From Desulfurellales bacterium (GTDB lineage: Bacteria; Campylobacterota_A; Desulfurellia; Desulfurellales; Hippeaceae): DNA of 64,000 nt. Under the pieces are notes generated by a model. That model was given only the letters and a program-made list of their open reading frames with translations. It was not told the origin of the DNA and did no database searches. The stretch spans positions 1 to 64,000 of the forward strand of contig JALVUQ010000108.1 of NCBI GenBank assembly GCA_027035575.1. The letters run 5' to 3'. Of the stretch, positions 1-64,000 are shown one piece after another; within the stretch, counting starts at the first letter, position 1; every line of letters begins with the position of its first letter. The position numbers were made by a program, and so were the translations under genes.

Positions 1-2
1 TC

Positions 3-182
3 GTTGGCGATAACGAAGGCTTTGAGGAAGCACTGAAGCGATTTAAGAAACAGTGCGAAAGAGCGGGGATTCTTTCAGAAATCAAAAAGAGAGAGCATTA
101 CGAAAAGCCCAGCGTCAAGAAAAAGAAAAAAGCCTTGGCGGCAAGGAAAAAAGCACTTAAACGCATGAAGACAAGAAGATAG
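3..182 (+). CDS. rpsU: 30S ribosomal protein bS21 (partial, 5' end missing)
   Basis: The open frame entering the window encodes 59 residues ending in a very basic tail ([19 protein letters not shown]...), preceded by [19 protein letters not shown], the typical bS21 core. bS21 is a small-subunit protein that acts in translation initiation. The N-terminal residues lie upstream of the window. The TAG stop is immediately followed by a strong intrinsic terminator, so this is the end of its transcription unit or a partial read-through point into the next gene. Confidence 0.9.
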
Positions 183-210
183 CCCCTTAAATCGAGGGGC
201 TTCTTTTTTT
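182..210 (+). terminator. Intrinsic terminator after rpsU
   Basis: GCCCCT (182-187) pairs with AGGGGC (195-200), with a 7-base loop, followed by TTCTTTTTTT. The next gene's ATG directly abuts the T tract at 211. The GAGGGG in the 3' arm is the only Shine-Dalgarno-like sequence ahead of that ATG, so the hairpin could both limit read-through and mask the ribosome site. Confidence 0.85.
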
Positions 211-1800
211 ATGAATCACTATCTTTTCAAATATGCAATAGAGCAAACCACAGGTTTATTTAAAGAAAAACGTGTTAGCTCCGTTTTAGCTCATTCAAAC
301 TCGTCATTTTCAATACGTTTCAAAAGCTGCCGTAAATTTTTATATATAAACCTATCCTCACAAAGCAATTTTTTTTATCCCGTAGAAGCGGATTTAACCT
401 CCGATAAAGCAAACGATACGCCTTTTTTTGTTTTCTTAAGAAAAAAGCTGCCGGGTTTGATTTTAAAAAGCATTGAACAAACGGGCTCTGAAAGATACGC
501 ATATCTGTTTTTTGAAGACATAAGAGGCAGTATTAAAAACGGATTTTCTATGTCTGTCGAGATGATAGACAGGATGTCAAACGCCGTCTTTTGTGACGAT
601 AAATTTATGATTATACAGGCATACAAATATACCGATACATCAAGAATTATTATGCCGCACAAAAAATATGAGCCGCCCGTATCTCAAATGCCGGATTTAT
701 TGACGGAAAAAGCAGAAAGACTCCTGCTTAAATACAGATACAAAGAAAATATCCTCGGACTAAACGGATTTTTGAAAAAACGGCTCAAAAGCGAGGAGGA
801 GTTTTTACGATTTAGGGATATTGCAAAACAAACGTTTAAAAACGGACAGTTTGAACTTTGTGTATATGATGAGAAGTATGTATATCCGTTTTGTTTTTTC
901 AAAGACGGCAAGAAAGTCGATGAGAGCTACATAATTAAACAATTTATACTTAAACCGCAAACCACAGACTTTGAAAATAAGAAAAAAAATCTTGAAAACA
1001 TAATAAAAAAGCGATTAAATTCGGTTAAAAGAAGGTTGAAGAAAATAGAAACAGAGCTCAACAACGCACAAGATGCCGAAAAATACAGAATTATAGCCGA
1101 AAACCTGCTGTCGCATCCGACTATTGATGTAAGGTATAAAAACAGGATAGAACTAAAAGACATATATACATCAAATACCATAAGTATAAGTCTGAATCCG
1201 AAAATGAACATATTTGAAAACGCCCAAAGTTACTTCAAAAAATTCAAAAAAGCCAAAAAAGGGAAAGAAATTATAAAAAAAAGATTGAAAGACAGCAGAT
1301 ACGAACTGGAATTTTTGGAGCAGCTGATGTTTGATATAGAAAACGCCAAAGATGAAAAGGAACTTGCCGATGTTAAAAGTATAATAATAAAAGAGTCGAT
1401 TATAAAAACAAACACAAAAAAAGTTAAACAAACCGATTACGTACCGTATGAACATATAAAGATTATGGGGTTTGACGTATATATTGGAAAAAACGCCCGT
1501 GGTAACGACTATGTAACTATGAAAGTGGCAAATAAAAACGATTTATGGTTCCACCCGCATCAAAGACCGGGCGCTCACCTCATACTGAAAAACCCAAACA
1601 GATTGCAAAAGATAGATGATAATGTTAAGATGAAATGTGCTTGCGTGGTAGCAAAAAGAACGAAGGGACAAACGGGAGAAAAGTTGGATATAGACTACAC
1701 GTTTGTGAAGTACGTTAAAAAGCCCAAGGGGCTGAGGGTTGGACTGGTGTTTTATTCCGACTTTAAAACTTTAAGAGTGGAAAAAAGTGAATCCTGTTGA
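211..1800 (+). CDS. NFACT family (RqcH/Rqc2/FbpA-like) protein
   Basis: The 529-residue product has the NFACT layout: an NFACT-N domain (roughly 1-170), a long helical coiled-coil middle (about 250-400, rich in K/E/R), and a C-terminal NFACT-R/DUF814 domain with the hallmark WFHPHQRPGAH preceded by IKIMGFDVYIGKNARGNDY. Family members bind stalled 50S-peptidyl-tRNA complexes and direct alanine tailing in ribosome quality control; some Gram-positive homologues bind fibronectin. The usual Gly-x-Asp-Arg position of the N domain reads SERYAYL here (Glu instead of Asp), which could affect tailing activity. The gene ends inside the next one (14-nt overlap). Start is the first ATG, directly after the rpsU terminator. 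Confidence 0.85.
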   Translation: MNHYLFKYAIEQTTGLFKEKRVSSVLAHSNSSFSIRFKSCRKFLYINLSSQSNFFYPVEADLTSDKANDTPFFVFLRKKLPGLILKSIEQTGSERYAYLFFEDIRGSIKNGFSMSVEMIDRMSNAVFCDDKFMIIQAYKYTDTSRIIMPHKKYEPPVSQMPDLLTEKAERLLLKYRYKENILGLNGFLKKRLKSEEEFLRFRDIAKQTFKNGQFELCVYDEKYVYPFCFFKDGKKVDESYIIKQFILKPQTTDFENKKKNLENIIKKRLNSVKRRLKKIETELNNAQDAEKYRIIAENLLSHPTIDVRYKNRIELKDIYTSNTISISLNPKMNIFENAQSYFKKFKKAKKGKEIIKKRLKDSRYELEFLEQLMFDIENAKDEKELADVKSIIIKESIIKTNTKKVKQTDYVPYEHIKIMGFDVYIGKNARGNDYVTMKVANKNDLWFHPHQRPGAHLILKNPNRLQKIDDNVKMKCACVVAKRTKGQTGEKLDIDYTFVKYVKKPKGLRVGLVFYSDFKTLRVEKSESC

Positions 1801-2296
1801 TATAGTTTTCGGCGTATTTATATTGATTATGGCAATCAAAGGCATTATAAAGGGCTTTATAAGAGAGCTGTTCGGTCTCGTTGCCCTGCTTTTAGGTATA
1901 TTTTCAGCACACCAATTTCATATGTCACTTGGCAATACGTTTGTAAAATACCTGCATATTACGCATACGGCTGCCAATGTTACAGCCTTTTTCATATTAT
2001 TTTTTTTAGTGTATCTTACAATCTTTTTTGTCGGCGTGGTTATTGCATCAATGATAAAAAAAATAGATTTGGGTTTTATAGACAGGGTGTTCGGCTTTAC
2101 GTTCGGTGTAGCAAAAGCGGCTATAGTTATCGTGATTATTGTCTTAATGATGGATAGCTTCCCCTTTCTACAATCCTTTTCAAACAGTTTAAAGAAGGAT
2201 TCACGCATATATTCATACACAGAAAAATTCATATATTCAACTGATATGATTAACAGGGTTGAACAAATAGTTATAAAGAGAGGTAAGAAATTATGA
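1787..2296 (+). CDS. CvpA family membrane protein
   Basis: A 169-residue, four-helix membrane protein beginning NPVDIVFGVFILIMAIKGI and continuing GFIRELFGLVALLLGI, the CvpA (colicin V production) family signature. Homologues sit in the inner membrane and have been linked to envelope homeostasis, but the molecular function is unsettled. The start is GTG, overlapping the NFACT gene by 14 nt, and the stop overlaps the following peptidase gene by 4 nt, so translation of the three is probably coupled. Confidence 0.85.
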   Translation: MNPVDIVFGVFILIMAIKGIIKGFIRELFGLVALLLGIFSAHQFHMSLGNTFVKYLHITHTAANVTAFFILFFLVYLTIFFVGVVIASMIKKIDLGFIDRVFGFTFGVAKAAIVIVIIVLMMDSFPFLQSFSNSLKKDSRIYSYTEKFIYSTDMINRVEQIVIKRGKKL

Positions 2297-3660
2297 GAAA
2301 AATGAGGGTTTTAACCACACTAATTATTCTGTCGGCTATTTTTTATATAGTTTATGCATACACTCCTCTGATAAACAGAAACGGCATTGAAATTAATATA
2401 AAAAGCCCTAAAAACTACTTCTCCAAATATAAAGACATAAATATTTTTATATCGGATAAAAACGCCGGAATAAAAAACATCTCCGTTCAAATAGTCTCTA
2501 TGAACACGATTATAAAACTATACAACAAGACCATAGATGACAATTTCATAAAAAACTTCAAAATAGACTTTAAAACAAATAAGGTCATTCCTGACGGTAA
2601 AGCCGTCTTAATAGTAAGAGTGACCGACTACAGCAAAAACAACTTCTTAGGCGGCTTTGAAAAAACAGTAAAAAGAGATATTATTGTTGACTCAAAAAAA
2701 CCGGTAGTTCATCTGTTGAGCGGAATTGACAGAATAAGAATAACCGGAACGGCATTGGCGGTTTACTATGCAAAAGACAGCAACCTCAAAGAGGTTTATG
2801 TAGGTGTCAGCCATGACGGCGTCGTTGATAAATTTAAGGCATTTGACGCATCCAAACTCTTTAACAAAAAAAACGTTTATCTAAGCTTTTTTACATACAG
2901 GTTAAGCAAAAATAAAAACTACTCAACAAATATTTATGCCGTGGACACAGCCGGTAACGTAACAAGGGTTCATATCCCTGTTTATTATTCCGATATCAGG
3001 TTGAAAAAAAGCAAGATAAACATAACCGACAGCTTTATAAGAAATAAGGTTTTAACCATAATGGAGAATGAAAATATACCCAAAAAGGCAACTCTCCTTG
3101 ACGATTTTTTATATGTAAATAATGTTGTAAGGAAGCAGGATACAGAGAAAATTAGAAAAGTATGTCAAAAATCAGAACCGGCATTCCTCTGGAGAGGCAG
3201 ATTCGAACAACTAAAAGATTCAAAAGTAACGGCAACTTATGCAGATAAAAGGTCTTACTACTACAAAGGCAAACTGGTCGATATAAAACATCATATGGGA
3301 TACGACTTGGCAAGCATAAGAAATGCGAGAATAAATGCTGCAAACAGCGGTGTGGTCGTGTTTGAGGGATATTTGGGTGTTTACGGAAATGCCACAATTA
3401 TAGACCACGGATTCGGTATATTCACCCTATACGGTCACCAGAGGGAATTTCTGGTTAAAGTTGGCGAAAAGGTCAGAAAAGGACAATATATAGGAATTAC
3501 CGATACAACCGGGCTTGCAGGCGGAGACCATCTCCATTTTGACGTTCTTGTTGACGGATATTACGTAAACCCCATTGATTGGTGGGACCCTCACTGGATA
3601 AAAACACACATCACATCCGTTATAAACGAGGCAAGAACGAGATTGTCTTTATTGGAATAG
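2293..3660 (+). CDS. M23 family metallopeptidase (LytM/DUF-containing, membrane anchored)
   Basis: The 455-residue protein has one N-terminal hydrophobic helix (about 5-22), a beta-rich periplasmic region (about 30-240), and a C-terminal peptidase M23 domain. The metal-binding motifs are visible: HHMGYD (HxxxD, about 362) and HLHFDV (HxH) after LYGHQREFLVKVGEKVRKGQ. Zinc peptidases of this family cut peptidoglycan cross-links or serve as division/envelope regulators. Both zinc motifs are intact, so it is probably an active enzyme rather than a degenerate LytM factor. It starts 4 nt inside the cvpA-like gene. Confidence 0.9.
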   Translation: MRKMRVLTTLIILSAIFYIVYAYTPLINRNGIEINIKSPKNYFSKYKDINIFISDKNAGIKNISVQIVSMNTIIKLYNKTIDDNFIKNFKIDFKTNKVIPDGKAVLIVRVTDYSKNNFLGGFEKTVKRDIIVDSKKPVVHLLSGIDRIRITGTALAVYYAKDSNLKEVYVGVSHDGVVDKFKAFDASKLFNKKNVYLSFFTYRLSKNKNYSTNIYAVDTAGNVTRVHIPVYYSDIRLKKSKINITDSFIRNKVLTIMENENIPKKATLLDDFLYVNNVVRKQDTEKIRKVCQKSEPAFLWRGRFEQLKDSKVTATYADKRSYYYKGKLVDIKHHMGYDLASIRNARINAANSGVVVFEGYLGVYGNATIIDHGFGIFTLYGHQREFLVKVGEKVRKGQYIGITDTTGLAGGDHLHFDVLVDGYYVNPIDWWDPHWIKTHITSVINEARTRLSLLE

Positions 3661-3676
3661 CACTTTAAACAAAACA

Positions 3677-5008
3677 ATGAAATTTGACATAAATCCCACA
3701 AAAGAGCCGATTTTAAAAAGCATAGTTTATCTGTCTATACCTATGATGCTTGAGATGGGGGCACAAAATATTTTCAACCTTGTCGATACCTATTTCGTAT
3801 CACGCATTGCATACGAAGCAATTGGGGCACTTGTAGCATCAAGTATGATTACAATCCTTTTTTTCAGTCTTGCCGTTGGAATTTCCACCGCAACCGGTAT
3901 GTATGTGGCAGCGTATTGGGGAGCAAAAAAATATAAACGCGCAAAGTATCTATATTCAAACGCACTGATTTTACTGTCCGCCGTTTCTATTTTTGTCAGT
4001 GTTTTTGTATTTATTTTTTTAAAAGACATTTTACGCATAATAGGACTAAAAGGTTTGACCTTTACATACGCAAATCAATATTTAAGTATTGCGGTTATGG
4101 GCTTTCTGTTTAATTTTGTTTTCTATCTTAACAATACAACAATACGCTCTGTTTCTTTGCCGACAATAGCATTGAAGGTTATGGTTTTTGCCAATCTGCT
4201 CAATATTGTTTTAGACCCTTTTTTCATATTCTACCTAAAGCTCGGTGTGAAAGGTGCTGCATTATCGACAATTGTCTCTATATTTTCGGGAATTGTTCTG
4301 CAAAATGTAATGTTAAAAAAACGGCAATTCTCATTTACGGGTTTTAGAATAAATAAAAAAATATTAAAGAATATTGTTAAAAAAGGCTTTTTTGCTTTTC
4401 TTCAACTATTTTTCAGGATTTCCAGTATGCTCATACTGATAAAAATAATCGGAATGATTTCCCAACCTGCAATATCGGCTTACGGCACCGTTATAAGGAT
4501 TTATCAAGTACTGCTGTTTATGGTATTTGGTATGGCGAACGCATCGTTTGTAATAACAGGGCAGAATTTCGGAGCTAGACTTATTAAAAAGGCTAAAAAA
4601 AGTGCTTTTATCAGCATAGGAATAGCCGTTTTATTCATAGGTACACTGAATTTCATTCTGTATTTCAACAAAGACGCTCTTTTATCGCTTTTTATAAGCA
4701 ACGCCTATGTTAAAAATATTGCTCTTAACGTTATGTTTTTTTATGCCGTCAGCTACCCTTTTGTCATAGCTTCAACCATATCCTCAAGAATATCAATGGC
4801 TCTGCAGGATACAAAAAGACCAAGTTTGGTCAATTTGTTCAATCTATGGTTTTTTCAGGTGCCTTTGGCATATTTTTTATCGTTTCACTTCAAAGAAACA
4901 GGGGTTTGGGTGTCAATTGCGGCATCGAATTTAACGGCTTTTATCTTAAACTTTTCCATAATGATATTTAACTTTAAAAGGATTCAAGATGGAACTGCTG
5001 TCGTCTAA
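3677..5008 (+). CDS. MATE family efflux transporter
   Basis: The 443-residue, 12-helix protein starts FDINPTKEPILKSIVYLSIPMMLEM, with the MATE-type first helix and the repeat NLVDTYFVSRI; the second half repeats the pattern (PAISAYGTVIRIYQ; SSRISMALQDTKRPSLVN). MATE proteins export cationic compounds using a Na+ or H+ gradient. It follows the M23 gene by 16 nt and its 3' end overlaps the amidohydrolase gene by 20 nt, so it is in the same operon. Substrate cannot be read from the sequence. Confidence 0.9.
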   Translation: MKFDINPTKEPILKSIVYLSIPMMLEMGAQNIFNLVDTYFVSRIAYEAIGALVASSMITILFFSLAVGISTATGMYVAAYWGAKKYKRAKYLYSNALILLSAVSIFVSVFVFIFLKDILRIIGLKGLTFTYANQYLSIAVMGFLFNFVFYLNNTTIRSVSLPTIALKVMVFANLLNIVLDPFFIFYLKLGVKGAALSTIVSIFSGIVLQNVMLKKRQFSFTGFRINKKILKNIVKKGFFAFLQLFFRISSMLILIKIIGMISQPAISAYGTVIRIYQVLLFMVFGMANASFVITGQNFGARLIKKAKKSAFISIGIAVLFIGTLNFILYFNKDALLSLFISNAYVKNIALNVMFFYAVSYPFVIASTISSRISMALQDTKRPSLVNLFNLWFFQVPLAYFLSFHFKETGVWVSIAASNLTAFILNFSIMIFNFKRIQDGTAVV

Positions 5009-6149
5009 ATTTGTGTTTGACGGAGATAAACTTTTAAAAGACAAAACTATAGCCATACACAACAATATAGTAAAGGATGTTTCAAGCAAAAAAATACTTG
5101 AGAAGGTCTATTCGCTTAAAGCAAAGGATTTTGGAGAAGGAGTGCTGCTGCCGGGCTTTGTTAATTTACACACGCATCTTGAGCTGTCCCATTTAAAAAA
5201 CAAACTGCCTCAAAAAAAAGGGTTTGTTGAGTGGCTTTCCTCCATTATGTATGAAAAAACTAAAGATGTCGATAGTAAAAAGATTGCAGAACATATAGAA
5301 AATGCCGTTAAAACACAATTTAAAAGCGGTGTGAGAATTGTTGCGGATATTTCTAACACACTTGCAAGTTGTGAATATTTAAAAAAGTACATACCTTACA
5401 GTACGGTATTTTTTGAACAATACGGGCTAAAGAAAGAAAAAGCCTGCAGTGCAGCGAAAAATCTTGAGGAAAATCTAAACAACTATAAAAAAAGATGCGG
5501 GCAATTGAAGCTCATACCTACGGCACATTCACTATATTCCACGCACAGTTGTTTAATAGAACATCTCGCAGGTTTAAATAAAAAAGAACCCTTCTCAATC
5601 CATTTTTTGGAGAGCAGGTTTGAGAGAGATTTTTTAATCTCCAAAGGCGGTATGTTTGATTTTTTAAATTCACTTGGTTTAATTGAAGAAACAATGAACT
5701 ATACCGATGTGTTTGATTATATTAAAAAGTTAGGAATATCAAAAAGAAAAACAATATTTGTACACTGCACCTACGCAAACAAAAATGAACTTGAAAATAT
5801 TAAAGAAACGGGCTCAACGGTCTGTTTATGTTTAAGAAGCAACGAATACATTTCTGGAAAACTCCCCGATATCCGCACTATTATAAAAAGCGGCGTTAAT
5901 ATAGGTATCGGAACGGACAGCTTGGCAAGCAATTGGGATTTGGATTTTATCAACGAGCTGAAATTTATACATAACAATCTTAACGATGTAAACCCAAGCT
6001 TGATTTTTAAATGGGCAACTGCAAACGGCGCCAAAGCCCTCGGACTAAATTTAGGCTTTAAAAAGAATCAAACGGCTTTTGCCGTTTTTATGCCAAGCGA
6101 TGATAACAGTCCTCTTGAGGAGATATTAAGCGGCGAAGGGGAGATATAA
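4989..6149 (+). CDS. Amidohydrolase, aminofutalosine deaminase-like
   Basis: The 386-residue metal-dependent hydrolase carries the amidohydrolase-superfamily ligands in order: LHTHLELSHL (HxH, about 60), TAHSLYSTH, IHFLESRFERDF, VHCTYANKNE and GTDSLASNWD (catalytic Asp). The layout and the FVNLHTHLELS segment resemble Campylobacterota proteins annotated as aminofutalosine deaminase (the MqnX-type step of futalosine menaquinone synthesis). Related enzymes (guanine, S-adenosylhomocysteine or chlorohydrolase deaminases) cannot be excluded. No other menaquinone gene is in the window. The 5' end overlaps the MATE gene by 20 nt. Confidence 0.65.
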   Translation: MELLSSKFVFDGDKLLKDKTIAIHNNIVKDVSSKKILEKVYSLKAKDFGEGVLLPGFVNLHTHLELSHLKNKLPQKKGFVEWLSSIMYEKTKDVDSKKIAEHIENAVKTQFKSGVRIVADISNTLASCEYLKKYIPYSTVFFEQYGLKKEKACSAAKNLEENLNNYKKRCGQLKLIPTAHSLYSTHSCLIEHLAGLNKKEPFSIHFLESRFERDFLISKGGMFDFLNSLGLIEETMNYTDVFDYIKKLGISKRKTIFVHCTYANKNELENIKETGSTVCLCLRSNEYISGKLPDIRTIIKSGVNIGIGTDSLASNWDLDFINELKFIHNNLNDVNPSLIFKWATANGAKALGLNLGFKKNQTAFAVFMPSDDNSPLEEILSGEGEI

Positions 6150-6160
6150 CGCCTTCGCCG
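6131..6160. repeat. Inverted repeat between convergent genes
   Basis: CGGCGAAGG (6131-6139) and CCTTCGCCG (6152-6160) form a perfect 9-bp stem with a 12-nt loop that spans the amidohydrolase stop codon. The flgE gene converges from the other side and ends at 6173. There is no T tract on either strand, so it may be a bidirectional RNA 3'-end stabiliser or a weak terminator. Confidence 0.6.
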
Positions 6161-6172
6161 ACTCAATATAAA

Positions 6173-8341
6173 CTAACGTTTGAGATTCAAAAGCTCTTGA
6201 ATCATCTGGTCTGATGTTGTTATGCTTCTTGAGTTTGCCTGAAAGCCCCTTTCGTATATAATCATATTTGTAAATTCTGTAGCCAAATCAACATTGCTCA
6301 TTTCAAGGTGGCTCGGTGCAAAACTACCCCTTCCGCCGGTTCCGGCAGTTCCTATCAACGCCGCTCCTGAGTTGGCAGTTTCGGAATACATAGAGCCGCC
6401 CTCCTTCATCAATCCCTGGTTGTTGGCAAATTTTGCCATAGCTACCTGACCAAGCGGGTATGTTTTTCCGTTTGAAAAAATACCCTCTATAACACCGTCT
6501 TGGTTTACAAGGATTCTTTGCAGGCTTCCTCCGGGGTATCCGTCCTGCGTTTGAGCGGTTGTTTGTGAGGGTAAAGAAAACTGCGTCAATCCGTCAAACG
6601 AGCCTATGGAGCCGAAATCCAGGTTAATTACCTGAGATGCAGTTCCGTTTTTCCAATCTACCGTTATGGCAAGCGGGCTTGAAAGATAAACGAGCTGTCC
6701 TGTTTCGTCGAATTGAACCGTGCCTTTATTGTTGGATACCTCACCGGGTTGCGGCACAGATGCCGTCCATGTCCAGGTTGTATGTTTTGTTATGGGGTCA
6801 TATGCCGTTTTCCTAAAATCGAACGTTACCGTATGCTTATTGCCCAAGGAGTCATAAACATCTATGGAGGTATCGTGAACGGCAGCCATAAACGGCTGTG
6901 ATGTTACCTTTGAACCGCTGTTTACAAGCCCAGAAAGCGTTCCCATAATTGTGGCGAATTTTATATTATTGGAATATACGGCTCCTATCTGATGGTTATC
7001 AGTGTCACCGTTATTTATAACAATTTCTCCTGAGTTAGGGTTTATCGCAACTGTTGAGTTTGTTCCCCAACCGGGACCGTTTCCTCCTCCTTGAACGTCA
7101 TACTCCATCTCTTCTCTCAAATCCTCTATGGTGTGAAAATCGTTTTTCCCTGCACCCGAATCGGATGTTACATAGCGATAGGCATTATAATTTGCCCCGT
7201 TATCATAGCTTATGGCTATAACATCACCTGCATCTTTTAATAATGGTTGAGATGTTCTTGAGGCACCGTTGGCTATTACGGCACTTTGTGCTGTTCCTCC
7301 CTGCAAATTTATTAAAGCGTGGGCAAAATAGCCGTTTAAATCATTGCTCACCCTTATGTTTCCAAGTGTTATATTAGAGCCGTTACCGTTTATTATTTTC
7401 AACTCTCCGTCAGGTGTAAAAGAACAAGTTAATGTTATGCCTGATGCAGCGGCTGCGTTTTGAATATCAGCAGCCAGACTGCCCATTGTAGTAAAACTTG
7501 TACCGTAGGTTATCGACAGCGTGTGCGTAACTCCGCCCGTGGTTATATCCATATTGAATACAGACGTGCCTGATGTAAGAGTTATGTTATTTCCGTCTAT
7601 ATCGTGCAAGCCTGTAAAATTACCGGCGCTATAGTCGGTGATTTTATCACTGCTTGCCGCAAATTTAGCCAAAGATTTCCCAAGATTTATAGACTCACCG
7701 TTAACATCGAACAAAACAGCCATATCATCCGGTGTTGCAGGTTTATTGTTTTTATCCGTCAAGCCGTGAGCATAATCCATCTCTTCAATCTTATCACCGC
7801 CGTTTAAGTTGGCTTTTATGGCAATATTTTTGGTCACTCCGGCAGGAACGGTTTTATCCTGAGGAATGGTTAAATTTTGTATGCTTGATGCCGTATTTAT
7901 CTTGTGCGTTTTATCATCAGCCAACCAACCCTGCACAATAAATCCTTCAGGGTTGACAAGGTTACCCTTTGCATCGAACGCAAAATCTCCGGCTCTTGTG
8001 AATCTGTAGGTTTTTCCACCGTCTCCGCTTACAACAAAAAATCCGTCACCCTGAATAGCCAAATCCGTAATTTTATCGGTTGCCTGAAGTGAACCTTGCG
8101 AGAAGATGTTATCAACCACAGCAACACTATCACCCAAACCTACCTGATGAGGATTTATACCGCCGAGGCTTCCTTCTGGTCCTGTAGCTCCCGAAAGTGT
8201 TTGGCTCAATACATCGACAAAGTTTGTTCTGCCTCTTTTAAAACCTATCGTATTAACGTTTGCAACGTTGTTTCCGACAACATCCATAGCCTCTTGCTGG
8301 GATTTTAACCCTGCAACTCCACTCCACATAGACCTTAACAT
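6173..8341 (-). CDS. flgE: Flagellar hook protein FlgE (second, 722 aa paralogue)
   Basis: The N-terminus (MLRSMWSGVAGLKSQQEAMD, then VGNNVANVNTIGFKRGR) and C-terminus (SHLEMSNVDLATEFTNM and YERGFQANSRSITTSDQ) are the flagellar rod/hook D0 helices, and LAIQGDGFFVV is the FlgE/F/G core motif. The central region (about 170-520) is a long variable surface domain, making it far larger than enteric hook protein. It is the last gene of the fliK-flgD-flgE-flgE operon, 13 nt after the shorter flgE, with an AGGAGG site before the ATG. It could be the main hook subunit, or one of two hook-type subunits used in the same filament. Confidence 0.88.
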   Translation of the reverse strand: MLRSMWSGVAGLKSQQEAMDVVGNNVANVNTIGFKRGRTNFVDVLSQTLSGATGPEGSLGGINPHQVGLGDSVAVVDNIFSQGSLQATDKITDLAIQGDGFFVVSGDGGKTYRFTRAGDFAFDAKGNLVNPEGFIVQGWLADDKTHKINTASSIQNLTIPQDKTVPAGVTKNIAIKANLNGGDKIEEMDYAHGLTDKNNKPATPDDMAVLFDVNGESINLGKSLAKFAASSDKITDYSAGNFTGLHDIDGNNITLTSGTSVFNMDITTGGVTHTLSITYGTSFTTMGSLAADIQNAAAASGITLTCSFTPDGELKIINGNGSNITLGNIRVSNDLNGYFAHALINLQGGTAQSAVIANGASRTSQPLLKDAGDVIAISYDNGANYNAYRYVTSDSGAGKNDFHTIEDLREEMEYDVQGGGNGPGWGTNSTVAINPNSGEIVINNGDTDNHQIGAVYSNNIKFATIMGTLSGLVNSGSKVTSQPFMAAVHDTSIDVYDSLGNKHTVTFDFRKTAYDPITKHTTWTWTASVPQPGEVSNNKGTVQFDETGQLVYLSSPLAITVDWKNGTASQVINLDFGSIGSFDGLTQFSLPSQTTAQTQDGYPGGSLQRILVNQDGVIEGIFSNGKTYPLGQVAMAKFANNQGLMKEGGSMYSETANSGAALIGTAGTGGRGSFAPSHLEMSNVDLATEFTNMIIYERGFQANSRSITTSDQMIQELLNLKR

Positions 8342-8354
8342 ATATTACCTCCTA

Positions 8355-10085
8355 TTACCTTTTTAGCTGTATTGCAGTTTGTATTATCTCATCTGCCGTT
8401 GTTACACCCTTTGAATCCGCTTGAAACGCCCTTTGATATACTATTAAATCCGTTAATTCCTTCGATAAATCTACGTTACTCATTTCAAGATGTGAAGAAA
8501 TAATACTTCCTCTACCGTCTTTATTTGCCACACCTATGTATCCATTTGAAGCAAGAATATCTTTATTATCAACATTTTGTGTTAAAGCAAACATTGTATT
8601 TCCGATTCTTTTTAAACCTTGAGGATTTGTAAATGTAGAAACAGCCAATTGAGCAATCGAATAACTCTTGCCGTTTGAATAAGAGCCTACAATGTTACCC
8701 TGATAATCGATATTTACTTTCTCCAAACGACCTGAGGGAGAGCCATCCTGGTCTTGAAAGCTCGTATCCGAATCCAAAGCAAATTGGGTTAAACCAGAAT
8801 ATTGATTGCCTTCGTAACTGCCGCTATCGGTATCCCATAAATTAAGTGTTAACTGTGTAGGCTGGTAACCGCTATTCAATTTCACACCTATTGTAGGTGA
8901 TGTGACATCTTCAGAAAGACCTCCGTTATTATCAAAAGTTATAACACCCGTGTTATTGGTTAAACTGCCGCCCCCATCAGGAAGCACAGCCTCATAAGAC
9001 CACCTGTTTGTAGCTATTTTTTTAAATACAATATCAATCTTATGCTTTTCACCGGAGGAATCATAAAAAAACGAATGAACAATATGAGTTGCCACATTTA
9101 CCTGCTGCGTTGAAGCTGTTTTAGAAGGGGCTATAACCTGATTCAAGTTAGATATTATTGTAGTAAGTTTCTGATTTTCGTCGGTTGCAGGCTGAACCTT
9201 TATATTGAGATTATCCGTCGTACTGTTGTTTCTAATCTCAATAGACCCGTTATTTACTTCCGCTGCAGCATTAACCCCGTCGTTTGACATATCTGAATTC
9301 ATAAGATTTACCAAATCTCCCAAGGTCGTAAACCCCTCCGCACCCTGAGACACACTGCCGTTTGAGTCATATTCGTATGTATGCCATGTATTGCCGTTAT
9401 CGTAACTCACCTTAAAATTATTTCCGTCTTGAACGTCTAAGGAGTGACCGTTTGAGTCAAACAATACGTCAAAGTTTTTATCACCCTCGGCAGCTGAATA
9501 CTCCTTAACACTATCTCCCCCGTTTAGGTTAGCCTTAAACCTGATATAGGTAGAAGATACTGCCGGAACACTTTCGTAATTAGCAATATTTATGGGTTCA
9601 ACATCTCCTGTTGGAATACCCGTTGTTTCGTCTTTTGGTATTGCAAAACCCTCCCCCGATACAGCAGGTTGAGCTAACCAACCAACAACCTTATACCCTT
9701 CAGGATTAACAAGATTGTTATCAGCATCAAAAGAAAAGTCACCGGCTCTTGTAAAGTAGTAGGCACCTTTTTGCTGAGCGTTAGGATTAAGAAGAGTGAA
9801 AAATCCTTTTCCCTCCAAGGCTACATCTGTAGTCTTATCCGTATTCATTAGCTCTCCTTGGGTTAATATAGTGTCTGTTGAGGAAAGAATAGAGCCCAAA
9901 CCTATCTGCATGGGATTGGTTGTGGCGGTTCCGGCTTTCATAGTTTGAGAAAACAGAGATGCAAAGGTGGGTCTCGTCCTTTTATAGCCTATGGTGTTAA
10001 TGTTGGATATGTTGTTTGAAATACTATCAACACCGTTTTGTTGAGTTAAAAGGGCGTTCTCTGAAGTATAAAGTGCTCTAATCAT
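8355..10085 (-). CDS. flgE: Flagellar hook protein FlgE (first, 576 aa paralogue)
   Basis: The product starts MIRALYTSENALLTQQNG with ISNNISNINTIGYKRTRP, has VALEGKGFFTL, and ends with SHLEMSNVDLSKELTDL and YQRAFQADSKGVTTADE, all FlgE hallmarks. The central domain differs in length and sequence from the 722-residue neighbour, so the pair are diverged paralogues, not a recent duplication. It lies 3 nt after flgD and 13 nt before the second flgE. Family members polymerise into the hook joining rod and filament. One copy may be a hook-cap, junction or length-specific variant; sequence alone does not decide. Confidence 0.88.
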   Translation of the reverse strand: MIRALYTSENALLTQQNGVDSISNNISNINTIGYKRTRPTFASLFSQTMKAGTATTNPMQIGLGSILSSTDTILTQGELMNTDKTTDVALEGKGFFTLLNPNAQQKGAYYFTRAGDFSFDADNNLVNPEGYKVVGWLAQPAVSGEGFAIPKDETTGIPTGDVEPINIANYESVPAVSSTYIRFKANLNGGDSVKEYSAAEGDKNFDVLFDSNGHSLDVQDGNNFKVSYDNGNTWHTYEYDSNGSVSQGAEGFTTLGDLVNLMNSDMSNDGVNAAAEVNNGSIEIRNNSTTDNLNIKVQPATDENQKLTTIISNLNQVIAPSKTASTQQVNVATHIVHSFFYDSSGEKHKIDIVFKKIATNRWSYEAVLPDGGGSLTNNTGVITFDNNGGLSEDVTSPTIGVKLNSGYQPTQLTLNLWDTDSGSYEGNQYSGLTQFALDSDTSFQDQDGSPSGRLEKVNIDYQGNIVGSYSNGKSYSIAQLAVSTFTNPQGLKRIGNTMFALTQNVDNKDILASNGYIGVANKDGRGSIISSHLEMSNVDLSKELTDLIVYQRAFQADSKGVTTADEIIQTAIQLKR

Positions 10086-10088
10086 CTA

Positions 10089-10769
10089 TCAACCACCCCC
10101 TTCAAATACACTTTTGACATCATCCAAATTGATTCTTTTATTTTGGTCTGTAACCAACATTACACCGGATGAATCAAATTGAACAGCTATTACCTTGCCG
10201 GCATTTTTTTCTATAGGGATAGTGGAACCGTCTGCTGTCACTGCTGACAAGCTGACAGAATATGTACCGCTCGGAACATAATTGCCCTTGTTGTCTTTAC
10301 CGTTCCAGACAAACTGATGATTACCGGCTTTTAATTCTCCCAAATCTATATTTGCAACATTATTACCCTTCTTATCAACCACACTGACCTTCACATCAGC
10401 ATTTTCAGCCAAATGAAATTGAACTGGGTCTATTTTAGAACCGCTTACCTTTATACTGTTTGAATCCGTGGCAATATATTTTCCCAGATATGAGGCTGCA
10501 TAACTCTTATCGTTTTTATTGAACTTTGAGGATACATTCTCAATTGCACTATTTAAGTTTTGCAGTTGTTCAAGCTGTGAAAAACCCGTATTCTCCTGAA
10601 TAAACTCATCGTTATTTAATGGGTTTAGCGGGTCTTGATACTTCAATTGAGCAATGAGTAGTTTTAAAAACCCTTCTTTATCTATTACCCCTTTCGGATT
10701 TTCTACCGCATCTTTACTTTTCAAGCTATTTAAAGCATTTGTACTGTTTGCAATTGTTGCAACATCCAT
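10089..10769 (-). CDS. flgD: Flagellar hook assembly scaffold FlgD
   Basis: The 226-residue protein contains the FlgD N-terminal signature FLKLLIAQLKYQDPLNPL followed by GFSQLEQLQNLN, and a C-terminal FlgD Ig/tudor-like part (VWNGKDNKGNYVPSGTYSVS). FlgD caps the growing hook and is needed for FlgE polymerisation. It is preceded by AGGAGG at normal spacing, lies 10 nt after fliK and 3 nt before flgE, matching the common fliK-flgD-flgE order. Confidence 0.93.
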   Translation of the reverse strand: MDVATIANSTNALNSLKSKDAVENPKGVIDKEGFLKLLIAQLKYQDPLNPLNNDEFIQENTGFSQLEQLQNLNSAIENVSSKFNKNDKSYAASYLGKYIATDSNSIKVSGSKIDPVQFHLAENADVKVSVVDKKGNNVANIDLGELKAGNHQFVWNGKDNKGNYVPSGTYSVSLSAVTADGSTIPIEKNAGKVIAVQFDSSGVMLVTDQNKRINLDDVKSVFEGGG

Positions 10770-10779
10770 ATAAAACCTC

Positions 10780-12855
10780 CTATACGGTTATATCAACCCC
10801 TGCAAGTCGGAGCTTATTTTTATAAACCATTTTTTTTGGTGTATCTGAAAATTCTCCGCTTGCCACGCTTTTTCCGAATGAACCGAAATTTTGCCCCCCT
10901 GCTGCACTTTGTTGATTTCCGTTTGCCGTACCTTGATTTTGACCGCCTCCGAATCCCGGCTGCTCGTTAAACCCGTTATGCACATCTATATGAGTAACCT
11001 TGATGCCTTGTGAATTCAAATATGTCTTTAATCCGTCGGTATGAGTATTTATCAATCTCACAACATCTTTATCCTGCGCCGTTATAAATGCAGAAATATT
11101 TTTATCTTTATCCATTTTTATCCTCAATTCCAAAACTCCTATGTGCGGCGGCTCCAGTTTGATGGTTACCGTATTGTTAAACGGCGGTTTCATTTTCATC
11201 ATCTTGTCTATATTTTCGATTATTTTGTCCATTGGGTAGTGAGTTGTTAGATTTTTGATACCTATATCAACTGTATGAGTATTACCCAAATTATGCGCAG
11301 ATACGCTCAAGGCATTTTCAATTGCATCTTTATTCTTCTTTGTGTTTGCTATTTCAACTTCTCTTGAAAATAGTTTTGAAACAAGCAGGTCTTTTGCAGC
11401 CTTCATATTTGCAGGGTTTTTTAAGACTGCTTTATTGTTTATATGAACGTTAAATTTCACGGCTTTATCTTTAGCAAGAGCTTTAGTATAGTGCCAGCCA
11501 ATAGGCTTATCCTGCTTACTATCAGATAAATCTTCCACATCAAAAGATACTACCTTTACAATTTTATTGTTTTTAACGTTCTTTAAAGTCTCTATTTTCA
11601 CGGTTTTATTCTGTTTTTGAACGGTATTGACAACGGTTTGCAGTTGGCTATCAAAATTTTTCGCAGCATTTTCCGTTGAGCTTACAGTTTGAGATGTGTT
11701 ACCTTTTATCCTGTTTGGCTTATTTGAGATTATCTTTGATAAAATCTCTTTTTTTGTATGTTCATTATCCTCTTCTGCAACCTTAACCTCTTTTATATTC
11801 AACCTCTTTGTATATCCGTCACTTATTTTATCAACACTATCTTTTCTGTTTTTAGTATCTGCCGCTTCTGTTTTTAAACTTACACACTTTGTTTCTTTTT
11901 TATTTTTAGCCTCAATATTCATACTTGTTTCTACGATTACCTTTTTCTTATCGCTTTTTACGCTGTCTTTTTTGTTTGTTTCTAACATACCGTGCCGTTT
12001 TGAGTTTTTAGCCTTCTTATCATCTCGAACAATCGTTACTTCTGCTTCATGCACATTGTTGTTCTTTACGCTTTGAACATTCTTTTTTTCAACAATGACA
12101 TTTTTATCATCCGCTATATTTCTGTTTACTGCTTTTTTCTGTGTTTTTTCGTCTGTTTTTGTTTCTTTAAAGCTCAAGACAGCCTTAGGCTTATCAACGT
12201 CCTTTTTAGACATAGTTTTATCGACATTTTTTAAAGAGTCTGGGGTTTTTGCCTTTGATAAAACGGCTCTTTTTTCACCTTCTATTTTTGCGCTTTCCAA
12301 AAACTTACCGGTATTGTTTTTAACGGATGCCTGCTCTGTTTTAGTAAGTTCCGTTTTGCCTTTGGTGCTCTCTTTAAAATCAGCTTTTTGTGGATTTTCT
12401 TTAACTCTTATAGTTCCGTTTTTAACGGACTTTTGTTCAATTTTTTTAAGTATAACATTTTTATCCTTCTCTTTTTTGACACCGATTGTTTCTTTCTTAC
12501 CATTAAACTTACCGGCATTTTTTAAAGATTTCTTTTTACTGCCTTCAACGGACTTTACACCTGTTTTTGTATTACCTGTTTTTGTATTACCTGTTTTTTG
12601 AGATGCAACAAACATATGCGAGTTTGGGGCAGATGAGCTTTTTGGCTTATCATCCCTTTTGTGTTCTGTTTTATGCTCCTTATTATTCGTATTTCGCTCA
12701 ATATTATCCGTCATACTAGAATGTTTGACTCTGTTTTCTCCTTTAAAGGTCTTATCAAGCACTTCCTTAAAAGAAGAGTCCTCTGCTTTTACACTTTTTT
12801 TACTTGATAAGCTCTCCTTTGGGAGTATATTCTCAATCGGCAGAGATTTAATCAT
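10780..12855 (-). CDS. fliK: Flagellar hook-length control protein FliK
   Basis: The 691-residue protein has a long, Lys-rich, low-complexity N-terminal two thirds (about 1-450), as expected for the molecular-ruler part of FliK, and a C-terminal Flg_hook domain with VTIKLEPPHIGVLELRIKM, INTHTDGLKTYLNSQGIKV and a Gly/Gln-rich tail. FliK measures hook length and switches the export apparatus from hook to filament substrates. It is first in the hook operon, behind a sigma-54-like promoter. An in-frame 15-bp tandem repeat near the N-terminus (coded at 12559-12600) could alter ruler length by slippage. Confidence 0.85.
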   Translation of the reverse strand: MIKSLPIENILPKESLSSKKSVKAEDSSFKEVLDKTFKGENRVKHSSMTDNIERNTNNKEHKTEHKRDDKPKSSSAPNSHMFVASQKTGNTKTGNTKTGVKSVEGSKKKSLKNAGKFNGKKETIGVKKEKDKNVILKKIEQKSVKNGTIRVKENPQKADFKESTKGKTELTKTEQASVKNNTGKFLESAKIEGEKRAVLSKAKTPDSLKNVDKTMSKKDVDKPKAVLSFKETKTDEKTQKKAVNRNIADDKNVIVEKKNVQSVKNNNVHEAEVTIVRDDKKAKNSKRHGMLETNKKDSVKSDKKKVIVETSMNIEAKNKKETKCVSLKTEAADTKNRKDSVDKISDGYTKRLNIKEVKVAEEDNEHTKKEILSKIISNKPNRIKGNTSQTVSSTENAAKNFDSQLQTVVNTVQKQNKTVKIETLKNVKNNKIVKVVSFDVEDLSDSKQDKPIGWHYTKALAKDKAVKFNVHINNKAVLKNPANMKAAKDLLVSKLFSREVEIANTKKNKDAIENALSVSAHNLGNTHTVDIGIKNLTTHYPMDKIIENIDKMMKMKPPFNNTVTIKLEPPHIGVLELRIKMDKDKNISAFITAQDKDVVRLINTHTDGLKTYLNSQGIKVTHIDVHNGFNEQPGFGGGQNQGTANGNQQSAAGGQNFGSFGKSVASGEFSDTPKKMVYKNKLRLAGVDITV
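12559..12600. repeat. 15-bp tandem repeat inside fliK
   Basis: The plus-strand unit ACCTGTTTTTGTATT is present twice (12559-12573, 12574-12588), followed by a partial third copy. It encodes the repeated five-residue block TKTGN near residues 91-105 of FliK. Because the unit is a multiple of three, gain or loss would change ruler length without a frameshift. Confidence 0.8.
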
Positions 12856-12889
12856 ACTTCCACCTCACAATTCACCTACGGTGGAAGTA
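12855..12889. repeat. Inverted repeat between divergent fliK and nnr
   Basis: TACTTCCACC (12855-12864) and GGTGGAAGTA (12880-12889) form a perfect 10-bp inverted repeat. It covers the fliK Shine-Dalgarno region and the presumed transcription start of the hook operon, so it could be an operator or an RNA hairpin affecting fliK translation. Confidence 0.55.
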
Positions 12890-12903
12890 GCAAAAAATGT
12901 TCC
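12890..12903 (-). promoter_or_regulatory. Candidate sigma-54 promoter of the hook operon
   Basis: Read on the minus strand the site is AGGAACA-N4-TTGCT: GG at 12903-12902, ten bases, then GC at 12891-12890, the invariant -24/-12 spacing. Transcription would begin near 12878, about 23 nt before the fliK ATG. A near-identical site precedes flgB (61960-61973). Sigma-54 control of hook and basal-body genes is established in several flagellated bacteria. Confidence 0.65.
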
Positions 12904-12920
12904 TAAAAAGGAGGTTGAAA

Positions 12921-14456
12921 ATGAAACTACCAAGCAGTGTTCAAATGAAACAGATGGACAAAGAGGCTATAAAAACCGGAATACCGGACATTGTTTTAAT
13001 GGAAAATGCGTCGGTTAAGTCATTTTTTCAAATAAAAAACAGATATGAAAATATTGAAGGGGCTCTAACCGTAGCTTTTGTAGGCGTAGGAAACAACGGA
13101 GGCGATGCAATTGCCATATCCCGCCATCTATACAATAACGGCGCAAACGTTTTTATCTATATGTTAACTGACGAAGAAAAACTCAACGCTTCACCCAAAA
13201 CAAACTTCGAAATAGTAAAAAATATGGGCATTCAATACAAAATTGTGAAAAACGAAAGCGATTTTGACGAAGAAATTATTAAAGAAAGCGATATTATAAT
13301 AGACGGCATCTTCGGCATAGGATTATCAAGAAACGTTGAAGGCATATTTAAAAAGGCTATTGAACTCATTAACGATTCTGACGCATTTATCGTGAGTGTT
13401 GATATACCCTCAGGCATAAAAGCCGACAGCGGAGAGGTAATGGGTGAAGCAGTAAGAGCCGACTTAACAACCACATTCGCACTTGCAAAACCCGGTCACT
13501 TTCTTTATCCCGGCAGAGAACATTCTGGAGAGGTTGAAGTAGTGGACATAACAACACCGAAGTATATTTTAGATGAATTTAATGCGGATTTTTACGCCAT
13601 AGAAAAAGAAAATATTTCAATAAACTTCAGAGAGCCTACATCACATAAAGGAACATACGGTCATTTGAATATAATAGGCGGCTCAAAAGGCAAATCAGGA
13701 GCTGTTATACTGGCTTCAAAGGCAGCGTTAAGGTGCGGAGCGGGACTTGTGAGTGCCACTATCCCAAACTCAATCAATACGGCTTTTGAAGCAAACATTG
13801 TTGAAGCTATGAGCTGCCCTGTTGGAAATTCTGATGAAAAAACATTTTCAGATAAAGACATATCTGAAATTTTGGAATTTGCAAAGGATAAAGATGCTGT
13901 GGCTTTCGGTATGGGGTTGGGGGTAAACGACTCAACTAAAAAGCTTACAAAACATATCTTAAGAATTGACAAACCGATTTTAATAGATGCAGACGGAATT
14001 AACTGCTTATCTGAGAATGTTGAACTTCTAAAAGCAAGAAAAGAACCTACGATACTGACTCCTCACCCCAAAGAGTTTGAGAGATTGACAAACTTAACCG
14101 TAAAAGAGATTGTGAAAAACAGGCTTTCCATAACCAAAGAGTTTTCAAGCGAGCATAACGTTATACTTGTTTTAAAAATGGCTGATACGCTTATATCAAC
14201 CCCTCAAGGAAAAATTTACATCAATACGACAGGGAACCCCGGTCTTGCAACGGGAGGCAGCGGCGATATCTTAAGCGGAATGATAGCCTCCTTTTTGGCT
14301 CAAGGATACGAAGCGCTCCAATCCTGCATAAACGGCGTTTTTTTGCACGGATTAGCTGCCGATTTGGCTTACGATGACGGCTTCAGCTATGAAAGTTTAA
14401 CTCCGCAAGATGTAATTGAATATATAAACGAAGCCATTGTTGAAATAACCGGATGA
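12921..14456 (+). CDS. nnr: Bifunctional NAD(P)HX epimerase/dehydratase
   Basis: Two domains are fused: an N-terminal YjeF_N epimerase (about 1-210; GVGNNGGDAIAISRHL, DIIIDGIFGIGLSR, VSVDIPSGIKADSGE) and a C-terminal ribokinase-like ADP-dependent dehydratase (about 220-505; IIGGSKGKSGAVILASKAAL, LTPHPKEFERL, TGGSGDILSGMIASFLAQG). The enzyme repairs hydrated NADH/NADPH. I chose the ATG at 12921 because AAGGAGG (12908-12914) sits just upstream; an in-frame ATG at 12897 lacks a ribosome site. The gene diverges from the hook operon. Confidence 0.93.
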   Translation: MKLPSSVQMKQMDKEAIKTGIPDIVLMENASVKSFFQIKNRYENIEGALTVAFVGVGNNGGDAIAISRHLYNNGANVFIYMLTDEEKLNASPKTNFEIVKNMGIQYKIVKNESDFDEEIIKESDIIIDGIFGIGLSRNVEGIFKKAIELINDSDAFIVSVDIPSGIKADSGEVMGEAVRADLTTTFALAKPGHFLYPGREHSGEVEVVDITTPKYILDEFNADFYAIEKENISINFREPTSHKGTYGHLNIIGGSKGKSGAVILASKAALRCGAGLVSATIPNSINTAFEANIVEAMSCPVGNSDEKTFSDKDISEILEFAKDKDAVAFGMGLGVNDSTKKLTKHILRIDKPILIDADGINCLSENVELLKARKEPTILTPHPKEFERLTNLTVKEIVKNRLSITKEFSSEHNVILVLKMADTLISTPQGKIYINTTGNPGLATGGSGDILSGMIASFLAQGYEALQSCINGVFLHGLAADLAYDDGFSYESLTPQDVIEYINEAIVEITG

Positions 14457-14459
14457 TTT

Positions 14460-15755
14460 TTAAGGGATGCAGGCGGAAACCGAGTTATCTTTTGGGCAGT
14501 AGCACACTCTGTTTCTGCCTGATTCCTTTGCTTTATAGAGGGCATCATCGGCTCTTTTTATAAAGCTCTCTATCTTTTCGTTAAAATCAAGAGAGGTCAC
14601 TCCAGCCGAGATTGTTACATTAATATTTAAATCACGTATATGTATTGTTCTGCTCTCAACCGCTCTTCTAAGTTTGTCAGCCACTACACAGGCATTTTCC
14701 AGACTTGTATGCGGCATAACAACACAAAATTCCTCACCGCCAAACCTGCCTGCCACATCGGCTTGTCTGACGGAAGAATTTATAAGCTCCGCAACCTCCT
14801 TCAACACTTCATCACCTATAAAATGCCCGTATGTATCATTCACAACCTTAAAACGGTCAATGTCAATCATTAAAAAAGATAGCTCTTTTTTATATCTGAC
14901 GGAGGAGGAGAACAGGTGCTCTAAAATTTTAAAAAGCATTCTTCTGTTGTATAGTTTTGTCAAATAATCCAATTCGGATTCCTCTTTAAGCCTTTTGACC
15001 AGTTTTCCTCTGTTAACATTAGCCATAACCCTTGCATAAAACTCAACCAGATTGTACGGCTTTGATATAAAATCATCCACACCGCTTAAAAACGCTTTTT
15101 CCATCATTTCTGTTTTGGTTTTATCCGAAGATGCCGTAATGCCTATGATTGGAATATATTCAAAGCGCGAATCTTTCTTTAGTGCTTTGGCTATTTGAAA
15201 TCCGCTTGCTCCGGTCAAATGCAAATCAAGCAGTATGGTATCAACATCTTCACCTTTCAATAAAACCTCTATAGCCTCTTCTCCGCTATAAACACTCACG
15301 GGCTTTAAATGCTTCAATTTAAGCTGCTGAGATATGGTATGATTTTGAAGTTTTGAATCCTCTACAACCAGAACAATACCTTTGTTTATATCCCCTTTAA
15401 AAAAATCGTTTAAATATTTATACAGCTCTCCCGATTTGAAGGGTTTTTTCAAATAATCGAATGCCCCGTAATCAAAAGCTCTGTTTTGAAAATATTCATC
15501 CTCGCTTGCCGTCAAAATAACAACAGGCAAATTTTCCATTTCCGGTTTTTGTTTTATTTTTTTAATAAGCTCCCACCCGTTCATCTTGGGCATTTCACCG
15601 TCTATTATGGCAAAATCAAAATCGCTGTCATTTTGAAGAAATTCATACGCCTCAACACCGTCTTGAAAAATTTCCAATTCGTAGGAACTTTCGAGTTCTC
15701 TTTTTATCATCTTCCTGACAAAATCACTGTCATCGCAAACCAATATCCTATTCAT
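14460..15755 (-). CDS. Response regulator with two receiver domains and GGDEF (PleD-like diguanylate cyclase)
   Basis: The 431-residue protein has receiver 1 (about 1-120, phospho-acceptor D52 in IIDGEMPKMNG), receiver 2 (about 125-245, D177 in LLDLHLTGASG) and a GGDEF domain (about 260-425). The active site is intact as GGEEF (339-343) and the inhibitory site RQAD (330-333) lies six residues before it. It should make c-di-GMP in response to a histidine kinase, which is not in the window. The gene starts 2 nt after hemB ends and is probably co-transcribed with it. It is the only intact diguanylate cyclase here and a possible partner of the exopolysaccharide locus at 21.6-43.6 kb (inference). 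Confidence 0.92.
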   Translation of the reverse strand: MNRILVCDDSDFVRKMIKRELESSYELEIFQDGVEAYEFLQNDSDFDFAIIDGEMPKMNGWELIKKIKQKPEMENLPVVILTASEDEYFQNRAFDYGAFDYLKKPFKSGELYKYLNDFFKGDINKGIVLVVEDSKLQNHTISQQLKLKHLKPVSVYSGEEAIEVLLKGEDVDTILLDLHLTGASGFQIAKALKKDSRFEYIPIIGITASSDKTKTEMMEKAFLSGVDDFISKPYNLVEFYARVMANVNRGKLVKRLKEESELDYLTKLYNRRMLFKILEHLFSSSVRYKKELSFLMIDIDRFKVVNDTYGHFIGDEVLKEVAELINSSVRQADVAGRFGGEEFCVVMPHTSLENACVVADKLRRAVESRTIHIRDLNINVTISAGVTSLDFNEKIESFIKRADDALYKAKESGRNRVCYCPKDNSVSACIP

Positions 15756-15757
15756 AT

Positions 15758-16738
15758 CTATCCTCCCAAAATTTTAGCCATATCTTTGGCAAAATAGGTG
15801 ATTATTATATCCGCACCGGCTCTTTTTATAGAGGTCAACATCTCAATCATAATCTGCTTTTCATCTACCCAACCCCGTTTGGCTGCGGCTTTAACCATAG
15901 AGTATTCCCCGCTTACGTTGTATGCTGCAAGCGGCATATATTCAAACCTCTCTTTAACATTTCTTATCACGTCAAGATACGATAAAGCAGGTTTAACCAT
16001 AAGATAATCAGCACCCTCCTCAATATCCAGCATACACTCTTTTATGGCTTCATCTGCATTTCTGTAGTCCATTTGATATGACTTTCTGTCACCGAAAGCA
16101 GGAGCGGATTCGGCGGCGTCCCTAAAAGGACCGTAAAATGAGGATGAGTATTTCACCGAGTAAGACATTATAGCCGTATTATAAAAACCGTTTTCATCAA
16201 GAGATTCCCTGATTACTTTAACCATTCCGTCCATCATTCCGCTTGGAGCAATAATGTCTGCACCCATTTTGGCATACACATAAGCCTCTTTCTTTAGCAT
16301 ATCGAGCGTAGGGTCGTTCAACAGCTCCCCTTCTTTGTTCAATACTCCGCAATGACCGTGAGATGTATATTCGCAAAAACAGGCATCGGCTACTACAACC
16401 AATTCCGGCACGGCGGATTTTACCTCATATATTGCCTTTGCTATGATGCCATTCTCGTCATAAGCTTGTGTGCCGAGTTCATCTTTAACATTCGGTATTC
16501 CAAAGAGGATAACCGATTTTATACCGAGCAAGTAGGCTTCTTTAACCTCTTTTACAGCCTCGTCGATGGATAGTTGATAAATTCCCGGCATTGAGTCTAT
16601 GGGATTTTTCACATTTTTCCCTTCTCTCACAAATATCGGATAGACAAAATCGCTTATGTTCAAATGGGTCTGAGCAACCATATCCCTTATATTTTCAGTC
16701 TTTCTTAACCTTCTTGCCCGCGTTTCTGGAAACTTCAT
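15758..16738 (-). CDS. hemB: Delta-aminolevulinic acid dehydratase (porphobilinogen synthase)
   Basis: The 326-residue enzyme condenses two 5-aminolevulinate molecules to porphobilinogen in tetrapyrrole synthesis. Signatures include FPETRARRLRKTENIRDMV, DSMPGIYQLS, the Cys-rich metal site VVADACFCEYTSHGHCG, the Schiff-base lysine segment DYLMVKPALSYLDVI and AYNVSGEYSM. Length is normal. A strong GGGGGTGAGG site precedes the ATG and a good promoter lies 37-64 nt upstream. Confidence 0.96.
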   Translation of the reverse strand: MKFPETRARRLRKTENIRDMVAQTHLNISDFVYPIFVREGKNVKNPIDSMPGIYQLSIDEAVKEVKEAYLLGIKSVILFGIPNVKDELGTQAYDENGIIAKAIYEVKSAVPELVVVADACFCEYTSHGHCGVLNKEGELLNDPTLDMLKKEAYVYAKMGADIIAPSGMMDGMVKVIRESLDENGFYNTAIMSYSVKYSSSFYGPFRDAAESAPAFGDRKSYQMDYRNADEAIKECMLDIEEGADYLMVKPALSYLDVIRNVKERFEYMPLAAYNVSGEYSMVKAAAKRGWVDEKQIMIEMLTSIKRAGADIIITYFAKDMAKILGG

Positions 16739-16774
16739 ACCTCACCCCCTTCAAAATCAAAGGTCATTTGTAAA

Positions 16775-16802
16775 ATAATATTGAATATTTGCCTTCTGTC
16801 AA
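16775..16802 (-). promoter_or_regulatory. Sigma-70-type promoter for hemB
   Basis: On the minus strand, TTGACA (16802-16797), a 16-nt spacer and TATTAT (16780-16775). Predicted start near 16768 leaves about 30 nt of leader containing the hemB ribosome site. Confidence 0.7.
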
Positions 16803-16844
16803 ACCTATATTTACTTTTTAAGCCTCTTGATATACAATCCATCT

Positions 16845-17153
16845 ATGAAAAAGTCAAACATAACCAAAGGCATAGTCTATTCCGATGAGGAAATATTTGA
16901 AACCATCTTTAGAAACGGCTCGGTTAGAATAGAGCGGATTATCTCCAACGGGCAGCAATCGCCAAAGGGATTTTGGTATGACCAAGACGAGTATGAATTT
17001 GTGAGCGTTGTTGAAGGATGTGCCGTAGTTGAATTTAAAAACGAGAGTGTAAAACTTGAAAAAAACGACTACATAATTATAGAGCCGCACAAAAAACACA
17101 GGGTTTCATACACATCCTCTCCGACTGTTTGGCTCTGTATATTTTTTAAATGA
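16845..17153 (+). CDS. Small cupin-domain protein
   Basis: The product of about 102 residues is a single cupin barrel: PKGFWYDQDEYEFVSVVEGC with GCAVVEFKNESVKLEKNDY, then IIEPHKKHRVSYTS. The metal-ligand pattern is partial (E/H residues in motif 1, H in motif 2), so a metal-binding or sugar-isomerase-like role is possible but unproven. I chose the ATG at 16845 over an upstream TTG (16827); neither has a clear Shine-Dalgarno. The stop overlaps the uvrC start by 4 nt, so the two are coupled. Confidence 0.8.
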   Translation: MKKSNITKGIVYSDEEIFETIFRNGSVRIERIISNGQQSPKGFWYDQDEYEFVSVVEGCAVVEFKNESVKLEKNDYIIIEPHKKHRVSYTSSPTVWLCIFFK

Positions 17154-18964
17154 GAAACGAATTCGATATTTTTCAGGATAAAAAACTCATAAGTGAAATA
17201 CCCAAAGAACCGGGAGTGTATATAATACGCTCAACTGAAAACGAGATACTCTACATAGGCAAGGCAAAAGATTTGCAAAAAAGGATAAAAACCTATTTAT
17301 CACCCGACAAACTCGATATTTTTAAATCCTCAATGGTAAAAGAGGCAAAATCCGTTGAGATTATTGTTGTCTCAAGTGAACTTGAGGCACTTCTTTTGGA
17401 ATCGAATTTAATCAAGGAGCACAGACCTCCCTACAACGTTGTTTTGAGGGATGACAAAAGTTATCCCTATTTACGCATCAGTCTGTCTGAAAAGTACCCT
17501 CGCCTCTCCATTGCAAGGAGAATCAGAAACAAAAAAGATTTCTATTTCGGTCCTGTGACACCCGCCGACAAACTCAAAAAATTGATTAAAATCTTAAAAT
17601 CTTCATACAAAATAGCTCAAAAAAACGATAAAAGCTGCCAAGGCGCAAGTTCCGCCTGCATATACTACCAGATGAACTTATGCAAGGCTCCCTGTGTGGG
17701 ATATATAAGCAAAGAGGAATACGACAAAATGATTAATGAAATAAAAAGCATACTGTCAAACCCGCGCCCTTTAAAAAAACGTCTCAAAGATGAACTTGAA
17801 ACCTGTATTAAAAGTGAAAATTTTGAGAGAGCAATAGAAATAAGGGATAAGCTTAAAGCTATGGAGATACTGGAAGATAAGCAAACCGTCAGTGAAATCA
17901 ATGAAGATTTTCTCGACGTTTTTGTTTTTGAGAAAAGAGAAATCGTCGTGTGCGCATACATAATAAATATTCGCTTCTCAAATATGGTCGGCAGCAGAAG
18001 CTATTTCTTTTACGACAGCAGGTTCGATAATGATGCAAAAGAGAGTTTTCTTGTTCAATACTACTCCTCGGGAGAGGTAATTCCGGATATAATTTTAACC
18101 GATTTCTTAAAAAGCTCGCAGACCGTATCAAAAGCGATAGAAAAATTCGGCAAAAAGCCGACTATTGTCACACCTCAAAAAGGTAAAAAAAGGGCTTTAT
18201 TGAACCTTGCCAAAAAAAATGCCGAGATTTTACTTAAAACCCACACTAAAAACATAAAAGGCAATATAGAACTGTTCGGTAAAATCAAAGAAGCGTTCTC
18301 ATTAAGAAAAATACCCTATATAATTGACATTGCAGACATCTCACATACGGGATTTGAAAATGTCGTCGGAGGAGTTGTAAGGTATTCGATTAACGGATTT
18401 GAAAAAGATATGTACAGGCGTTACTCTTTAAAAAAGAAATTTGAATCTGAAGCTATGGAAGAGCTGCTGAAGCGGCACAAGCAGCTGCTGCTTAGGGGTT
18501 ACAAAAAATTGCCGGATATGGTTCTTGTTGACGGTGGAATAATACAGATAGAATCCGCAAGCAGAGTTTTTGATAAAAACACGGTTATAGGCATTGCAAA
18601 AGAAAAAGAAAAAGGCAAAGCCAAAAGAGACTTGGGGGATGTTGAAGATAGAATATTTTTTAAAGGCAAAATAAAAAATGTTGATAAAGATATTCTAATG
18701 TTGTTTCAAAAGTTAAGAGACGAAGCACACAGGTTTGCAATATCATACCACAGAAACAAAAGAGAGAAATCAACTGTATCAAGCATTCTTGACAGAGTGG
18801 AATTTATCGGCATAAAAAGAAAAAAAGCCCTATTTGAAAAATTCGGCAGTATGGAAAATATCAAAAAAGCCTCGGTTGAGGAATTGATTCAGGTAAAAGG
18901 AATCACACCCAAAATAGCGAGAGCCTTAAAGGAAAAACTCAACAACGAAAAAATACATTTGTGA
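17150..18964 (+). CDS. uvrC: Excinuclease ABC subunit C
   Basis: The 604-residue protein has all UvrC parts: N-terminal GIY-YIG nuclease (GVYIIRSTENEILYIGKAKD), a Cys-containing linker (CIYYQMNLCKAPC), a UVR motif (ENFERAIEIRDKLKAMEIL), the RNase H-like nuclease (DIADISHTGFENVVGG, VLVDGGIIQI) and terminal helix-hairpin-helix repeats (FGSMENIKKASVEELIQVKG). It makes the dual incision in nucleotide excision repair. It overlaps the cupin gene by 4 nt. Confidence 0.96.
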   Translation: MRNEFDIFQDKKLISEIPKEPGVYIIRSTENEILYIGKAKDLQKRIKTYLSPDKLDIFKSSMVKEAKSVEIIVVSSELEALLLESNLIKEHRPPYNVVLRDDKSYPYLRISLSEKYPRLSIARRIRNKKDFYFGPVTPADKLKKLIKILKSSYKIAQKNDKSCQGASSACIYYQMNLCKAPCVGYISKEEYDKMINEIKSILSNPRPLKKRLKDELETCIKSENFERAIEIRDKLKAMEILEDKQTVSEINEDFLDVFVFEKREIVVCAYIINIRFSNMVGSRSYFFYDSRFDNDAKESFLVQYYSSGEVIPDIILTDFLKSSQTVSKAIEKFGKKPTIVTPQKGKKRALLNLAKKNAEILLKTHTKNIKGNIELFGKIKEAFSLRKIPYIIDIADISHTGFENVVGGVVRYSINGFEKDMYRRYSLKKKFESEAMEELLKRHKQLLLRGYKKLPDMVLVDGGIIQIESASRVFDKNTVIGIAKEKEKGKAKRDLGDVEDRIFFKGKIKNVDKDILMLFQKLRDEAHRFAISYHRNKREKSTVSSILDRVEFIGIKRKKALFEKFGSMENIKKASVEELIQVKGITPKIARALKEKLNNEKIHL

Positions 18965-19031
18965 CAAAGCCTATAAAAACATTAAATTAAATGGTTCTTT
19001 ATTAATATCATAAACACCTATAAAAAACAAT

Positions 19032-19061
19032 TTGACAATTATTACAATATGGGTGTATAGT
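19032..19061 (+). promoter_or_regulatory. Promoter of the LivK-like gene
   Basis: TTGACA (19032-19037), 18-nt spacer, TATAGT (19056-19061). Transcription would begin near 19068, leaving a short leader with TTGGAGAA before the ATG at 19106. Confidence 0.7.
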
Positions 19062-19105
19062 TGTAAATGAGTAAAAAAATTTAAGTTAACAATTGGAGAA
19101 TTACT

Positions 19106-20203
19106 ATGAAATCCCTTGTTGTTTTAGTATTGTTTGTTCTATTTTCTTTTGACTCGTTTGCAAAAGGCATACTGCCTATAGGCGTATATCTCTCAACAAC
19201 AGGACCGGTTGCAGCATGGGGAAGACTTGAGTGGCAGGGCATAGAGGTTGCAAAAAAACTGAAACCGTCGGTTAATGATAAAGATATCAAATTGATACTT
19301 GAAGATACGGCAAGCAAACCCGAAGGAGCGGCAATGGCGGTTAGTAATCTGATAGACAAAGGTGTAAAATTTGTTATAGGACCTGTAACAACGACAAATG
19401 CTCTTGCGGCTTTGCCTATTTTGGAAAAACACAAAATCATTGATGTTATACCAACAGCTAACGGGATGGGGCTTACCGACAACAGAAAATTTGCAGCAAG
19501 GGTCTGCTTTACCAACGATTTGCAATCTAAGGTTATGGCAAAATATATAGCCTCCAATATAGGGTATAAAACCGGTGTCGTCGTCGAAGACATATCAGAA
19601 GATTATTCAATAGATTTAGCTAACCGTTTCATAAAAGATTTTGAAAAAGACGGCGGAAAAATCCTAAAAATATACAAAATTCAATTTATGCAAAACGATT
19701 TTTCGGCTATCGCAACGCATATAAAACATATCAACCCGGATTTTGTTTTTATAAGTGCTTATTACAACTCCATAGCTCTGTTTTTAAGGGATTTGAGAGG
19801 AATCGGAAGTAAAATAAGGGTTTTTGCGGGTTCTGCCGCATCGTCATACTCGTTAATTAAAATAGCCGGAAAAAATGCAGAGGGTTTGGAGTTTACTGAC
19901 GATTTTGACCCCTTACTGCCGCAAAACAGTACGGCAAAAAAGTTTATAGTAATGTTTGAGAAGCGGTTCAATCGTCTGCCGGATTCACCGGAAGCTCTGG
20001 CTGCCGATGCATATCTTTTGCTTATAAATGCAATAAGCACAGCCAAAGAAAATACGTATAGAGTGGCTAAAATTGTAAGAAACACCACCTTCAACGGAAT
20101 TACCGGTAAAATTATCATATCCAAAGGCAGACTTGAAAGAACGGTGGTAATTCGTCGTGTTCACAACGCAAAGTTTGAGCCTGTCGCCGTATTTAAACCT
20201 TAA
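19106..20203 (+). CDS. Branched-chain amino acid-type ABC transporter substrate-binding protein
   Basis: The 365-residue protein has a cleavable signal peptide (MKSLVVLVLFVLFSFDSFA, cut before KGILPIGVY) and a type I periplasmic binding fold (LSTTGPVAAWGRLEWQGIEV; VKFVIGPVTTTNALAALPI; VVVEDISEDYSIDLANRFI). LivK/amide-type ligands are likely but the exact ligand is not readable. No permease or ATPase gene is adjacent, and it has its own promoter, so it is an orphan binding protein. GGAG precedes the ATG. Confidence 0.88.
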   Translation: MKSLVVLVLFVLFSFDSFAKGILPIGVYLSTTGPVAAWGRLEWQGIEVAKKLKPSVNDKDIKLILEDTASKPEGAAMAVSNLIDKGVKFVIGPVTTTNALAALPILEKHKIIDVIPTANGMGLTDNRKFAARVCFTNDLQSKVMAKYIASNIGYKTGVVVEDISEDYSIDLANRFIKDFEKDGGKILKIYKIQFMQNDFSAIATHIKHINPDFVFISAYYNSIALFLRDLRGIGSKIRVFAGSAASSYSLIKIAGKNAEGLEFTDDFDPLLPQNSTAKKFIVMFEKRFNRLPDSPEALAADAYLLLINAISTAKENTYRVAKIVRNTTFNGITGKIIISKGRLERTVVIRRVHNAKFEPVAVFKP

Positions 20204-20255
20204 AAATCATTTAACATAAATCTTACAATCACTAAATCCATTGTCAGATTTAAAT

Positions 20256-20284
20256 TTGACAATCGGGGTGTTTTTCTATATAAA
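20256..20284 (+). promoter_or_regulatory. Strong promoter of the thioredoxin gene
   Basis: TTGACA (20256-20261), exactly 17 nt, then TATAAA (20279-20284). It lies about 34 nt ahead of the thioredoxin ATG; AAAGGAG (20305-20311) is the ribosome site. Confidence 0.8.
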
Positions 20285-20317
20285 TGCCTGGATGAATTTT
20301 TTGTAAAGGAGTTTTTA

Positions 20318-20674
20318 ATGACGGAACAGTTGAACAAAGAGAGCTTCAAGGAGAAAATCTTCAACTACGAAGCAAACAAGGATTGGAAATTTGAGGGAGA
20401 GCTGCCCTGTATAATAGACTTTTATGCCGACTGGTGCGCACCATGCAAGATGATTGCACCAATAATGGAAGAGCTGTCCAAAGAGTATGAGGGAAAAATA
20501 AACTTCTATAAGCTCAATGTGGACGAGGAACAAGAGGTTGCAGCTCTATTTGGCATTCAAAGCATACCCTCCATTTTATTCATACCTCTAAATGAGCAGC
20601 CGCAAATGGCTGTCGGAGCCATCCCCAAAGAGTCTTTCAGGCAGGCAATCAAAGAGGTTTTAAAAGTAGAATAA
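20318..20674 (+). CDS. trxA: Thioredoxin
   Basis: The 118-residue thioredoxin has the redox motif WCAPC in FYADWCAPCKMIAPIMEEL, then KLNVDEEQEVAALFGIQSIPS with the cis-Pro. The N-terminus carries about 25 extra residues rich in charged amino acids and no signal peptide, so it is cytoplasmic. It is a single-gene unit with its own TTGACA/TATAAA promoter and an intrinsic terminator. Confidence 0.93.
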   Translation: MTEQLNKESFKEKIFNYEANKDWKFEGELPCIIDFYADWCAPCKMIAPIMEELSKEYEGKINFYKLNVDEEQEVAALFGIQSIPSILFIPLNEQPQMAVGAIPKESFRQAIKEVLKVE

Positions 20675-20700
20675 ATTTCGTCCAATTTTTTCTCTCTAAA

Positions 20701-20737
20701 GGCACCCTGTTTGATTTTAAATGGGTGTCTTTTTTTA
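20701..20737 (+). terminator. Intrinsic terminator after the thioredoxin gene
   Basis: GGCACCC (20701-20707) pairs with GGGTGTC (20723-20729), one G-U pair, 15-nt loop, followed by a run of eight T. Confidence 0.85.
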
Positions 20738-20806
20738 TTTTTTTACTAAAGAAAAATTATTTTTGTCCGATACTGTAGGTAGGTATTAAATTCAAAGGAG
20801 TTTTTT

Positions 20807-21049
20807 ATGATAGACATTGTTATTCCGCCTATCCACAGGATGGACAGATTTAACAAAAACAGGAAGGGCTCTAAAAATGTCGTTTTTAAAGGTAAAATAG
20901 TGTCCGTAAGAAAAGCAAGGTATAAAGCCGACCCGGGTAAGCCTAGAAGACAAGACGGACCTAACGCAAAAACATTTATTATCGTTGTACAATATGATGC
21001 GAAAGCTGAAGATTTGGTAAATAGGACAGTTGAAATAAAAATTATTTAA
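20807..21049 (+). CDS. Hypothetical 80-residue basic protein
   Basis: I do not recognise this family. It is real by its AAAGGAG site at good spacing, its place between two terminators and its codon use. The product begins MIDIVIPPIHRMDRFNKN, has a strongly basic middle (VSVRKARYKADPGKPRRQ) and ends in a beta-like segment (AKTFIIVVQYDAKAEDL, NRTVEIKII). Basic charge plus alternating strands suggests a nucleic-acid-binding OB-like or small barrel protein, which is only an inference. A bidirectional terminator separates it from the convergent RRM gene. Confidence 0.7.
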   Translation: MIDIVIPPIHRMDRFNKNRKGSKNVVFKGKIVSVRKARYKADPGKPRRQDGPNAKTFIIVVQYDAKAEDLVNRTVEIKII

Positions 21050-21088
21050 AAGGGACGAGCCTGAAGGTTCGCCCCTTTAATTGTTTTT
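21048..21088. terminator. Bidirectional terminator between the 80-aa gene and the RRM gene
   Basis: A hairpin with arms beginning AAAGGGACGA and ending TTCGCCCCTTT (21048-21078) has T-rich sequence on its plus-strand 3' side (21081-21088) and T-rich sequence on the minus side over the 80-aa gene's end. It can serve both convergent genes. Confidence 0.75.
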
Positions 21089-21347
21089 AGAATCTTTTCG
21101 GTTTTCTTTCCCTTGCTTCGTTAACTCTCAAACTGCGTCCGCCGAACTCTTTTCCGTCTAAAGCCTCGATAGCCTTTTGGGCACCGTCAGACTCTATCTC
21201 TACGAAACCAAAGCCTCTTGACCTTCCCGTTTCCCTGTCGGTAATAATTTTTGCGGAGCTTACCTCTCCGTAGGGAACAAATACTTCCTTTAAGTCATCC
21301 TCAGATGTAGTGTAGGGTAGATTACCCACATAAAGCGTCTTAACCAT
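21087..21347 (-). CDS. Single-RRM RNA-binding protein
   Basis: The 86-residue protein is one RNA recognition motif: RNP2 is LYVGNLPYT and RNP1 is RGFGFVEI (in SRGFGFVEIESDG), followed by a short Arg-rich tail (ARERKPKRF). Such bacterial proteins resemble the cyanobacterial Rbp cold-inducible RNA-binding proteins. I chose the ATG at 21347, with GAGGTG seven bases upstream, over an earlier in-frame start at 21362. A sigma-70-type promoter about 100 nt upstream leaves a roughly 90-nt leader that could carry temperature- or self-regulation. Confidence 0.93.
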   Translation of the reverse strand: MVKTLYVGNLPYTTSEDDLKEVFVPYGEVSSAKIITDRETGRSRGFGFVEIESDGAQKAIEALDGKEFGGRSLRVNEARERKPKRF

Positions 21348-21443
21348 AAAAACACACCTCAAACAAAATTCTATTGCTTAAAAACCGCACACGGCAGCTC
21401 TAAGCTTCTTCTTGAACTATAAAATAGCCAGCGAAGATGTAAT

Positions 21444-21472
21444 CTTATACCACTATGAATTGTATAAGTCAA
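21444..21472 (-). promoter_or_regulatory. Promoter of the RRM gene
   Basis: Minus strand TTGACT (21472-21467), 17-nt spacer, TATAAG (21449-21444). The same two hexamers and spacing recur upstream of the tolC operon at 43548-43576. Confidence 0.7.
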
Positions 21473-21602
21473 GAGATTTATTTGTTAATGGTACTTACGA
21501 ATTTATGATTATTATTTTAATAAATCTTAAGAGCAAGATATGAAAATGTATCCCGAGTTTGCATACGAAAGTCTTTTGTCAAACTGCGATTTGCAAAATA
21601 TA

Positions 21603-21630
21603 TTGACAAACAAACAAAGGTATATAAAAT
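21603..21630 (+). promoter_or_regulatory. Promoter of the plus-strand exopolysaccharide operon
   Basis: TTGACA (21603-21608), 16-nt spacer, TAAAAT (21625-21630). The start would be near 21637, about 85 nt ahead of the hlyD-like gene. Confidence 0.6.
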
Positions 21631-21642
21631 AAATTTTATTGT

Positions 21643-21684
21643 GCATTCGAAAGCTTATCAAACTGCTTTAGGTATGAAAAATGC
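21643..21684 (+). promoter_or_regulatory. Nested stem in the 5' leader of the exopolysaccharide operon
   Basis: GCATT (21643-21647) can pair with AATGC (21680-21684), enclosing AAAGC (21650-21654) with GCTTT (21665-21669). It sits in the predicted leader RNA. I could not match it to a known riboswitch, including the c-di-GMP classes. Confidence 0.3.
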
Positions 21685-21721
21685 TATAGTGTTAAAAGAA
21701 AAATAGGAGTAGGAAATTGCT

Positions 21722-22735
21722 GTGTTTTTAAGATTGTTGGGCTTTTTTATTGTTTTTACTCTTCTATCTTGCAGTGTCACACCTCCTGAAAAGAAAGAGA
21801 TAAAAAAGTCAAAAAATAAAATTGAAATCGTTTTTGAAGGGGTAATATACCCGTCAAAGTCGCATAAAATAGTTTCTCCTATTTCTGCAAGAATAAAAAA
21901 AGTTTATATACAAAACGGGGATAGTGTTAAGGCAGGAGAAAAACTCATTGAATTTGACGATAGTAATGCACAAATAGATTATAAAAAAGCTCTGATAGAT
22001 TATAAAATTGCTAAAATTAAGGCTCAAAAAATTTATACCCCTTTTATAGCTTACAACACAAGGGTTTTAATAGATAACGCAAAAGAAAAACTGCTCAAAA
22101 TTTATTTACTGTATAAAAAAGGATATACATCTCTATCCGAACTAAAAAATGCAGAAAACGAATATGAAAATTTAATTAACAGCGTGAATGTTCAACGCAA
22201 TGATTTTTATAGCAATTCGGCTTCACGCTTTAAAAGTCAGAAAGAGGCCGAAGAAGCCGTGAAAAAAGCCCTCCTTGAAGTTGAAAGATTAAGACATATC
22301 TTGAAATATAGATATATTAAGTCTCCTATAAACGGAATTGTTGTTGGTTTAAAAATATTATCAGGAACAACCGTGGGGCAAAACGATATTTTGGGTGAGA
22401 TTATGAATATAGATAGGGTTAAACTCAAGGGGGCTTTTTTCCCTGGTACTTATAGATTTTTAAGAGTAGGTATGTTGGCTAAAGTACAATGTTTAACGAC
22501 ACCGACCTATGAAGGTATAGGTGCTATCGAAAAAATTTCCCCCGTTGTTGACCCTGCAACAGGAAGAATGTCTCTTTATATGACATTAAAGAACAAAAAT
22601 TATATACTGCAACCGGGAACTAAATGCTTAATAACTTTTACTTTTAAGAAGAAAGATGTGAAAGCTATGGGTTTAGATGTTGAAAGCAAGAAAATATATA
22701 TACGCTCCAAAATCAAGTCAAGTGCAATCAAGTAA
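21722..22735 (+). CDS. HlyD/RND-type periplasmic adaptor lipoprotein
   Basis: The 337-residue protein starts with a lipoprotein signal (FFIVFTLLSCS, Cys 17), so it is lipid-anchored. It then has the membrane-fusion-protein layout: a lipoyl half (VIYPSKSHKIVSPISARIKK, GDSVKAGEKLIEFDD), a helical hairpin (about 80-185), the second lipoyl half (YIKSPINGIVVGL) and a beta-barrel (VVDPATGRMSLYMTLKN). The start is GTG after AGGAGTAGG. Adaptors of this kind link an inner-membrane pump to TolC, but neither an RND pump nor an ABC exporter is present, so a role in polymer export is inferred from the following pelF/pelG genes. Its 3' end overlaps the next gene by 59 nt. Confidence 0.82.
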   Translation: MFLRLLGFFIVFTLLSCSVTPPEKKEIKKSKNKIEIVFEGVIYPSKSHKIVSPISARIKKVYIQNGDSVKAGEKLIEFDDSNAQIDYKKALIDYKIAKIKAQKIYTPFIAYNTRVLIDNAKEKLLKIYLLYKKGYTSLSELKNAENEYENLINSVNVQRNDFYSNSASRFKSQKEAEEAVKKALLEVERLRHILKYRYIKSPINGIVVGLKILSGTTVGQNDILGEIMNIDRVKLKGAFFPGTYRFLRVGMLAKVQCLTTPTYEGIGAIEKISPVVDPATGRMSLYMTLKNKNYILQPGTKCLITFTFKKKDVKAMGLDVESKKIYIRSKIKSSAIK

Positions 22736-24365
22736 AACAATAAAAATACAATTTATAAAGCTATTACTCTCGATTTTCATATTTTTTGTCTTGTTTTTGA
22801 CAAAAAATTCTTATGCTGCCGGTTTATATACCATTAGAATAGGAGTATACAAAAATATTGAGTCAGTTCTTGAAGTTTTTAAGAAATTACCCGAACGGTT
22901 TAAAAAAAATTCACTTATTTTAAAAGAAAAAGAAGGATATTTCTCATTGAACATATTTGAGTTTAAAACAAAGAAAAAAGCCCTGTCAAAAGTAAAAGAT
23001 TTAAAAAAGACTTTTAAACATTGCTCCGTATTGCAGGTGATAAACAGTAATAGAATAAATATTCCGACCGTTCTTTCCAAAAGCCAATCAAACAAAATTC
23101 AAAAAAAACATATCGATTTTTATTCTATGTCGGATAATTTAAGTGAATTTTATGCAGATATAGTAAAATATAAACAAATGTATGACGTTTTCGACATAAG
23201 GAGATATATAAATAGAGTGGAAAAGGCAAATCTGGATTTAAAAATAGCGTTTAAAGATTATAAAAAAAGTTTGTTAACATTTACCCAAACTTTGAATGCT
23301 TATCGTTGGAATGTAGGATTCGAAGCAAATGCAGGTGAATCATATGACGGGATACCCCATTTTAATAGTGGTGCGGGAATAGTATTTAACAAGATTCTGT
23401 ATAACGGTGGAGCTTATCCTATACTTTCCAAAGAAGGAGAAATAATAGGTTATCTTGAAAGACAAAAACTAATAAGTAAAAATGATATTTTGGTTTTAAG
23501 TGCCATATCAACATATTCTGCCAAGCTTTATTCTCAAGAGATGAAAAATTTTGTAGAAAATCAACTAAAAGAAAGAGAAAAACTATTTCGAACGGTTAAG
23601 CAGCTTTATAAAAAGGGAGAGACCGTATCCAAATATGCTTATCTGACAGAAAAACGAGAGTTGATTAAACTTAAAATTGAGTTGCTAAAAACGCTAAATG
23701 CAGATAAAAAAACAGGATTTGAATTCAGGTATCTCGGTAGAATATACTCTCAAAAGCCCATAAGGTTAAATAGATTTGACATTGACTATAAGATTTATTT
23801 CCCGGGGTTACAAAAAAAAGCTCTTGTGAACAGCAGCATTTTAAAAAAAGACAGATATGAATTTACTAATTCGCTATTGAGTTTTGAGGTATCAAAGAGA
23901 GACAATAAGCCGCTCATAAGCTTTGGAGGAAAAGCAGGAATAAGCCACTCAACAAATACAACAGGAACAAAAAACGAATATTATAATGTCGGTATAAATC
24001 TGACATATCCCATATTCGACGGGGGCATAAGAAAGACCGACCTGGCTATGAAAAAATTATCCGTTTTAAAAGCCAAACTAATGATGCAAAAGGATAGTGA
24101 AAGTATTATAAAAAAATTATCTATACTATATCAAGACTATGTGTTATATATGAAAGAAGAAAATAAGTTGAAAGAAATGTACGAAATTGACAATGAAAGG
24201 CTCAAGATATCTAAAACAAAATATCTTCAAGGAATGGGTAACTATACGTCCATAAGAGATTCGTGGAATGACCTTATTGACACCAAGGAAAAACTTTTAA
24301 ATGCTTACATTATGAAAAATAAGATAATGCTTGATATGCTCGTGATTTCAGGAGAAAAACTCTGA
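22677..24365 (+). CDS. TolC-family outer-membrane protein with N-terminal SPOR-like domain
   Basis: The 562-residue product has a hydrophobic signal segment (about 26-47, FIKLLLSIFIFFVLFL), then a region resembling a SPOR domain (about 50-122: YTIRIGVYKNIESVLEVFKK ... SKVKDLKKTFKHCSVLQV), then a TolC-like outer-membrane factor with two long coiled-coil repeats and beta strands (NVGFEANAGESYDGIPHFN; NVGINLTYPIFDGGIRKTDL). SPOR domains bind denuded peptidoglycan, so the fusion could anchor or place the channel. It overlaps the adaptor gene and is 1 nt from pelF. Confidence 0.72.
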   Translation: MLKARKYIYAPKSSQVQSSKTIKIQFIKLLLSIFIFFVLFLTKNSYAAGLYTIRIGVYKNIESVLEVFKKLPERFKKNSLILKEKEGYFSLNIFEFKTKKKALSKVKDLKKTFKHCSVLQVINSNRINIPTVLSKSQSNKIQKKHIDFYSMSDNLSEFYADIVKYKQMYDVFDIRRYINRVEKANLDLKIAFKDYKKSLLTFTQTLNAYRWNVGFEANAGESYDGIPHFNSGAGIVFNKILYNGGAYPILSKEGEIIGYLERQKLISKNDILVLSAISTYSAKLYSQEMKNFVENQLKEREKLFRTVKQLYKKGETVSKYAYLTEKRELIKLKIELLKTLNADKKTGFEFRYLGRIYSQKPIRLNRFDIDYKIYFPGLQKKALVNSSILKKDRYEFTNSLLSFEVSKRDNKPLISFGGKAGISHSTNTTGTKNEYYNVGINLTYPIFDGGIRKTDLAMKKLSVLKAKLMMQKDSESIIKKLSILYQDYVLYMKEENKLKEMYEIDNERLKISKTKYLQGMGNYTSIRDSWNDLIDTKEKLLNAYIMKNKIMLDMLVISGEKL

Positions 24366-24366
24366 T

Positions 24367-25839
24367 ATGAATAATATAAAGGTTGTGCTCACGACTGAGG
24401 GAACCTATCCTTACTACACGGGAGGGGTGAGCACATGGGCGCATATTCTTTTGAATGAAATTAAGGACATTGAGTTTAATATCATTGCAATTATGATGCA
24501 TCCTTTTGTATCGATAAAGTTCGATTTGCCAATCAATGTGACAAAACTTATCAACATTCCCCTCTGGGGAACCGAGGAGCCTGTGGAGTATATGAGTGAG
24601 TTGCCGTTTCACAAGATATTTTTAAAGAAGTTTGAAACAGAGCAGAATGAAAAGGCTATTGATGAATTTTTGGGATACTTAGAAGGCATAACTATATCTA
24701 TTTATGAAGAAAACCCGGATTTTGAAAAAATCGGAGACATAATTTTTGGATTTCATAACTATTTTCTCAAATACGATTACTCAACTGTTTTTAAATCGAA
24801 AAAGGTTTGGGATTTTTTTTACAAACTAATGATGGAACTGAATAAAAAAAGGGGGCTTGAGCTCTCCATTTACGATATTGTCGAATCGTTAAGGTGGATT
24901 TACAGATTTTTTATATCCCTGCTTTCTCCTATTCCCAAAGCAGATATATACCATTCGAGTGCGGCTGCATTCTGTGGGTTGCCGTGCGTTATAGCAAAGA
25001 AGAAGTTCGGGAGTAAGTTCTTGCTTGCCGAGCACGGTGTTTATGTCAGGGAACAGTATATTTTCATTTCGAGAAGTAGATTTCCTTTTTTATCCAAAAT
25101 GTTTATTATGGGATTAATCAAGCTTATATCAAGAATAAACTACTACTTTGCCGATCAGGTTTCTCCCGTTTGTGCATACAACAAAAGATGGGAAGTAAAA
25201 TTCGGTAAAACTAAAGAGAAGAAAATAAAGGTTATATATAACGGCATAGACACGGATAGATTTAAAAAGTTGGATGTAGAAAAGGATAAAAGGTTTACGG
25301 TTGTTTCTATAGCTCGTATTGACCCCCTCAAAGATATTGAAACATTTATACGGGTGTGTGCGGAACTTAAAAAAGAGATTCCTAATGTCTTATGTAAGCT
25401 CTACGGCCCGCCGACAAGTCAGGATTACTTTAAAAGATGTAAAGAGTTAGTTAAAGAGCTTGATGTAAAAAAACATTTTATATTTGCCGGTAGTACATCG
25501 ACACCTGAAAGGGCAATGAACGAAGGAGACCTGTTTGTGTTGACGAGTATTTCCGAGGCTTTCCCGTTTGTCGTTATAGAGGCTATGGCTTGTGAAAGGG
25601 TTGTTGTGTCTTCAGATGTGGGTGGCGTGAGAGAGGTTCTTGAGGGTTATGGTTTTCTTGTTAAACCCAAGGATTATAAGGTCTTTGCTGAAAAAATCGT
25701 TTATCTTTATAAAAACAGAGAGGTGCTTGCCGAGATGTCATTAGCGGCGAGGGAGAGGGTTTTAAGGGGTTTTAGAATTAGGGATATGGTTAGAAATTAC
25801 AGGATTAATTATTACAAGTTGGCAAGGGGCGGTTTTTGA
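24367..25839 (+). CDS. pelF: PelF-type GT4 glycosyltransferase
   Basis: The 490-residue cytoplasmic glycosyltransferase begins VVLTTEGTYPYYTGGVSTWA, the PelF signature, and has LAEHGVYVREQYIF, the GT4 nucleotide-sugar region VVSIARIDPLKDIETFIRV, and the EX7E-type acceptor motif in SEAFPFVVIEAMACERVVV. In Pseudomonas, PelF uses UDP-GlcNAc-type donors to polymerise the GalNAc/GalN-rich Pel polysaccharide. It is directly followed by a PelG-like flippase, the strongest evidence that this locus makes a Pel-like polymer. Confidence 0.9.
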   Translation: MNNIKVVLTTEGTYPYYTGGVSTWAHILLNEIKDIEFNIIAIMMHPFVSIKFDLPINVTKLINIPLWGTEEPVEYMSELPFHKIFLKKFETEQNEKAIDEFLGYLEGITISIYEENPDFEKIGDIIFGFHNYFLKYDYSTVFKSKKVWDFFYKLMMELNKKRGLELSIYDIVESLRWIYRFFISLLSPIPKADIYHSSAAAFCGLPCVIAKKKFGSKFLLAEHGVYVREQYIFISRSRFPFLSKMFIMGLIKLISRINYYFADQVSPVCAYNKRWEVKFGKTKEKKIKVIYNGIDTDRFKKLDVEKDKRFTVVSIARIDPLKDIETFIRVCAELKKEIPNVLCKLYGPPTSQDYFKRCKELVKELDVKKHFIFAGSTSTPERAMNEGDLFVLTSISEAFPFVVIEAMACERVVVSSDVGGVREVLEGYGFLVKPKDYKVFAEKIVYLYKNREVLAEMSLAARERVLRGFRIRDMVRNYRINYYKLARGGF

Positions 25840-25842
25840 GAT

Positions 25843-27405
25843 TTGAAGAGCGATAAAGAGCTCAAAGGGCTTTTAAAAGCTATAACAAAGGGCAAAACAA
25901 AACCTATAGACTCTTGGGAGATTGCAGCTTTGGTTGAATCCAACGGCATAAGGGATTTAGACGCAAAGCAGGAGTGGGGTTTTGAGGATGTTTTTGCTCT
26001 ATCAAAAAAGCTTATGGAGTATGTTCAATCGGTTGAATGGGAAGAAGAAAAACCATCTGAAGGTAAAAAACCGAAGCTGAAAAGGATTTTTGTTAGCTAC
26101 ATTAAAGGTACGCTGTTTGCTTTGCCGATGGCTTTACAAATAATTTCAATGGTTGCAGTGGGCATAGGTATCTGGTCTTATGTTCATTTTACTTTGAGAG
26201 AAGCTACTGCTATTGCCCTTGGGACACTCCTTGCTTTGACTACAACAGGTGGTATATCCCAGATCATTGGAAGAAAGGGGCTTTTTTACCTGAAATTTGA
26301 AGAGTTCATACTTGCAAGCAAGATTACAAAAAGACTGTATTTCACAGGGTTAGTTGTTGTTGTTATATTTGCATTTACCATATATATTATTAACGATTTT
26401 ATGAACCTATTCCCTCCATACATGATAAAAATATCAATCTACTACTACATTCTGATTGCCGTAATATTTTTAATTTTTTCAATTTTTTATGTCCTTGAGG
26501 ATTATTTGACAATCACATTTATTATTTTGATGGGGATACTACTTGTATATGTTTTGTTTAAATATTTGCATTATAATATATATGTTTCTCAATGGATATC
26601 AATGCTTGTTATAGTTGTTATCTCTAATATTGTTGCGTTTTTAAAACTTAGGAAAATAGAGCTTGAGAGCTCATCCGAAGGTATAACCTTACCCAAGCTT
26701 TCAACCCTGTTTTACACCCTTTACCCTTTTTTTATATACGGTATCCTTTACTTTGTTTTTCTTGTACTTGATAGGTTCTTTGCATGGACAACATCAAAAA
26801 ACTTCCTGCCTTATCCGATGTGGTTTAATATGCCCTACGAGGTTGGGGTTGACTGGGCGCTTCTAACTTTTGTTATAACCATAGCTTTGATTGAGGTTTT
26901 TGTTTATGAACTTGGAATTCTCTCATTTGTCAAAATTAAATCCATTAAAGCTCAAAATATTGATGAATTTAACAGCCACTTTTTGAAAGTTTACAAAATC
27001 GGTATTATTACATTCCTTATTGTTGGCCTAATATCTATACCACTATCATATTTCACACCTTTTGTCCTGTTTAAAGAATTTAACCTATCTCACCTTCATA
27101 TGTTTTTTATACTCATAAACAAAAAGGTTTTCTGGTTCGCCTCCATTGGCTATGTATTTTTAAGTATCGCCCTTTTAAACTGTGTTATATTCTTTTCCTA
27201 TTCAAGGTACGGGTTTGCTGTAAAATCAATTGCCTTAGGTGTTCTTGTAAATATTATAGTTGGTTTCTTTTTCAGCAGGGTTTTTGCCTATTACTATTCT
27301 GTTGTTGGTTTAACCGCCGGCTCCATAGTGTTTATGACATCGAGTACATATCAGGCGTGGCGGTTTTTTAAAAACTTTCACTATTACTATTACTCCGCTT
27401 ATTGA
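25843..27405 (+). CDS. pelG: PelG-like polysaccharide flippase/transporter
   Basis: The 520-residue protein has about 90 charged, soluble N-terminal residues (LKGLLKAITKGKTKPIDSWE, WGFEDVFALSKKLMEYVQ) followed by about 12 membrane helices (ALPMALQIISMVAVGIGIW; PYEVGVDWALLTFVITIAL; VVGLTAGSIVFMTSSTYQAW). The helices resemble the MOP-superfamily PelG transporter that works with PelF. The soluble extension is longer than I expect for PelG. The start is TTG, 3 nt after the pelF stop. PelG identity rests on position and topology as much as on motifs. Confidence 0.72.
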   Translation: MKSDKELKGLLKAITKGKTKPIDSWEIAALVESNGIRDLDAKQEWGFEDVFALSKKLMEYVQSVEWEEEKPSEGKKPKLKRIFVSYIKGTLFALPMALQIISMVAVGIGIWSYVHFTLREATAIALGTLLALTTTGGISQIIGRKGLFYLKFEEFILASKITKRLYFTGLVVVVIFAFTIYIINDFMNLFPPYMIKISIYYYILIAVIFLIFSIFYVLEDYLTITFIILMGILLVYVLFKYLHYNIYVSQWISMLVIVVISNIVAFLKLRKIELESSSEGITLPKLSTLFYTLYPFFIYGILYFVFLVLDRFFAWTTSKNFLPYPMWFNMPYEVGVDWALLTFVITIALIEVFVYELGILSFVKIKSIKAQNIDEFNSHFLKVYKIGIITFLIVGLISIPLSYFTPFVLFKEFNLSHLHMFFILINKKVFWFASIGYVFLSIALLNCVIFFSYSRYGFAVKSIALGVLVNIIVGFFFSRVFAYYYSVVGLTAGSIVFMTSSTYQAWRFFKNFHYYYYSAY

Positions 27406-27427
27406 AGGATTTGGAGGGGGGTAAAAA

Positions 27428-28297
27428 GTGGAGATCAGTTTTGTAATTCCGGCTTATAACGAAGAAAAAACGGTGGGTGGTGTTATCGAGGCTTTAAAAA
27501 AACGCTTCCCGGATAGTGAGACTGTGGCTATTGACGACGGTTCAACAGATAGCACTTTTAAAGAAATTCAGAAAGCTGATGTTGTCGTTAGCCACAATAA
27601 AAACAAAGGGATAGGCGAAGCCATCTCTTCAGGAATAAAAAATTCCTCCGGGGATTTCTGTGTAATTGTTGATGCCGACGGTCAGCACCCTTTATCCGAG
27701 GTTGAAAAGGTGGTTGATAGGATAAAGCCATCCATAGATGCGGTTTTAACACAGAGAAAAAGCCTTCTTTCGTCTGGGATTTTTAAAGCCGTAGGCAAGT
27801 TTATACTGACCTTGCTGGTCAACTTTTTCACAAAACAGAAGTTTAAGGATATAAACAGCGGGCTTTGTGCTATTAAAAGAGAAAGAATCGTTAGATATAT
27901 TCAAATTCTTCCCTCCCGTTATTCGTTTTCGACTGCGACTTTGATTTTGGTTAACCTTTTGAAATTTAACGTGGAGTATGTTGAGATAGATGTAGAAAAA
28001 AGAAAAACCGGAAAAAGCAAAGTCAGAATAAAAGATTTTTTGACAGCACTTTTTATTGTTCTTTCGATGGTAATCATTTTTGAACCGTTGAATTTTTTTA
28101 TCCCTCTTTCCCTTTACTCTTTCTATATTGGTGTTTTGTCGGGTCTTTTCAGCCTTTTGGTTAAAAACATTCAAAATCCTCTTGGCTTTTCCCACTTTTT
28201 CACATTCTCTGTTTCGATGTTTATTGTTGGGCTCATATCACACCAGATATCAATAGTTATAAAAAAGCTTTTCAGTGGAGAAAAAGATGAGGGTTAA
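27428..28297 (+). CDS. GT2 glycosyltransferase (dolichyl-phosphate mannose synthase-like)
   Basis: The 289-residue protein has a GT-A domain with FVIPAYNEEKTVGGVIEAL, VAIDDGSTDSTFKEI and VIVDADGQHPLSEV (DxD), and two or three C-terminal membrane helices. Family members transfer a sugar from a nucleotide donor onto a polyprenyl phosphate, making lipid-linked donors for GT-C enzymes. That fits a large GT-C-like membrane protein further down the operon (31985-34207). Start is GTG after GGAGGGGGG. Confidence 0.88.
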   Translation: MEISFVIPAYNEEKTVGGVIEALKKRFPDSETVAIDDGSTDSTFKEIQKADVVVSHNKNKGIGEAISSGIKNSSGDFCVIVDADGQHPLSEVEKVVDRIKPSIDAVLTQRKSLLSSGIFKAVGKFILTLLVNFFTKQKFKDINSGLCAIKRERIVRYIQILPSRYSFSTATLILVNLLKFNVEYVEIDVEKRKTGKSKVRIKDFLTALFIVLSMVIIFEPLNFFIPLSLYSFYIGVLSGLFSLLVKNIQNPLGFSHFFTFSVSMFIVGLISHQISIVIKKLFSGEKDEG

Positions 28298-29315
28298 AAG
28301 GTTAAACCCAAAAGACAGCGCTGAAATACAGAAATGGGAAGACTTTGTTTTAAAAAACGGATATATGTGGCACTCAAGCAGTTGGATAGATATAATTAAA
28401 AACAGCTATGGATTTGAGGATATTTACCTTTATGTTGAAGATAGTGGTGGCAATATTGTTTCTGTTTTGCCCCTTTTTCATGTTAAAGCTCCCTTTTTCA
28501 AAGATGAGCTTGTTTCTCTCCCCCATGTTGAGGCTGCAGGAGTTGTAAAAGTAGACTACTTTGACCACTATGAAAAATTTTTAATTGAAAATGTTAAGTT
28601 TAAACAACTAACGCTTTACCAATTCAATGAAAAAATAAAAAATTTTCCTCACAACAACATCCATGCCGTATTTATACTGGATCTGCCGAAAACCGAGGAA
28701 GAACTTGTGAGTCTGTTCAAAAAAAAGGAGAAGGCAAGTTTTAAAAGAATTTTCAATAGGGAATTAAGAATTGACACAGGGTGCAGCGAAAAAAATATAC
28801 AGCGGTTCCTTAGGCTCATGAAGTTAAAAATGAAAGAGTTTGGAACACCCTGGCATATAGATAAGTTTTTTTACAATCTGTTTGAGGTTTTTGATGAAAG
28901 GATTACGCTTGCTATCTGCAGTTATGAGAATAAAGATGTTGGTGTCGGGGTTGTTTTGGTATATGGAGACACTATGTATGAACTTTATTTAACAGTTCCC
29001 AATGAATTTAGAAAGACCAAATCCGGTTCTACTCTTGAGTACTATTTTACCAAGATGGCTATGGATTTGAAATTAGAGAGATATTCTTTTGGTAGAAGCC
29101 CTAAAGGTAGTGGCCCTTACGAACATAAGAAGAGATTTAAAGCTAACGAATATCCACTTAATATATATTCATTTGATTTTGATGAAGGTGAACTGAAGCC
29201 CAGGGTTAAACCTTTTATCGGTCAGAAATATAGATGGGCAAGTAAAATTGTGAAGATGGTTCCTACGCCTATTCTTAATATTTTTTCTGGAAGTGTAAGA
29301 AAATGGATATATTAA
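28287..29315 (+). CDS. FemAB-like acyltransferase (XrtA/PEP-CTERM-associated type)
   Basis: The 342-residue protein has the two-GNAT FemAB fold. The pattern matches the XrtA/PEP-CTERM-associated FemAB group: MWHSSSWIDIIKNSYGF, DELVSLPHVEAAGV, MKEFGTPWHIDKFFYNL and FGRSPKGSGPYEHKKRF. These proteins are found in exopolysaccharide clusters and probably acylate the polymer or its carrier. No exosortase is in the window. I chose ATG 28287, with GGAG six bases upstream, over an earlier GTG at 28275. It overlaps the GT2 gene by 11 nt. Confidence 0.78.
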   Translation: MRVKRLNPKDSAEIQKWEDFVLKNGYMWHSSSWIDIIKNSYGFEDIYLYVEDSGGNIVSVLPLFHVKAPFFKDELVSLPHVEAAGVVKVDYFDHYEKFLIENVKFKQLTLYQFNEKIKNFPHNNIHAVFILDLPKTEEELVSLFKKKEKASFKRIFNRELRIDTGCSEKNIQRFLRLMKLKMKEFGTPWHIDKFFYNLFEVFDERITLAICSYENKDVGVGVVLVYGDTMYELYLTVPNEFRKTKSGSTLEYYFTKMAMDLKLERYSFGRSPKGSGPYEHKKRFKANEYPLNIYSFDFDEGELKPRVKPFIGQKYRWASKIVKMVPTPILNIFSGSVRKWIY

Positions 29316-30208
29316 AAACTCTTTCCAAATTCTTTGGATTGGCAATACTCCTTTATATAGCTTTAGCAAAGGTACGTTGGAGTCAATTTGCTCAAATAGT
29401 AGATAATCTCAACTATTCTTTTATATTTTGGGCTTTTCTGGCAATGATACTCATGATTTTTATTAAATATGCAAGGATTTTTTTAAATTTGAAGAATATA
29501 GGTATAGAAATAAACAACCTCAAGCTTTTTAGAATCTATATAAACTCACTCCTTCTTGGTCAAATCACGACCCAAGCCATAACAACCCTAACTGCTGCAG
29601 GAGCCACAATCATTTCCACAAAAGGAGAAAAAAAGATAAGAATTGGCAATGTTTATCTTTTAAACAACCTGCTTGACCTTATTTTCGCCGTATTGATTTT
29701 TTTTGTTTGCATTGCACTGAACCCCGAATTGTTTGGGATTGTCAAGGTTAAATTCGGTGTATGGTATGCTGTATTTTTTCTTGTTATGGCTGTGTTATTT
29801 GTCGCTCTATTTTTAATCTACAAAAATAGGATTTCTCAAAGGATCAGCTATTTTTTTAATGAAATTGTTGAATCTTTTAGACTTTCTGTGAAAAGCTCGT
29901 TAATTTTAACTTTTGTTGTTTGGGTTGTTTATGTTTTGAGCTGCTATCTTGAGGCAAAAATTTTTTATATTAATCTATCCCTGTCTTTTCTTGTTCTTGT
30001 TTATGTTGCCGGCAGTGTGATTACGGCTATACCTATCTCTGTAGCCGGGCTTGGAACAAGGGACTTGGCATTTATATATCTTTTGGGACTTAACGGTATT
30101 GAACCGGAAAAGGCTTTTTTGTTGAGCCTATTTAGTTTTATAATAAACCCTATAGCTGCTATGACATTTTTATATCTAATTACAGTTGTGCTTAAGGAGA
30201 AGAAGTGA
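29303..30208 (+). CDS. Lysylphosphatidylglycerol synthase TM-region (LPTM/UPF0104)-like flippase
   Basis: The 301-residue, roughly eight-helix protein has LPTM/UPF0104 features: KTLSKFFGLAILLYIALAKV, GQITTQAITTLTAAGATI (the PAR-like motif region) and PISVAGLGTRDLAFIYLLGL. Related proteins move or modify lipids, and they occur beside polyprenyl-phosphate sugar transferases. In this operon it may move a lipid-linked sugar. It overlaps the FemAB-like gene by 13 nt and the deacetylase by 4 nt. Confidence 0.8.
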   Translation: MDILKTLSKFFGLAILLYIALAKVRWSQFAQIVDNLNYSFIFWAFLAMILMIFIKYARIFLNLKNIGIEINNLKLFRIYINSLLLGQITTQAITTLTAAGATIISTKGEKKIRIGNVYLLNNLLDLIFAVLIFFVCIALNPELFGIVKVKFGVWYAVFFLVMAVLFVALFLIYKNRISQRISYFFNEIVESFRLSVKSSLILTFVVWVVYVLSCYLEAKIFYINLSLSFLVLVYVAGSVITAIPISVAGLGTRDLAFIYLLGLNGIEPEKAFLLSLFSFIINPIAAMTFLYLITVVLKEKK

Positions 30209-30999
30209 GGCTTTCTATTTCTGTTGATGTGGAAAAAGATTTGGGAGACAAAAAAAGTTTTTTTGGCATAGATGAAGGATTGCCTTTTATTCTTGATACG
30301 CTCAATAAGTATAACATAAAAGGAACTTTTTTTATTAACGGTGAATCGTTAGAATATATATCAAAAAACGGATTTTTAGAAGAAATCATAAAAAATCAAC
30401 ACGAAATAGCTTCTCACGGTCTAAGACACGTTGACTATAGGATGCTCCCGAAAAATGAAGTTTTATATGAACTAAAAAAATCAAAGGAAGCACTTGAAAA
30501 ATTATCCAATAAAGAAGTTTTAGGGTATAGAAGTCCGCAGTTTAGAATTAACGCTCAAATAATTAGCATTTTAGAGGATGTCGGATATTCCTATGATTCT
30601 TCCATACCAAAGCCGGGGTGCTTCTCAGCTGCTAAACTTTTAAGAAATGTAAAATTTAACAGCAAAGAAATTGATCAAATAAACGCATACATTAATGAGT
30701 TTTATATTACTTGCATTCCTATTTTAAAAATCCCGTACGGTCTCTTATGGCTTACTAAAATAAACTTTTCGCTTTACAAAACACTATTCAATTTTAATAA
30801 CAAAGAAAATTTGATTGTATTCTACATACACCCGTTTGATTTGGTTGAGAATAAAAGCAATATGTATTACAATAGTTTAATGCAAAAATATTTTTACAAA
30901 ATAAATTTAATAAAACCAAAAAGACTTTTTGAAAGGCTGATAGAATTTTGGAAACAAAAGGGAATTATTTTCCGCCCATTAAAAGATTGCTTAAAGTAG
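30205..30999 (+). CDS. Polysaccharide deacetylase (NodB domain)
   Basis: The 264-residue protein is a CE4 NodB-type deacetylase: SISVDVEKDLG supplies the catalytic and metal Asp, HEIASHGLRHVDYR the HxxxH metal motif, and GYRSPQFRIN the Arg motif. There is no signal peptide, so it is cytoplasmic as annotated. In Pel synthesis the deacetylase is part of periplasmic PelA; here it is a separate protein, apparently cytosolic. The start is GTG inside the LPTM gene (4-nt overlap). Confidence 0.85.
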   Translation: MRLSISVDVEKDLGDKKSFFGIDEGLPFILDTLNKYNIKGTFFINGESLEYISKNGFLEEIIKNQHEIASHGLRHVDYRMLPKNEVLYELKKSKEALEKLSNKEVLGYRSPQFRINAQIISILEDVGYSYDSSIPKPGCFSAAKLLRNVKFNSKEIDQINAYINEFYITCIPILKIPYGLLWLTKINFSLYKTLFNFNNKENLIVFYIHPFDLVENKSNMYYNSLMQKYFYKINLIKPKRLFERLIEFWKQKGIIFRPLKDCLK

Positions 31000-31010
31000 G
31001 AGGTATTGGT

Positions 31011-31985
31011 ATGAAATTTTACAAACTGATAAGCGTTTTTTTATCATCGGTTTTATTACTATCAGGCTGCGCCGAATATAACAACATACATAAATCAAAA
31101 AAGAAATGCAATGTATGTGAATATGATATATGCGATATTATCTCACAACCGGAACATATCAACATTATAGAAATGCCCGAATATTCCAAATCCACAAAAG
31201 ATGTGACGAAACGAGAAATGCTTAGTGGTTTTCCGTTTATATCTTATAAACCCATAATCGATTTCGGTGGAAAATTCCCACCTGAGTTTTATTCTTCAAT
31301 AAGATTCCGCTGGAAAGCCGTATCCTTTAATAATGCAAATTATTGGAATTTGAGATGGAATCCTCACCTTTACGATATCATTTACGTTAAACCGTTGTGG
31401 ATAGGAGATTTCTCATTCAAGTCCGAGGATTTCCTTAAGGATTTGAGCTATACTTACAATGTGTCTTTTAGGGAGCTGAACATTTTAAAGAACTGGATTA
31501 AAAACGGCGGTGTATTGTGGATTGAATCTGCAATTTATATTTCGAGCTACGATGTTGCATTGAACAGGCTTAATCGTAGTAGGTTGTCTCGATTGTTTAG
31601 AAAAATCAGAAGAATAAAAATTTTAGGACAAAAGGTCAATACGTTTGCGTTGAGAGCCAGGATGATTGATAAATTTCACACAAAACCTTTAAATAAAACT
31701 GTTGTTATCTCGAAATCCCTTTCCAAGCAGCCCAATTTGCTTAGGGGTATTCATCGTTTAAAGCTAACCCAATATGATTATCTGGGGGCTTATTTTACCG
31801 TAAGAGGTAAACAGATAATAAAATACAACGGTAAGGTTTATGCAAGCTACATCAATTATGGGAAAGGAAAAATCATTACGACAATACCTTTTGACTTTCT
31901 GGATGTTCATTATGACGGAGAACTCTACAGATGGAACTTGTTGATGTGGCTTTTAAAGGATAGGAATAGAAGCGTTGTAAGGTAA
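31011..31985 (+). CDS. Lipoprotein of unknown function in the polysaccharide operon
   Basis: The 324-residue protein starts MKFYKLISVFLSSVLLLSGC, a lipoprotein signal, and contains a Rossmann-like stretch (LNILKNWIKNGGVLWIES; YGKGKIITTIPFDFLD) similar to DUF4159/GATase-like proteins. Cys-rich residues after the lipid site (KKKCNVCEYDICDII) are unusual. I chose the ATG at 31011 because AGGAGG lies just upstream; a longer in-frame start at 30948 overlaps the deacetylase. It ends 1 nt into the next gene. Function is unknown; an outer-membrane or periplasmic accessory to polymer export is an inference. Confidence 0.7.
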   Translation: MKFYKLISVFLSSVLLLSGCAEYNNIHKSKKKCNVCEYDICDIISQPEHINIIEMPEYSKSTKDVTKREMLSGFPFISYKPIIDFGGKFPPEFYSSIRFRWKAVSFNNANYWNLRWNPHLYDIIYVKPLWIGDFSFKSEDFLKDLSYTYNVSFRELNILKNWIKNGGVLWIESAIYISSYDVALNRLNRSRLSRLFRKIRRIKILGQKVNTFALRARMIDKFHTKPLNKTVVISKSLSKQPNLLRGIHRLKLTQYDYLGAYFTVRGKQIIKYNGKVYASYINYGKGKIITTIPFDFLDVHYDGELYRWNLLMWLLKDRNRSVVR

Positions 31986-34207
31986 TGATTGTTGAAAGAG
32001 CTATTTTTGAGCAGCAGGTAGTTGATGCCTTAAAGTTTATTGCAGCCTGCGGCATCTACTACTACCTCATTCCGAAACTTGTTGTGCCAAAAGAGCTATA
32101 TAAAAAACTCGATGATATATGGGATAAAGTTTTATTTAATTTGGTCATAATGACAGGCTTTTCCGCGCTTATATTCCCATACTTTGTCCTGCTTAAGGTG
32201 TTTGGTTTCATGTTTTTGGTAATGTTTTTTATATTTATGAAGCTTTGCTTTGTAAAATGTTATTACAAAAAGCCAATCGGATTGTACTTGGTAAGTATTT
32301 ACAGAGGACTTATTTACCGCTCTATAAGGTTTAGCGAGAAGTGGAAGACCTACTTTAAGTATATGGCAAGAAAGTTAAACAGGGCATTTTATAGGTTTGT
32401 CTCCGCTATAAGTTTTAAAACGGTCGTCGCTTTATTTGTTCTTGCCGTTGTTTTTACAGTGTCTTTTTTTCCCATTCTTTATAGGGGTTTTATAAGCTAT
32501 GTTGAGGCAACACCGGATATCAGTCAGTTCTACTACTGGTTCAATATACTGAAAAAGAATGTACTAATAGACAGAACTGCCGGCGCTCCATATATGTGGG
32601 GAGACCCAATGATAATACATACGGTTAATATATTCACAAACTTAGACCCTCTTTCTCTTCTCAACATTGCCCCTGTTTTTTACACTGCAGTGATGTATTT
32701 TGGTATTTTTTTAATTATTAGATACTTTACAAAAAGACTGAGTGGTTTGAACAGCGTAAAAACAGATGCTCCTCTTTTGGGTATGATGGTGTTTGCATTT
32801 ATTATGTCTTACACCTACGGAAGCCACTTTTTGGGCAAAGATTTTATAACAAGCTCACCCCATATACTGCATTTTAAATTTTTTAAGATGTATTTTTCAG
32901 ATAACGCAACATTCACAAACAACGATTTCCTCAATATTTTTTACTCCTTTTGGAGGATGACCACATTTTTGTGCGAGGAGCACGCCTTTGCTTTTTTGAT
33001 AATAACGCTCTACCTGTTTATAAAAACTTTAGAAACGAAAAAGGATATCTACCTTTTTTTATATGGCACATCAGCAGCCATTACGCTTTCCATTCATGCT
33101 GCCGCTGGGGTTACAATACTTTTCACTTTTCTTTCTGTTCTTATTTATGCCATACTCAAAAGAAACGTGAGTTTGAAATTCTTTTTAAAAGGCAGTTTGG
33201 TTTCCTTTGCCGCAGCTTTAGTAGGTAGCGTATGGATGGTACAGTTTTTTATTTACGGACTGCCTGATTTTATTGGAAAAGCCGCTCCTTTTTTGGATGT
33301 TCTTTTGCACACTAAGAATCCACACGCCACAATTAAAACCACAGACATTTATTCGGTGGTTCTCTTTGTTCCTACAAAAGCCGATTTAGGATTGCTTGCT
33401 TTATCTGTTGTCTTTTTGATAGCAGGCATCCTGAAACCCAAAAAATTTACATATCTGGGCTACTCCTCTGCTATTACCATAGGGGTTTTTTTGATGTTCT
33501 TTTTTCCAAACTTCGGTTTTCCTCAGCTTGCTGACAAAAAAAGGATAAATGATGTACTCGCCTTTGTTTGGGCTCTGGATGTGTCTGTTCTCTTTTTTAC
33601 ACTGTTTGAAGTGCCAATGGCTTATCTTTTAAATAGGCTCAAGAAGAACATTTATCAATTTGCGGCTCACACGGCTATACTTGCGGTGGCTTTCTTTATG
33701 ATAATGTGTGCTCCTTCCCACTCCTATGTGTTTTCAAGGTATTTCTATGAATCCATTTACGATATTGAGCATAAGGAGTTTCCATACCTTGTTGCTCAAA
33801 TAAGAAAAAACTTTCAGCCTTTTACATACACCATCGTTGCCAAAGTTCAGCAGTTTCCTCAGGTTGTGAGCAAGGGATATCATATAAATATTTACAACTT
33901 TCTTTTAAAATATAAGCCTACTGATAAATATTTGAAAATACCCACAAACTATATATTTATTTTCGATGAAAACATACCAAAACAATTTATGGGAATGGAC
34001 GAAATGTGGTATAGATGGAGGATAGACCTTGAGATGGACTTGAAAAGTTGGATAGCGCAGTATGCTGCTACCCATAAGAATATAAAGCTCTGGTTCAAGG
34101 ACAAAGGTGTGAGTATTTACCTGATTGATAATGTGAAGTATATGAAGCTAAAAAGGAAAGAAGAGATAAAGAAAGAGGGAGTGAGAGCCATTGTTGGTAA
34201 AAGGTAG
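31985..34207 (+). CDS. Large polytopic membrane protein (GT-C-like)
   Basis: The 740-residue protein has a short N-terminal helical block (about 1-100), a soluble linker, and about 10-12 membrane helices, then a C-terminal periplasmic part (about 590-740). The loop after the first core helix reads YVEATPDISQFYYWFNI, a position where GT-C enzymes carry catalytic Asp residues. It resembles YfhO/6-pyruvoyl-tetrahydropterin-synthase-related membrane proteins, but I cannot assign it firmly. With a nearby polyprenyl-phosphate-type GT2, a role as a lipid-linked-sugar transferase is plausible. The 3' end overlaps the next gene by 17 nt. Confidence 0.6.
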   Translation: MIVERAIFEQQVVDALKFIAACGIYYYLIPKLVVPKELYKKLDDIWDKVLFNLVIMTGFSALIFPYFVLLKVFGFMFLVMFFIFMKLCFVKCYYKKPIGLYLVSIYRGLIYRSIRFSEKWKTYFKYMARKLNRAFYRFVSAISFKTVVALFVLAVVFTVSFFPILYRGFISYVEATPDISQFYYWFNILKKNVLIDRTAGAPYMWGDPMIIHTVNIFTNLDPLSLLNIAPVFYTAVMYFGIFLIIRYFTKRLSGLNSVKTDAPLLGMMVFAFIMSYTYGSHFLGKDFITSSPHILHFKFFKMYFSDNATFTNNDFLNIFYSFWRMTTFLCEEHAFAFLIITLYLFIKTLETKKDIYLFLYGTSAAITLSIHAAAGVTILFTFLSVLIYAILKRNVSLKFFLKGSLVSFAAALVGSVWMVQFFIYGLPDFIGKAAPFLDVLLHTKNPHATIKTTDIYSVVLFVPTKADLGLLALSVVFLIAGILKPKKFTYLGYSSAITIGVFLMFFFPNFGFPQLADKKRINDVLAFVWALDVSVLFFTLFEVPMAYLLNRLKKNIYQFAAHTAILAVAFFMIMCAPSHSYVFSRYFYESIYDIEHKEFPYLVAQIRKNFQPFTYTIVAKVQQFPQVVSKGYHINIYNFLLKYKPTDKYLKIPTNYIFIFDENIPKQFMGMDEMWYRWRIDLEMDLKSWIAQYAATHKNIKLWFKDKGVSIYLIDNVKYMKLKRKEEIKKEGVRAIVGKR

Positions 34208-35522
34208 AAAGATAACTTTAGCTGTTATATTGTTATTATTTTGGCTTTGCTTTTTTTCGTATGCAAAGGGTAGTATTGCCTTTGATTACTCTAATCCGAA
34301 TAAAAACGATTTAAAATTCCTTTCTAACTTCAATGTAGTGGTAACGGGTAAAATCTGGAAAAAAAGTGTAGTAGAGAGCCTAAAGAAAAGGGGCGTTAAA
34401 CTTGTTTTTTATGATTGGCTACCGGCAGACTATTTTTATAAGGGTGATGCTGATGGATGGCACGAATCCGTATTGAAACATTTGACTCGCTGGGTTATAG
34501 ATTCTTCACCCAAAGACCCGAATCCTATGGGAAAAAGGTATGGCTGTAAAGATTACTTCTTTTCATTTACAGATAGTTTTATAAAGGCAAGAGTCAGCCA
34601 TATTTTAGGTGTTCTTAGAAAAACGGGGTACAGCGGTGTATTCTTTGACTGGGCTTCAGGATTCAGGGTATTTAAAAGTGATAGAAGTTTTGCCTTTCTT
34701 GTCAGGGAGTATAAAAGAAAATTTAATAAAGAAGATTACGACCTTCAGGTTTTGAAGTTTTTGAAAACCTTAAAGAGTAAGGGTGTGTTAATTGTGTTGA
34801 ACAGAGGATTTCGCTCTAAAAACTCAATGTTTGATAGGTATGCGGATTTTGATGTTGCAGAGAGCGTTTTTACGACAGATGAAAGCAGTATATGTAGGGG
34901 TCTCTTTTTAAAAGATTACGGCTTGGGAAAGGTTTGCGAGACAAAGATTGAAAATCCCAAGATGGCTATTCGCTATGGGGAACACTTTATTGAAAAGGCA
35001 AAAAAAGTCAACCCAAAAATAGGCTTCGTCTTTTTAAACTATGCCCTGCCGTTTTATGTAAAAACGGACAAAACAGTTATTTTTAAAGGAAAAACATACA
35101 GTATATACGAACCTTTGGTTGATAGGCAGGCAATATTTTATGCATATGCCATATCTTTAATCCTGGGAGGGGAAAACTTCACCGTTAGCAGTAATGTAGG
35201 TTTAAGCCTTATTAAAGATACGATATATTTCTCAAATATAGGAAATCGGCTAAATAAATATAAAATAGTGCAATCTAAAAAAGGGGAGACTTTTATCGGA
35301 TATTTTACAAACGGCATTGTTGTGGTGGGCAATAACGGAGATAGCGTTAATATAAAAACAGATGCAAAATGTCTCTACAACTGCTATACTAAAACAACAG
35401 TTAAACCAAAGGGAGGTTTGTTGAAAATTACTTTGAAATCCAAATCTTATTTTAATCAATTGAAACAGCCTGTGGGTTTGATTTTTCTTTTACAAACAAA
35501 CAGGAAAAACACTAAGGAATAG
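34191..35522 (+). CDS. Secreted GH114/PelA-hydrolase-like TIM-barrel protein
   Basis: The 443-residue protein has a signal peptide (LAVILLLFWLCFFSYAKG) and a TIM-barrel core: VKLVFYDWLPADYFY, GVFFDWASGFRVF, VLIVLNRGFRSKN and FDVAESVFTT, the spacing seen in endo-alpha-1,4-polygalactosaminidases (GH114) and the hydrolase part of PelA. Such enzymes cut galactosamine-rich polymers. The C-terminal 100 residues look like a beta-rich carbohydrate-binding part. Start is TTG (34191 or 34194). With a separate deacetylase four genes upstream, the two PelA activities seem split across proteins. Confidence 0.7.
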   Translation: MLVKGRKITLAVILLLFWLCFFSYAKGSIAFDYSNPNKNDLKFLSNFNVVVTGKIWKKSVVESLKKRGVKLVFYDWLPADYFYKGDADGWHESVLKHLTRWVIDSSPKDPNPMGKRYGCKDYFFSFTDSFIKARVSHILGVLRKTGYSGVFFDWASGFRVFKSDRSFAFLVREYKRKFNKEDYDLQVLKFLKTLKSKGVLIVLNRGFRSKNSMFDRYADFDVAESVFTTDESSICRGLFLKDYGLGKVCETKIENPKMAIRYGEHFIEKAKKVNPKIGFVFLNYALPFYVKTDKTVIFKGKTYSIYEPLVDRQAIFYAYAISLILGGENFTVSSNVGLSLIKDTIYFSNIGNRLNKYKIVQSKKGETFIGYFTNGIVVVGNNGDSVNIKTDAKCLYNCYTKTTVKPKGGLLKITLKSKSYFNQLKQPVGLIFLLQTNRKNTKE

Positions 35523-35525
35523 ATT

Positions 35526-36923
35526 ATGCAATTTATTTTTTTAAGCTTTACATTTTTACTTTTTTTAATAGTATTGAGCCTGCTGTTCATAATGAAAAAT
35601 AACGCAAAAACCAGATTTATTTTAGGTAAAATAGAGATGTGCGGAAGCAGAGAAAAAGATTTGGACAGCTTGGCAGAATGTATTCACACAACTATGCAAA
35701 AAGTATATCCATATCTCGTTGACGTTGGGATATATGCAAAAGAATCCTATGCGTATTTGAGAAAATCCGGCACAACCATAAACGTAAACGAAGATACATT
35801 ATTAAAAGTAGATTTTGAAAAGAAAACACCGCCCAAGATACCCGATAGAATCTATAATACGAATGTCAAAAAATATGGCCGTTATTATTTAGATTACGTT
35901 GAACATAATAATATGGCTATAGTATTTTTATCAAAAACCAAAACCAAACTGGACAAATATAAAATAGCGTTAAAATTGATTTTGCAAGAAACAGAACTCC
36001 TAAGTGAAATATCAAATTACAAAAATAAACTTAAATTATTGGATATTACCAGAAAATCTTCGGAATTTTTTATGGCTTTTACATCAAACAAAGAATTCAT
36101 AATAGCTTTTTTAAGCAGCATCGCAAAAAATATTGTTGAAACTCCCTATATGGAAATTTCTTGGGAAGAGAGAGTTCATAAAGAAGGTACCTTCACGCAA
36201 AGCCTGTGCAGAAACTTTTATGTAAGAGGTTCTGGCATTATAATAAAAATGTGCGGAAAAAAATTATCTAAAGACGAAATAAGCAAGTTCGGACGAATGT
36301 TGGATATGATTTCACTAATCATAATGAGAAAAGATGTTATAGAAAATTATTTGAACATTCTTATCGACCTTGTAAAGATTTCTGAATCAAAAAGCGAATA
36401 TTACAAAAATCACTCCGAAACGGTTAAAAATATTTCAACCATTATTGCCGAAAATATGGAACTTACCAATGAACAGGTTAACAATATTCAATATGCCGCT
36501 CTTCTCCACGATATAGGTATGCTGGAAGAAATATCGGGGGTCCTCATTAAAAAGCAAAAGTTAACCGATGACGAATATTCCAGATTAAAATATCATCCTG
36601 TTATAGGGGCATCCATAGTTTATCCGATAAATGAACTCTACCCCATATCCAAGCCTATTCTTCAACATCATGAGTTCTGTGACGGAAGCGGTTACCCGTA
36701 TGGAATTTCCGAAGAAGAATTCTTGCTGGAATCTCGTATTCTTTCTGCTGCCGAAATTTTAGTTGGCTTAACAAGCAAAAGACCTTACAGGAAAAATTTT
36801 TCTCCCGATGAAGCCTTAAATATTATGGAAACAGAATTTAAAGAAAAAATCTCCAACGATATTATAGCTACTTTAAAAAGAGCTTACATAGACATAACAG
36901 ATATATTGGAAAAAGGTTTTTAA
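35526..36923 (+). CDS. Membrane-anchored HD-GYP domain protein (c-di-GMP phosphodiesterase type)
   Basis: The 465-residue protein has one N-terminal membrane helix (about 3-22), a GAF/sensor-like middle (about 45-275) and a C-terminal HD-GYP domain (about 290-465). The HD motif is LLHDIG, then KYHPVIG, and HHEFCDGSGYPYG is the GYP loop, all canonical. The later metal ligand normally in VADxxxALTSxRPYR reads AAEILVGLTSKRPYR, Glu in place of Asp. HD-GYP enzymes hydrolyse c-di-GMP. It is the last gene of the plus-strand operon and may provide local negative control. Confidence 0.9.
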   Translation: MQFIFLSFTFLLFLIVLSLLFIMKNNAKTRFILGKIEMCGSREKDLDSLAECIHTTMQKVYPYLVDVGIYAKESYAYLRKSGTTINVNEDTLLKVDFEKKTPPKIPDRIYNTNVKKYGRYYLDYVEHNNMAIVFLSKTKTKLDKYKIALKLILQETELLSEISNYKNKLKLLDITRKSSEFFMAFTSNKEFIIAFLSSIAKNIVETPYMEISWEERVHKEGTFTQSLCRNFYVRGSGIIIKMCGKKLSKDEISKFGRMLDMISLIIMRKDVIENYLNILIDLVKISESKSEYYKNHSETVKNISTIIAENMELTNEQVNNIQYAALLHDIGMLEEISGVLIKKQKLTDDEYSRLKYHPVIGASIVYPINELYPISKPILQHHEFCDGSGYPYGISEEEFLLESRILSAAEILVGLTSKRPYRKNFSPDEALNIMETEFKEKISNDIIATLKRAYIDITDILEKGF

Positions 36924-36944
36924 TAAATAATCTATTTCAACTCT

Positions 36945-37697
36945 TTATCTAATCGGCAACTCATCCCACTGCCTCAAATTTTGAACAATAAATATTTTAA
37001 CATCGGTTAATAAACTAATCTTATCCATAAAGCTCAAAAACTCTGCCTCACTTTTAAAGTCTTCTGCTCTAAACGCAATGGCAACATTGTACCGTACATA
37101 AGGCTCAATAGTTTCCTGAATTTTTTTCAAGTTCTTAACTCCGTAAATCATAAAAACCATCCTATTGCTGCTTCTTGCAATATCATCTATTACACCTTTA
37201 TAGTGTCGAGTCGTTATGGCAACACTAACCCCCTTTTTATACTTTTCAGCCACTGCGTGCACCTTATTTAAAAACTCAACAAAAAGCTTTAGATATTTAG
37301 CTTTATCTTCTTTAAATCCATTAAGAATATGGGGTTCAATATCAAGATGAACATCAAAACCGCTGCTAAAGATATTGTTCAATCTATCTTCAACCACACC
37401 CCACCTTTCGGGAAAAATATATTTCGGCTCGCTCAAAACTATCTCAACATCCTTTCCCTGAAGTACAAGATTTTTAGCCCAAGCTTTTATATCTTTATTT
37501 TCGGAAAAAGGCTTATAAGATAGTTCAACTATATCAATGCCTTTGGAACTCACAAATTTTTCAATATTAGAAAGCTTCAGATCATCAAAGCTGCTCGACC
37601 AAATATATACACCAAATTTTAGCTTTTGATTAGCAAAAGAACTACCGGCAAACATCAGCATAACCACTACAAACAAAAAAATTCTTTTAATTTTCAT
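36945..37697 (-). CDS. Secreted TIM-barrel-like protein, putative glycoside hydrolase
   Basis: The 250-residue product has a signal peptide (RIFLFVVVMLMFAGSSFA) and repeated beta-alpha units: LKFGVYIWSSSF, GIDIVELSYKPF, FDVHLDIEPHIL, VSVAITTRHY, RMVFMIYGV and VAIAFRAEDF. The LDIEPH segment gives a D-x-E pair like the catalytic pair of GH18/GH85-type barrels. No family is certain. I chose the ATG at 37697, which overlaps the GT2 stop by 11 nt; an upstream in-frame start at 37739 lies deeper in GT2. It is last in a five-gene operon and may trim the polymer during export. Confidence 0.6.
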   Translation of the reverse strand: MKIKRIFLFVVVMLMFAGSSFANQKLKFGVYIWSSSFDDLKLSNIEKFVSSKGIDIVELSYKPFSENKDIKAWAKNLVLQGKDVEIVLSEPKYIFPERWGVVEDRLNNIFSSGFDVHLDIEPHILNGFKEDKAKYLKLFVEFLNKVHAVAEKYKKGVSVAITTRHYKGVIDDIARSSNRMVFMIYGVKNLKKIQETIEPYVRYNVAIAFRAEDFKSEAEFLSFMDKISLLTDVKIFIVQNLRQWDELPIR

Positions 37698-38997
37698 CTC
37701 TAATAGTTCTCGACACCTTCCACGGATTCCACTTATCATAAAAAGAAGCTTTGAAGAGAAGTTCCATAAGATATGAAAAAGTTCTTACTGACCTCAAGAA
37801 AACTCCGGTATAGAATGGCATTAGAGGAAGAAACAGCCAAAGATATTTTTCACTCCTATTAAAAGTATCATCAAGAGCAATTCTTGCCATAAAATACTCA
37901 AGGATGTTCAAGCTCATATACAAAAAATAATTGACTACAGAAATCGTAAAAAGGCTCATCCTAAAGAAAAATACTAGTTGAAATAGATAAACTATCCATT
38001 TAAAATCAAGAATAAAGTTGAAAAATATGTTGTCCAGCACTGTTAGTGCATTAAAAAGTTCGAAGTTTTTATTGAATGGAGACAGCATATCCCTGTGTCT
38101 TCTCAACCTAAACCTGACAAGAGAGCGACTCCAACGATACCTCTGCTTTATCAACCTCTTAACCGTTGTGGGAACAGATGTGTATGCAATTGCCGTTGGC
38201 TCATGAAGAACCTTAAACCTCAACTTCCTTATCCTCAAAACTATATCTCCGTCAAGTCCGGGACCAACATCCCACCCTTTAAGCCTCAACAAAACATCCC
38301 TTCTAAAAGCACCAAAGGCACCCGAGATTATTCTTAGAATTCTAAGAACCGAGCTAACAATCCTGCCCACGGTTATGGTCTTTAAATACTCCAGAGCCTG
38401 AAGCCTGGTGAGAAGGTTGTAATCTATATTTTTAACCCTGACATCACCTCCGACAGCCCCCACACCATCCTGCATGTAAAAGGGAAATATCACATTTTCT
38501 ATGGCATCTTCCCTTAAATGCGTATCGGCATCGAGATGGACAACAAACTTTCCCTTTGAAAACCTCAAAGAGAGGTTTGCTGCGGCAGCCTTACCGCCTC
38601 TCCTTTCGTTCCTGAAGTAGTTATCTATTAATCCCTGTCTCCTCAAAGCCCTCAAGATTTGCAGAGTGTCATCATCTGAACCATCATCAACAAGAATAAT
38701 CTCAATGTTTTTGTAGGTTTGCTGTTTTATAGATTCGACAAGTGCGGGTAGATGCTCACCCTCATTCTTTCCGGGGGCAATTACAGTAACAAGGGGCTGT
38801 TCCCTAAACAGTGCAAGTTTTGCATCCCTGACTCTATACCTATCCTTCCATCTCTGGAATAGAAAAATCGGGACGCACAGTATATCCAGTAGTACAAACC
38901 TCGGGAGATCAAAGAAAAAGAACGGCCAAAACAAGATTATTAACTGTCCCAATGAATGGTTTAAAAACCAATCAACAATATGGACGATTATATTCAT
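37687..38997 (-). CDS. Processive family 2 glycosyltransferase (PgaC/cellulose-synthase-like)
   Basis: The 436-residue protein has N-terminal membrane helices, a GT-A domain and C-terminal helices. All processive GT2 motifs are visible: VTVIAPGKNEGEHL, ILVDDGSDDDTLQ (D1), VHLDADTHLRED (DxD), GPGLDGDIVLRIRKLRF (catalytic-base region) and KQRYRWSRS (the QxxRW type). Members polymerise beta-linked sugars and push the chain across the membrane. It lacks a PilZ domain. The upstream TackOD1/degenerate-GGDEF gene overlaps it by 4 nt and may supply c-di-GMP control. Confidence 0.9.
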   Translation of the reverse strand: MNIIVHIVDWFLNHSLGQLIILFWPFFFFDLPRFVLLDILCVPIFLFQRWKDRYRVRDAKLALFREQPLVTVIAPGKNEGEHLPALVESIKQQTYKNIEIILVDDGSDDDTLQILRALRRQGLIDNYFRNERRGGKAAAANLSLRFSKGKFVVHLDADTHLREDAIENVIFPFYMQDGVGAVGGDVRVKNIDYNLLTRLQALEYLKTITVGRIVSSVLRILRIISGAFGAFRRDVLLRLKGWDVGPGLDGDIVLRIRKLRFKVLHEPTAIAYTSVPTTVKRLIKQRYRWSRSLVRFRLRRHRDMLSPFNKNFELFNALTVLDNIFFNFILDFKWIVYLFQLVFFFRMSLFTISVVNYFLYMSLNILEYFMARIALDDTFNRSEKYLWLFLPLMPFYTGVFLRSVRTFSYLMELLFKASFYDKWNPWKVSRTIRDEN

Positions 38998-40418
38998 TCT
39001 TCTTTATATTCTATTTGTTTTAGGTTTTTTAAAAGCTCATCAACCAGTTCCTCCGGTTCTTTAGCCTCTTTTTTAGGAATTTCCGATATTGAGCTTTCAG
39101 TGATAGGGTTAATGCCGACATTTTCTTTAATGAGCTTATCAACTTCAATTACCAAACGATTTTTCACCACCTCTGCTCCTTTAAGGGGTGTGTGAGGAAG
39201 AAGAAATAAAATTGTTCCCTTGTTTAAGATAGACAGTATATCGCTTTTTCTTGTTGCCATATTTATCAAAGAGCCTATTTCCTTTAAAAGATTATCGGTT
39301 TTTTTGCCCAATTTCGCATATATATCGTTTAAATTCTTAATCTGGAAAGCAATCGCAGATGATTCAACTCCATACCTCTTTGAACGCTCTAATTCAAGCT
39401 GAACGAGCGTCAAGAAAGAATTGTAAGGCAGAATGTTTAACTGCTCACTTAGAGCTTTCAATAGAGGGCTTTCAAAACCATAAATGGCGAAATTCTTTCC
39501 TGTGGATGTTAATGTATATATCTTAATCGTTTGAGCTATCAGATCCTCAGGGGAACTTTCCCTCTCACAATTAAAGCAAACAGTTTTTACATCAGGCTCT
39601 TGTGTAAAAAACCCGCAGTGGTTGCATTTATGTATAACAGCGGGTTTGTCGTAATCAACCCCAAGACCTTTGAGTTTTTTGCTGCACTTTGGACATACAA
39701 GCTGCCCGTCTTTCATAAAATCACTTTCCGGACCGATATATGCACAAGGAAAGTGGTGGACAAGGCTCTCCTCAAAAAGGCTTGCCGAACCACAATTTGG
39801 ACAAACCTCCATAAAGTTTAAAAAAGAACAGTGGCACTTATTGCAAAGGTGAACCTTCTCAAAAAATTCACCCTCAATAGAGCCATTTTCCTCTAAAAAC
39901 TCAAGCGTTGAAAACAATGCGTAATCCTCTTTAGAGAAAAAACTTTCAATTGCCGGGTAGGTTATGCCAAAAAAGGAGGTTCTATCCCTCACGGGCTCTA
40001 CTCTTCTATCCCTTGTGAATATAAACCTTAAAACTCTTAAAAATAGGTCGTCCTCCTTTTCATCTTCTATTGGATTGATTTTTCTAATAGCGTCATTAAT
40101 CCTGCTTATCTTCTTTAACTCAAACTTAATGGTATCTTCATCTAACTCGCTCGAGCTGAAAACCTCATCAGCCATAGCAGAAACCCTTGGAGAGAGTTTC
40201 CTCTCGGCAAAAAAAATTACAGGTTTAAGATAGACCTTGGACGAGCCCAAGTGTCTTATATTCCTGCATACCTCTTCGAAAAAATCATCGGTGTTGCCAA
40301 ACACAACAAAAGCTTCCGGCACCCTCGAACCATCTTTAATTTCTTTTTTGTCTATTCTTTTGTAAGGGAGTGGAAGCTTGACGGATAACTTTTTTTCCTC
40401 AATTAAAAAATACTCCAT
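38994..40418 (-). CDS. TackOD1 zinc-ribbon protein with degenerate GGDEF domain
   Basis: The 474-residue protein has an N-terminal domain (about 1-115), then a Cys-rich TackOD1-type region (about 120-290) with five CxxC pairs: CNKC (192), CPNC (206), CPKC (242), CNHC (265) and CFNC (281), plus HHFPCAYIGPESDF and GVDYDKP. The C-terminus (about 330-440) is a GGDEF fold whose active motif reads NKGTI (399-403) instead of GGDEF, but RKSD (390-393) keeps the RxxD inhibitory site, six residues before. That is the PelD-like state: no cyclase, possible c-di-GMP receptor. It overlaps both neighbours (16 and 4 nt). The receptor role is inferred. Confidence 0.8.
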   Translation of the reverse strand: MEYFLIEEKKLSVKLPLPYKRIDKKEIKDGSRVPEAFVVFGNTDDFFEEVCRNIRHLGSSKVYLKPVIFFAERKLSPRVSAMADEVFSSSELDEDTIKFELKKISRINDAIRKINPIEDEKEDDLFLRVLRFIFTRDRRVEPVRDRTSFFGITYPAIESFFSKEDYALFSTLEFLEENGSIEGEFFEKVHLCNKCHCSFLNFMEVCPNCGSASLFEESLVHHFPCAYIGPESDFMKDGQLVCPKCSKKLKGLGVDYDKPAVIHKCNHCGFFTQEPDVKTVCFNCERESSPEDLIAQTIKIYTLTSTGKNFAIYGFESPLLKALSEQLNILPYNSFLTLVQLELERSKRYGVESSAIAFQIKNLNDIYAKLGKKTDNLLKEIGSLINMATRKSDILSILNKGTILFLLPHTPLKGAEVVKNRLVIEVDKLIKENVGINPITESSISEIPKKEAKEPEELVDELLKNLKQIEYKEE

Positions 40419-41572
40419 ATCTTCCTCTCAATAACGGCTTTGATTTTTACACCATCAAGGTCAAACAATTCCTTTGGGGAATTCTCTACATTTATCACCC
40501 CAACCACAGGAGAAGGAAGTGGCCAGTAATTCTTTGTGAGTTTTGGCTGATACTTGGAGGCAGACGAATATATATCAATTAATTTGCCTGATAACTCCCT
40601 GCCGTCGGGCAAAACCAGGCTTAGCTTTAGCCCTTTTTTAAGGTACTTAAGCTTTTTCTGTCCGGCAACCAGTAAGAACTTTACCTTTATCTTATCCGGA
40701 ATAATTACGGCAAGACTATCCCCTTTAGCTACACTTTGATGCGGAACAACATTCACTTCCAAAACCTTTCCGTTTAACTGGGCTCTTACAACATCCTCGA
40801 CCTCTGTTTTAAAAACAGTGCCACCCATCTGTTTTAGTTCCCCTTTTAGAAGCGATATGCTTCTCTTCAAAGACCTTTCTCTAAACAGCAAACTTGCCCT
40901 TTCCGCGTTTTCCAAACTCTTTCTCTCCTGTTCAAGGCTCCTCAGGGTAGATTTAAGAGAAGCTAAGGCAGTCTTCAATCTCTCAATATTTAGCTTTATA
41001 CTTCCCAAACTATCAGGGTTTACAGTGGAAAGCTCCAAAAGCCTGTCTGTCCTGTTAAGTTCCCTATTCTGCAACACCATTTTCTGCATAGCCTTGAGCA
41101 AGCCCTCTTTGGAAATAATCTGGGCTTTAATGGAATTTATCTGGCTTTTTAATCTCAAAATGTCAGGTGTGTTAATATGTTTTAAATTGACTTCAACTGC
41201 GTTTAATTTTACTCTAAGGTCATCCAACCGAGTCCTTACGTTCAACCTTGCAGAAATCGGCAGTGTTGTCTCAACCGAATATTTAATAGAAAACAGCGGC
41301 TCACCCTTTTTTACAGCCATACCATTCTTAACAAAAATCTTATCCGCAACCCCATCTTTGTGAGTTTTTACAACCACCTTAGGGACCTGAATAAACCCTG
41401 TAAATTCAACATATCTCAGTTTGGTGTAAATAATGTAAATGATGTATAAAAACAGGAGAATGAGTACGGTTACGTATAAATAAAGCGCAATGTTGACCCT
41501 CGTCCTATCAGACTTTGGAGGATTCCCTTCCGGGACATAGTTTATTATCGTTTTTCTGTTATGAAGTCTCAA
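40403..41572 (-). CDS. HlyD-family membrane adaptor
   Basis: The 389-residue protein has a single N-terminal membrane helix (about 28-48), a lipoyl half (VPKVVVKTHKDGVADKIFV, NGMAVKKGEPLFS), a long coiled coil (about 105-245), the second half (AQLNGKVLEVNVVPHQSVAK) and a beta barrel. It is a TolC-coupled adaptor, but there is no ABC exporter nearby; a processive GT2 takes the usual pump position. It overlaps the tolC-like gene by 4 nt and the TackOD1 gene by 16 nt. Confidence 0.85.
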   Translation of the reverse strand: MRLHNRKTIINYVPEGNPPKSDRTRVNIALYLYVTVLILLFLYIIYIIYTKLRYVEFTGFIQVPKVVVKTHKDGVADKIFVKNGMAVKKGEPLFSIKYSVETTLPISARLNVRTRLDDLRVKLNAVEVNLKHINTPDILRLKSQINSIKAQIISKEGLLKAMQKMVLQNRELNRTDRLLELSTVNPDSLGSIKLNIERLKTALASLKSTLRSLEQERKSLENAERASLLFRERSLKRSISLLKGELKQMGGTVFKTEVEDVVRAQLNGKVLEVNVVPHQSVAKGDSLAVIIPDKIKVKFLLVAGQKKLKYLKKGLKLSLVLPDGRELSGKLIDIYSSASKYQPKLTKNYWPLPSPVVGVINVENSPKELFDLDGVKIKAVIERKIWSIF

Positions 41573-43482
41573 TTAGAACCTCCACTGTACACACTCACCA
41601 ACTCTCCAAAATCGAAGAGAAAGTTTTTAATTCCGGACCGATATAGTTCATCAAGTCTGTTTTCAAGCTGAAGCTCCGAGGTTATATGCTTTAAATTTAC
41701 AATAATACCCAGTTTATCAGAAGGAAAAAACGCTTCCTGCTGCGGTACAAATAGTATATCGGTTCTTTTTAACAGCTCCTTTAAGCCTTCTTTATCTGTC
41801 TTACCATCAAAAACAACACACCTCCAACTGCCCACAACTTTATTTAAATCTTTAACGCTTGAACAAAGGGGCGTTTTCTCATCTTCTCTCTTTCTATAAT
41901 CCAAAAGATAGCTCTTTATTCCCATATCACTCAATGCTCTAACCAAATCCTTCCCTTTTTTGGAATCAAACAAGCTTTTATCCATTATAACACCCTTAAC
42001 CCCTTTGGTATAAAGAAAATCCGTAATAAAATCCGGAGATAGAAGCTCAACCTCACTTCTCTTTAAAATTACATATCTCATGCCAACCCTGAAACGGTTA
42101 CCCAACGGAGCTAACTGTACCTCCCTTAAATTATTCTTCCACTTTACGCCGGTAATAGTAAAAAGGTTCACAATTCTTCTGTAAAGCAGCCCCTCGCTTG
42201 AAACAAACTCAAACTCACTATCCAAATAATTCTTCAAATTTTCAAGGAGAGCAGCATAATCTCTATAAGAAGCGCCTCCGTTTTTCAGTTCACTTTCGAG
42301 TTTGTAACCTTCTCTTCTTATTCTCTCAAGAGCAATATCCATTCCATACCACATATTTACCGCATCGCTCACCTTCTCCTCTTCCTCTCTGTAAAGCAGG
42401 TTTGTATAACTTTCAAGATAAGTCCTTTCCCTTTCAAGAGTATTCTGATTTTCTGTTAGCTTGAGTCTATCAATCTGTTCGTCTTTTTTACCCAAAGGAA
42501 TAGACAAATTAACCCCTCCAACCAAACCCTGCTTTGAATAGAAAGAGCTGTCCCCTTTTGTTGAATAGTAAAGATAAGCTTCAATCTTAACATTGTGCTT
42601 CCAGTTCTCTTTTAATTTCAACAGCCTCTCGTTTTCATTTAAGCTACCCATCTCTTTTGATGCTTCGATATGTTCAAGTTGGCTCATCACTCTTTTAAAT
42701 CTTATAGATAAAACCGGAGGAACCGTATAATCATCGTACTTACAGAAACTCCATTTTTCAACGGTGCAATAGGTCTCTACCAACTGTTCAAATTGATTCA
42801 GTTCTGCTTTGGTTTTTCCGATATCACTCTCTATCTTTACAAGCGAATCTGCAAGTTCTATTCCATAAAAATACCCTTCTTTTTTTACCTTCATTAACTG
42901 CTCAAGGAGCTTAATCTTCTCTTTTAAGATAGGAATTTTCAACTTAGCGAAATAGTAGCTAATAAAATTCTGTTTACATAAGGACATAAGTTTTCTTCTT
43001 TTAAGCTCGGAAGCCTGCAATGAAAGAGATTGCCCCAAAGAAAACTCTTTTGCCTTAATTCTATTCTCCAACAATCCTCCCTTAACAATATCCCAGCTAA
43101 ATCCTGCAAAGGCCGAATTGTTGTAGAGATTCAGATTTCCTCTTGAACTCCTCATCCCGGCTCTCAATTTTATACCCATATTATGCCTTAAAGCCCTTTT
43201 TTGCGCCTCTATTAAGCTTTTTTCGGTTTTAGTATCATTAATAGTGCAGAATCTCTCAACACTATAAATCAAGTGCAATCTCCCTGAAACACTCAAGGGG
43301 GCTGCAAGCAGCCTATTAGACAGCTTTAAAACCTTTAAAAGCTTATTTTTCTCTATGGTTATTTTTTTATCCGTGCCCAATTGTTTTCGACCAACAACAG
43401 AGCTCTCACCGTAAGAAAATGACTGCAGCGGATAGAGAGAAAGAAATAAAAACACAAAAAATCCGCCCGCCATTTTATACAT
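41569..43482 (-). CDS. TolC-like outer-membrane protein with C-terminal extra domain
   Basis: The product (about 637 residues) has a signal peptide (MYKMAGGFFVFLFLSLYPLQ, cut near SFS), a TolC-like region (about 60-470; MGIKLRAGMRSSRGNLNLYN, LVGGVNLSIPLGKKDEQIDR) with coiled coils, and about 170 C-terminal residues not usual for TolC: VKGVIMDKSLFDSKKGKDLV, MGIKSYLLDYRK, GIIVNLKHITSELQLENRL and GIKNFLFDFGELVSVY. The extra domain could be periplasmic or surface exposed; it is alpha/beta with no motif I recognise. An in-frame ATG at 43536 would lie about 5 nt from the predicted transcription start, so 43482 is preferred; neither has a clear ribosome site. Confidence 0.7.
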   Translation of the reverse strand: MYKMAGGFFVFLFLSLYPLQSFSYGESSVVGRKQLGTDKKITIEKNKLLKVLKLSNRLLAAPLSVSGRLHLIYSVERFCTINDTKTEKSLIEAQKRALRHNMGIKLRAGMRSSRGNLNLYNNSAFAGFSWDIVKGGLLENRIKAKEFSLGQSLSLQASELKRRKLMSLCKQNFISYYFAKLKIPILKEKIKLLEQLMKVKKEGYFYGIELADSLVKIESDIGKTKAELNQFEQLVETYCTVEKWSFCKYDDYTVPPVLSIRFKRVMSQLEHIEASKEMGSLNENERLLKLKENWKHNVKIEAYLYYSTKGDSSFYSKQGLVGGVNLSIPLGKKDEQIDRLKLTENQNTLERERTYLESYTNLLYREEEEKVSDAVNMWYGMDIALERIRREGYKLESELKNGGASYRDYAALLENLKNYLDSEFEFVSSEGLLYRRIVNLFTITGVKWKNNLREVQLAPLGNRFRVGMRYVILKRSEVELLSPDFITDFLYTKGVKGVIMDKSLFDSKKGKDLVRALSDMGIKSYLLDYRKREDEKTPLCSSVKDLNKVVGSWRCVVFDGKTDKEGLKELLKRTDILFVPQQEAFFPSDKLGIIVNLKHITSELQLENRLDELYRSGIKNFLFDFGELVSVYSGGSN

Positions 43483-43856
43483 ATTAGCTGATTTAGTGTT
43501 ATGAGCAAAACATTTCCTTAAACAAAAATCTATCATATCGAGTTTTTCTTATAACAACTAAACTTTATAGAGTCAAATTTTTTGAAGACAATCGTCAATT
43601 CAAAATAAAAATATCCATTTTAGAGTTCGACATAAAAAACAAATGAGCCACTTTTGGGAGTTAGACAGAGCTTTCAATCTTTTTATTTTTCTTTTGTTTC
43701 TTACCCATTTTCCTTATGTTTCCAACTTACCACAACTTTCTATCCTGCACAAAGAAAACATACAAAGTTTTCTTTTGCCGTCAACGCTATTCTTAAACAG
43801 CCACAATCCATATACCAGTTGACTTTTGTTATTTTATTTGATAAAAGGTAGGCGTT
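43483..43856. other. Divergent intergenic region between the tolC operon and trp
   Basis: No gene was found. It holds the tolC-operon promoter (43548-43576, minus), an AT-rich stretch with no recognisable site (about 43580-43818), and a possible trp promoter TTGACT at 43819-43824, with GATAAA at 43840-43845 at 15-nt spacing. Confidence 0.6.
43548..43576 (-). promoter_or_regulatory. Promoter of the tolC-hlyD-tackOD1-GT2 operon
   Basis: Minus strand TTGACT (43576-43571), 17-nt spacer, TATAAG (43553-43548). The hexamers and spacing are identical to those upstream of the RRM gene (21444-21472). Transcription would begin near 43541. Confidence 0.7.
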
Positions 43857-43919
43857 ATGGTGAGTTTTGGAATTGAGCGTTCGATAGTTTTATTTAATAA
43901 CTGGTGGTGGGGTAGTTAA
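43857..43919 (+). CDS. trpL: trp operon leader peptide with three tandem Trp codons
   Basis: A 20-residue ORF, MVSFGIERSIVLFNNWWWGS, is preceded by AAGGTAGG and ends TAA. Three consecutive TGG codons lie at 43902-43910, eight to six bases before the stop. A Trp-rich leader peptide directly before an attenuator hairpin and trpE is the defining arrangement of ribosome-mediated attenuation. When Trp-tRNA is scarce the ribosome would stall on these codons; when it is plentiful it would reach the stop at 43917-43919 and cover the next RNA segment. Confidence 0.9.
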   Translation: MVSFGIERSIVLFNNWWWGS

Positions 43920-44004
43920 AAGCTATCCCACTTAACTTTACCGCCTCAGGCGGTTTGTCCGAGTTTAGGGATAGCTTGGACGGACTGCTTGAGGCGGTTT
44001 TTTT
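43920..44004 (+). promoter_or_regulatory. trp attenuator: antiterminator and first terminator
   Basis: AAGCTATCCC (43920-43929) can pair perfectly with GGGATAGCTT (43968-43977), enclosing the small hairpin ACCGCC-TCA-GGCGGT. Alternatively ACCGCCTCA (43940-43948) pairs with TGAGGCGGT (43990-43998), strengthened by GTCCG (43957-43961) with CGGAC (43981-43985), followed by TTTTTTT. A ribosome stalled at the Trp codons leaves AAGCTATCCC free (antiterminator); one at the stop masks it (terminator). Pairings are read by eye; energies were not computed. Confidence 0.85.
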
Positions 44005-44009
44005 ATTTC

Positions 44010-44046
44010 AGCCGTCTTTAGCTTTAAGCTTGAGACGGCTTTTTTG
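44010..44046 (+). terminator. Second terminator in the trp leader
   Basis: AGCCGTCT (44010-44017) pairs with AGACGGCT (44033-44040), with an inner AGCTT/AAGCT extension, followed by TTTTTT. It lies between the first attenuator terminator and the trpE ribosome site. CCGTC (44012-44016) can instead pair with GACGG (43979-43983) of the upstream structure, so the two may be linked. Confidence 0.8.
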
Positions 44047-44062
44047 TTATTCGGAGGTGTTA

Positions 44063-45469
44063 ATGGTTGATAAAAAAGATTTTTCTTACGCATTTAAGAA
44101 CGGCTACGACGGCGTGGTAATGTACAAAGAGATAGAAGGCGATATGGAAACTCCGATTTCGCTTCTTTCAAAAATGCTCTCAAGCGACAATATGTTTCTT
44201 CTTGAAAGCGCAAAGGAAGACAAAACATACAGCCGTTTTTCTTTTATGTCGTTCGATTTGGACGAACCGGTGATTGTTGATAAAAACACATCGGGCAATC
44301 TTTTTAAGCGCAAAAAGATTTTCAAAAAAAGGGAGTTGGGAGATTTTTACGGCGGGTATGTGGGTTACTTTGCCTATGAAGCCGTAGAGTTGTTCAATAT
44401 ACTAAGGAAACCCCTATCCAAACTTCCCGATATTTTGGGTCTGTTTTTCGAGGTTGAACTTTTTCTTGTTTATGATAACTACACCGACAGGCTATACATA
44501 GGGCATCTTCACATCTTTGACCCAAACAAATCAGAGCAGGCTAATTACGATACTGCCAAAAAGTCCATTGATGATTTCGAGCAAAAAATAAAGGATTTAC
44601 GCTTAACAAACGGAGTCAAAAAAAACCCACAGGCTGAAATAATAAAACAGATGTTTTCAAAAGAAGAGTTTATGGAAAATGTAAGAAAGGTTAAGGGTTT
44701 GATAGAAGAAGGCGAGGCTATTCAGGTTGTAATAAGCAACTTTTTTGATGTTGAAAATCTCAGTCCCTTTGAATTTTATAGAAATTTACGAAAAATAAAC
44801 CCATCTCCATATATGTTTTTTCTGAAAAACCGAGGGTCGTTTATAGTCGGCTCGTCTCCCGAAATACATATAAGAAAACGAAAAAACAAAGCCGTTTTAA
44901 AACCCATAGCAGGCACAAAACCAAAAGGAACAAACAAAGAAGAAACAAAAAAACAAAAGAACATTTTGATTAACGATGAAAAAGAGAGAGCCGAACATCT
45001 TATGCTTGTCGATTTGGCAAGAAACGATTTGGCAAGGGTGTCAAAAAAAGACAGCGTATTTGTTAAAAGTTTTATGCAGGCAGAGGAGTATTCCCACGTA
45101 ATCCACCTTGTCTCTGAGGTAGAAGGCACCTTAAAAGATGATATATCGTCATACGATTTGGTTGCAAACACCTTTCCGGCAGGCACTTTAAGCGGGGCAC
45201 CCAAGGTTCGAGCCATCGAGATAATCGACGAAACCGAAACCCATCCGAGAGGAGCTTACGGCGGATGTATAGGATATATCGGATTCGACTCAAATATAGA
45301 TATGGCAATAACCATAAGAACAGCGGTTTTCAATGATAATACGGCAAGGCTGCAAGCCGGAGCCGGAATAGTCTATGACAGTGAGCCTGAAAGCGAATAT
45401 TTTGAAACAATCAACAAGCTTAAGGCTTTATTGAAAAGCGGAGGAATAGATGATAGTCTTGATAGATAA
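44063..45469 (+). CDS. trpE: Anthranilate synthase component I
   Basis: The 468-residue subunit converts chorismate plus ammonia to anthranilate. The chorismate-binding core is visible (QVVISNFFDVENLSPFEFYR, GSSPEIHIRKRKN, LKPIAGTKPKG, HLMLVDLARNDLARVSKK, TFPAGTLSGAPKVRAIEII, AGAGIVYDSEPE). I chose the ATG at 44063, after CGGAGGTG; the longer open frame upstream to 43955 runs through the two attenuator hairpins and is not coding. It overlaps trpG by 20 nt. Confidence 0.95.
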   Translation: MVDKKDFSYAFKNGYDGVVMYKEIEGDMETPISLLSKMLSSDNMFLLESAKEDKTYSRFSFMSFDLDEPVIVDKNTSGNLFKRKKIFKKRELGDFYGGYVGYFAYEAVELFNILRKPLSKLPDILGLFFEVELFLVYDNYTDRLYIGHLHIFDPNKSEQANYDTAKKSIDDFEQKIKDLRLTNGVKKNPQAEIIKQMFSKEEFMENVRKVKGLIEEGEAIQVVISNFFDVENLSPFEFYRNLRKINPSPYMFFLKNRGSFIVGSSPEIHIRKRKNKAVLKPIAGTKPKGTNKEETKKQKNILINDEKERAEHLMLVDLARNDLARVSKKDSVFVKSFMQAEEYSHVIHLVSEVEGTLKDDISSYDLVANTFPAGTLSGAPKVRAIEIIDETETHPRGAYGGCIGYIGFDSNIDMAITIRTAVFNDNTARLQAGAGIVYDSEPESEYFETINKLKALLKSGGIDDSLDR

Positions 45470-46016
45470 CTACGATTCTTTTACCTATAATATTTATCAC
45501 TACATTTTACACTTTAAAGACAGCGTCAAGGTTGTAAAAAACAGCGAGAGTTTGGCATATCTGAAAAGCATAAGTAATATGGAAGCTATAGTTTTATCGC
45601 CGGGACCGTCTCACCCTGCCAAATCCCTTTTAACCCTTGATGCAATAGATTTCTTTGCAGCTAAAATACCTATTTTCGGTGTTTGCCTCGGTATGCAGGC
45701 AATAGGCTACTATTTTTCGGCTGAAATCATTAGGGCAAAAACCGTAATGCACGGCAAAACCGATAAAGTGGAATTTAAAAAAAGCCCCATATTTAAAGGC
45801 TTGAAAAATCCCATAAAAGTTGTCAGATACCACTCCCTTGTCGTAAAAAATCCTCTTAATCTTGATGTTGTCGCCACTTCAATATCAGACAACGAGATTA
45901 TGGCAGTGGAAAACAAAGAAATCGGCATATTCGGAGTGCAGTTTCATCCCGAATCATATTTAACTGAAAACGGCATTGATATAATTAAAAATTTTTTGGA
46001 GGTTGTTTATGATTGA
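45450..46016 (+). CDS. trpG: Anthranilate synthase component II (glutamine amidotransferase)
   Basis: The 188-residue class I amidotransferase has IDNYDSFTYNIYHYI, LSPGPSHP, the nucleophile loop FGVCLGMQAIGYYF, and the catalytic His/Glu in GVQFHPESYLTENG. It feeds ammonia to TrpE. It may also serve in folate synthesis as PabA, since no separate pabA is seen here. It overlaps trpE by 20 nt and trpD by 8 nt. Confidence 0.95.
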   Translation: MIVLIDNYDSFTYNIYHYILHFKDSVKVVKNSESLAYLKSISNMEAIVLSPGPSHPAKSLLTLDAIDFFAAKIPIFGVCLGMQAIGYYFSAEIIRAKTVMHGKTDKVEFKKSPIFKGLKNPIKVVRYHSLVVKNPLNLDVVATSISDNEIMAVENKEIGIFGVQFHPESYLTENGIDIIKNFLEVVYD

Positions 46017-46998
46017 TACTGCTATTAACAAGCTGAACAACAAAGAGGATTTAGACGAAAAAACGGTTGAAGGTGTTTTTGATTTAATCTTAGACGGAAA
46101 AATGGATGAAGAAAAAACCGCCTTACTGCTTAAACTGCTTGCTCAAAAGAAAGAGTCTCCGATTGAAATAGCGTTTGCCGCCGAGTCTATGAGAAAGCAC
46201 GCAGATATGCTTAATGCTGATATGGCTTTGCTTGATACCTGCGGCACGGGAGGAGACGGCAAAGCAACATTTAACATATCCACGGCAGCGGGTATTGTAT
46301 GCAGCGTATTTGTTCCTGTTGCAAAACACGGAAACAAAGCTGTCAGCTCCAAATCCGGCTCTGCGGATGTTTTGGAGGCTTTGGGCGTAAAAATAGACAG
46401 AAAAAAGGATGAGGCTTACAGGTTTTTGAAAGATAAGAATTTCACCTTTTTATTTGCGCCGTTCTACCATCCCGCTATGAAAAACGTTGCAGGAGTCAGA
46501 AAAAAGCTCGGCATAAGAACAATTTTTAACCTACTTGGACCTCTATGCAATCCTTTCAACCCTTTATATCAGGTTATAGGTGTATTCAGCGAGGATTTTT
46601 TGCACACAATGTTTGAAGCAAGTGCGCTGCTTGGTATGGACGATGTTATATTCGTATCATCGAAAGACGGATTGGACGAGGTAAGCTTGTCAGATGTTAC
46701 CGTTTGTTACAAAAGAGAAAAGTTAAACGAAGAGGTTTTTGAGTTTGACCCGCGAGAGTTCGGAATATATGCTGACATAAAAGAGATAAAAGGAGGAGAC
46801 GCAAGAAAAAACGCACAACTTATGGTTGAGATGTTTAAAGGAGAGCATAAATCGCTGCAAAACGCAGTAGCCATAAATGCAGCTTTCGGGCTTGTAATCA
46901 GCGGCGTTGAGAGTGATTTGAAAAATGCTTTTACGCTTGCAAAAGAAACTATCACAAACGGCAGAGCTTATGAAAAACTGGAGGAAATCAGAGGGTGA
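46009..46998 (+). CDS. trpD: Anthranilate phosphoribosyltransferase
   Basis: The 329-residue enzyme transfers phosphoribose from PRPP to anthranilate. Motifs: LDTCGTGGDGKATFNISTAA (PRPP loop), AKHGNKAVSSKSGSADVLEA, and GVRKKLGIRTIFNLLGPLCN. I chose ATG 46009, six bases after GGAGG, rather than an upstream TTG at 46003. It overlaps the trpC start by 4 nt. Confidence 0.96.
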   Translation: MIDTAINKLNNKEDLDEKTVEGVFDLILDGKMDEEKTALLLKLLAQKKESPIEIAFAAESMRKHADMLNADMALLDTCGTGGDGKATFNISTAAGIVCSVFVPVAKHGNKAVSSKSGSADVLEALGVKIDRKKDEAYRFLKDKNFTFLFAPFYHPAMKNVAGVRKKLGIRTIFNLLGPLCNPFNPLYQVIGVFSEDFLHTMFEASALLGMDDVIFVSSKDGLDEVSLSDVTVCYKREKLNEEVFEFDPREFGIYADIKEIKGGDARKNAQLMVEMFKGEHKSLQNAVAINAAFGLVISGVESDLKNAFTLAKETITNGRAYEKLEEIRG

Positions 46999-47759
46999 AC
47001 AAAGTTCTTGAAGATATTATCTCATACAAAAAAGAATACATAAAAACGATTACGGTAACAGGAGAAAGAAACAGAAAGATGCACCGCTTGGAAGACAGTA
47101 TAAAAGATGGCAAAATCAACATCATTGCGGAGATTAAAGCATCCTCACCCTCCGCCGGATTTATAAACAACATAGATTTAAACGAAATACTTCCCGTTTA
47201 TATGCAATATTCATCAGCCATAAGCGTTTTAACCGACGAGAAATTTTTCGGCGGCAGTTTCGAGAGGTTGAAAACCGTAGCCGATAGAACGAGTCTGCCT
47301 GTTTTATGCAAGGATTTCATTATAGATAAGGTTCAAATAGACAAAGCTTACGTGTGCGGCGCAGATATGATACTCTTGATTACAAGAATTTTAGACGATG
47401 AAAAACTTGAAGAACTGTACGATTATGCAAAAAGTTTGGGGCTTGATGTTCTTGTGGAGATACACACAATACAAGAGGTTGAACGCATAAAAGGGCTGCA
47501 ACCCAAAATAACCGGCGTAAACTCGAGGGATTTGGATACCCTTTCAATCTCATTGGAAAGAGCAAAAAAGATTTTAAAAAGCATAGACTTCAACACGTTA
47601 AAAATAGCAGAAAGCGGCATAAAAACAAAAGAGGATATAGCCTATTTAAAAGAGAGCTGCAGCGCATTTCTGATAGGAGAAACCCTTGTTAAAAATTCCA
47701 ACGGTTTGAAAGAAACGTTTTTGGAATTTCTAAACTGTTGTCAGGCTGAAGACGCTTGA
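46995..47759 (+). CDS. trpC: Indole-3-glycerol phosphate synthase
   Basis: The 254-residue TIM barrel has IIAEIKASSPSAGFI, SVLTDEKFFGGSFERL, PVLCKDFIIDKVQI, GADMILLITRIL, GVNSRDLDTLSI and IAESGIKTKEDI, the full IGPS signature. It cyclises carboxyphenylamino-deoxyribulose phosphate. Start is GTG inside trpD (4-nt overlap). Confidence 0.96.
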   Translation: MNKVLEDIISYKKEYIKTITVTGERNRKMHRLEDSIKDGKINIIAEIKASSPSAGFINNIDLNEILPVYMQYSSAISVLTDEKFFGGSFERLKTVADRTSLPVLCKDFIIDKVQIDKAYVCGADMILLITRILDDEKLEELYDYAKSLGLDVLVEIHTIQEVERIKGLQPKITGVNSRDLDTLSISLERAKKILKSIDFNTLKIAESGIKTKEDIAYLKESCSAFLIGETLVKNSNGLKETFLEFLNCCQAEDA

Positions 47760-47783
47760 TTTTAAAAAAGGAAAAGTAGAAAA

Positions 47784-48353
47784 ATGAAGGTTAAATTTTG
47801 CGGAATGACAAATGCGGAAGATGTTTCGGCTGCCGTTGAACTGGGTGTTGATTTTGTAGGATTTGTGTTTTATGAAAAGAGCAAAAGGTTTGTGACATAC
47901 GAACAGGTCAGAAAAATAACCGAAGGCATAAACAGCGACATTAAAAAGGTGGGCGTGTTTGTAGAACAATCAAACGAAGAGATAAAAAAAGTCGTTGAGT
48001 TTTGCAATCTCGACTACGCCCAGGTGTATAAGACCGTTGAAGGAGTGGATACAATAAGGGTTTACAGAATCAAAGACGAACCTCCGAAAGATATATCGGA
48101 TGGCCTGATACTGTTTGACAGCTACACAAAATCCATAGGAGGAAGCGGCGTTTCTTTTGATTTGAGCCTGTTAAAAAATTTTGAGCATAGAAACAGGCTG
48201 TTTGTTGCCGGTGGTATTAATATTGATAATGTTACCTTTATAGCACAATTAAATGTATTTGGTGTGGATTTGGTCAGCTCAATCGAGGCTCATCCGGGCA
48301 AGAAGGATATAAAAAAGATGGAAGATTTTATGAAAGTTGTGAGGGGTTTATGA
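47784..48353 (+). CDS. trpF: Phosphoribosylanthranilate isomerase
   Basis: The 189-residue TIM barrel begins [20 protein letters not shown] (the KxCG start of TrpF), with [16 protein letters not shown] and VAGGININD-like [14 protein letters not shown] followed by [15 protein letters not shown]. It catalyses the Amadori step between TrpD and TrpC. It follows trpC by 24 nt and overlaps trpB by 4 nt. Confidence 0.95.
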
Positions 48354-49516
48354 AAAGATATTTCGGTAGCTACGGTGGGCAATTTGTTCCAGAAACGTTA
48401 ATCAAAGCGCTGTCTGAGCTTGAAGAGGCATTTATAGAGTTTAAAAAGGACAAAAAAGCAAAAAGAGAATTTATGAACTATTTAAGGGAGTATGCAGGAA
48501 GACCTACACCCTTATATTTTGCAAAAAACTTGAGCGGTTTTTCCGGCTCTTCGGTTTATTTAAAAAGAGAAGATTTGCTGCACACGGGAGCTCATAAGCT
48601 AAACAATACACTCGGTCAAATTTTGCTTGCCAAATTTATGGGGAAAAAGAGAATTATAGCAGAAACCGGTGCGGGGCAGCACGGTGTTGCAACAGCCACA
48701 GCAGCAGCACTTTTAAATATGGAGTGTGTTGTATATATGGGCAAAAAAGATATGGAAAGACAAGCGCCCAATGTTGACAGAATGAGGCTTCTCGGAGCGG
48801 AGGTTGTCTCTGTTGATAAGGGCAGTATGACGCTTAAAAGTGCCATAAACGAAACACTGAGGGATTGGGTTAAAAATGTTCAAACGACACACTATCTTCT
48901 CGGAAGCGCCGTCGGACCCCATCCGTTTCCCTCAATCGTAAAATATTTTCAATCCGTAATAGGCAAAGAAACCAAAATGCAAATAAAAAGAAAGGAAAAT
49001 CGCCTGCCTGATAGTGTTATTGCCTGCGTGGGCGGCGGGAGCAATGCAATAGGTATATTCTCTGCGTTCGTTGACAGCGGTGTAGAGCTTATAGGTGTTG
49101 AAGCCGGCGGTGAATCGCTTGAATTGGGTAAACATTCAGCCACTTTAACAATGGGGAGACCGGGCATTTTACACGGTGCGCTAAGCTATCTTCTGCAAGA
49201 CGAATACGGACAGGTTGCAGATGTACACTCGGTCTCGGCAGGACTGGACTATCCGGGTGTCGGACCTGAGCACAGCTACCTAAAGGATAAAGGCAGGGTG
49301 AAATATGATGTCTGTTTCGACAACGAAGCGCTTGATGGATTTAAACTGTTAAGTTCACTTGAGGGGATAATACCGGCTTTGGAGAGCTCGCACGCCGTAG
49401 GCTATCTTTTAAAACATAAAAAAATGTTTTCCGGCAAAATAGTTGTGATAAATCTGTCCGGCAGAGGAGACAAAGATTTGGGCATAGTAAGAAGCAAAGG
49501 AGTATTGGATGTGTAA
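48350..49516 (+). CDS. trpB: Tryptophan synthase beta subunit
   Basis: The 388-residue PLP enzyme has [16 protein letters not shown], the Lys-bearing [35 protein letters not shown], the phosphate loop [10 protein letters not shown], and GRGDKDLG. It belongs to the standard TrpB1 group by sequence length and HTGAHK. It condenses indole and serine. It overlaps both trpF (4 nt) and trpA (8 nt). Confidence 0.97.
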
Positions 49517-50216
49517 AATAGGTATTTATCTTGTCTGTGACTATCCGAACAGTGAAAAATTTTTGGATGCCGTAACCGTTTGCGAAAAGTACGGTATGGA
49601 TTTTCTTGAGATAGGATTTCCGTTTTCTGACCCGGTGGCTGACGGACCCGTTATTGAAAAAGCTGCTTTGGATGTGTTAAAACGTGAAAACAGCAATGAT
49701 TTTTTGCAAAGCCTTGAAAAAGCAAGGAACATATTTTCAAAAAAACTCTATGTTATGACCTACTCAAACGTGATTTTCGGATACGGTACAGAAAAATTTG
49801 CAAAAAAAACCGAATTTATAAACGGTATCATCATTGCCGACCTGCCGTTCATTGAAAGCGAACGATTTGCAAGAATTTTTGACAAATACGAAACAAACAC
49901 AATCCGCTTTGTCACGCCCGAAACCGATTTTTCCGATATAGACGAAATAAAACAGTCATCAAAAGACTTTATATATTTTGTATCGACAAGGGGCATCACT
50001 GGGGGAAAGTTCTCAATGGATACGGAAACCCTCAAAAAAATAGAATATACGAAAAAAGGATTTGATTACGACGTCATATTGGGTTTCGGCATAAAAAATT
50101 CAAATGATATAAAAACGGCTTGCCTATATTCAGACGGGGTTGTAATAGGAATGAAGGCAGTTGAGGCATTGGAACAAAACAACTTTGAACAATTTATCGG
50201 TTCACTGAAGCAATGA
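49509..50216 (+). CDS. trpA: Tryptophan synthase alpha subunit
   Basis: The 235-residue TIM barrel has [20 protein letters not shown] with the catalytic Glu and Asp, [31 protein letters not shown] and [10 protein letters not shown]. It releases indole from indole-glycerol phosphate for TrpB. It is slightly shorter than the usual 260 residues. It is the last gene of the trp operon; no strong terminator follows. Confidence 0.95.
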
Positions 50217-50293
50217 TTTGTCCTAAAATTATCTTTTACCGTGCACAGACAGGGCGATATAGATAACAAAATTATAGCTTTAATATCTTTTGT

Positions 50294-50322
50294 TTGACAA
50301 AAGAGGATATATTGTATATCTA
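50294..50322 (+). promoter_or_regulatory. Promoter of tRNA-Ala
   Basis: TTGACA (50294-50299), 17-nt spacer, TATCTA (50317-50322). Transcription would start about ten bases before the tRNA. It may also drive ilvA, which starts 17 nt after the tRNA. Confidence 0.6.
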
Positions 50323-50340
50323 TATTACCCTAAGACTAAA

Positions 50341-50417
50341 GGGCGGTTAGCTCAGTTGGGATGAGCGCTACCTTCGCACGGTAGAGGTCGGGGGTTCGAC
50401 TCCCCTACCGTCCACCA
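50341..50417 (+). tRNA. tRNA-Ala (CGC)
   Basis: A full cloverleaf: acceptor GGGCGGT pairs with ACCGTCC, including the G3-U70 wobble pair that marks alanine tRNAs. The anticodon stem CTACC/GGTAG encloses loop TTCGCAC, giving anticodon CGC (codon GCG). The T arm is GGGGGTTCGACTCCCC. The 3' CCA is encoded. Confidence 0.95.
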
Positions 50418-50434
50418 ATTGGGGGGAGAAACAG

Positions 50435-51946
50435 ATGGACAACATATTCAGATTAATACTGACAAGCAAAGTATATGATGCCGTTAGGGAGACTCCATTA
50501 ACCTATGCGGTGAACATTTCAGATAAAATCAACAATAACGTTATGTTGAAAAGAGAGGATTTGCAGGATGTTTTCTCCTTCAAAATAAGGGGGGCATACA
50601 ACAAAATCGCCCACCTTTCGGATAAAGAAAAATCGCTCGGCGTTATCTGTGCATCTGCCGGAAATCACGCACAGGGCGTTGCTCTTTCATCAAAAAAACT
50701 CGGTGTAAAAGCAATCATAGTTATGCCCGAAACAACGCCCTCAATAAAGGTCGATGCGGTTAAAAGATACGGAGCCGAGGTTGTTTTAAAGGGCGATAAC
50801 TATTCGGAAGCATCGGATTACAGCAAAAAGCTTGTTAAAGAAACAGGTATGGTCTATATACATCCTTTTAACGACGAATTGGTTATTGCAGGTCAAGGCA
50901 CGATAGCCCACGAAATAATCAGGCAAACAAGCGGTGAGAATATTTACGCCGTTTTTGTTCCGATAGGCGGCGGAGGTCTAATTTCGGGCATAGCGGCTTT
51001 CATTAAAAACATCTATCCAAATGTTAAGGTAATCGGGGTTGAGCCTCAGGAGAGCAACGCTATGTATCTGTCTGTAAAAAATAATAAGATAGTGAAACTC
51101 GACAGGGTTGGGATTTTTGCAGACGGAGTTGCCGTAAAAGAGGTCGGTGACTTAACCTTTGAAATCACAAAAAGGTACGTTGATGAGATAGTACTTGTCG
51201 GTACGGACGATATTGCCTCAAGCATAAAGGATATTTACTATGATACCAGAAATATTGTCGAACCTGCCGGCGCTTTGGCTGTGGCGGGCATTAAAAAATA
51301 TGTTAAAGAGCACAAGATTGAAGGCAAGAAACTTATAGCCATAAATTCCGGTGCAAATATGAACTTTGACAGGCTCGGTTTTGTAGCGGAAAGGGCTGTT
51401 ATCGGGGAAAAGCAGGAGGCGCTGTATGCCGTTACAATACCGGAAATCCCCGGTGCATTCAAACGGTTCTGTGAAAAGGTGGTAGAAAACAAAAACGTTT
51501 CGGAATTTCACTACAGACTTTCAAGTAGAGACAAAGCCTACATCCTTGTTGGTTTGAACATAGATTACGAAAAAGAAAACTCGGAAATGCTAAAAAAGAT
51601 GAAGAATGAGGGATACTACGCTATGGATATAACACCCAACGAACTTGTCAAAAGCCATATAAAATATATGGTCGGGGGGAAATCGGAACTTGCAAAAAAC
51701 GAGCTTATATACCACTTCAGGTTTCCTGAAAAAGCCGGAGCTTTAATGAATTTTCTGCATCACATTAAGGATAACTGGAACATATCCTTGTTTCACTACA
51801 GGAGGCACGGAGGAGAGTTCGGCAGGGTGTTGGTCGGCTTTGAAATCCCGCCTCAAGACAGAAAAGAGTTTGCCGAGTCTCTTGACAAGCTGGGTTATGA
51901 TTATACGGACGAAACACACAATATAGCTTGCAGGCTGTTTTTATGA
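50435..51946 (+). CDS. ilvA: Biosynthetic threonine ammonia-lyase (threonine deaminase)
   Basis: The 503-residue PLP enzyme has KREDLQDVFSFKIRGAYN with the cofactor Lys, CASAGNHAQGVALSSKKL, the phosphate loop PIGGGGLISGIAAF, and two C-terminal ACT-like regulatory units (IPGAFKRFCEKVVENKNVSE and KAGALMNFLHHIKDNWN). The double regulatory tail is the isoleucine-feedback, biosynthetic type. It makes 2-oxobutanoate for isoleucine. It starts after GGGGAG, 17 nt behind the tRNA-Ala. Confidence 0.95.
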   Translation: MDNIFRLILTSKVYDAVRETPLTYAVNISDKINNNVMLKREDLQDVFSFKIRGAYNKIAHLSDKEKSLGVICASAGNHAQGVALSSKKLGVKAIIVMPETTPSIKVDAVKRYGAEVVLKGDNYSEASDYSKKLVKETGMVYIHPFNDELVIAGQGTIAHEIIRQTSGENIYAVFVPIGGGGLISGIAAFIKNIYPNVKVIGVEPQESNAMYLSVKNNKIVKLDRVGIFADGVAVKEVGDLTFEITKRYVDEIVLVGTDDIASSIKDIYYDTRNIVEPAGALAVAGIKKYVKEHKIEGKKLIAINSGANMNFDRLGFVAERAVIGEKQEALYAVTIPEIPGAFKRFCEKVVENKNVSEFHYRLSSRDKAYILVGLNIDYEKENSEMLKKMKNEGYYAMDITPNELVKSHIKYMVGGKSELAKNELIYHFRFPEKAGALMNFLHHIKDNWNISLFHYRRHGGEFGRVLVGFEIPPQDRKEFAESLDKLGYDYTDETHNIACRLFL

Positions 51947-52022
51947 AGAAAACGAGCGGTATTGACAAAAAGGCGTACAGAATTATTATAAAATTGCCAA
52001 AATTATAAAGCTGGAGGTGAAG

Positions 52023-52280
52023 ATGGCGGAAAAAGTTCAGAAAAAACAACCCAGAGTAGTGGTATTCACAACGCCGAGCTGCCCTTGGTGCAATAGAGTT
52101 AAATCGTATTTAAGACAAAAAGGTGTTGTATTCAAAAACGTTGATGTTTCAAGAGACAGAAGAGCGGCGGAGGATATGGTCAGAAGAACGGGACAGCAGG
52201 GTGTTCCTGTTGTATTGATTGGCTCCAAAGCCATTGTAGGTTTTGATAAGCCTAAAATCGATAAATATTTGGGATTGTGA
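52023..52280 (+). CDS. Glutaredoxin-family protein
   Basis: The 85-residue protein has the redox motif CPWC in [19 protein letters not shown], then [16 protein letters not shown] (cis-Pro and glutathione-site region). A CPWC-type glutaredoxin/NrdH-like reductase fold is clear; the physiological reductant is not. I chose ATG 52023 (GGAGGTG upstream) over an in-frame GTG at 52017. It precedes the paaK-like gene by 13 nt. Confidence 0.9.
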
Positions 52281-52293
52281 TAAGGATGATAAG

Positions 52294-53595
52294 ATGATTT
52301 ATTCTGATGAACTGGAAACTATGCCGAAAGAGGCACTGGAGGCTTTGCAGCTGAAAAGGCTGCAAAATATGGTGGAGCGGGTTTACAACCTCGTTCCGTT
52401 TTACAAACAAAAGTTGGATGAAAACCGTGTTAAACCGGAAGATATCAAAAGTCTTGACGACCTGAAGAGGCTGCCGTTTACAACCAAACAGGATTTGAGA
52501 GACAACTACCCCTTTGGGATGTTTACGCTTCCTTTGGAGCAAATAGTCAGGGTTCACGCATCAAGCGGAACAACCGGAAAACCGACGGTTGTCGGATATT
52601 CAAAAAGGGATATAGACGTGTGGTCTGAGCTTATGGCTCGCTCTTTTGCCGCATCAGGCGTAGGCAGAGGTGACATAATACAAAATGCTTACGGTTACGG
52701 TCTGTTTACGGGCGGTTTGGGAGCTCACTACGGCGGTGAAAAACTCGGTGCAACCGTCATACCCATTTCAGGCGGAAACACGAAAAAACAGATTATGATT
52801 ATGAAGGATTTCCAGTCCACCGTTTTGACGGCAACGCCGTCTTATGTTTTGTATCTTGCCGAAACACTGAAAGATATGGGTATAACGAAAGACGATTTAA
52901 GCCTGAAGGTTGGAATTTTGGGAGCCGAGCCGTGGAGCGAGGAGATGAGAAACTCCATAGAAGAAAAACTGGGTATAGACGCGATAGACATATACGGATT
53001 AAGTGAAATTATGGGACCCGGTGTTGCAATAGAGTGCAAAGAGGCAAAGCACGGCTTGCACATCTGGGAAGACGCCTTTATCCCGGAAATCATAAACCCC
53101 GAAACGGGTGAGGTTTTAAAAGACGGTGAAGAGGGTGAGCTTGTCATAACAACAATAGCAAAAGATGCTATGCCGTTGATTCGTTACAGAACAAGGGACA
53201 TAACAAGATTGATTAAAGAACCTTGCGTATGCGGAAGAACCCACAGAAGAATAGAAAGAATCAAAGGCAGAAGCGACGATATGCTTATCATAAGAGGCGT
53301 AAATATCTTCCCCTCACAAATTGAATCCCTGCTTATGGAAACTGAGGGTGTGGAGCCCCACTATCAGATAATCGTTGACAGGGTTAATAACCTCGATGTG
53401 CTTGAAGTTAAAGTTGAGGTCAGCGAGGAAATATTCTCCGATGAAATAAGACAACTGCAGAATCTGCAAAGAAGCATAGAAAAAGACATAAAAGATTTAT
53501 ACGGCATTAATGTAAAGGTTAAACTTGCCGAACCTAAGAGTTTGGAAAGGTTTGAAGGTAAAGCTAAGAGAGTTTTGGATAAAAGAAACCTGTAA
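52294..53595 (+). CDS. Phenylacetate-CoA ligase-like adenylating enzyme
   Basis: The 433-residue protein is a PaaK-family AMP-forming CoA ligase: [20 protein letters not shown] (P-loop), [54 protein letters not shown] and [20 protein letters not shown]. It activates phenylacetate or another aryl acid. Pairing with a tandem-ACT protein and a LivK-like protein is a common indolepyruvate/aryl-acid catabolic arrangement. I chose ATG 52294; the longer frame from 52243 overlaps the glutaredoxin gene. Confidence 0.9.
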
Positions 53596-53606
53596 GGAGA
53601 TGTGGT

Positions 53607-54041
53607 ATGAAAAGAATCAAACAGATATCCGTTTTTATTGAGAACAGGCCCGGCAGGCTTCTTGAGGTTGTGGAGATACTCGGCAAAAACGGGATAAACC
53701 TCAAAGCTTTATCTTTAGCCGATTCTTCAGACTTTGGAATTGCAAGGCTTATAGCAAACGGAACGGATACAGCTGTAAGCGTATTAAAAGAAAACGGATT
53801 TACGGTAAGCGTTACAAATATTGTTGCAGCTTTGATAGATGATAAACCGGGAACGCTTGCAGGCATTTTGAGTCTGCTTGCCGAAAATGAAATAAATATC
53901 GAGTATATGTACGGGTTTGCATCACCGATAGAGGATAAAGCGGTTATGGTGTTTAAGCTATCCGATTTGGATAAGGCGCAAAGTTTGTTTAATGAAAAAG
54001 GAATTGAGCTTTTGTCTCAAGAAGAAATTAGGGAGATTTAG
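53607..54041 (+). CDS. Tandem ACT-domain protein
   Basis: The 144-residue protein consists of two ACT domains (about 1-68 and 70-140): QISVFIENRPGRLLEVVEIL and NIVAALIDDKPGTLAGILSL, each with the ACT Gly-containing ligand loop. Such small proteins sit next to PaaK in anaerobes and archaea and probably sense amino acids. It follows the paaK-like gene by 11 nt and precedes the LivK-like gene by 1 nt. Confidence 0.92.
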   Translation: MKRIKQISVFIENRPGRLLEVVEILGKNGINLKALSLADSSDFGIARLIANGTDTAVSVLKENGFTVSVTNIVAALIDDKPGTLAGILSLLAENEINIEYMYGFASPIEDKAVMVFKLSDLDKAQSLFNEKGIELLSQEEIREI

Positions 54042-54042
54042 T

Positions 54043-55173
54043 ATGAAGAAGTTTGCTTTTTTTGTGTTGCTTTTTGTATTTACGGTTGTATCTGCTAACG
54101 CCAAAGTCATTAAAATCGGTGCTTTGGTTTCAATAACCGGACCTACGGCATTTTTGGGTGAACCGGAAAGAAACACTTTGGAAATGCTGACAAAAGAGGT
54201 TAATAAAAACGGTGGAATTGACGGTAACAAAATAGATTTAATCGTTTACGACACAAAAGGGAATCCGTCAAGCACGGTCGTACTGGCAAGAAAACTCATA
54301 TACAGCGACAAGGTTGATGTTATAATAGGACCCACAAGAAGCGGTTCTACGCTTGCCATAATACCGCTTATCGAAAGAAGCAGGGTTCCGCTTGTATCTA
54401 TGGCGGCAAGTCATAAAATAACAAAACCGGTTAAAAAATGGGTGTTTAAAACAGCACCTTCCGACAGTCTTGCCGTTGAGCGTATATATAGCTATATGAA
54501 AGACAAAGGCATTAAAAACGTAGCCCTTCTAACGGCATCAACGGGATTTGGTTCAAGCGGAAGGGAAGAACTCAAAAGACTTGCACCCAAATACGACATA
54601 AAGATAGTTGCCGATGAGCTGTTCGGACCAAAGGATACCAATATGACTTCACAGCTTATAAAGATAAAAAACATAAAAGGTTTGCAGGCAATAGTTTGTT
54701 GGGGAACGAACCCGGGACCTGCTTCCGTTGCAAAAAATGTTAAAGAACTAAACATCAAAGTGCCTCTGTTTATGAGCCACGGCGTAGCATCCAAAAAGTT
54801 CATAGAGTTAGCCGGAAAGGCTTCAAACGGAATTATTTTACCGGGCGGCAAGCTGCTTATTGCAGACCAACTCCCGGCAAACGACCCGCAAAAAAAGGTT
54901 CTGCTTGCATATAAAAAGATGTACGAGGCAAAATTCGGACCGGTTTCAACCTTCGGAGGACATGCCTACGATGCTTTCAATATTATAGAAATGGCGATTA
55001 AAAAAGGTGCTACAAACAGAGCATCTTTGAGAAACAACATAGAAAAAACCAAAAATTTCGTAGGAATCACAGGAATTTTCAACTACAGCAAGAACGACCA
55101 CGCAGGTCTCAATCCCAGCGATTTTGCTATCGTAAAGATAGAAAACGGCAACTGGAAACTTATTGCTTATTAG
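54043..55173 (+). CDS. Branched-chain amino acid-type ABC substrate-binding protein
   Basis: The 376-residue protein has a signal peptide (FAFFVLLFVFTVVSANA, cut before KVIKIG) and a Peripla_BP_6 fold (IGALVSITGPTAFLGEPERN; VDVIIGPTRSGSTLAIIPLI; STFGGHAYDAFNIIEMAI). It ends the paaK-ACT operon, so an aromatic or branched acid ligand is likely but unproven. I chose ATG 54043 after GGGAG; an earlier in-frame start overlaps the ACT gene. The 3' end overlaps the convergent motE-like gene by 14 nt. Confidence 0.9.
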   Translation: MKKFAFFVLLFVFTVVSANAKVIKIGALVSITGPTAFLGEPERNTLEMLTKEVNKNGGIDGNKIDLIVYDTKGNPSSTVVLARKLIYSDKVDVIIGPTRSGSTLAIIPLIERSRVPLVSMAASHKITKPVKKWVFKTAPSDSLAVERIYSYMKDKGIKNVALLTASTGFGSSGREELKRLAPKYDIKIVADELFGPKDTNMTSQLIKIKNIKGLQAIVCWGTNPGPASVAKNVKELNIKVPLFMSHGVASKKFIELAGKASNGIILPGGKLLIADQLPANDPQKKVLLAYKKMYEAKFGPVSTFGGHAYDAFNIIEMAIKKGATNRASLRNNIEKTKNFVGITGIFNYSKNDHAGLNPSDFAIVKIENGNWKLIAY

Positions 55174-55675
55174 ATTTCTTATTTATGTATCTCTGAAAAA
55201 TTTGCGATGCTTTTGCGGGATTCATCTTTGATATGATGGCTCCCGCTTTTCTTGGCTGCATAAATACCAAAATTTGTGCAGCCAAATCTTCATCCATCTT
55301 GGAAAGTTCCTCAGCCGCAGCCTGTGGTTTTGCATTAGAATAAATAGAAGCCAACTTTTTTATTTTCGTGCTTGCTATCTGCTTTTTAAGGGCATTCAAC
55401 TCCTGCTGCTTCTCTGCAACATACTTATCAATCGCCACTTTTTGCTGCTTAACATAGGAATCGATATTTTTCTTTTCTTGCGCAAGTGCTTTCTTTTCCT
55501 GCTCCAATTGATTTATTTTGTCATTGATTATCTTTTCCATAGCCTTAAGTTCGTTTATCTTCTCAATTATACTGCTCATATTTTTAGGTTGAGTCTGCTT
55601 TTGAGCAAAACCTATCGGCGCTGATAAACTAACCACCAATAATATTGTTAGCGCTTTTGATATTGGCAACTTCAT
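55160..55675 (-). CDS. MotE-like secreted coiled-coil protein (MgtE N-like domain)
   Basis: The 171-residue product has a signal peptide (ALTILLVVSLSAPIGFA), a long coiled coil (about 30-110: ELKAMEKIINDKINQLEQEK) and a C-terminal helical MgtE_N/FliG-like domain (AAAEELSKMDEDLAAQILVF, AGAIISKMNPAKASQIFQ). MotE-family proteins are periplasmic flagellar-motor chaperones. I chose ATG 55675 with GAGG upstream. It overlaps fliJ by 47 nt and ends the flagellar operon. Confidence 0.8.
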   Translation of the reverse strand: MKLPISKALTILLVVSLSAPIGFAQKQTQPKNMSSIIEKINELKAMEKIINDKINQLEQEKKALAQEKKNIDSYVKQQKVAIDKYVAEKQQELNALKKQIASTKIKKLASIYSNAKPQAAAEELSKMDEDLAAQILVFMQPRKAGAIISKMNPAKASQIFQRYINKKSNKQ

Positions 55676-56075
55676 CCAAAAACCTCGTTTCAGCTCTGTT
55701 TTCTTCAATAACATAGTTTTCATATTCTTTTTCTTTCAATTTTTCAAGTTTCTTTTTCTCTATATTCAACATTGTGGCTTCTTCTATCTTTTTTGCCTTC
55801 TCTTTTTTGAGCATTTCAATCTCCAAATCTATTCTCACTATCTCTTTTTGTGTCTTTGCAATGTTATCTGATAAAAAAAGAAGCATTTCTTTATCGGGCT
55901 TTTTTCTCAAAACCCCGTTCAATTTTTTCATTCTTTGTCTGTTATCCTGTTCCAGATCTTCCTTCATTTCAAAAGATTTGTTAATCAAAGCCTCTATATT
56001 TGCTATCTCAAGCATACATTTTTTTATCATATTCTCTTTTATGTTCAACATTTTCTCAAACTTAAACACAAACAT
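55629..56075 (-). CDS. fliJ: Flagellar export protein FliJ
   Basis: The 148-residue, almost entirely coiled-coil protein (FVFKFEKMLNIKENMIKKCM; KTQKEIVRIDLEIEMLKKEK; RAETRFLDEVANIKS) is placed directly after fliI, as FliJ usually is. FliJ is the central stalk that couples the FliI ATPase to the export gate and escorts chaperones. It shares one base with the fliI stop. Confidence 0.87.
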   Translation of the reverse strand: MFVFKFEKMLNIKENMIKKCMLEIANIEALINKSFEMKEDLEQDNRQRMKKLNGVLRKKPDKEMLLFLSDNIAKTQKEIVRIDLEIEMLKKEKAKKIEEATMLNIEKKKLEKLKEKEYENYVIEENRAETRFLDEVANIKSANNIIGG

Positions 56076-57379
56076 CAGTTAAAAATGCTCCTCATAAGAG
56101 ACAAGGTTTCATCAAACGTGTATGATTCGTCAACACCTTGAGATAAAAATTTTTCTACGGCATCTATGTACTTAATGGACTCGTCAATATCCTTATTGCT
56201 TCCTTTAACGTAAGCTCCGATATTTATAAGGTCTTCCGAGGATTGATATACCGAAAGAATTTTTCTTATCCTTAAAGCCAACTGTTTATGATTATCGTCA
56301 GTTACAACATTCATAAGCCTCGATATGCTCTTTAAAACATCTATTGCCGGATATCTTCCTTTTTCTGCTATCTTTCTTGATAAAACTATGTGTCCGTCAA
56401 GAATTGAACGAGAGGTATCGGCTATGGGCTCCATTAAATCGTCTCCATCCACCAAAACCGTATAAATTGCCGTAATAGACCCCTCCTTAAAATTCCCCGC
56501 GCGCTCCATCAATCTCGGCAGGAGTGTAAACACGCTCGGTGTATATCCCTTAGTTGTCGGAGGTTCACCGACTGCCAGCCCTATTTCCCTTTGAGCCATT
56601 GCAAATCGGGTCACCGAATCCATCATAAACATAACATCTAGCCCCTGATTTTTGAAAAATTCAGCTATTGACGTTGCAACAAAAGCCGCCTCTCTTCTTA
56701 AAAGCGGTGCTTCATCGCTTGTTGCAACAACAACGACGCTCCGCTTCAAGCCCTCCTCTTTCAAATCATTTTCTATAAATTCTCTGACCTCTCTTCCCCT
56801 TTCGCCAACGAGTGCCACCACATTGACATCGGCAGAGCTGTTTCTTGCTATCATACCCATAAGGGTGCTTTTGCCGACACCGCTGCCTGCAAATATGCCT
56901 ATTCTTTGACCTTTGCCTATTGTGAGCAGTCCGTCTATGGCTTTTATACCAAACGTCAGAGGTTTTTTTATGATTACCCGCTCAAGGGGAGCAACAGGCT
57001 TCGGATATATAGGGTAAAATCCTTCCACATCAACGGCTCCAAGATTATCAATCGGCTTGCCAAGTGCGTTTATAACCCTGCCGAGCAGCCCGCTGCTAAC
57101 CGGAACGCTTAAACCTTTATTTGAAGATTTAATGAGACTGCCGGCTCTGATTCCATCGAGCGTTCCAAGCGGCATCAAAATTATTCCATCCTCGTCAAAA
57201 CCCACCACTTCGCTTTCTGTCTCGGTGTTTTCCGATTTTATTATACACACATCTCCTATTTTAACATTTTTAGGACCTGTCGCTTTTATCGTTATACCGC
57301 TGACCTTTTTTATTTTTCCGTAGGTCGTTATGGGGTTGGAGGATTCGATAATTCTCTTTATATTTTCAAATTTATTCAT
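56075..57379 (-). CDS. fliI: Flagellar protein export ATPase FliI
   Basis: The 434-residue ATPase has the Walker A loop GIFAGSGVGKSTLMGMIAR, Walker B VMFMMDSVTRFAMAQREIGL, and the FliI/YscN signature PPTTKGYTPSVFTLLPRLME. It forms the hexameric ATPase of the flagellar type III exporter. It starts 8 nt inside fliH. Confidence 0.96.
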   Translation of the reverse strand: MNKFENIKRIIESSNPITTYGKIKKVSGITIKATGPKNVKIGDVCIIKSENTETESEVVGFDEDGIILMPLGTLDGIRAGSLIKSSNKGLSVPVSSGLLGRVINALGKPIDNLGAVDVEGFYPIYPKPVAPLERVIIKKPLTFGIKAIDGLLTIGKGQRIGIFAGSGVGKSTLMGMIARNSSADVNVVALVGERGREVREFIENDLKEEGLKRSVVVVATSDEAPLLRREAAFVATSIAEFFKNQGLDVMFMMDSVTRFAMAQREIGLAVGEPPTTKGYTPSVFTLLPRLMERAGNFKEGSITAIYTVLVDGDDLMEPIADTSRSILDGHIVLSRKIAEKGRYPAIDVLKSISRLMNVVTDDNHKQLALRIRKILSVYQSSEDLINIGAYVKGSNKDIDESIKYIDAVEKFLSQGVDESYTFDETLSLMRSIFN

Positions 57380-58055
57380 TTTTTATGCTGTTTTTTATCT
57401 GCTCTAACTTAGCATCAACACCGGCATCAATAATATTGCCGTCTTCTTCCTCAAGCATAACGGAGCCCTTTGAAAGATTACTGTCTTCAACTATCTCTAT
57501 AACCTTACCGCTCGACAACGTTTCGAGTTTATCGGCTATATTTCTTGCATTTTCCGGGTTCAACTTCAATTTTATCTTCTTGCTCTGCGTTAAATTCAAA
57601 GCCTCTTTTATCATAGCAGCAATGGCGTCTTTATCTTCTTCAATCTTTTTGGCAATAACCTTGCTTGCTATTGACAAAACGGCATCTGTGGCATTAAGCT
57701 CAAGCTGCCTGTATTTCTCATCTATGTCATTCTCTTTTTCTACAAGTTTGTTTATTGCCTCTTCCATTTTGGCTGTATATTCAGCAATTATCCTGTCAAA
57801 CTTTTCTTTTGCCTCTTTAGCTCCCTTTTCAAAGCCTTCCTTATATCCAACCTCAAAGCCCTCTTTTTTTGCCTGCTCTTTTATTATCTCACTCTGCTTT
57901 TGAGCCTCTTTCTTGGTATTTTCTATTATGCTTTTTAGTTTTTCTTCTATATTTTCAGGATTTGTGTCGGCAGTTTCTCCGTTTGATTCTCTATTTTCAC
58001 AAGCTTTTTCATCCTCTATGAGTTCCTCAAATTCATATTCTGCAACCTTCATCAT
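57372..58055 (-). CDS. fliH: Flagellar assembly protein FliH
   Basis: The 227-residue protein has an acidic N-terminus, a long helical stretch with GxxxG-like spacing (EGFEVGYKEGFEKGAKEAKE) and a C-terminal FliH/HrpE domain (ATDAVLSIASKVIAKKIEED). FliH is the stator that holds and regulates FliI. It starts immediately after the fliG stop and overlaps fliI by 8 nt. Confidence 0.92.
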   Translation of the reverse strand: MMKVAEYEFEELIEDEKACENRESNGETADTNPENIEEKLKSIIENTKKEAQKQSEIIKEQAKKEGFEVGYKEGFEKGAKEAKEKFDRIIAEYTAKMEEAINKLVEKENDIDEKYRQLELNATDAVLSIASKVIAKKIEEDKDAIAAMIKEALNLTQSKKIKLKLNPENARNIADKLETLSSGKVIEIVEDSNLSKGSVMLEEEDGNIIDAGVDAKLEQIKNSIKNE

Positions 58056-59081
58056 CTATGTTACGACCTCTTCTCCGCCACCGCCAATCGATATAACGCC
58101 CTCTTCATCGAGTTTTCTCACTATATCTACAATAATCTTCTGTGCTTTTTCCACATCTTTAACTTTAACGGCTCCGAGGAACTCAAGCTCCTCTTTCAGA
58201 GTATCTGCGGCTCTTGAGGACATATTGCTGAAAAACTTCTCTTTCAACTCTTCGCTTGACCCTTTAAGTGCCATAATAAGGTCTTTTTTGTCTATATGCT
58301 TCAGCAGTTCCTGTATATCGCTGTCGTTCAACTTCAATATATCCTCAAACACAAACATCATATCCCTAATCTGGCTTGCAAGGTCGGGGTTATGCTCCGC
58401 TATCGAGTCTATAAGCGATTTTGATTCAACCCTTCCCATTCTGTTAATTATTTCAGAAACCTTTCTCACACCGCCAAGCTCAATATTTGAACCGCTCACG
58501 TTTTCCATTTTACTCTCAAGTATCTCGGACACGTGTTTAATAACTAGAGGAGAGACATTCTCCAAAGATGCCATTCTAAGTGTCACATCAGATTGAAGCT
58601 CCTTAGGCAGAAGCGACAAAACCTCCGATGCGGTCGATTGGTCGAGGTGAGCCAAAATTATGGCTATGGTTTGCGGGTGCTCGTTTTGTATAAACTTAAC
58701 GAGCTGTTTCGGGTCAACATTTTCAAGATATTCAAATCCATAACTCGATTCCATTATCTTCATAAGTTTATCGATAACCTTCCTTGCCTCTTCAGGTCCT
58801 AAGGTTTTTATGAGAAGCTCCTTTGCGTACTCCATACCCCCGACGCTCATAAACTCCTTGGCTTTAAGCATATTGTAAAATTCATTTACAACTTCCCTGA
58901 TTATTCCAGGGTCAACGGTTTTCATAAAAGCTATCTCTTTCGAAATAAGTTCTATATCCTGTTTGGGAAGCCTTGAAAGCACGGCGGCGGATAATTCCTC
59001 CCCCAAAACTATCGTTAGGATTGCAGCCTTTTGAGCCGGCGTCAAATCCTCTACGCTTTTTATACTTTGAGAGTCAGCCAT
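58056..59081 (-). CDS. fliG: Flagellar motor switch protein FliG
   Basis: The 341-residue protein has the three FliG domains: N (LTPAQKAAILTIVLGEELSA), middle with the EHPQ motif (IQNEHPQTIAIILAHL), and C with the charged torque helix (SSRAADTLKEELEFLGAVKV). FliG transmits stator force and sets direction. It lies 8 nt after fliF and ends at the fliH start. Confidence 0.97.
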   Translation of the reverse strand: MADSQSIKSVEDLTPAQKAAILTIVLGEELSAAVLSRLPKQDIELISKEIAFMKTVDPGIIREVVNEFYNMLKAKEFMSVGGMEYAKELLIKTLGPEEARKVIDKLMKIMESSYGFEYLENVDPKQLVKFIQNEHPQTIAIILAHLDQSTASEVLSLLPKELQSDVTLRMASLENVSPLVIKHVSEILESKMENVSGSNIELGGVRKVSEIINRMGRVESKSLIDSIAEHNPDLASQIRDMMFVFEDILKLNDSDIQELLKHIDKKDLIMALKGSSEELKEKFFSNMSSRAADTLKEELEFLGAVKVKDVEKAQKIIVDIVRKLDEEGVISIGGGGEEVVT

Positions 59082-59089
59082 ATAACTTC

Positions 59090-60733
59090 CTATTTACTCT
59101 TCGTGCTCAATATGGTTTTAACTAAATTGGCAACCTCTTCGGGGTTCTGTTCGGCTTTTTCTCTGATTTTATCCTCCATAACCTTGCTCTTAATCGCCTC
59201 TTCGTTTATGTTTTCCTCTTCGTCCAACTGCGTGGATATCTCTTTTTCTATCTCCTTGATGCTTTTGCCTTTAACCTCGCTCTCCTCAACCGCCATAGAC
59301 TCTTGAGCCGCCCTTCTTTCTTTCTCCAATTCGCTTATCTTCAAAGTGTTTTTAATAAACTTTCTCAAAAACAGGAAGTAGAAGATAAACAGCAATAGAG
59401 CCATAAGGGCATATTTATAGTATCCAATCAAAGACGCAACTATGCCGTGAGAACTAACAACCATACCGCCACCTGCCTCTTTTTTGCTTTCACTGTTTGC
59501 AGAAAATTTCATACTGGAAACACTAACCTCATCGCCTCGTGCCTTGTTATACCCTATTGCCTTCATAACGGCATCTTTTATGAGCTGTATGGTTTGAGCG
59601 CTTTGAGGCTCATACTTGTATTTTATTATCTTACCTTTTTTATTCTTTACAGGTTGATAGATGCCGTCAACAACAACAGCCACGGATATTTTCTTAATTT
59701 TTATCAAAGGCTCGTTTGTAACCGTCTCCGTTTTTCCAACATCATAGTTTGTAACGGACTTGGACTTTGAGCTTTTAGCTTGTGATTGGGTTGTTGTTTT
59801 TGTATTGTTTCCGACATTTGATACAACACCCGGAATACCGCCGTTTGAAGGGCTGGTAGAGGTTGACTCTTCGTTTTCTTCACTTACAACAACGCTGTTG
59901 GGGTCATACACTACGCTCGTTTTTTTAACCTTGCTCAAATCCAATTCCACATCAACGCTTGCAACAAATTTACCTTTACCGAGAATCGGCGTGAGCAGAT
60001 TTTTTATTCTTTGAGAATACTCCTTTTCAACAATGGATTTGTATTTCAGCTCGTTTGCCGTTAGAAGCTCGTCCTCGTTTTCGTTTTTTGAGAGCAAATT
60101 GCCCTCGGAATCAAGTATGGTGACATTTTTATACGTAAGTTTGGGGACACTTGCAGCTACCAACTTCTGTATTGCTATAATCTGTCTTTGAGAAAGAGGG
60201 CTGTTCAAGTCCAAAACAACGCTTGCCGTCGGCGGAGATTGTTCTTCGGTAAATACTGTAGGCTTCGGTATGGCAAGGTTAACCCTTGCACTTTTAACCT
60301 CTCCGATGCTGTCTATTGTTCTGGTAAGCTCCCCCTCCAAGGCACGTATGTAATTTATATTTTCAACAAAATTTGTCGTTCCGAAACTCTGTTTATCGAA
60401 TATCTCAAATCCGACAACGCCGTGCTTGGGTAAACCTGCCGCTACAAGTTCAAGGCGTAACTTATAGACCTTTTCTTTGGGCACCTCAATAGTCGTTTGG
60501 TTAACCAATTTATAGTCAATCTTTTTTTGCTCAAGATAAGAGATTATGCTTGCTTCGTCTTGTTGATTTAAGTTTGTAAAAAGAGGTGCATAATCAACAC
60601 GAGAGCTGATTATAAGTATGAAGACAATTCCCGCAATGAGCACTCCCGTTGACGTAAAAAGAACTATTTTTTGGGAGCGCGTCATCGTATTGAAGAATTT
60701 CTTTATCTGCTCAAAAAAAAGCTTCAAATCCAT
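59090..60733 (-). CDS. fliF: Flagellar MS-ring protein FliF
   Basis: The 547-residue protein has two membrane helices (about 22-43 and 435-455), two ring-building motifs (RVDYAPLFTNLNQQDEASII; EGELTRTIDSIGEVKSARVN; FTEEQSPPTASVVLDLNSP), a Ser-rich loop and a C-terminal FliG-binding tail (EEVANLVKTILST). It forms the MS ring in the inner membrane. It follows fliE by 45 nt. Confidence 0.97.
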   Translation of the reverse strand: MDLKLFFEQIKKFFNTMTRSQKIVLFTSTGVLIAGIVFILIISSRVDYAPLFTNLNQQDEASIISYLEQKKIDYKLVNQTTIEVPKEKVYKLRLELVAAGLPKHGVVGFEIFDKQSFGTTNFVENINYIRALEGELTRTIDSIGEVKSARVNLAIPKPTVFTEEQSPPTASVVLDLNSPLSQRQIIAIQKLVAASVPKLTYKNVTILDSEGNLLSKNENEDELLTANELKYKSIVEKEYSQRIKNLLTPILGKGKFVASVDVELDLSKVKKTSVVYDPNSVVVSEENEESTSTSPSNGGIPGVVSNVGNNTKTTTQSQAKSSKSKSVTNYDVGKTETVTNEPLIKIKKISVAVVVDGIYQPVKNKKGKIIKYKYEPQSAQTIQLIKDAVMKAIGYNKARGDEVSVSSMKFSANSESKKEAGGGMVVSSHGIVASLIGYYKYALMALLLFIFYFLFLRKFIKNTLKISELEKERRAAQESMAVEESEVKGKSIKEIEKEISTQLDEEENINEEAIKSKVMEDKIREKAEQNPEEVANLVKTILSTKSK

Positions 60734-60778
60734 ATTATAAAATTATAGTTATAAATGATTGTTTTAGCAAATAAAAAA

Positions 60779-61072
60779 TTACACCTGCATACGCATTATT
60801 TCTTTGTATGCTTCGATTGCTTTGTTTCTTATCTCCGTGACGAGCTTTAGGGAGACATCAGCCTTCTCTATTGCTATAACCGCATCCTGCATATTGTCCA
60901 TTTTGCCCTCTGCGATGCTTTTAATGGAGTCGTCCGCACGATTTTGAAGCTCGTTTACCTCGTTAAGCGATTTCTTTAATATATCGGCAAACGAGCCATC
61001 GGCTTTCGTATTGTCTTGTTTGTTATCGGTCGAACCGACTTGCGGTTTAATTCCTATCTCGTCTATTTTCAT
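60779..61072 (-). CDS. fliE: Flagellar hook-basal body protein FliE
   Basis: The 97-residue protein has the FliE signature: FADILKKSLNEVNELQNRAD and VSLKLVTEIRNKAIEAYKEI ending in IMRMQV. FliE joins the MS ring to the proximal rod. It lies 34 nt after flgC. Confidence 0.94.
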   Translation of the reverse strand: MKIDEIGIKPQVGSTDNKQDNTKADGSFADILKKSLNEVNELQNRADDSIKSIAEGKMDNMQDAVIAIEKADVSLKLVTEIRNKAIEAYKEIMRMQV

Positions 61073-61106
61073 CTTACCCCTAATAATAAGAATTTTTTTT
61101 CAAAAA

Positions 61107-61520
61107 TCAACCTCTTAACACACCTAAGGCAGCCTGAGCCATCTGTTTAGCCGAATCCATAACGGAGACATTTGCCTGATATGTCCTCATAGCATCTATC
61201 AAGTTCGTCATCTCGACAACCGGGTTGATGTTTGGATAGGCTACATACCCGTCTTTGTCAGCCATAGGGTTTGACGGGTCATAAACCATTTTCGGAGGAG
61301 TATCGTCTCTCACAACATCGGCAACTTTAACCTTTTTTAAAATGTTTGAGAATTTTGAGTATCCGCTGGCTTCAAAAATAACATCCCTTCTTTTGTAAGG
61401 ACCGCCCTCTTTTGTTTTAACACTGTCGGCATTGGCTATATTTGCCGAAATGATATTCATTCTCAATCTTTGTGCGTTCATTCCGCTTGAAGCTATGTTT
61501 ATGCTATCGAAAAACCCCAT
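61107..61520 (-). CDS. flgC: Flagellar basal-body rod protein FlgC
   Basis: The 137-residue rod protein begins MGFFDSINIASSGMNAQRLR, with ANIANADSVKTKEGGPYKRR and the C-terminal rod motif VVEMTNLIDAMRTYQANVSV. It forms part of the proximal rod and follows flgB by 14 nt. Confidence 0.95.
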   Translation of the reverse strand: MGFFDSINIASSGMNAQRLRMNIISANIANADSVKTKEGGPYKRRDVIFEASGYSKFSNILKKVKVADVVRDDTPPKMVYDPSNPMADKDGYVAYPNINPVVEMTNLIDAMRTYQANVSVMDSAKQMAQAALGVLRG

Positions 61521-61534
61521 AAATCACCCCTTTG

Positions 61535-61930
61535 CTACATATTTCTTGAGGCGGAAATAATATCTTTGTACTGATTAAACTTATACTTTTCAAAAGCCGT
61601 TAAAGCATTTACCAAAATGGTATTTTTGGCAAGAAGCGTCATTTCGGTGTCCAGTTTAACGTTGTTTTTATCGTTTTTCACAAGATAGTCATCGTTTTCG
61701 GGTTTTATCAGATAAGAAAAATCCTCTCGGGTTTGTATGTGCCTTTTATCTGTCGTTTTAAGACGAATATCGTTATTTTGCAGCATCAAAACATCTTTAA
61801 ACGGGATATGCTTTGCTTTATATCCCGGCGTATCCACATTTGCTATGTTGCTTGCTATCAAATTTTGTCTGAAAGAAGCAACGTCAAGTGCTTTATGAAT
61901 GGCATTGATAACAGAGTCGTTTAAAAACAT
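61535..61930 (-). CDS. flgB: Flagellar basal-body rod protein FlgB
   Basis: The 131-residue rod protein has ALDVASFRQNLIASNIANVD followed by TPGYKAKHIPFKDVL, the FlgB signature, and a shorter-than-FlgC C-terminus. I chose the ATG at 61930, seven bases after AGGAGG; a GTG directly upstream (61933) is less well spaced. It is first in the basal-body operon, behind a sigma-54-like site. Confidence 0.93.
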   Translation of the reverse strand: MFLNDSVINAIHKALDVASFRQNLIASNIANVDTPGYKAKHIPFKDVLMLQNNDIRLKTTDKRHIQTREDFSYLIKPENDDYLVKNDKNNVKLDTEMTLLAKNTILVNALTAFEKYKFNQYKDIISASRNM

Positions 61931-61959
61931 CACTTAACCTCCTAACTGCATAAGATTTA

Positions 61960-61973
61960 GCAAAAATTATTCC
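61960..61973 (-). promoter_or_regulatory. Candidate sigma-54 promoter of the flgB operon
   Basis: On the minus strand, AGGAATA-N4-TTGCT with GG at 61973-61972, ten bases, GC at 61961-61960. It nearly matches the hook-operon site (12890-12903). Predicted start is near 61948, leaving about 20 nt before the flgB ATG. Confidence 0.6.
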
Positions 61974-62046
61974 TTTTTTACGGCTTTTCACAGGCAGCAG
62001 AATGTTTATCTTTACCCTCGCCTGCTTTGTCTTAACCCATTTTTTC

Positions 62047-62075
62047 TTGACAAAACAGCCCGTTATGAAGATACT
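62047..62075 (+). promoter_or_regulatory. Promoter of hisS
   Basis: TTGACA (62047-62052), 17-nt spacer, GATACT (62070-62075), followed by GGAGG and the TTG start of hisS at 62103. Confidence 0.65.
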
Positions 62076-62102
62076 CAAACGACGGAATTTTGGAGGTTTT
62101 AA

Positions 62103-63338
62103 TTGGAAATTTTAAGGGGCTTTAAAGACATACTGCCGACAGACATAGAAAAATGGCATAAATTGGAAGAGACTGCAAGAAATACGCTGGAATCGTTCGG
62201 GTATAAGGAGATAAGAACGCCTTTACTTGAAAAAACACGCCTTTTTGCAAGGGGTGTCGGAGAGGATACGGACATCGTAGAAAAGGAGATGTACACTTTT
62301 TTGGATAAGTCAAACGAATCAGTAACATTGAGGCCTGAAGGAACGGCGGGTGTTGTCAGAGCATACATAGACAACCACCTTGAAAATCTTCCGTATAAAA
62401 AATACTACTACATAGGCGCTATGTTCAGATATGAAAGACCGCAAAAAGGCAGATTGAGGCAGTTCCATCAGATAGGAGTCGAGGTTTTCGGAATAGATAA
62501 TCCCTCTATTGATGCTGAGATTGTCTATCTTGATAAAACTATGCTTGAAAAGCTAAAAATAGGTGATTTGAGGATTGAGATAAACAACATAGGTTGCGAG
62601 AAATGTCGCCCCGGATACATAAAAAAACTGCAAGAATATTTTACGCAACATCAGGATAAGCTGTGTGAGGACTGCAAAAGAAGGCTTAATAAAAACCCCT
62701 TGAGAATATTGGACTGCAAAAACAAAGGCTGCAAAACCGTGGCAAAAGACGCACCTAAGATAACCGATTATGCGTGTGATGAGTGCAAGAATCACTACAA
62801 CAACGTAAAGGCAAAACTTCAAAGCTTAAACATAGAATTTATTGAAAATCCGTATCTCGTGAGGGGTCTGGACTACTACACAAAGTTTGTTTTCGAGATT
62901 ATAACCGATAAACTCGGAGCTCAAGGAACCGTTTCTGCCGGCGGAAGATACGACGGCTTGATAGAACAGCTCGGAGGAAAAGCCACACCCGGAATCGGTT
63001 TTGCATCAGGCTGCGAAAGGTTGATTGAACTGATGGATGAAGAAAAAGAACTGCTGTTTGATTATTATATTGCTAATCTGGGTGAAGACAACTATGCGCT
63101 TGATATCGCATCAAAACTCATAAACCTTACAAACAAACGCATTTATGTGGAATATGAAAAGAGAAGTTTAAAAAGTATGATGAAAAAAGCCGACAGGATG
63201 GATGCCCGTTTTGTTGTGATAGTCGGTGAAAACGAAAAAAACAAAAATACGGTTCTTGTTAAGGATATGAAAAATTCAACCCAAAACGAATACGATTTAA
63301 AAACTTTTTTGGATAATGAGGTGAAAAGATGGCTGTAA
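62103..63338 (+). CDS. hisS: Histidyl-tRNA synthetase
   Basis: The 411-residue class II synthetase has [20 protein letters not shown], motif 2 [20 protein letters not shown], the His-specific [15 protein letters not shown] and motif 3 ([15 protein letters not shown]), with a Cys-rich insertion ([22 protein letters not shown]). The start is TTG, supported by GGAGG upstream. It overlaps aspS by 10 nt, a common hisS-aspS pair. Confidence 0.96.
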
Positions 63339-64000
63339 ACGGTTTGATTAGAACGCACTACTGCGGTGATGTAAGAGCTTCAGACATAGAAAAAGAGGTG
63401 ACACTGTTTGGCTGGGTTCAAAACTGGAGAGACCACGGCGGTGTTATATTTATAGACTTAAAAGACAGAGAAGGGCTTGTGCAGATTGTTTTTGACCCTT
63501 CAGTTAACGAGGAAAACCATAAAGCCGCTTCAAAACTCAGAAGCCAATACTGCATCGGCATTAAAGGCACAGTCAGGCACAGACCTGAAGGCACGGTTAA
63601 CGAAAACCTCAAAACCGGAGAGGTAGAGGTTGTCGTAAAAGAGTTAAAAATATTTTCGGAAAGCGACATTCTCCCGTTCCAGGTTGAAGAGTATGTTAAT
63701 GTAAGCGAAGAGGTGCGCTTAAAATACAGATATCTCGATTTAAGAAAACCGAGGATGCAGAGAAATTTAATAACGAGATATAAAGCTGCTTTTGCTGTTA
63801 GAAAATACCTCGACACTCAAGGATTTATAGATATTGAAACACCGATTTTAACAAAAAGCACACCAGAAGGAGCAAGAGATTTTCTTGTTCCAAGCAGGCT
63901 TTCTCAAGGAAAATTTTATGCACTTCCGCAATCTCCTCAGCTGTTCAAACAGTTGCTGATGGTTTCCGGCTTTGACAGATACTACCAGATAACAAAGTGT
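63329..64000 (+). CDS. aspS: Aspartyl-tRNA synthetase (partial, 3' end beyond window)
   Basis: The 224 codons present encode the OB anticodon-binding domain ([34 protein letters not shown]) and the start of the class II core ([57 protein letters not shown]). These are bacterial-type AspRS features. It starts inside hisS (10-nt overlap) and is open at the window edge. Confidence 0.95.

Follow-up and report, generated by a model that had tools for sequence, protein, structure and literature searches.

A rare PelF-containing operon and a putative c-di-GMP-gated secretion cassette lie tail to tail in a Desulfurellales genome

Introduction

The window analysed here, a stretch of 64,000 nucleotides from a Desulfurellales bacterium, holds two gene clusters for polysaccharide synthesis that converge on each other. 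The original prediction joined them into a single composite Pel-like system in which TolC and HlyD proteins take the place of PelB and PelC. The question raised by this locus is whether the two clusters form one machine or two. Our main reading, to which a probability of roughly 0.72 is given, is that two independent polysaccharide operons came to lie tail to tail by chance, and that one of them, operon B, represents in full a widespread cassette for c-di-GMP-gated secretion.

Layout of the Locus

Operon A (12 genes) occupies 21,722-36,923 on the forward strand and operon B (5 genes) 36,945-43,536 on the reverse strand; their ends, at 36,923 and 36,945, are separated by a gap of 21 bp. Both coordinates and strands agree with the convergent arrangement that had been proposed. 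Every gene listed in the original prediction is present, with Pfam cut-offs passed for two HlyD and two OEP proteins, GT2, LPTM, Polysacc_deac_1, HD-GYP, Acetyltransf_6/FemAB and TackOD1 plus GGDEF. Two labels, the PelG-like flippase and the GH114/PelA-hydrolase-like protein, turned out to be weaker than stated, and a glycosidase-like TIM-barrel protein at 36,945-37,739, the last gene of operon B, had been overlooked. The absence of an ABC or RND pump was confirmed among ORFs of at least 250 aa.

Operon A

The genes of operon A are as follows.

A1, 21722-22735 (+): HlyD/RND-type membrane-fusion protein with lipobox LLSC; HlyD_D23 67.5 bits; conserved in the sister genome G011
A2, 22677-24365 (+): TolC-family outer-membrane protein (OEP); OEP 82.7 bits; start codon uncertain
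A3, 24367-25839 (+): PelF-type GT4 glycosyltransferase; NF038011 165 bits, cut-off 100
A4, 25843-27405 (+): inner-membrane transporter, PelG-like but divergent; some 10 hydrophobic segments; profile-profile alignment
A5, 27428-28297 (+): GT2 of the polyprenyl-phosphate glycosyltransferase type; Glycos_transf_2 82 bits; weak AglJ/ArnC-like NCBIfam matches
A6, 28275-29315 (+): FemAB/GNAT-like protein, nearest to XrtA-associated FemAB; TIGR03019 132 bits, below the cut-off of 260
A7, 29303-30208 (+): LPG_synthase_TM flippase-like membrane protein; PF03706 71.8 bits
A8, 30205-30999 (+): stand-alone NodB/CE4 polysaccharide deacetylase; PF01522 68.9 bits
A9, 30948-31985 (+): putative lipoprotein, 345 aa; no Pfam/NCBIfam match; G011 orthologue 68% identical
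A10, 31985-34207 (+): polytopic membrane protein, 740 aa; no family match; 85% identical in G011
A11, 34191-35522 (+): GH114/PelA-hydrolase-like TIM-barrel candidate; weak, with FFD...LNRGF...AES motifs in common with the PelA hydrolase
A12, 35526-36923 (+): membrane-anchored HD-GYP phosphodiesterase candidate; HD_5 106.6 bits; intact HDIG and HHE..DGSGYP motifs

Operon A is a rare locus, separate from operon B, that combines PelF and a divergent PelG with HlyD and TolC proteins of its own; its type was found in three of 386 genomes. The predicted PelF is clearly present, as A3 scores well above its model cut-off. The kinship of A4 with PelG holds at the level of profiles only: A4 reaches 5.4 bits against PF16933 (cut-off 29; the sister copy in G011 reaches 19.4 bits), and an iterated HMM grown from A4 did not arrive at canonical PelG, but hhalign matched it to 11 canonical PelG sequences with an E value of 3.5e-7 over 412 columns, where a pair of unrelated membrane proteins, run as controls, gave at most 0.8% probability. 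For A11, the motifs shared with the PelA hydrolase stand, while the family label does not, as the protein falls below the GH114 cut-off (its orthologue scores 12.7 bits against 27) and aligns with the PelA hydrolase across 74 columns only. Sequence searches of the PDB with A4 and A11 returned nothing useful. The N-terminal stretch of about 130 aa of A2 was not found in the sister genome, and the alignment with the orthologue at locus L043 begins at residue 130.

The rest of the Pel machinery was sought in the whole source genome (G000, 96% complete). The PelD model PF16963, which scores 85 bits in the canonical control genome G169, has no match in G000, and the PelB barrel model PF24604 (134 bits in G169) has none in G000 or G011. 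PelD_GGDEF, canonical PelG and the PelB barrel have no match elsewhere in the source genome either. A PelD or a standard PelG at another site was considered and not found, and these searches agree with the predicted lack of PelB and PelD. Within operon A, no PelC or PelE was recognised. The PelA marker Agd3_CE has no match in G000, which says little because the canonical control lacks it as well. Candidates for PelA-type functions in operon A are the stand-alone CE4-type deacetylase A8 and the weakly PelA-hydrolase-like A11. A comparison of 14 PelF loci showed HlyD/OEP beside PelF in two, the source locus and its sister in G011, and together with the profiles this upholds the predicted combination of PelF and a PelG-like protein with HlyD/TolC and without PelB or PelD. 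The PelF locus L147 was considered as a relative of operon A and rejected, since PelF is the sole gene in common.

Operon A may instead be a lipid-linked, XrtA/PEP-CTERM-like exopolysaccharide or surface-glycan locus into which PelF and PelG have been recruited, rather than a Pel machine. The FemAB-like protein and the deacetylase are nearest to families of XrtA systems, the operon also carries a polyprenyl-type GT2, an LPTM protein and the 740-aa polytopic protein, and the genome has no match to the PelB or PelD models. However, PelF with PelG directly behind it makes up the synthase/translocase pair of Pel, and no exosortase was seen in operon A. This reading is tentative and falls short of even odds, yet it carries appreciable weight.

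Operon B

Operon B, read from its first gene, consists of the following genes.

B1, 41569-43536 (-): TolC-family OEP; OEP 25.8 bits
B2, 40403-41572 (-): HlyD periplasmic adaptor; HlyD_3 39.8 bits
B3, 38994-40418 (-): TackOD1 zinc domain plus degenerate GGDEF whose I-site reads RKSD, a predicted c-di-GMP receptor; PF18551 187.9 bits; motif survey; AlphaFold and Foldseek
B4, 37687-38997 (-): processive GT2 polysaccharide synthase; D,D,D,QRxRW; nearest curated family PgaC/IcaA
B5, 36945-37739 (-): secreted TIM-barrel glycosidase-like protein; D119, E121, M183 and Y185 invariant in the alignment; AlphaFold pLDDT 93.4

Relatives of operon B were collected with TackOD1 as the sole search hook, a 7-row TackOD1 alignment serving for the pattern scan; the linkage of the remaining genes in the 56 TackOD1 loci is therefore not circular. 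A GT2 gene directly follows TackOD1 in 52 of them (51 within 60 bp, and L087 at 147 bp). HlyD lies on the same strand within 6 kb in 50 of the 56, and in the three GT2-bearing loci that lack it the contig breaks off upstream. Thirty-six loci contain an OEP, alone or as an OEP-TIM fusion. The profiles for OEP, HlyD and TIM derive from the cassette loci themselves; Pfam calls OEP and HlyD independently in several distant loci. The cassette occurs in eight phyla and on plasmids. In four of the five plasmid loci opened, the gene immediately following TackOD1 is annotated in RefSeq as a glycosyltransferase, and an annotated HlyD comes next in those of Plesiomonas and Phyllobacterium. Operon B thus does combine HlyD/TolC with a degenerate GGDEF protein and a processive GT2, as originally proposed. 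A literature search on TackOD1, and on HlyD/TolC polysaccharide export with c-di-GMP, turned up a paper on the domain and the review of cyanobacterial cellulose secretion, but nothing on this cassette among the papers covered, which excluded most subscription papers and all preprints; the cassette is widespread and apparently undescribed.

The synthase motifs D,D,D,QRxRW are invariant in 51 homologues. The cassette GT2 is nearest to PgaC, NodC and hyaluronan synthase; B4 scores 151-158 bits against PgaC/IcaA (cut-off 422), which does not reach equivalog level, and the Pfam scan placed no PilZ domain on it. The OEP and the glycosidase are usually a single fused protein, whereas the source genome has a separate B5. 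The C-terminal extension of B1 resembles a decayed TIM domain (hhalign against the TIM profile: E 3e-5, 72%). The folds of the cassette proteins are predicted models, and that of the B5 TIM barrel has its best Foldseek match in PgaB (4f9j, TM 0.55), a resemblance of barrels that is no proof of substrate.

In the regulator, the GGDEF motif is lost in all 48 homologues, while the I-site RxxD, which profiles align with the I-site of DgcR in the c-di-GMP-bound structure 6zxm, is complete in 40. Its Asp is invariant and its Arg is missing in the other eight, so binding of c-di-GMP may not be universal. Ordinary GGDEF domains, too, often have this Asp. PelD, in which the active site is likewise lost and the I-site kept, binds c-di-GMP (PMC7112168). 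Proteins of the B3 type may thus bind c-di-GMP and gate the synthase. The alternative is that the TackOD1-GGDEF protein is a zinc or redox sensor or a synthase scaffold whose GGDEF fold is merely a protein-protein module. TackOD1 (PF18551) is a zinc-ribbon domain with conserved CXXC motifs found in archaeal response regulators, and its function is unknown (PMC5847659); here its eleven Cys and one His are invariant, stricter than the I-site Arg. Nevertheless, retention of RxxD in 40 of 48 proteins while the active site is gone from all, the very pattern of PelD, makes such a role unlikely.

In the mechanism proposed for operon B, the GT2 synthase would polymerise a sugar, probably a hexosamine, and thread the chain across the inner membrane. 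From there the polymer would pass the periplasm and the outer membrane by way of the HlyD adaptor and the TolC-family channel, and the TIM-barrel domain, normally fused to the channel, may trim or edit it. The cytoplasmic TackOD1-GGDEF protein, having lost cyclase activity and kept its product-binding I-site, would turn the synthase on when bound to c-di-GMP, as PelD does for Pel. No cassette OEP was found in Vibrionaceae, Caldisericaceae and a few others; in these, either a housekeeping TolC must serve as the channel or export follows another route.

The absence of a dedicated OEP from some lineages, and the membership of HlyD and OEP in efflux-type families, would also suit a unit for efflux or type I-like export in which the GT2 serves to produce a glycolipid or to decorate a cargo and no polymer is secreted. 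This is quite improbable, as no RND, ABC or MFS pump partner is found in the window operons or among the families common to the cassettes, the GT2 carries QRxRW, the motif of processive enzymes, and lies nearest to PgaC, NodC and hyaluronan synthase, and the channel is fused to a glycosidase-like domain. Operon B is best read as a c-di-GMP-gated system of synthase-dependent secretion via HlyD/TolC. We lean, with some reserve, towards an undescribed and horizontally spread class of such secretion, with an operon-encoded GT2, HlyD, glycosidase-fused TolC channel and a TackOD1-degenerate-GGDEF protein as c-di-GMP gate.

One System or Two

The nearest genome with both operons is that of G011, a Desulfurellaceae MAG, which keeps all 12 genes of A and all five of B, but on different contigs with unrelated flanking genes. 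The two operons thus do occur independently, the finding that the original prediction had named as counting against it. Operon B stands without an adjoining PelF or A-type operon in about 50 other loci. Only A has Pel-type genes (PelF, PelG), and the synthase of B is closest to PgaC, not PelF. The simplest account of the proposed PelF and TackOD1-GGDEF pairing is therefore that the two are neighbours in the source genome alone.

A single composite Pel-related machine is thus largely refuted by synteny and very improbable, even though A and B are adjacent and convergent here, TackOD1 occurs in all three genomes found with an A-type PelG, and the degenerate GGDEF of B could substitute for PelD beside the PelF and PelG-like proteins of A, for each operon has an HlyD and OEP of its own, and G000 and G011 belong to the same family, which reduces the co-occurrence to little more than one observation plus G286.

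Comparison with Known Systems

To our knowledge, the known Gram-negative synthase-dependent systems exit via dedicated beta-barrel porins with TPR or lipoprotein scaffolds. The Pel system (PelABCDEFG) shares PelF and a distant PelG with operon A, whose genome lacks matches to the PelD and PelB models. For PNAG (PgaABCD/IcaA), PgaC/IcaA is the nearest curated family to B4 and PgaB the best structural match to the TIM domain, but operon B has no PgaA porin and no PgaB deacetylase domain, and uses TolC/HlyD instead, and B4 scores 151 bits against a cut-off of 422. BgsB, of the rhizobial mixed-linkage glucan synthase, is a membrane-fusion-type protein. BgsA/BgsB is also a small, c-di-GMP-activated GT2 operon; however, BgsA binds c-di-GMP via its own C-terminal domain, and no TackOD1-GGDEF protein is described (PMC9495663). 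Compared with the Pel operon of B. cereus (pelDEADAFG, PMC7112168), the regulator of operon B follows the logic of PelD, with a dead GGDEF and an I-site, but the synthase is GT2 rather than GT4, and TackOD1 stands where PelD has TM and GAF domains. The archaeal response regulators have the zinc ribbon with CXXC motifs in common with B3, although their TackOD1 is fused to REC, whereas in operon B the domain is joined to a degenerate GGDEF and goes with a polysaccharide synthase.

If the proposed reading of operon B is true, it would provide the first bacterial role for the TackOD1 domain and operon-level support for polysaccharide export via TolC. The cassette also points to a possible role of proteins that at present bear the annotation 'diguanylate cyclase' or 'hypothetical protein', and its carriers include easily grown marine Alteromonas and Vibrio.

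The closest parallel is cyanobacterial cellulose, for which a tripartite XcsAB-TolC export model was proposed (Maeda et al. 2018, reviewed in PMC12430437). The 2025 review (PMC12430437) describes this route as unvalidated, with genes outside one operon, and regards operon-organised cases as an open question. Operon B likewise combines a processive GT2, an HlyD adaptor and a TolC channel, and may be the operon-encoded form of this route. XcsA carries PilZ, whereas B4 is PgaC-like without a Pfam PilZ match and its regulator is the separate TackOD1-GGDEF protein. The XcsAB genes and TolC do not share an operon, whereas operon B encodes channel (and glycosidase), adaptor, regulator and synthase together. 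Since the cassette gathers synthase, adaptor, putative c-di-GMP switch and, in most lineages, channel and glycosidase in one operon, it makes the question of TolC export directly testable.

Gene Content of the Two Operons

The genome comprises 1.72 Mb in 108 contigs, of which the window is C108. ORF calling combined with Pfam and NCBIfam scans reproduced the gene list of the original prediction, from which the secreted TIM-barrel protein of operon B was absent. The stop codons of the two operons are 21 bp apart.

Features of the two operons
21,603: sigma-70-like promoter, TTGACA-16-TAAAAT (11/12), at the start coordinate given in the original prediction
21,722-36,923, + strand: operon A, in order HlyD, OEP, PelF, PelG-like, GT2, FemAB-like, LPTM, deacetylase, lipoprotein, 740-aa membrane protein, GH-like, HD-GYP
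43,536-36,945, - strand: operon B, in order OEP, HlyD, TackOD1+GGDEF, GT2, secreted TIM-barrel protein

No Pfam or NCBIfam family matched two products of operon A, a 345-aa putative lipoprotein (30,948-31,985) and the 740-aa polytopic membrane protein (31,985-34,207), the latter 85% identical to its copy in G011, the nearest genome with both operons (a Desulfurellaceae MAG). Upstream of operon A, a 91-aa ORF (21,087-21,362, - strand) resembles, by eye, an RRM-type RNA-binding protein. Beside operon B, positions 43,857-44,000 probably form a trp attenuator preceding trpE. The leader peptide, MVSFGIERSIVLFNNWWWGS (20 aa), contains three Trp codons in a row; a 26-bp hairpin ending in T7 follows (-63.9 kcal/mol for the folded stretch), and trpE probably starts at an ATG after the hairpin rather than at 43,955. 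An Rfam search of this candidate gave no match.

Independence of Operons A and B

It had been proposed that both operons form one composite Pel-like system. Neighbourhood data showed instead that they occur independently. In G011, operon A is complete across contigs C104 and C117, with the break inside the deacetylase gene, and beyond its HD-GYP gene at the 3' end lie unrelated genes. A separate contig, C79, carries operon B in full, flanked on one side by unrelated genes, one of them chaperonin-like by eye, and on the other by a regulator and transporter genes. Approximately 50 further operon B loci have no adjoining A-type operon. The original prediction had itself named such independent occurrence as an outcome that would refute it. 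A distant genome, G286, carries both a PelF/divergent-PelG pair (C276, L051) and a TackOD1-GT2-HlyD cassette (C224, L083), on contigs too short to tell whether the two are linked.

Operon A, a Rare Locus with PelF and a PelG-Like Protein

The PelF label is sound by sequence score (NF038011, 165 bits against a cut-off of 100). The PelG-like protein falls below the Pfam PelG cut-off and is taken as a distant PelG: a profile of its three copies aligned with 11 canonical PelG sequences over 412 columns (E 3.5e-7), whereas control alignments with two unrelated membrane proteins from operon A gave a probability of at most 0.8%. The sister copy in G011 scored 19.4 bits with PF16933 over nearly its full length. 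The GH114/PelA-hydrolase-like candidate is so labelled from shared motifs only (FFD, LNRGF and AES). Model searches of the window genome for PelD_GGDEF, the PelB barrel and a second PelG found none, while the PelD_GGDEF, PelB and PelG models all matched in G169, a control genome with canonical pel; since the window genome is a 96%-complete draft, the absence of these genes is probable, not certain.

Among 386 surveyed genomes, this PelG type occurs in three, namely the window genome, G011 (90% identity) and G286 (24%), where it adjoins PelF as in the window. Only the window and G011, among 14 PelF loci, have HlyD/OEP neighbours. From the genome survey, the PelF loci and the Pel-model searches, it follows that operon A is a rare locus, and that the proposed replacement of PelB/PelC by TolC/HlyD holds anatomically, for operon A alone.

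Operon B, a Conserved Cassette

Cassette loci were found via the TackOD1-GGDEF protein alone. Of 372 genomes surveyed, 14 passed the PF18551 cut-off; a scan across 84,980 species genomes gave 46 TackOD1-GGDEF loci. GT2 directly follows TackOD1 in 52/56 loci (51 within 60 bp; L087, at 147 bp, belongs to a Desulfurellaceae MAG, the closest named relative carrying an operon B). Three loci without GT2 encode distant TackOD1 proteins tied to no cassette; in L091, HlyD and OEP-TIM were matched and GT2 was not. HlyD is present in 50/56 loci, the three GT2-bearing loci that lack it each being cut by a contig edge, and an OEP or OEP-TIM fusion in 36/56. The cassette loci themselves served to iterate the profiles for OEP, HlyD and TIM; Pfam scans confirmed OEP and HlyD in distant members. 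No other family recurred in more than eight loci. By tree labels, the cassette spans Campylobacterota, Thermodesulfobacteriota, Myxococcota, Pseudomonadota, Bacteroidota, Balneolota, Aquificota and Caldisericota.

The TackOD1 gene also occurs on plasmids of Plesiomonas, Methylocystis, Roseibium and Phyllobacterium, where its annotation is "diguanylate cyclase", "response regulator" or "hypothetical protein". In each of these genera it precedes a "glycosyltransferase"; in Plesiomonas and Phyllobacterium the next gene is annotated as HlyD. No GT2 adjoins TackOD1 within the stretches seen at L082, L084, L085 and L167 (7659-9041); one of these TackOD1 proteins, which bears the annotation diguanylate cyclase, is encoded on a plasmid of Aeromonas caviae (29 kb).

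Two gene orders were found, OEP-TIM/HlyD/TackOD1/GT2 and TackOD1/GT2/OEP-TIM/HlyD; the second, minus OEP, forms a single clade of Vibrionaceae and Psychromonas (support 100/99). The window GT2 clusters with Desulfobacterales and other first-order members. Desulfurella acetivorans belongs to the taxonomic order of the window genome yet has the second type, a contrast that points to horizontal acquisition. The TIM domain is the C-terminal part of OEP in most members and a gene of its own in the window, L087 and L088, which form one clade (100/100). This split looks derived, because in both the window and L087 the C-terminal part of OEP looks like a shorter TIM domain without its middle (hhalign E 3e-5, probability 72%). 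The last ~200 aa of the window OEP (41,569-43,536) appear to be a decayed TIM barrel beside the intact stand-alone protein, possibly a gene split following duplication.

Predicted Mechanism of Operon B

All 51 GT2 homologues have the motifs D,D,D and QRxRW intact. The nearest curated families, PgaC/IcaA and then NodC, all score far under their own cut-offs, and among solved structures the closest are chondroitin and hyaluronan synthases; these neighbours hint at an amino-sugar polymer. Judged by gene content, export would proceed via HlyD and OEP.

In TackOD1 proteins from GT2-bearing loci, the GGDEF motif is lost in 48/48 (NKGTI in the window), while RxxD is complete in 40/48 and its Asp kept in all 48. 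The regulator profile aligned RxxD with the I-site of DgcR (6zxm, solved with c-di-GMP) and scored lower for the 6zxb sequence, with AKSA at that position. The AlphaFold model (pLDDT 89.5) matches GGDEF structures. For Pel, the c-di-GMP switch has been demonstrated to be a degenerate GGDEF with an I-site (PMC7112168), and by this logic the TackOD1-GGDEF protein may act likewise. The TackOD1 domain, whose function has been called obscure (PMC5847659), has twelve invariant residues of these kinds, eleven Cys and one His.

The many TIM barrels matched by the TIM model (pLDDT 93.4) include PgaB and GH191 alpha-galactosaminidase. Its invariant residues are W33, D119-x-E121 and M183-x-Y185, an arrangement that recalls GH18-type enzymes, with a weak YaaH match. 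The TIM-domain profile also matched PDB 10yv (E 2e-6), a structure from Cellulomonas fimi deposited as a putative glycosidase, which shares the LDxEP motif and offers a possible route to the substrate.

Comparison with Known Systems

In the open-access literature, the closest proposal to operon B is the cyanobacterial XcsAB-TolC model, for which a 2025 review rates both validation and an operon as lacking (PMC12430437). Unlike that model, operon B has a synthase of another family, no PilZ, a separate TackOD1 protein as regulator, and operon-encoded components. The main survey of synthase-dependent operons mentions neither TolC nor HlyD (PMC7112194). Because of these differences and that survey, operon B is rated, from its sequence, as a probable variant of synthase-dependent EPS secretion rather than a new category or a Pel system.
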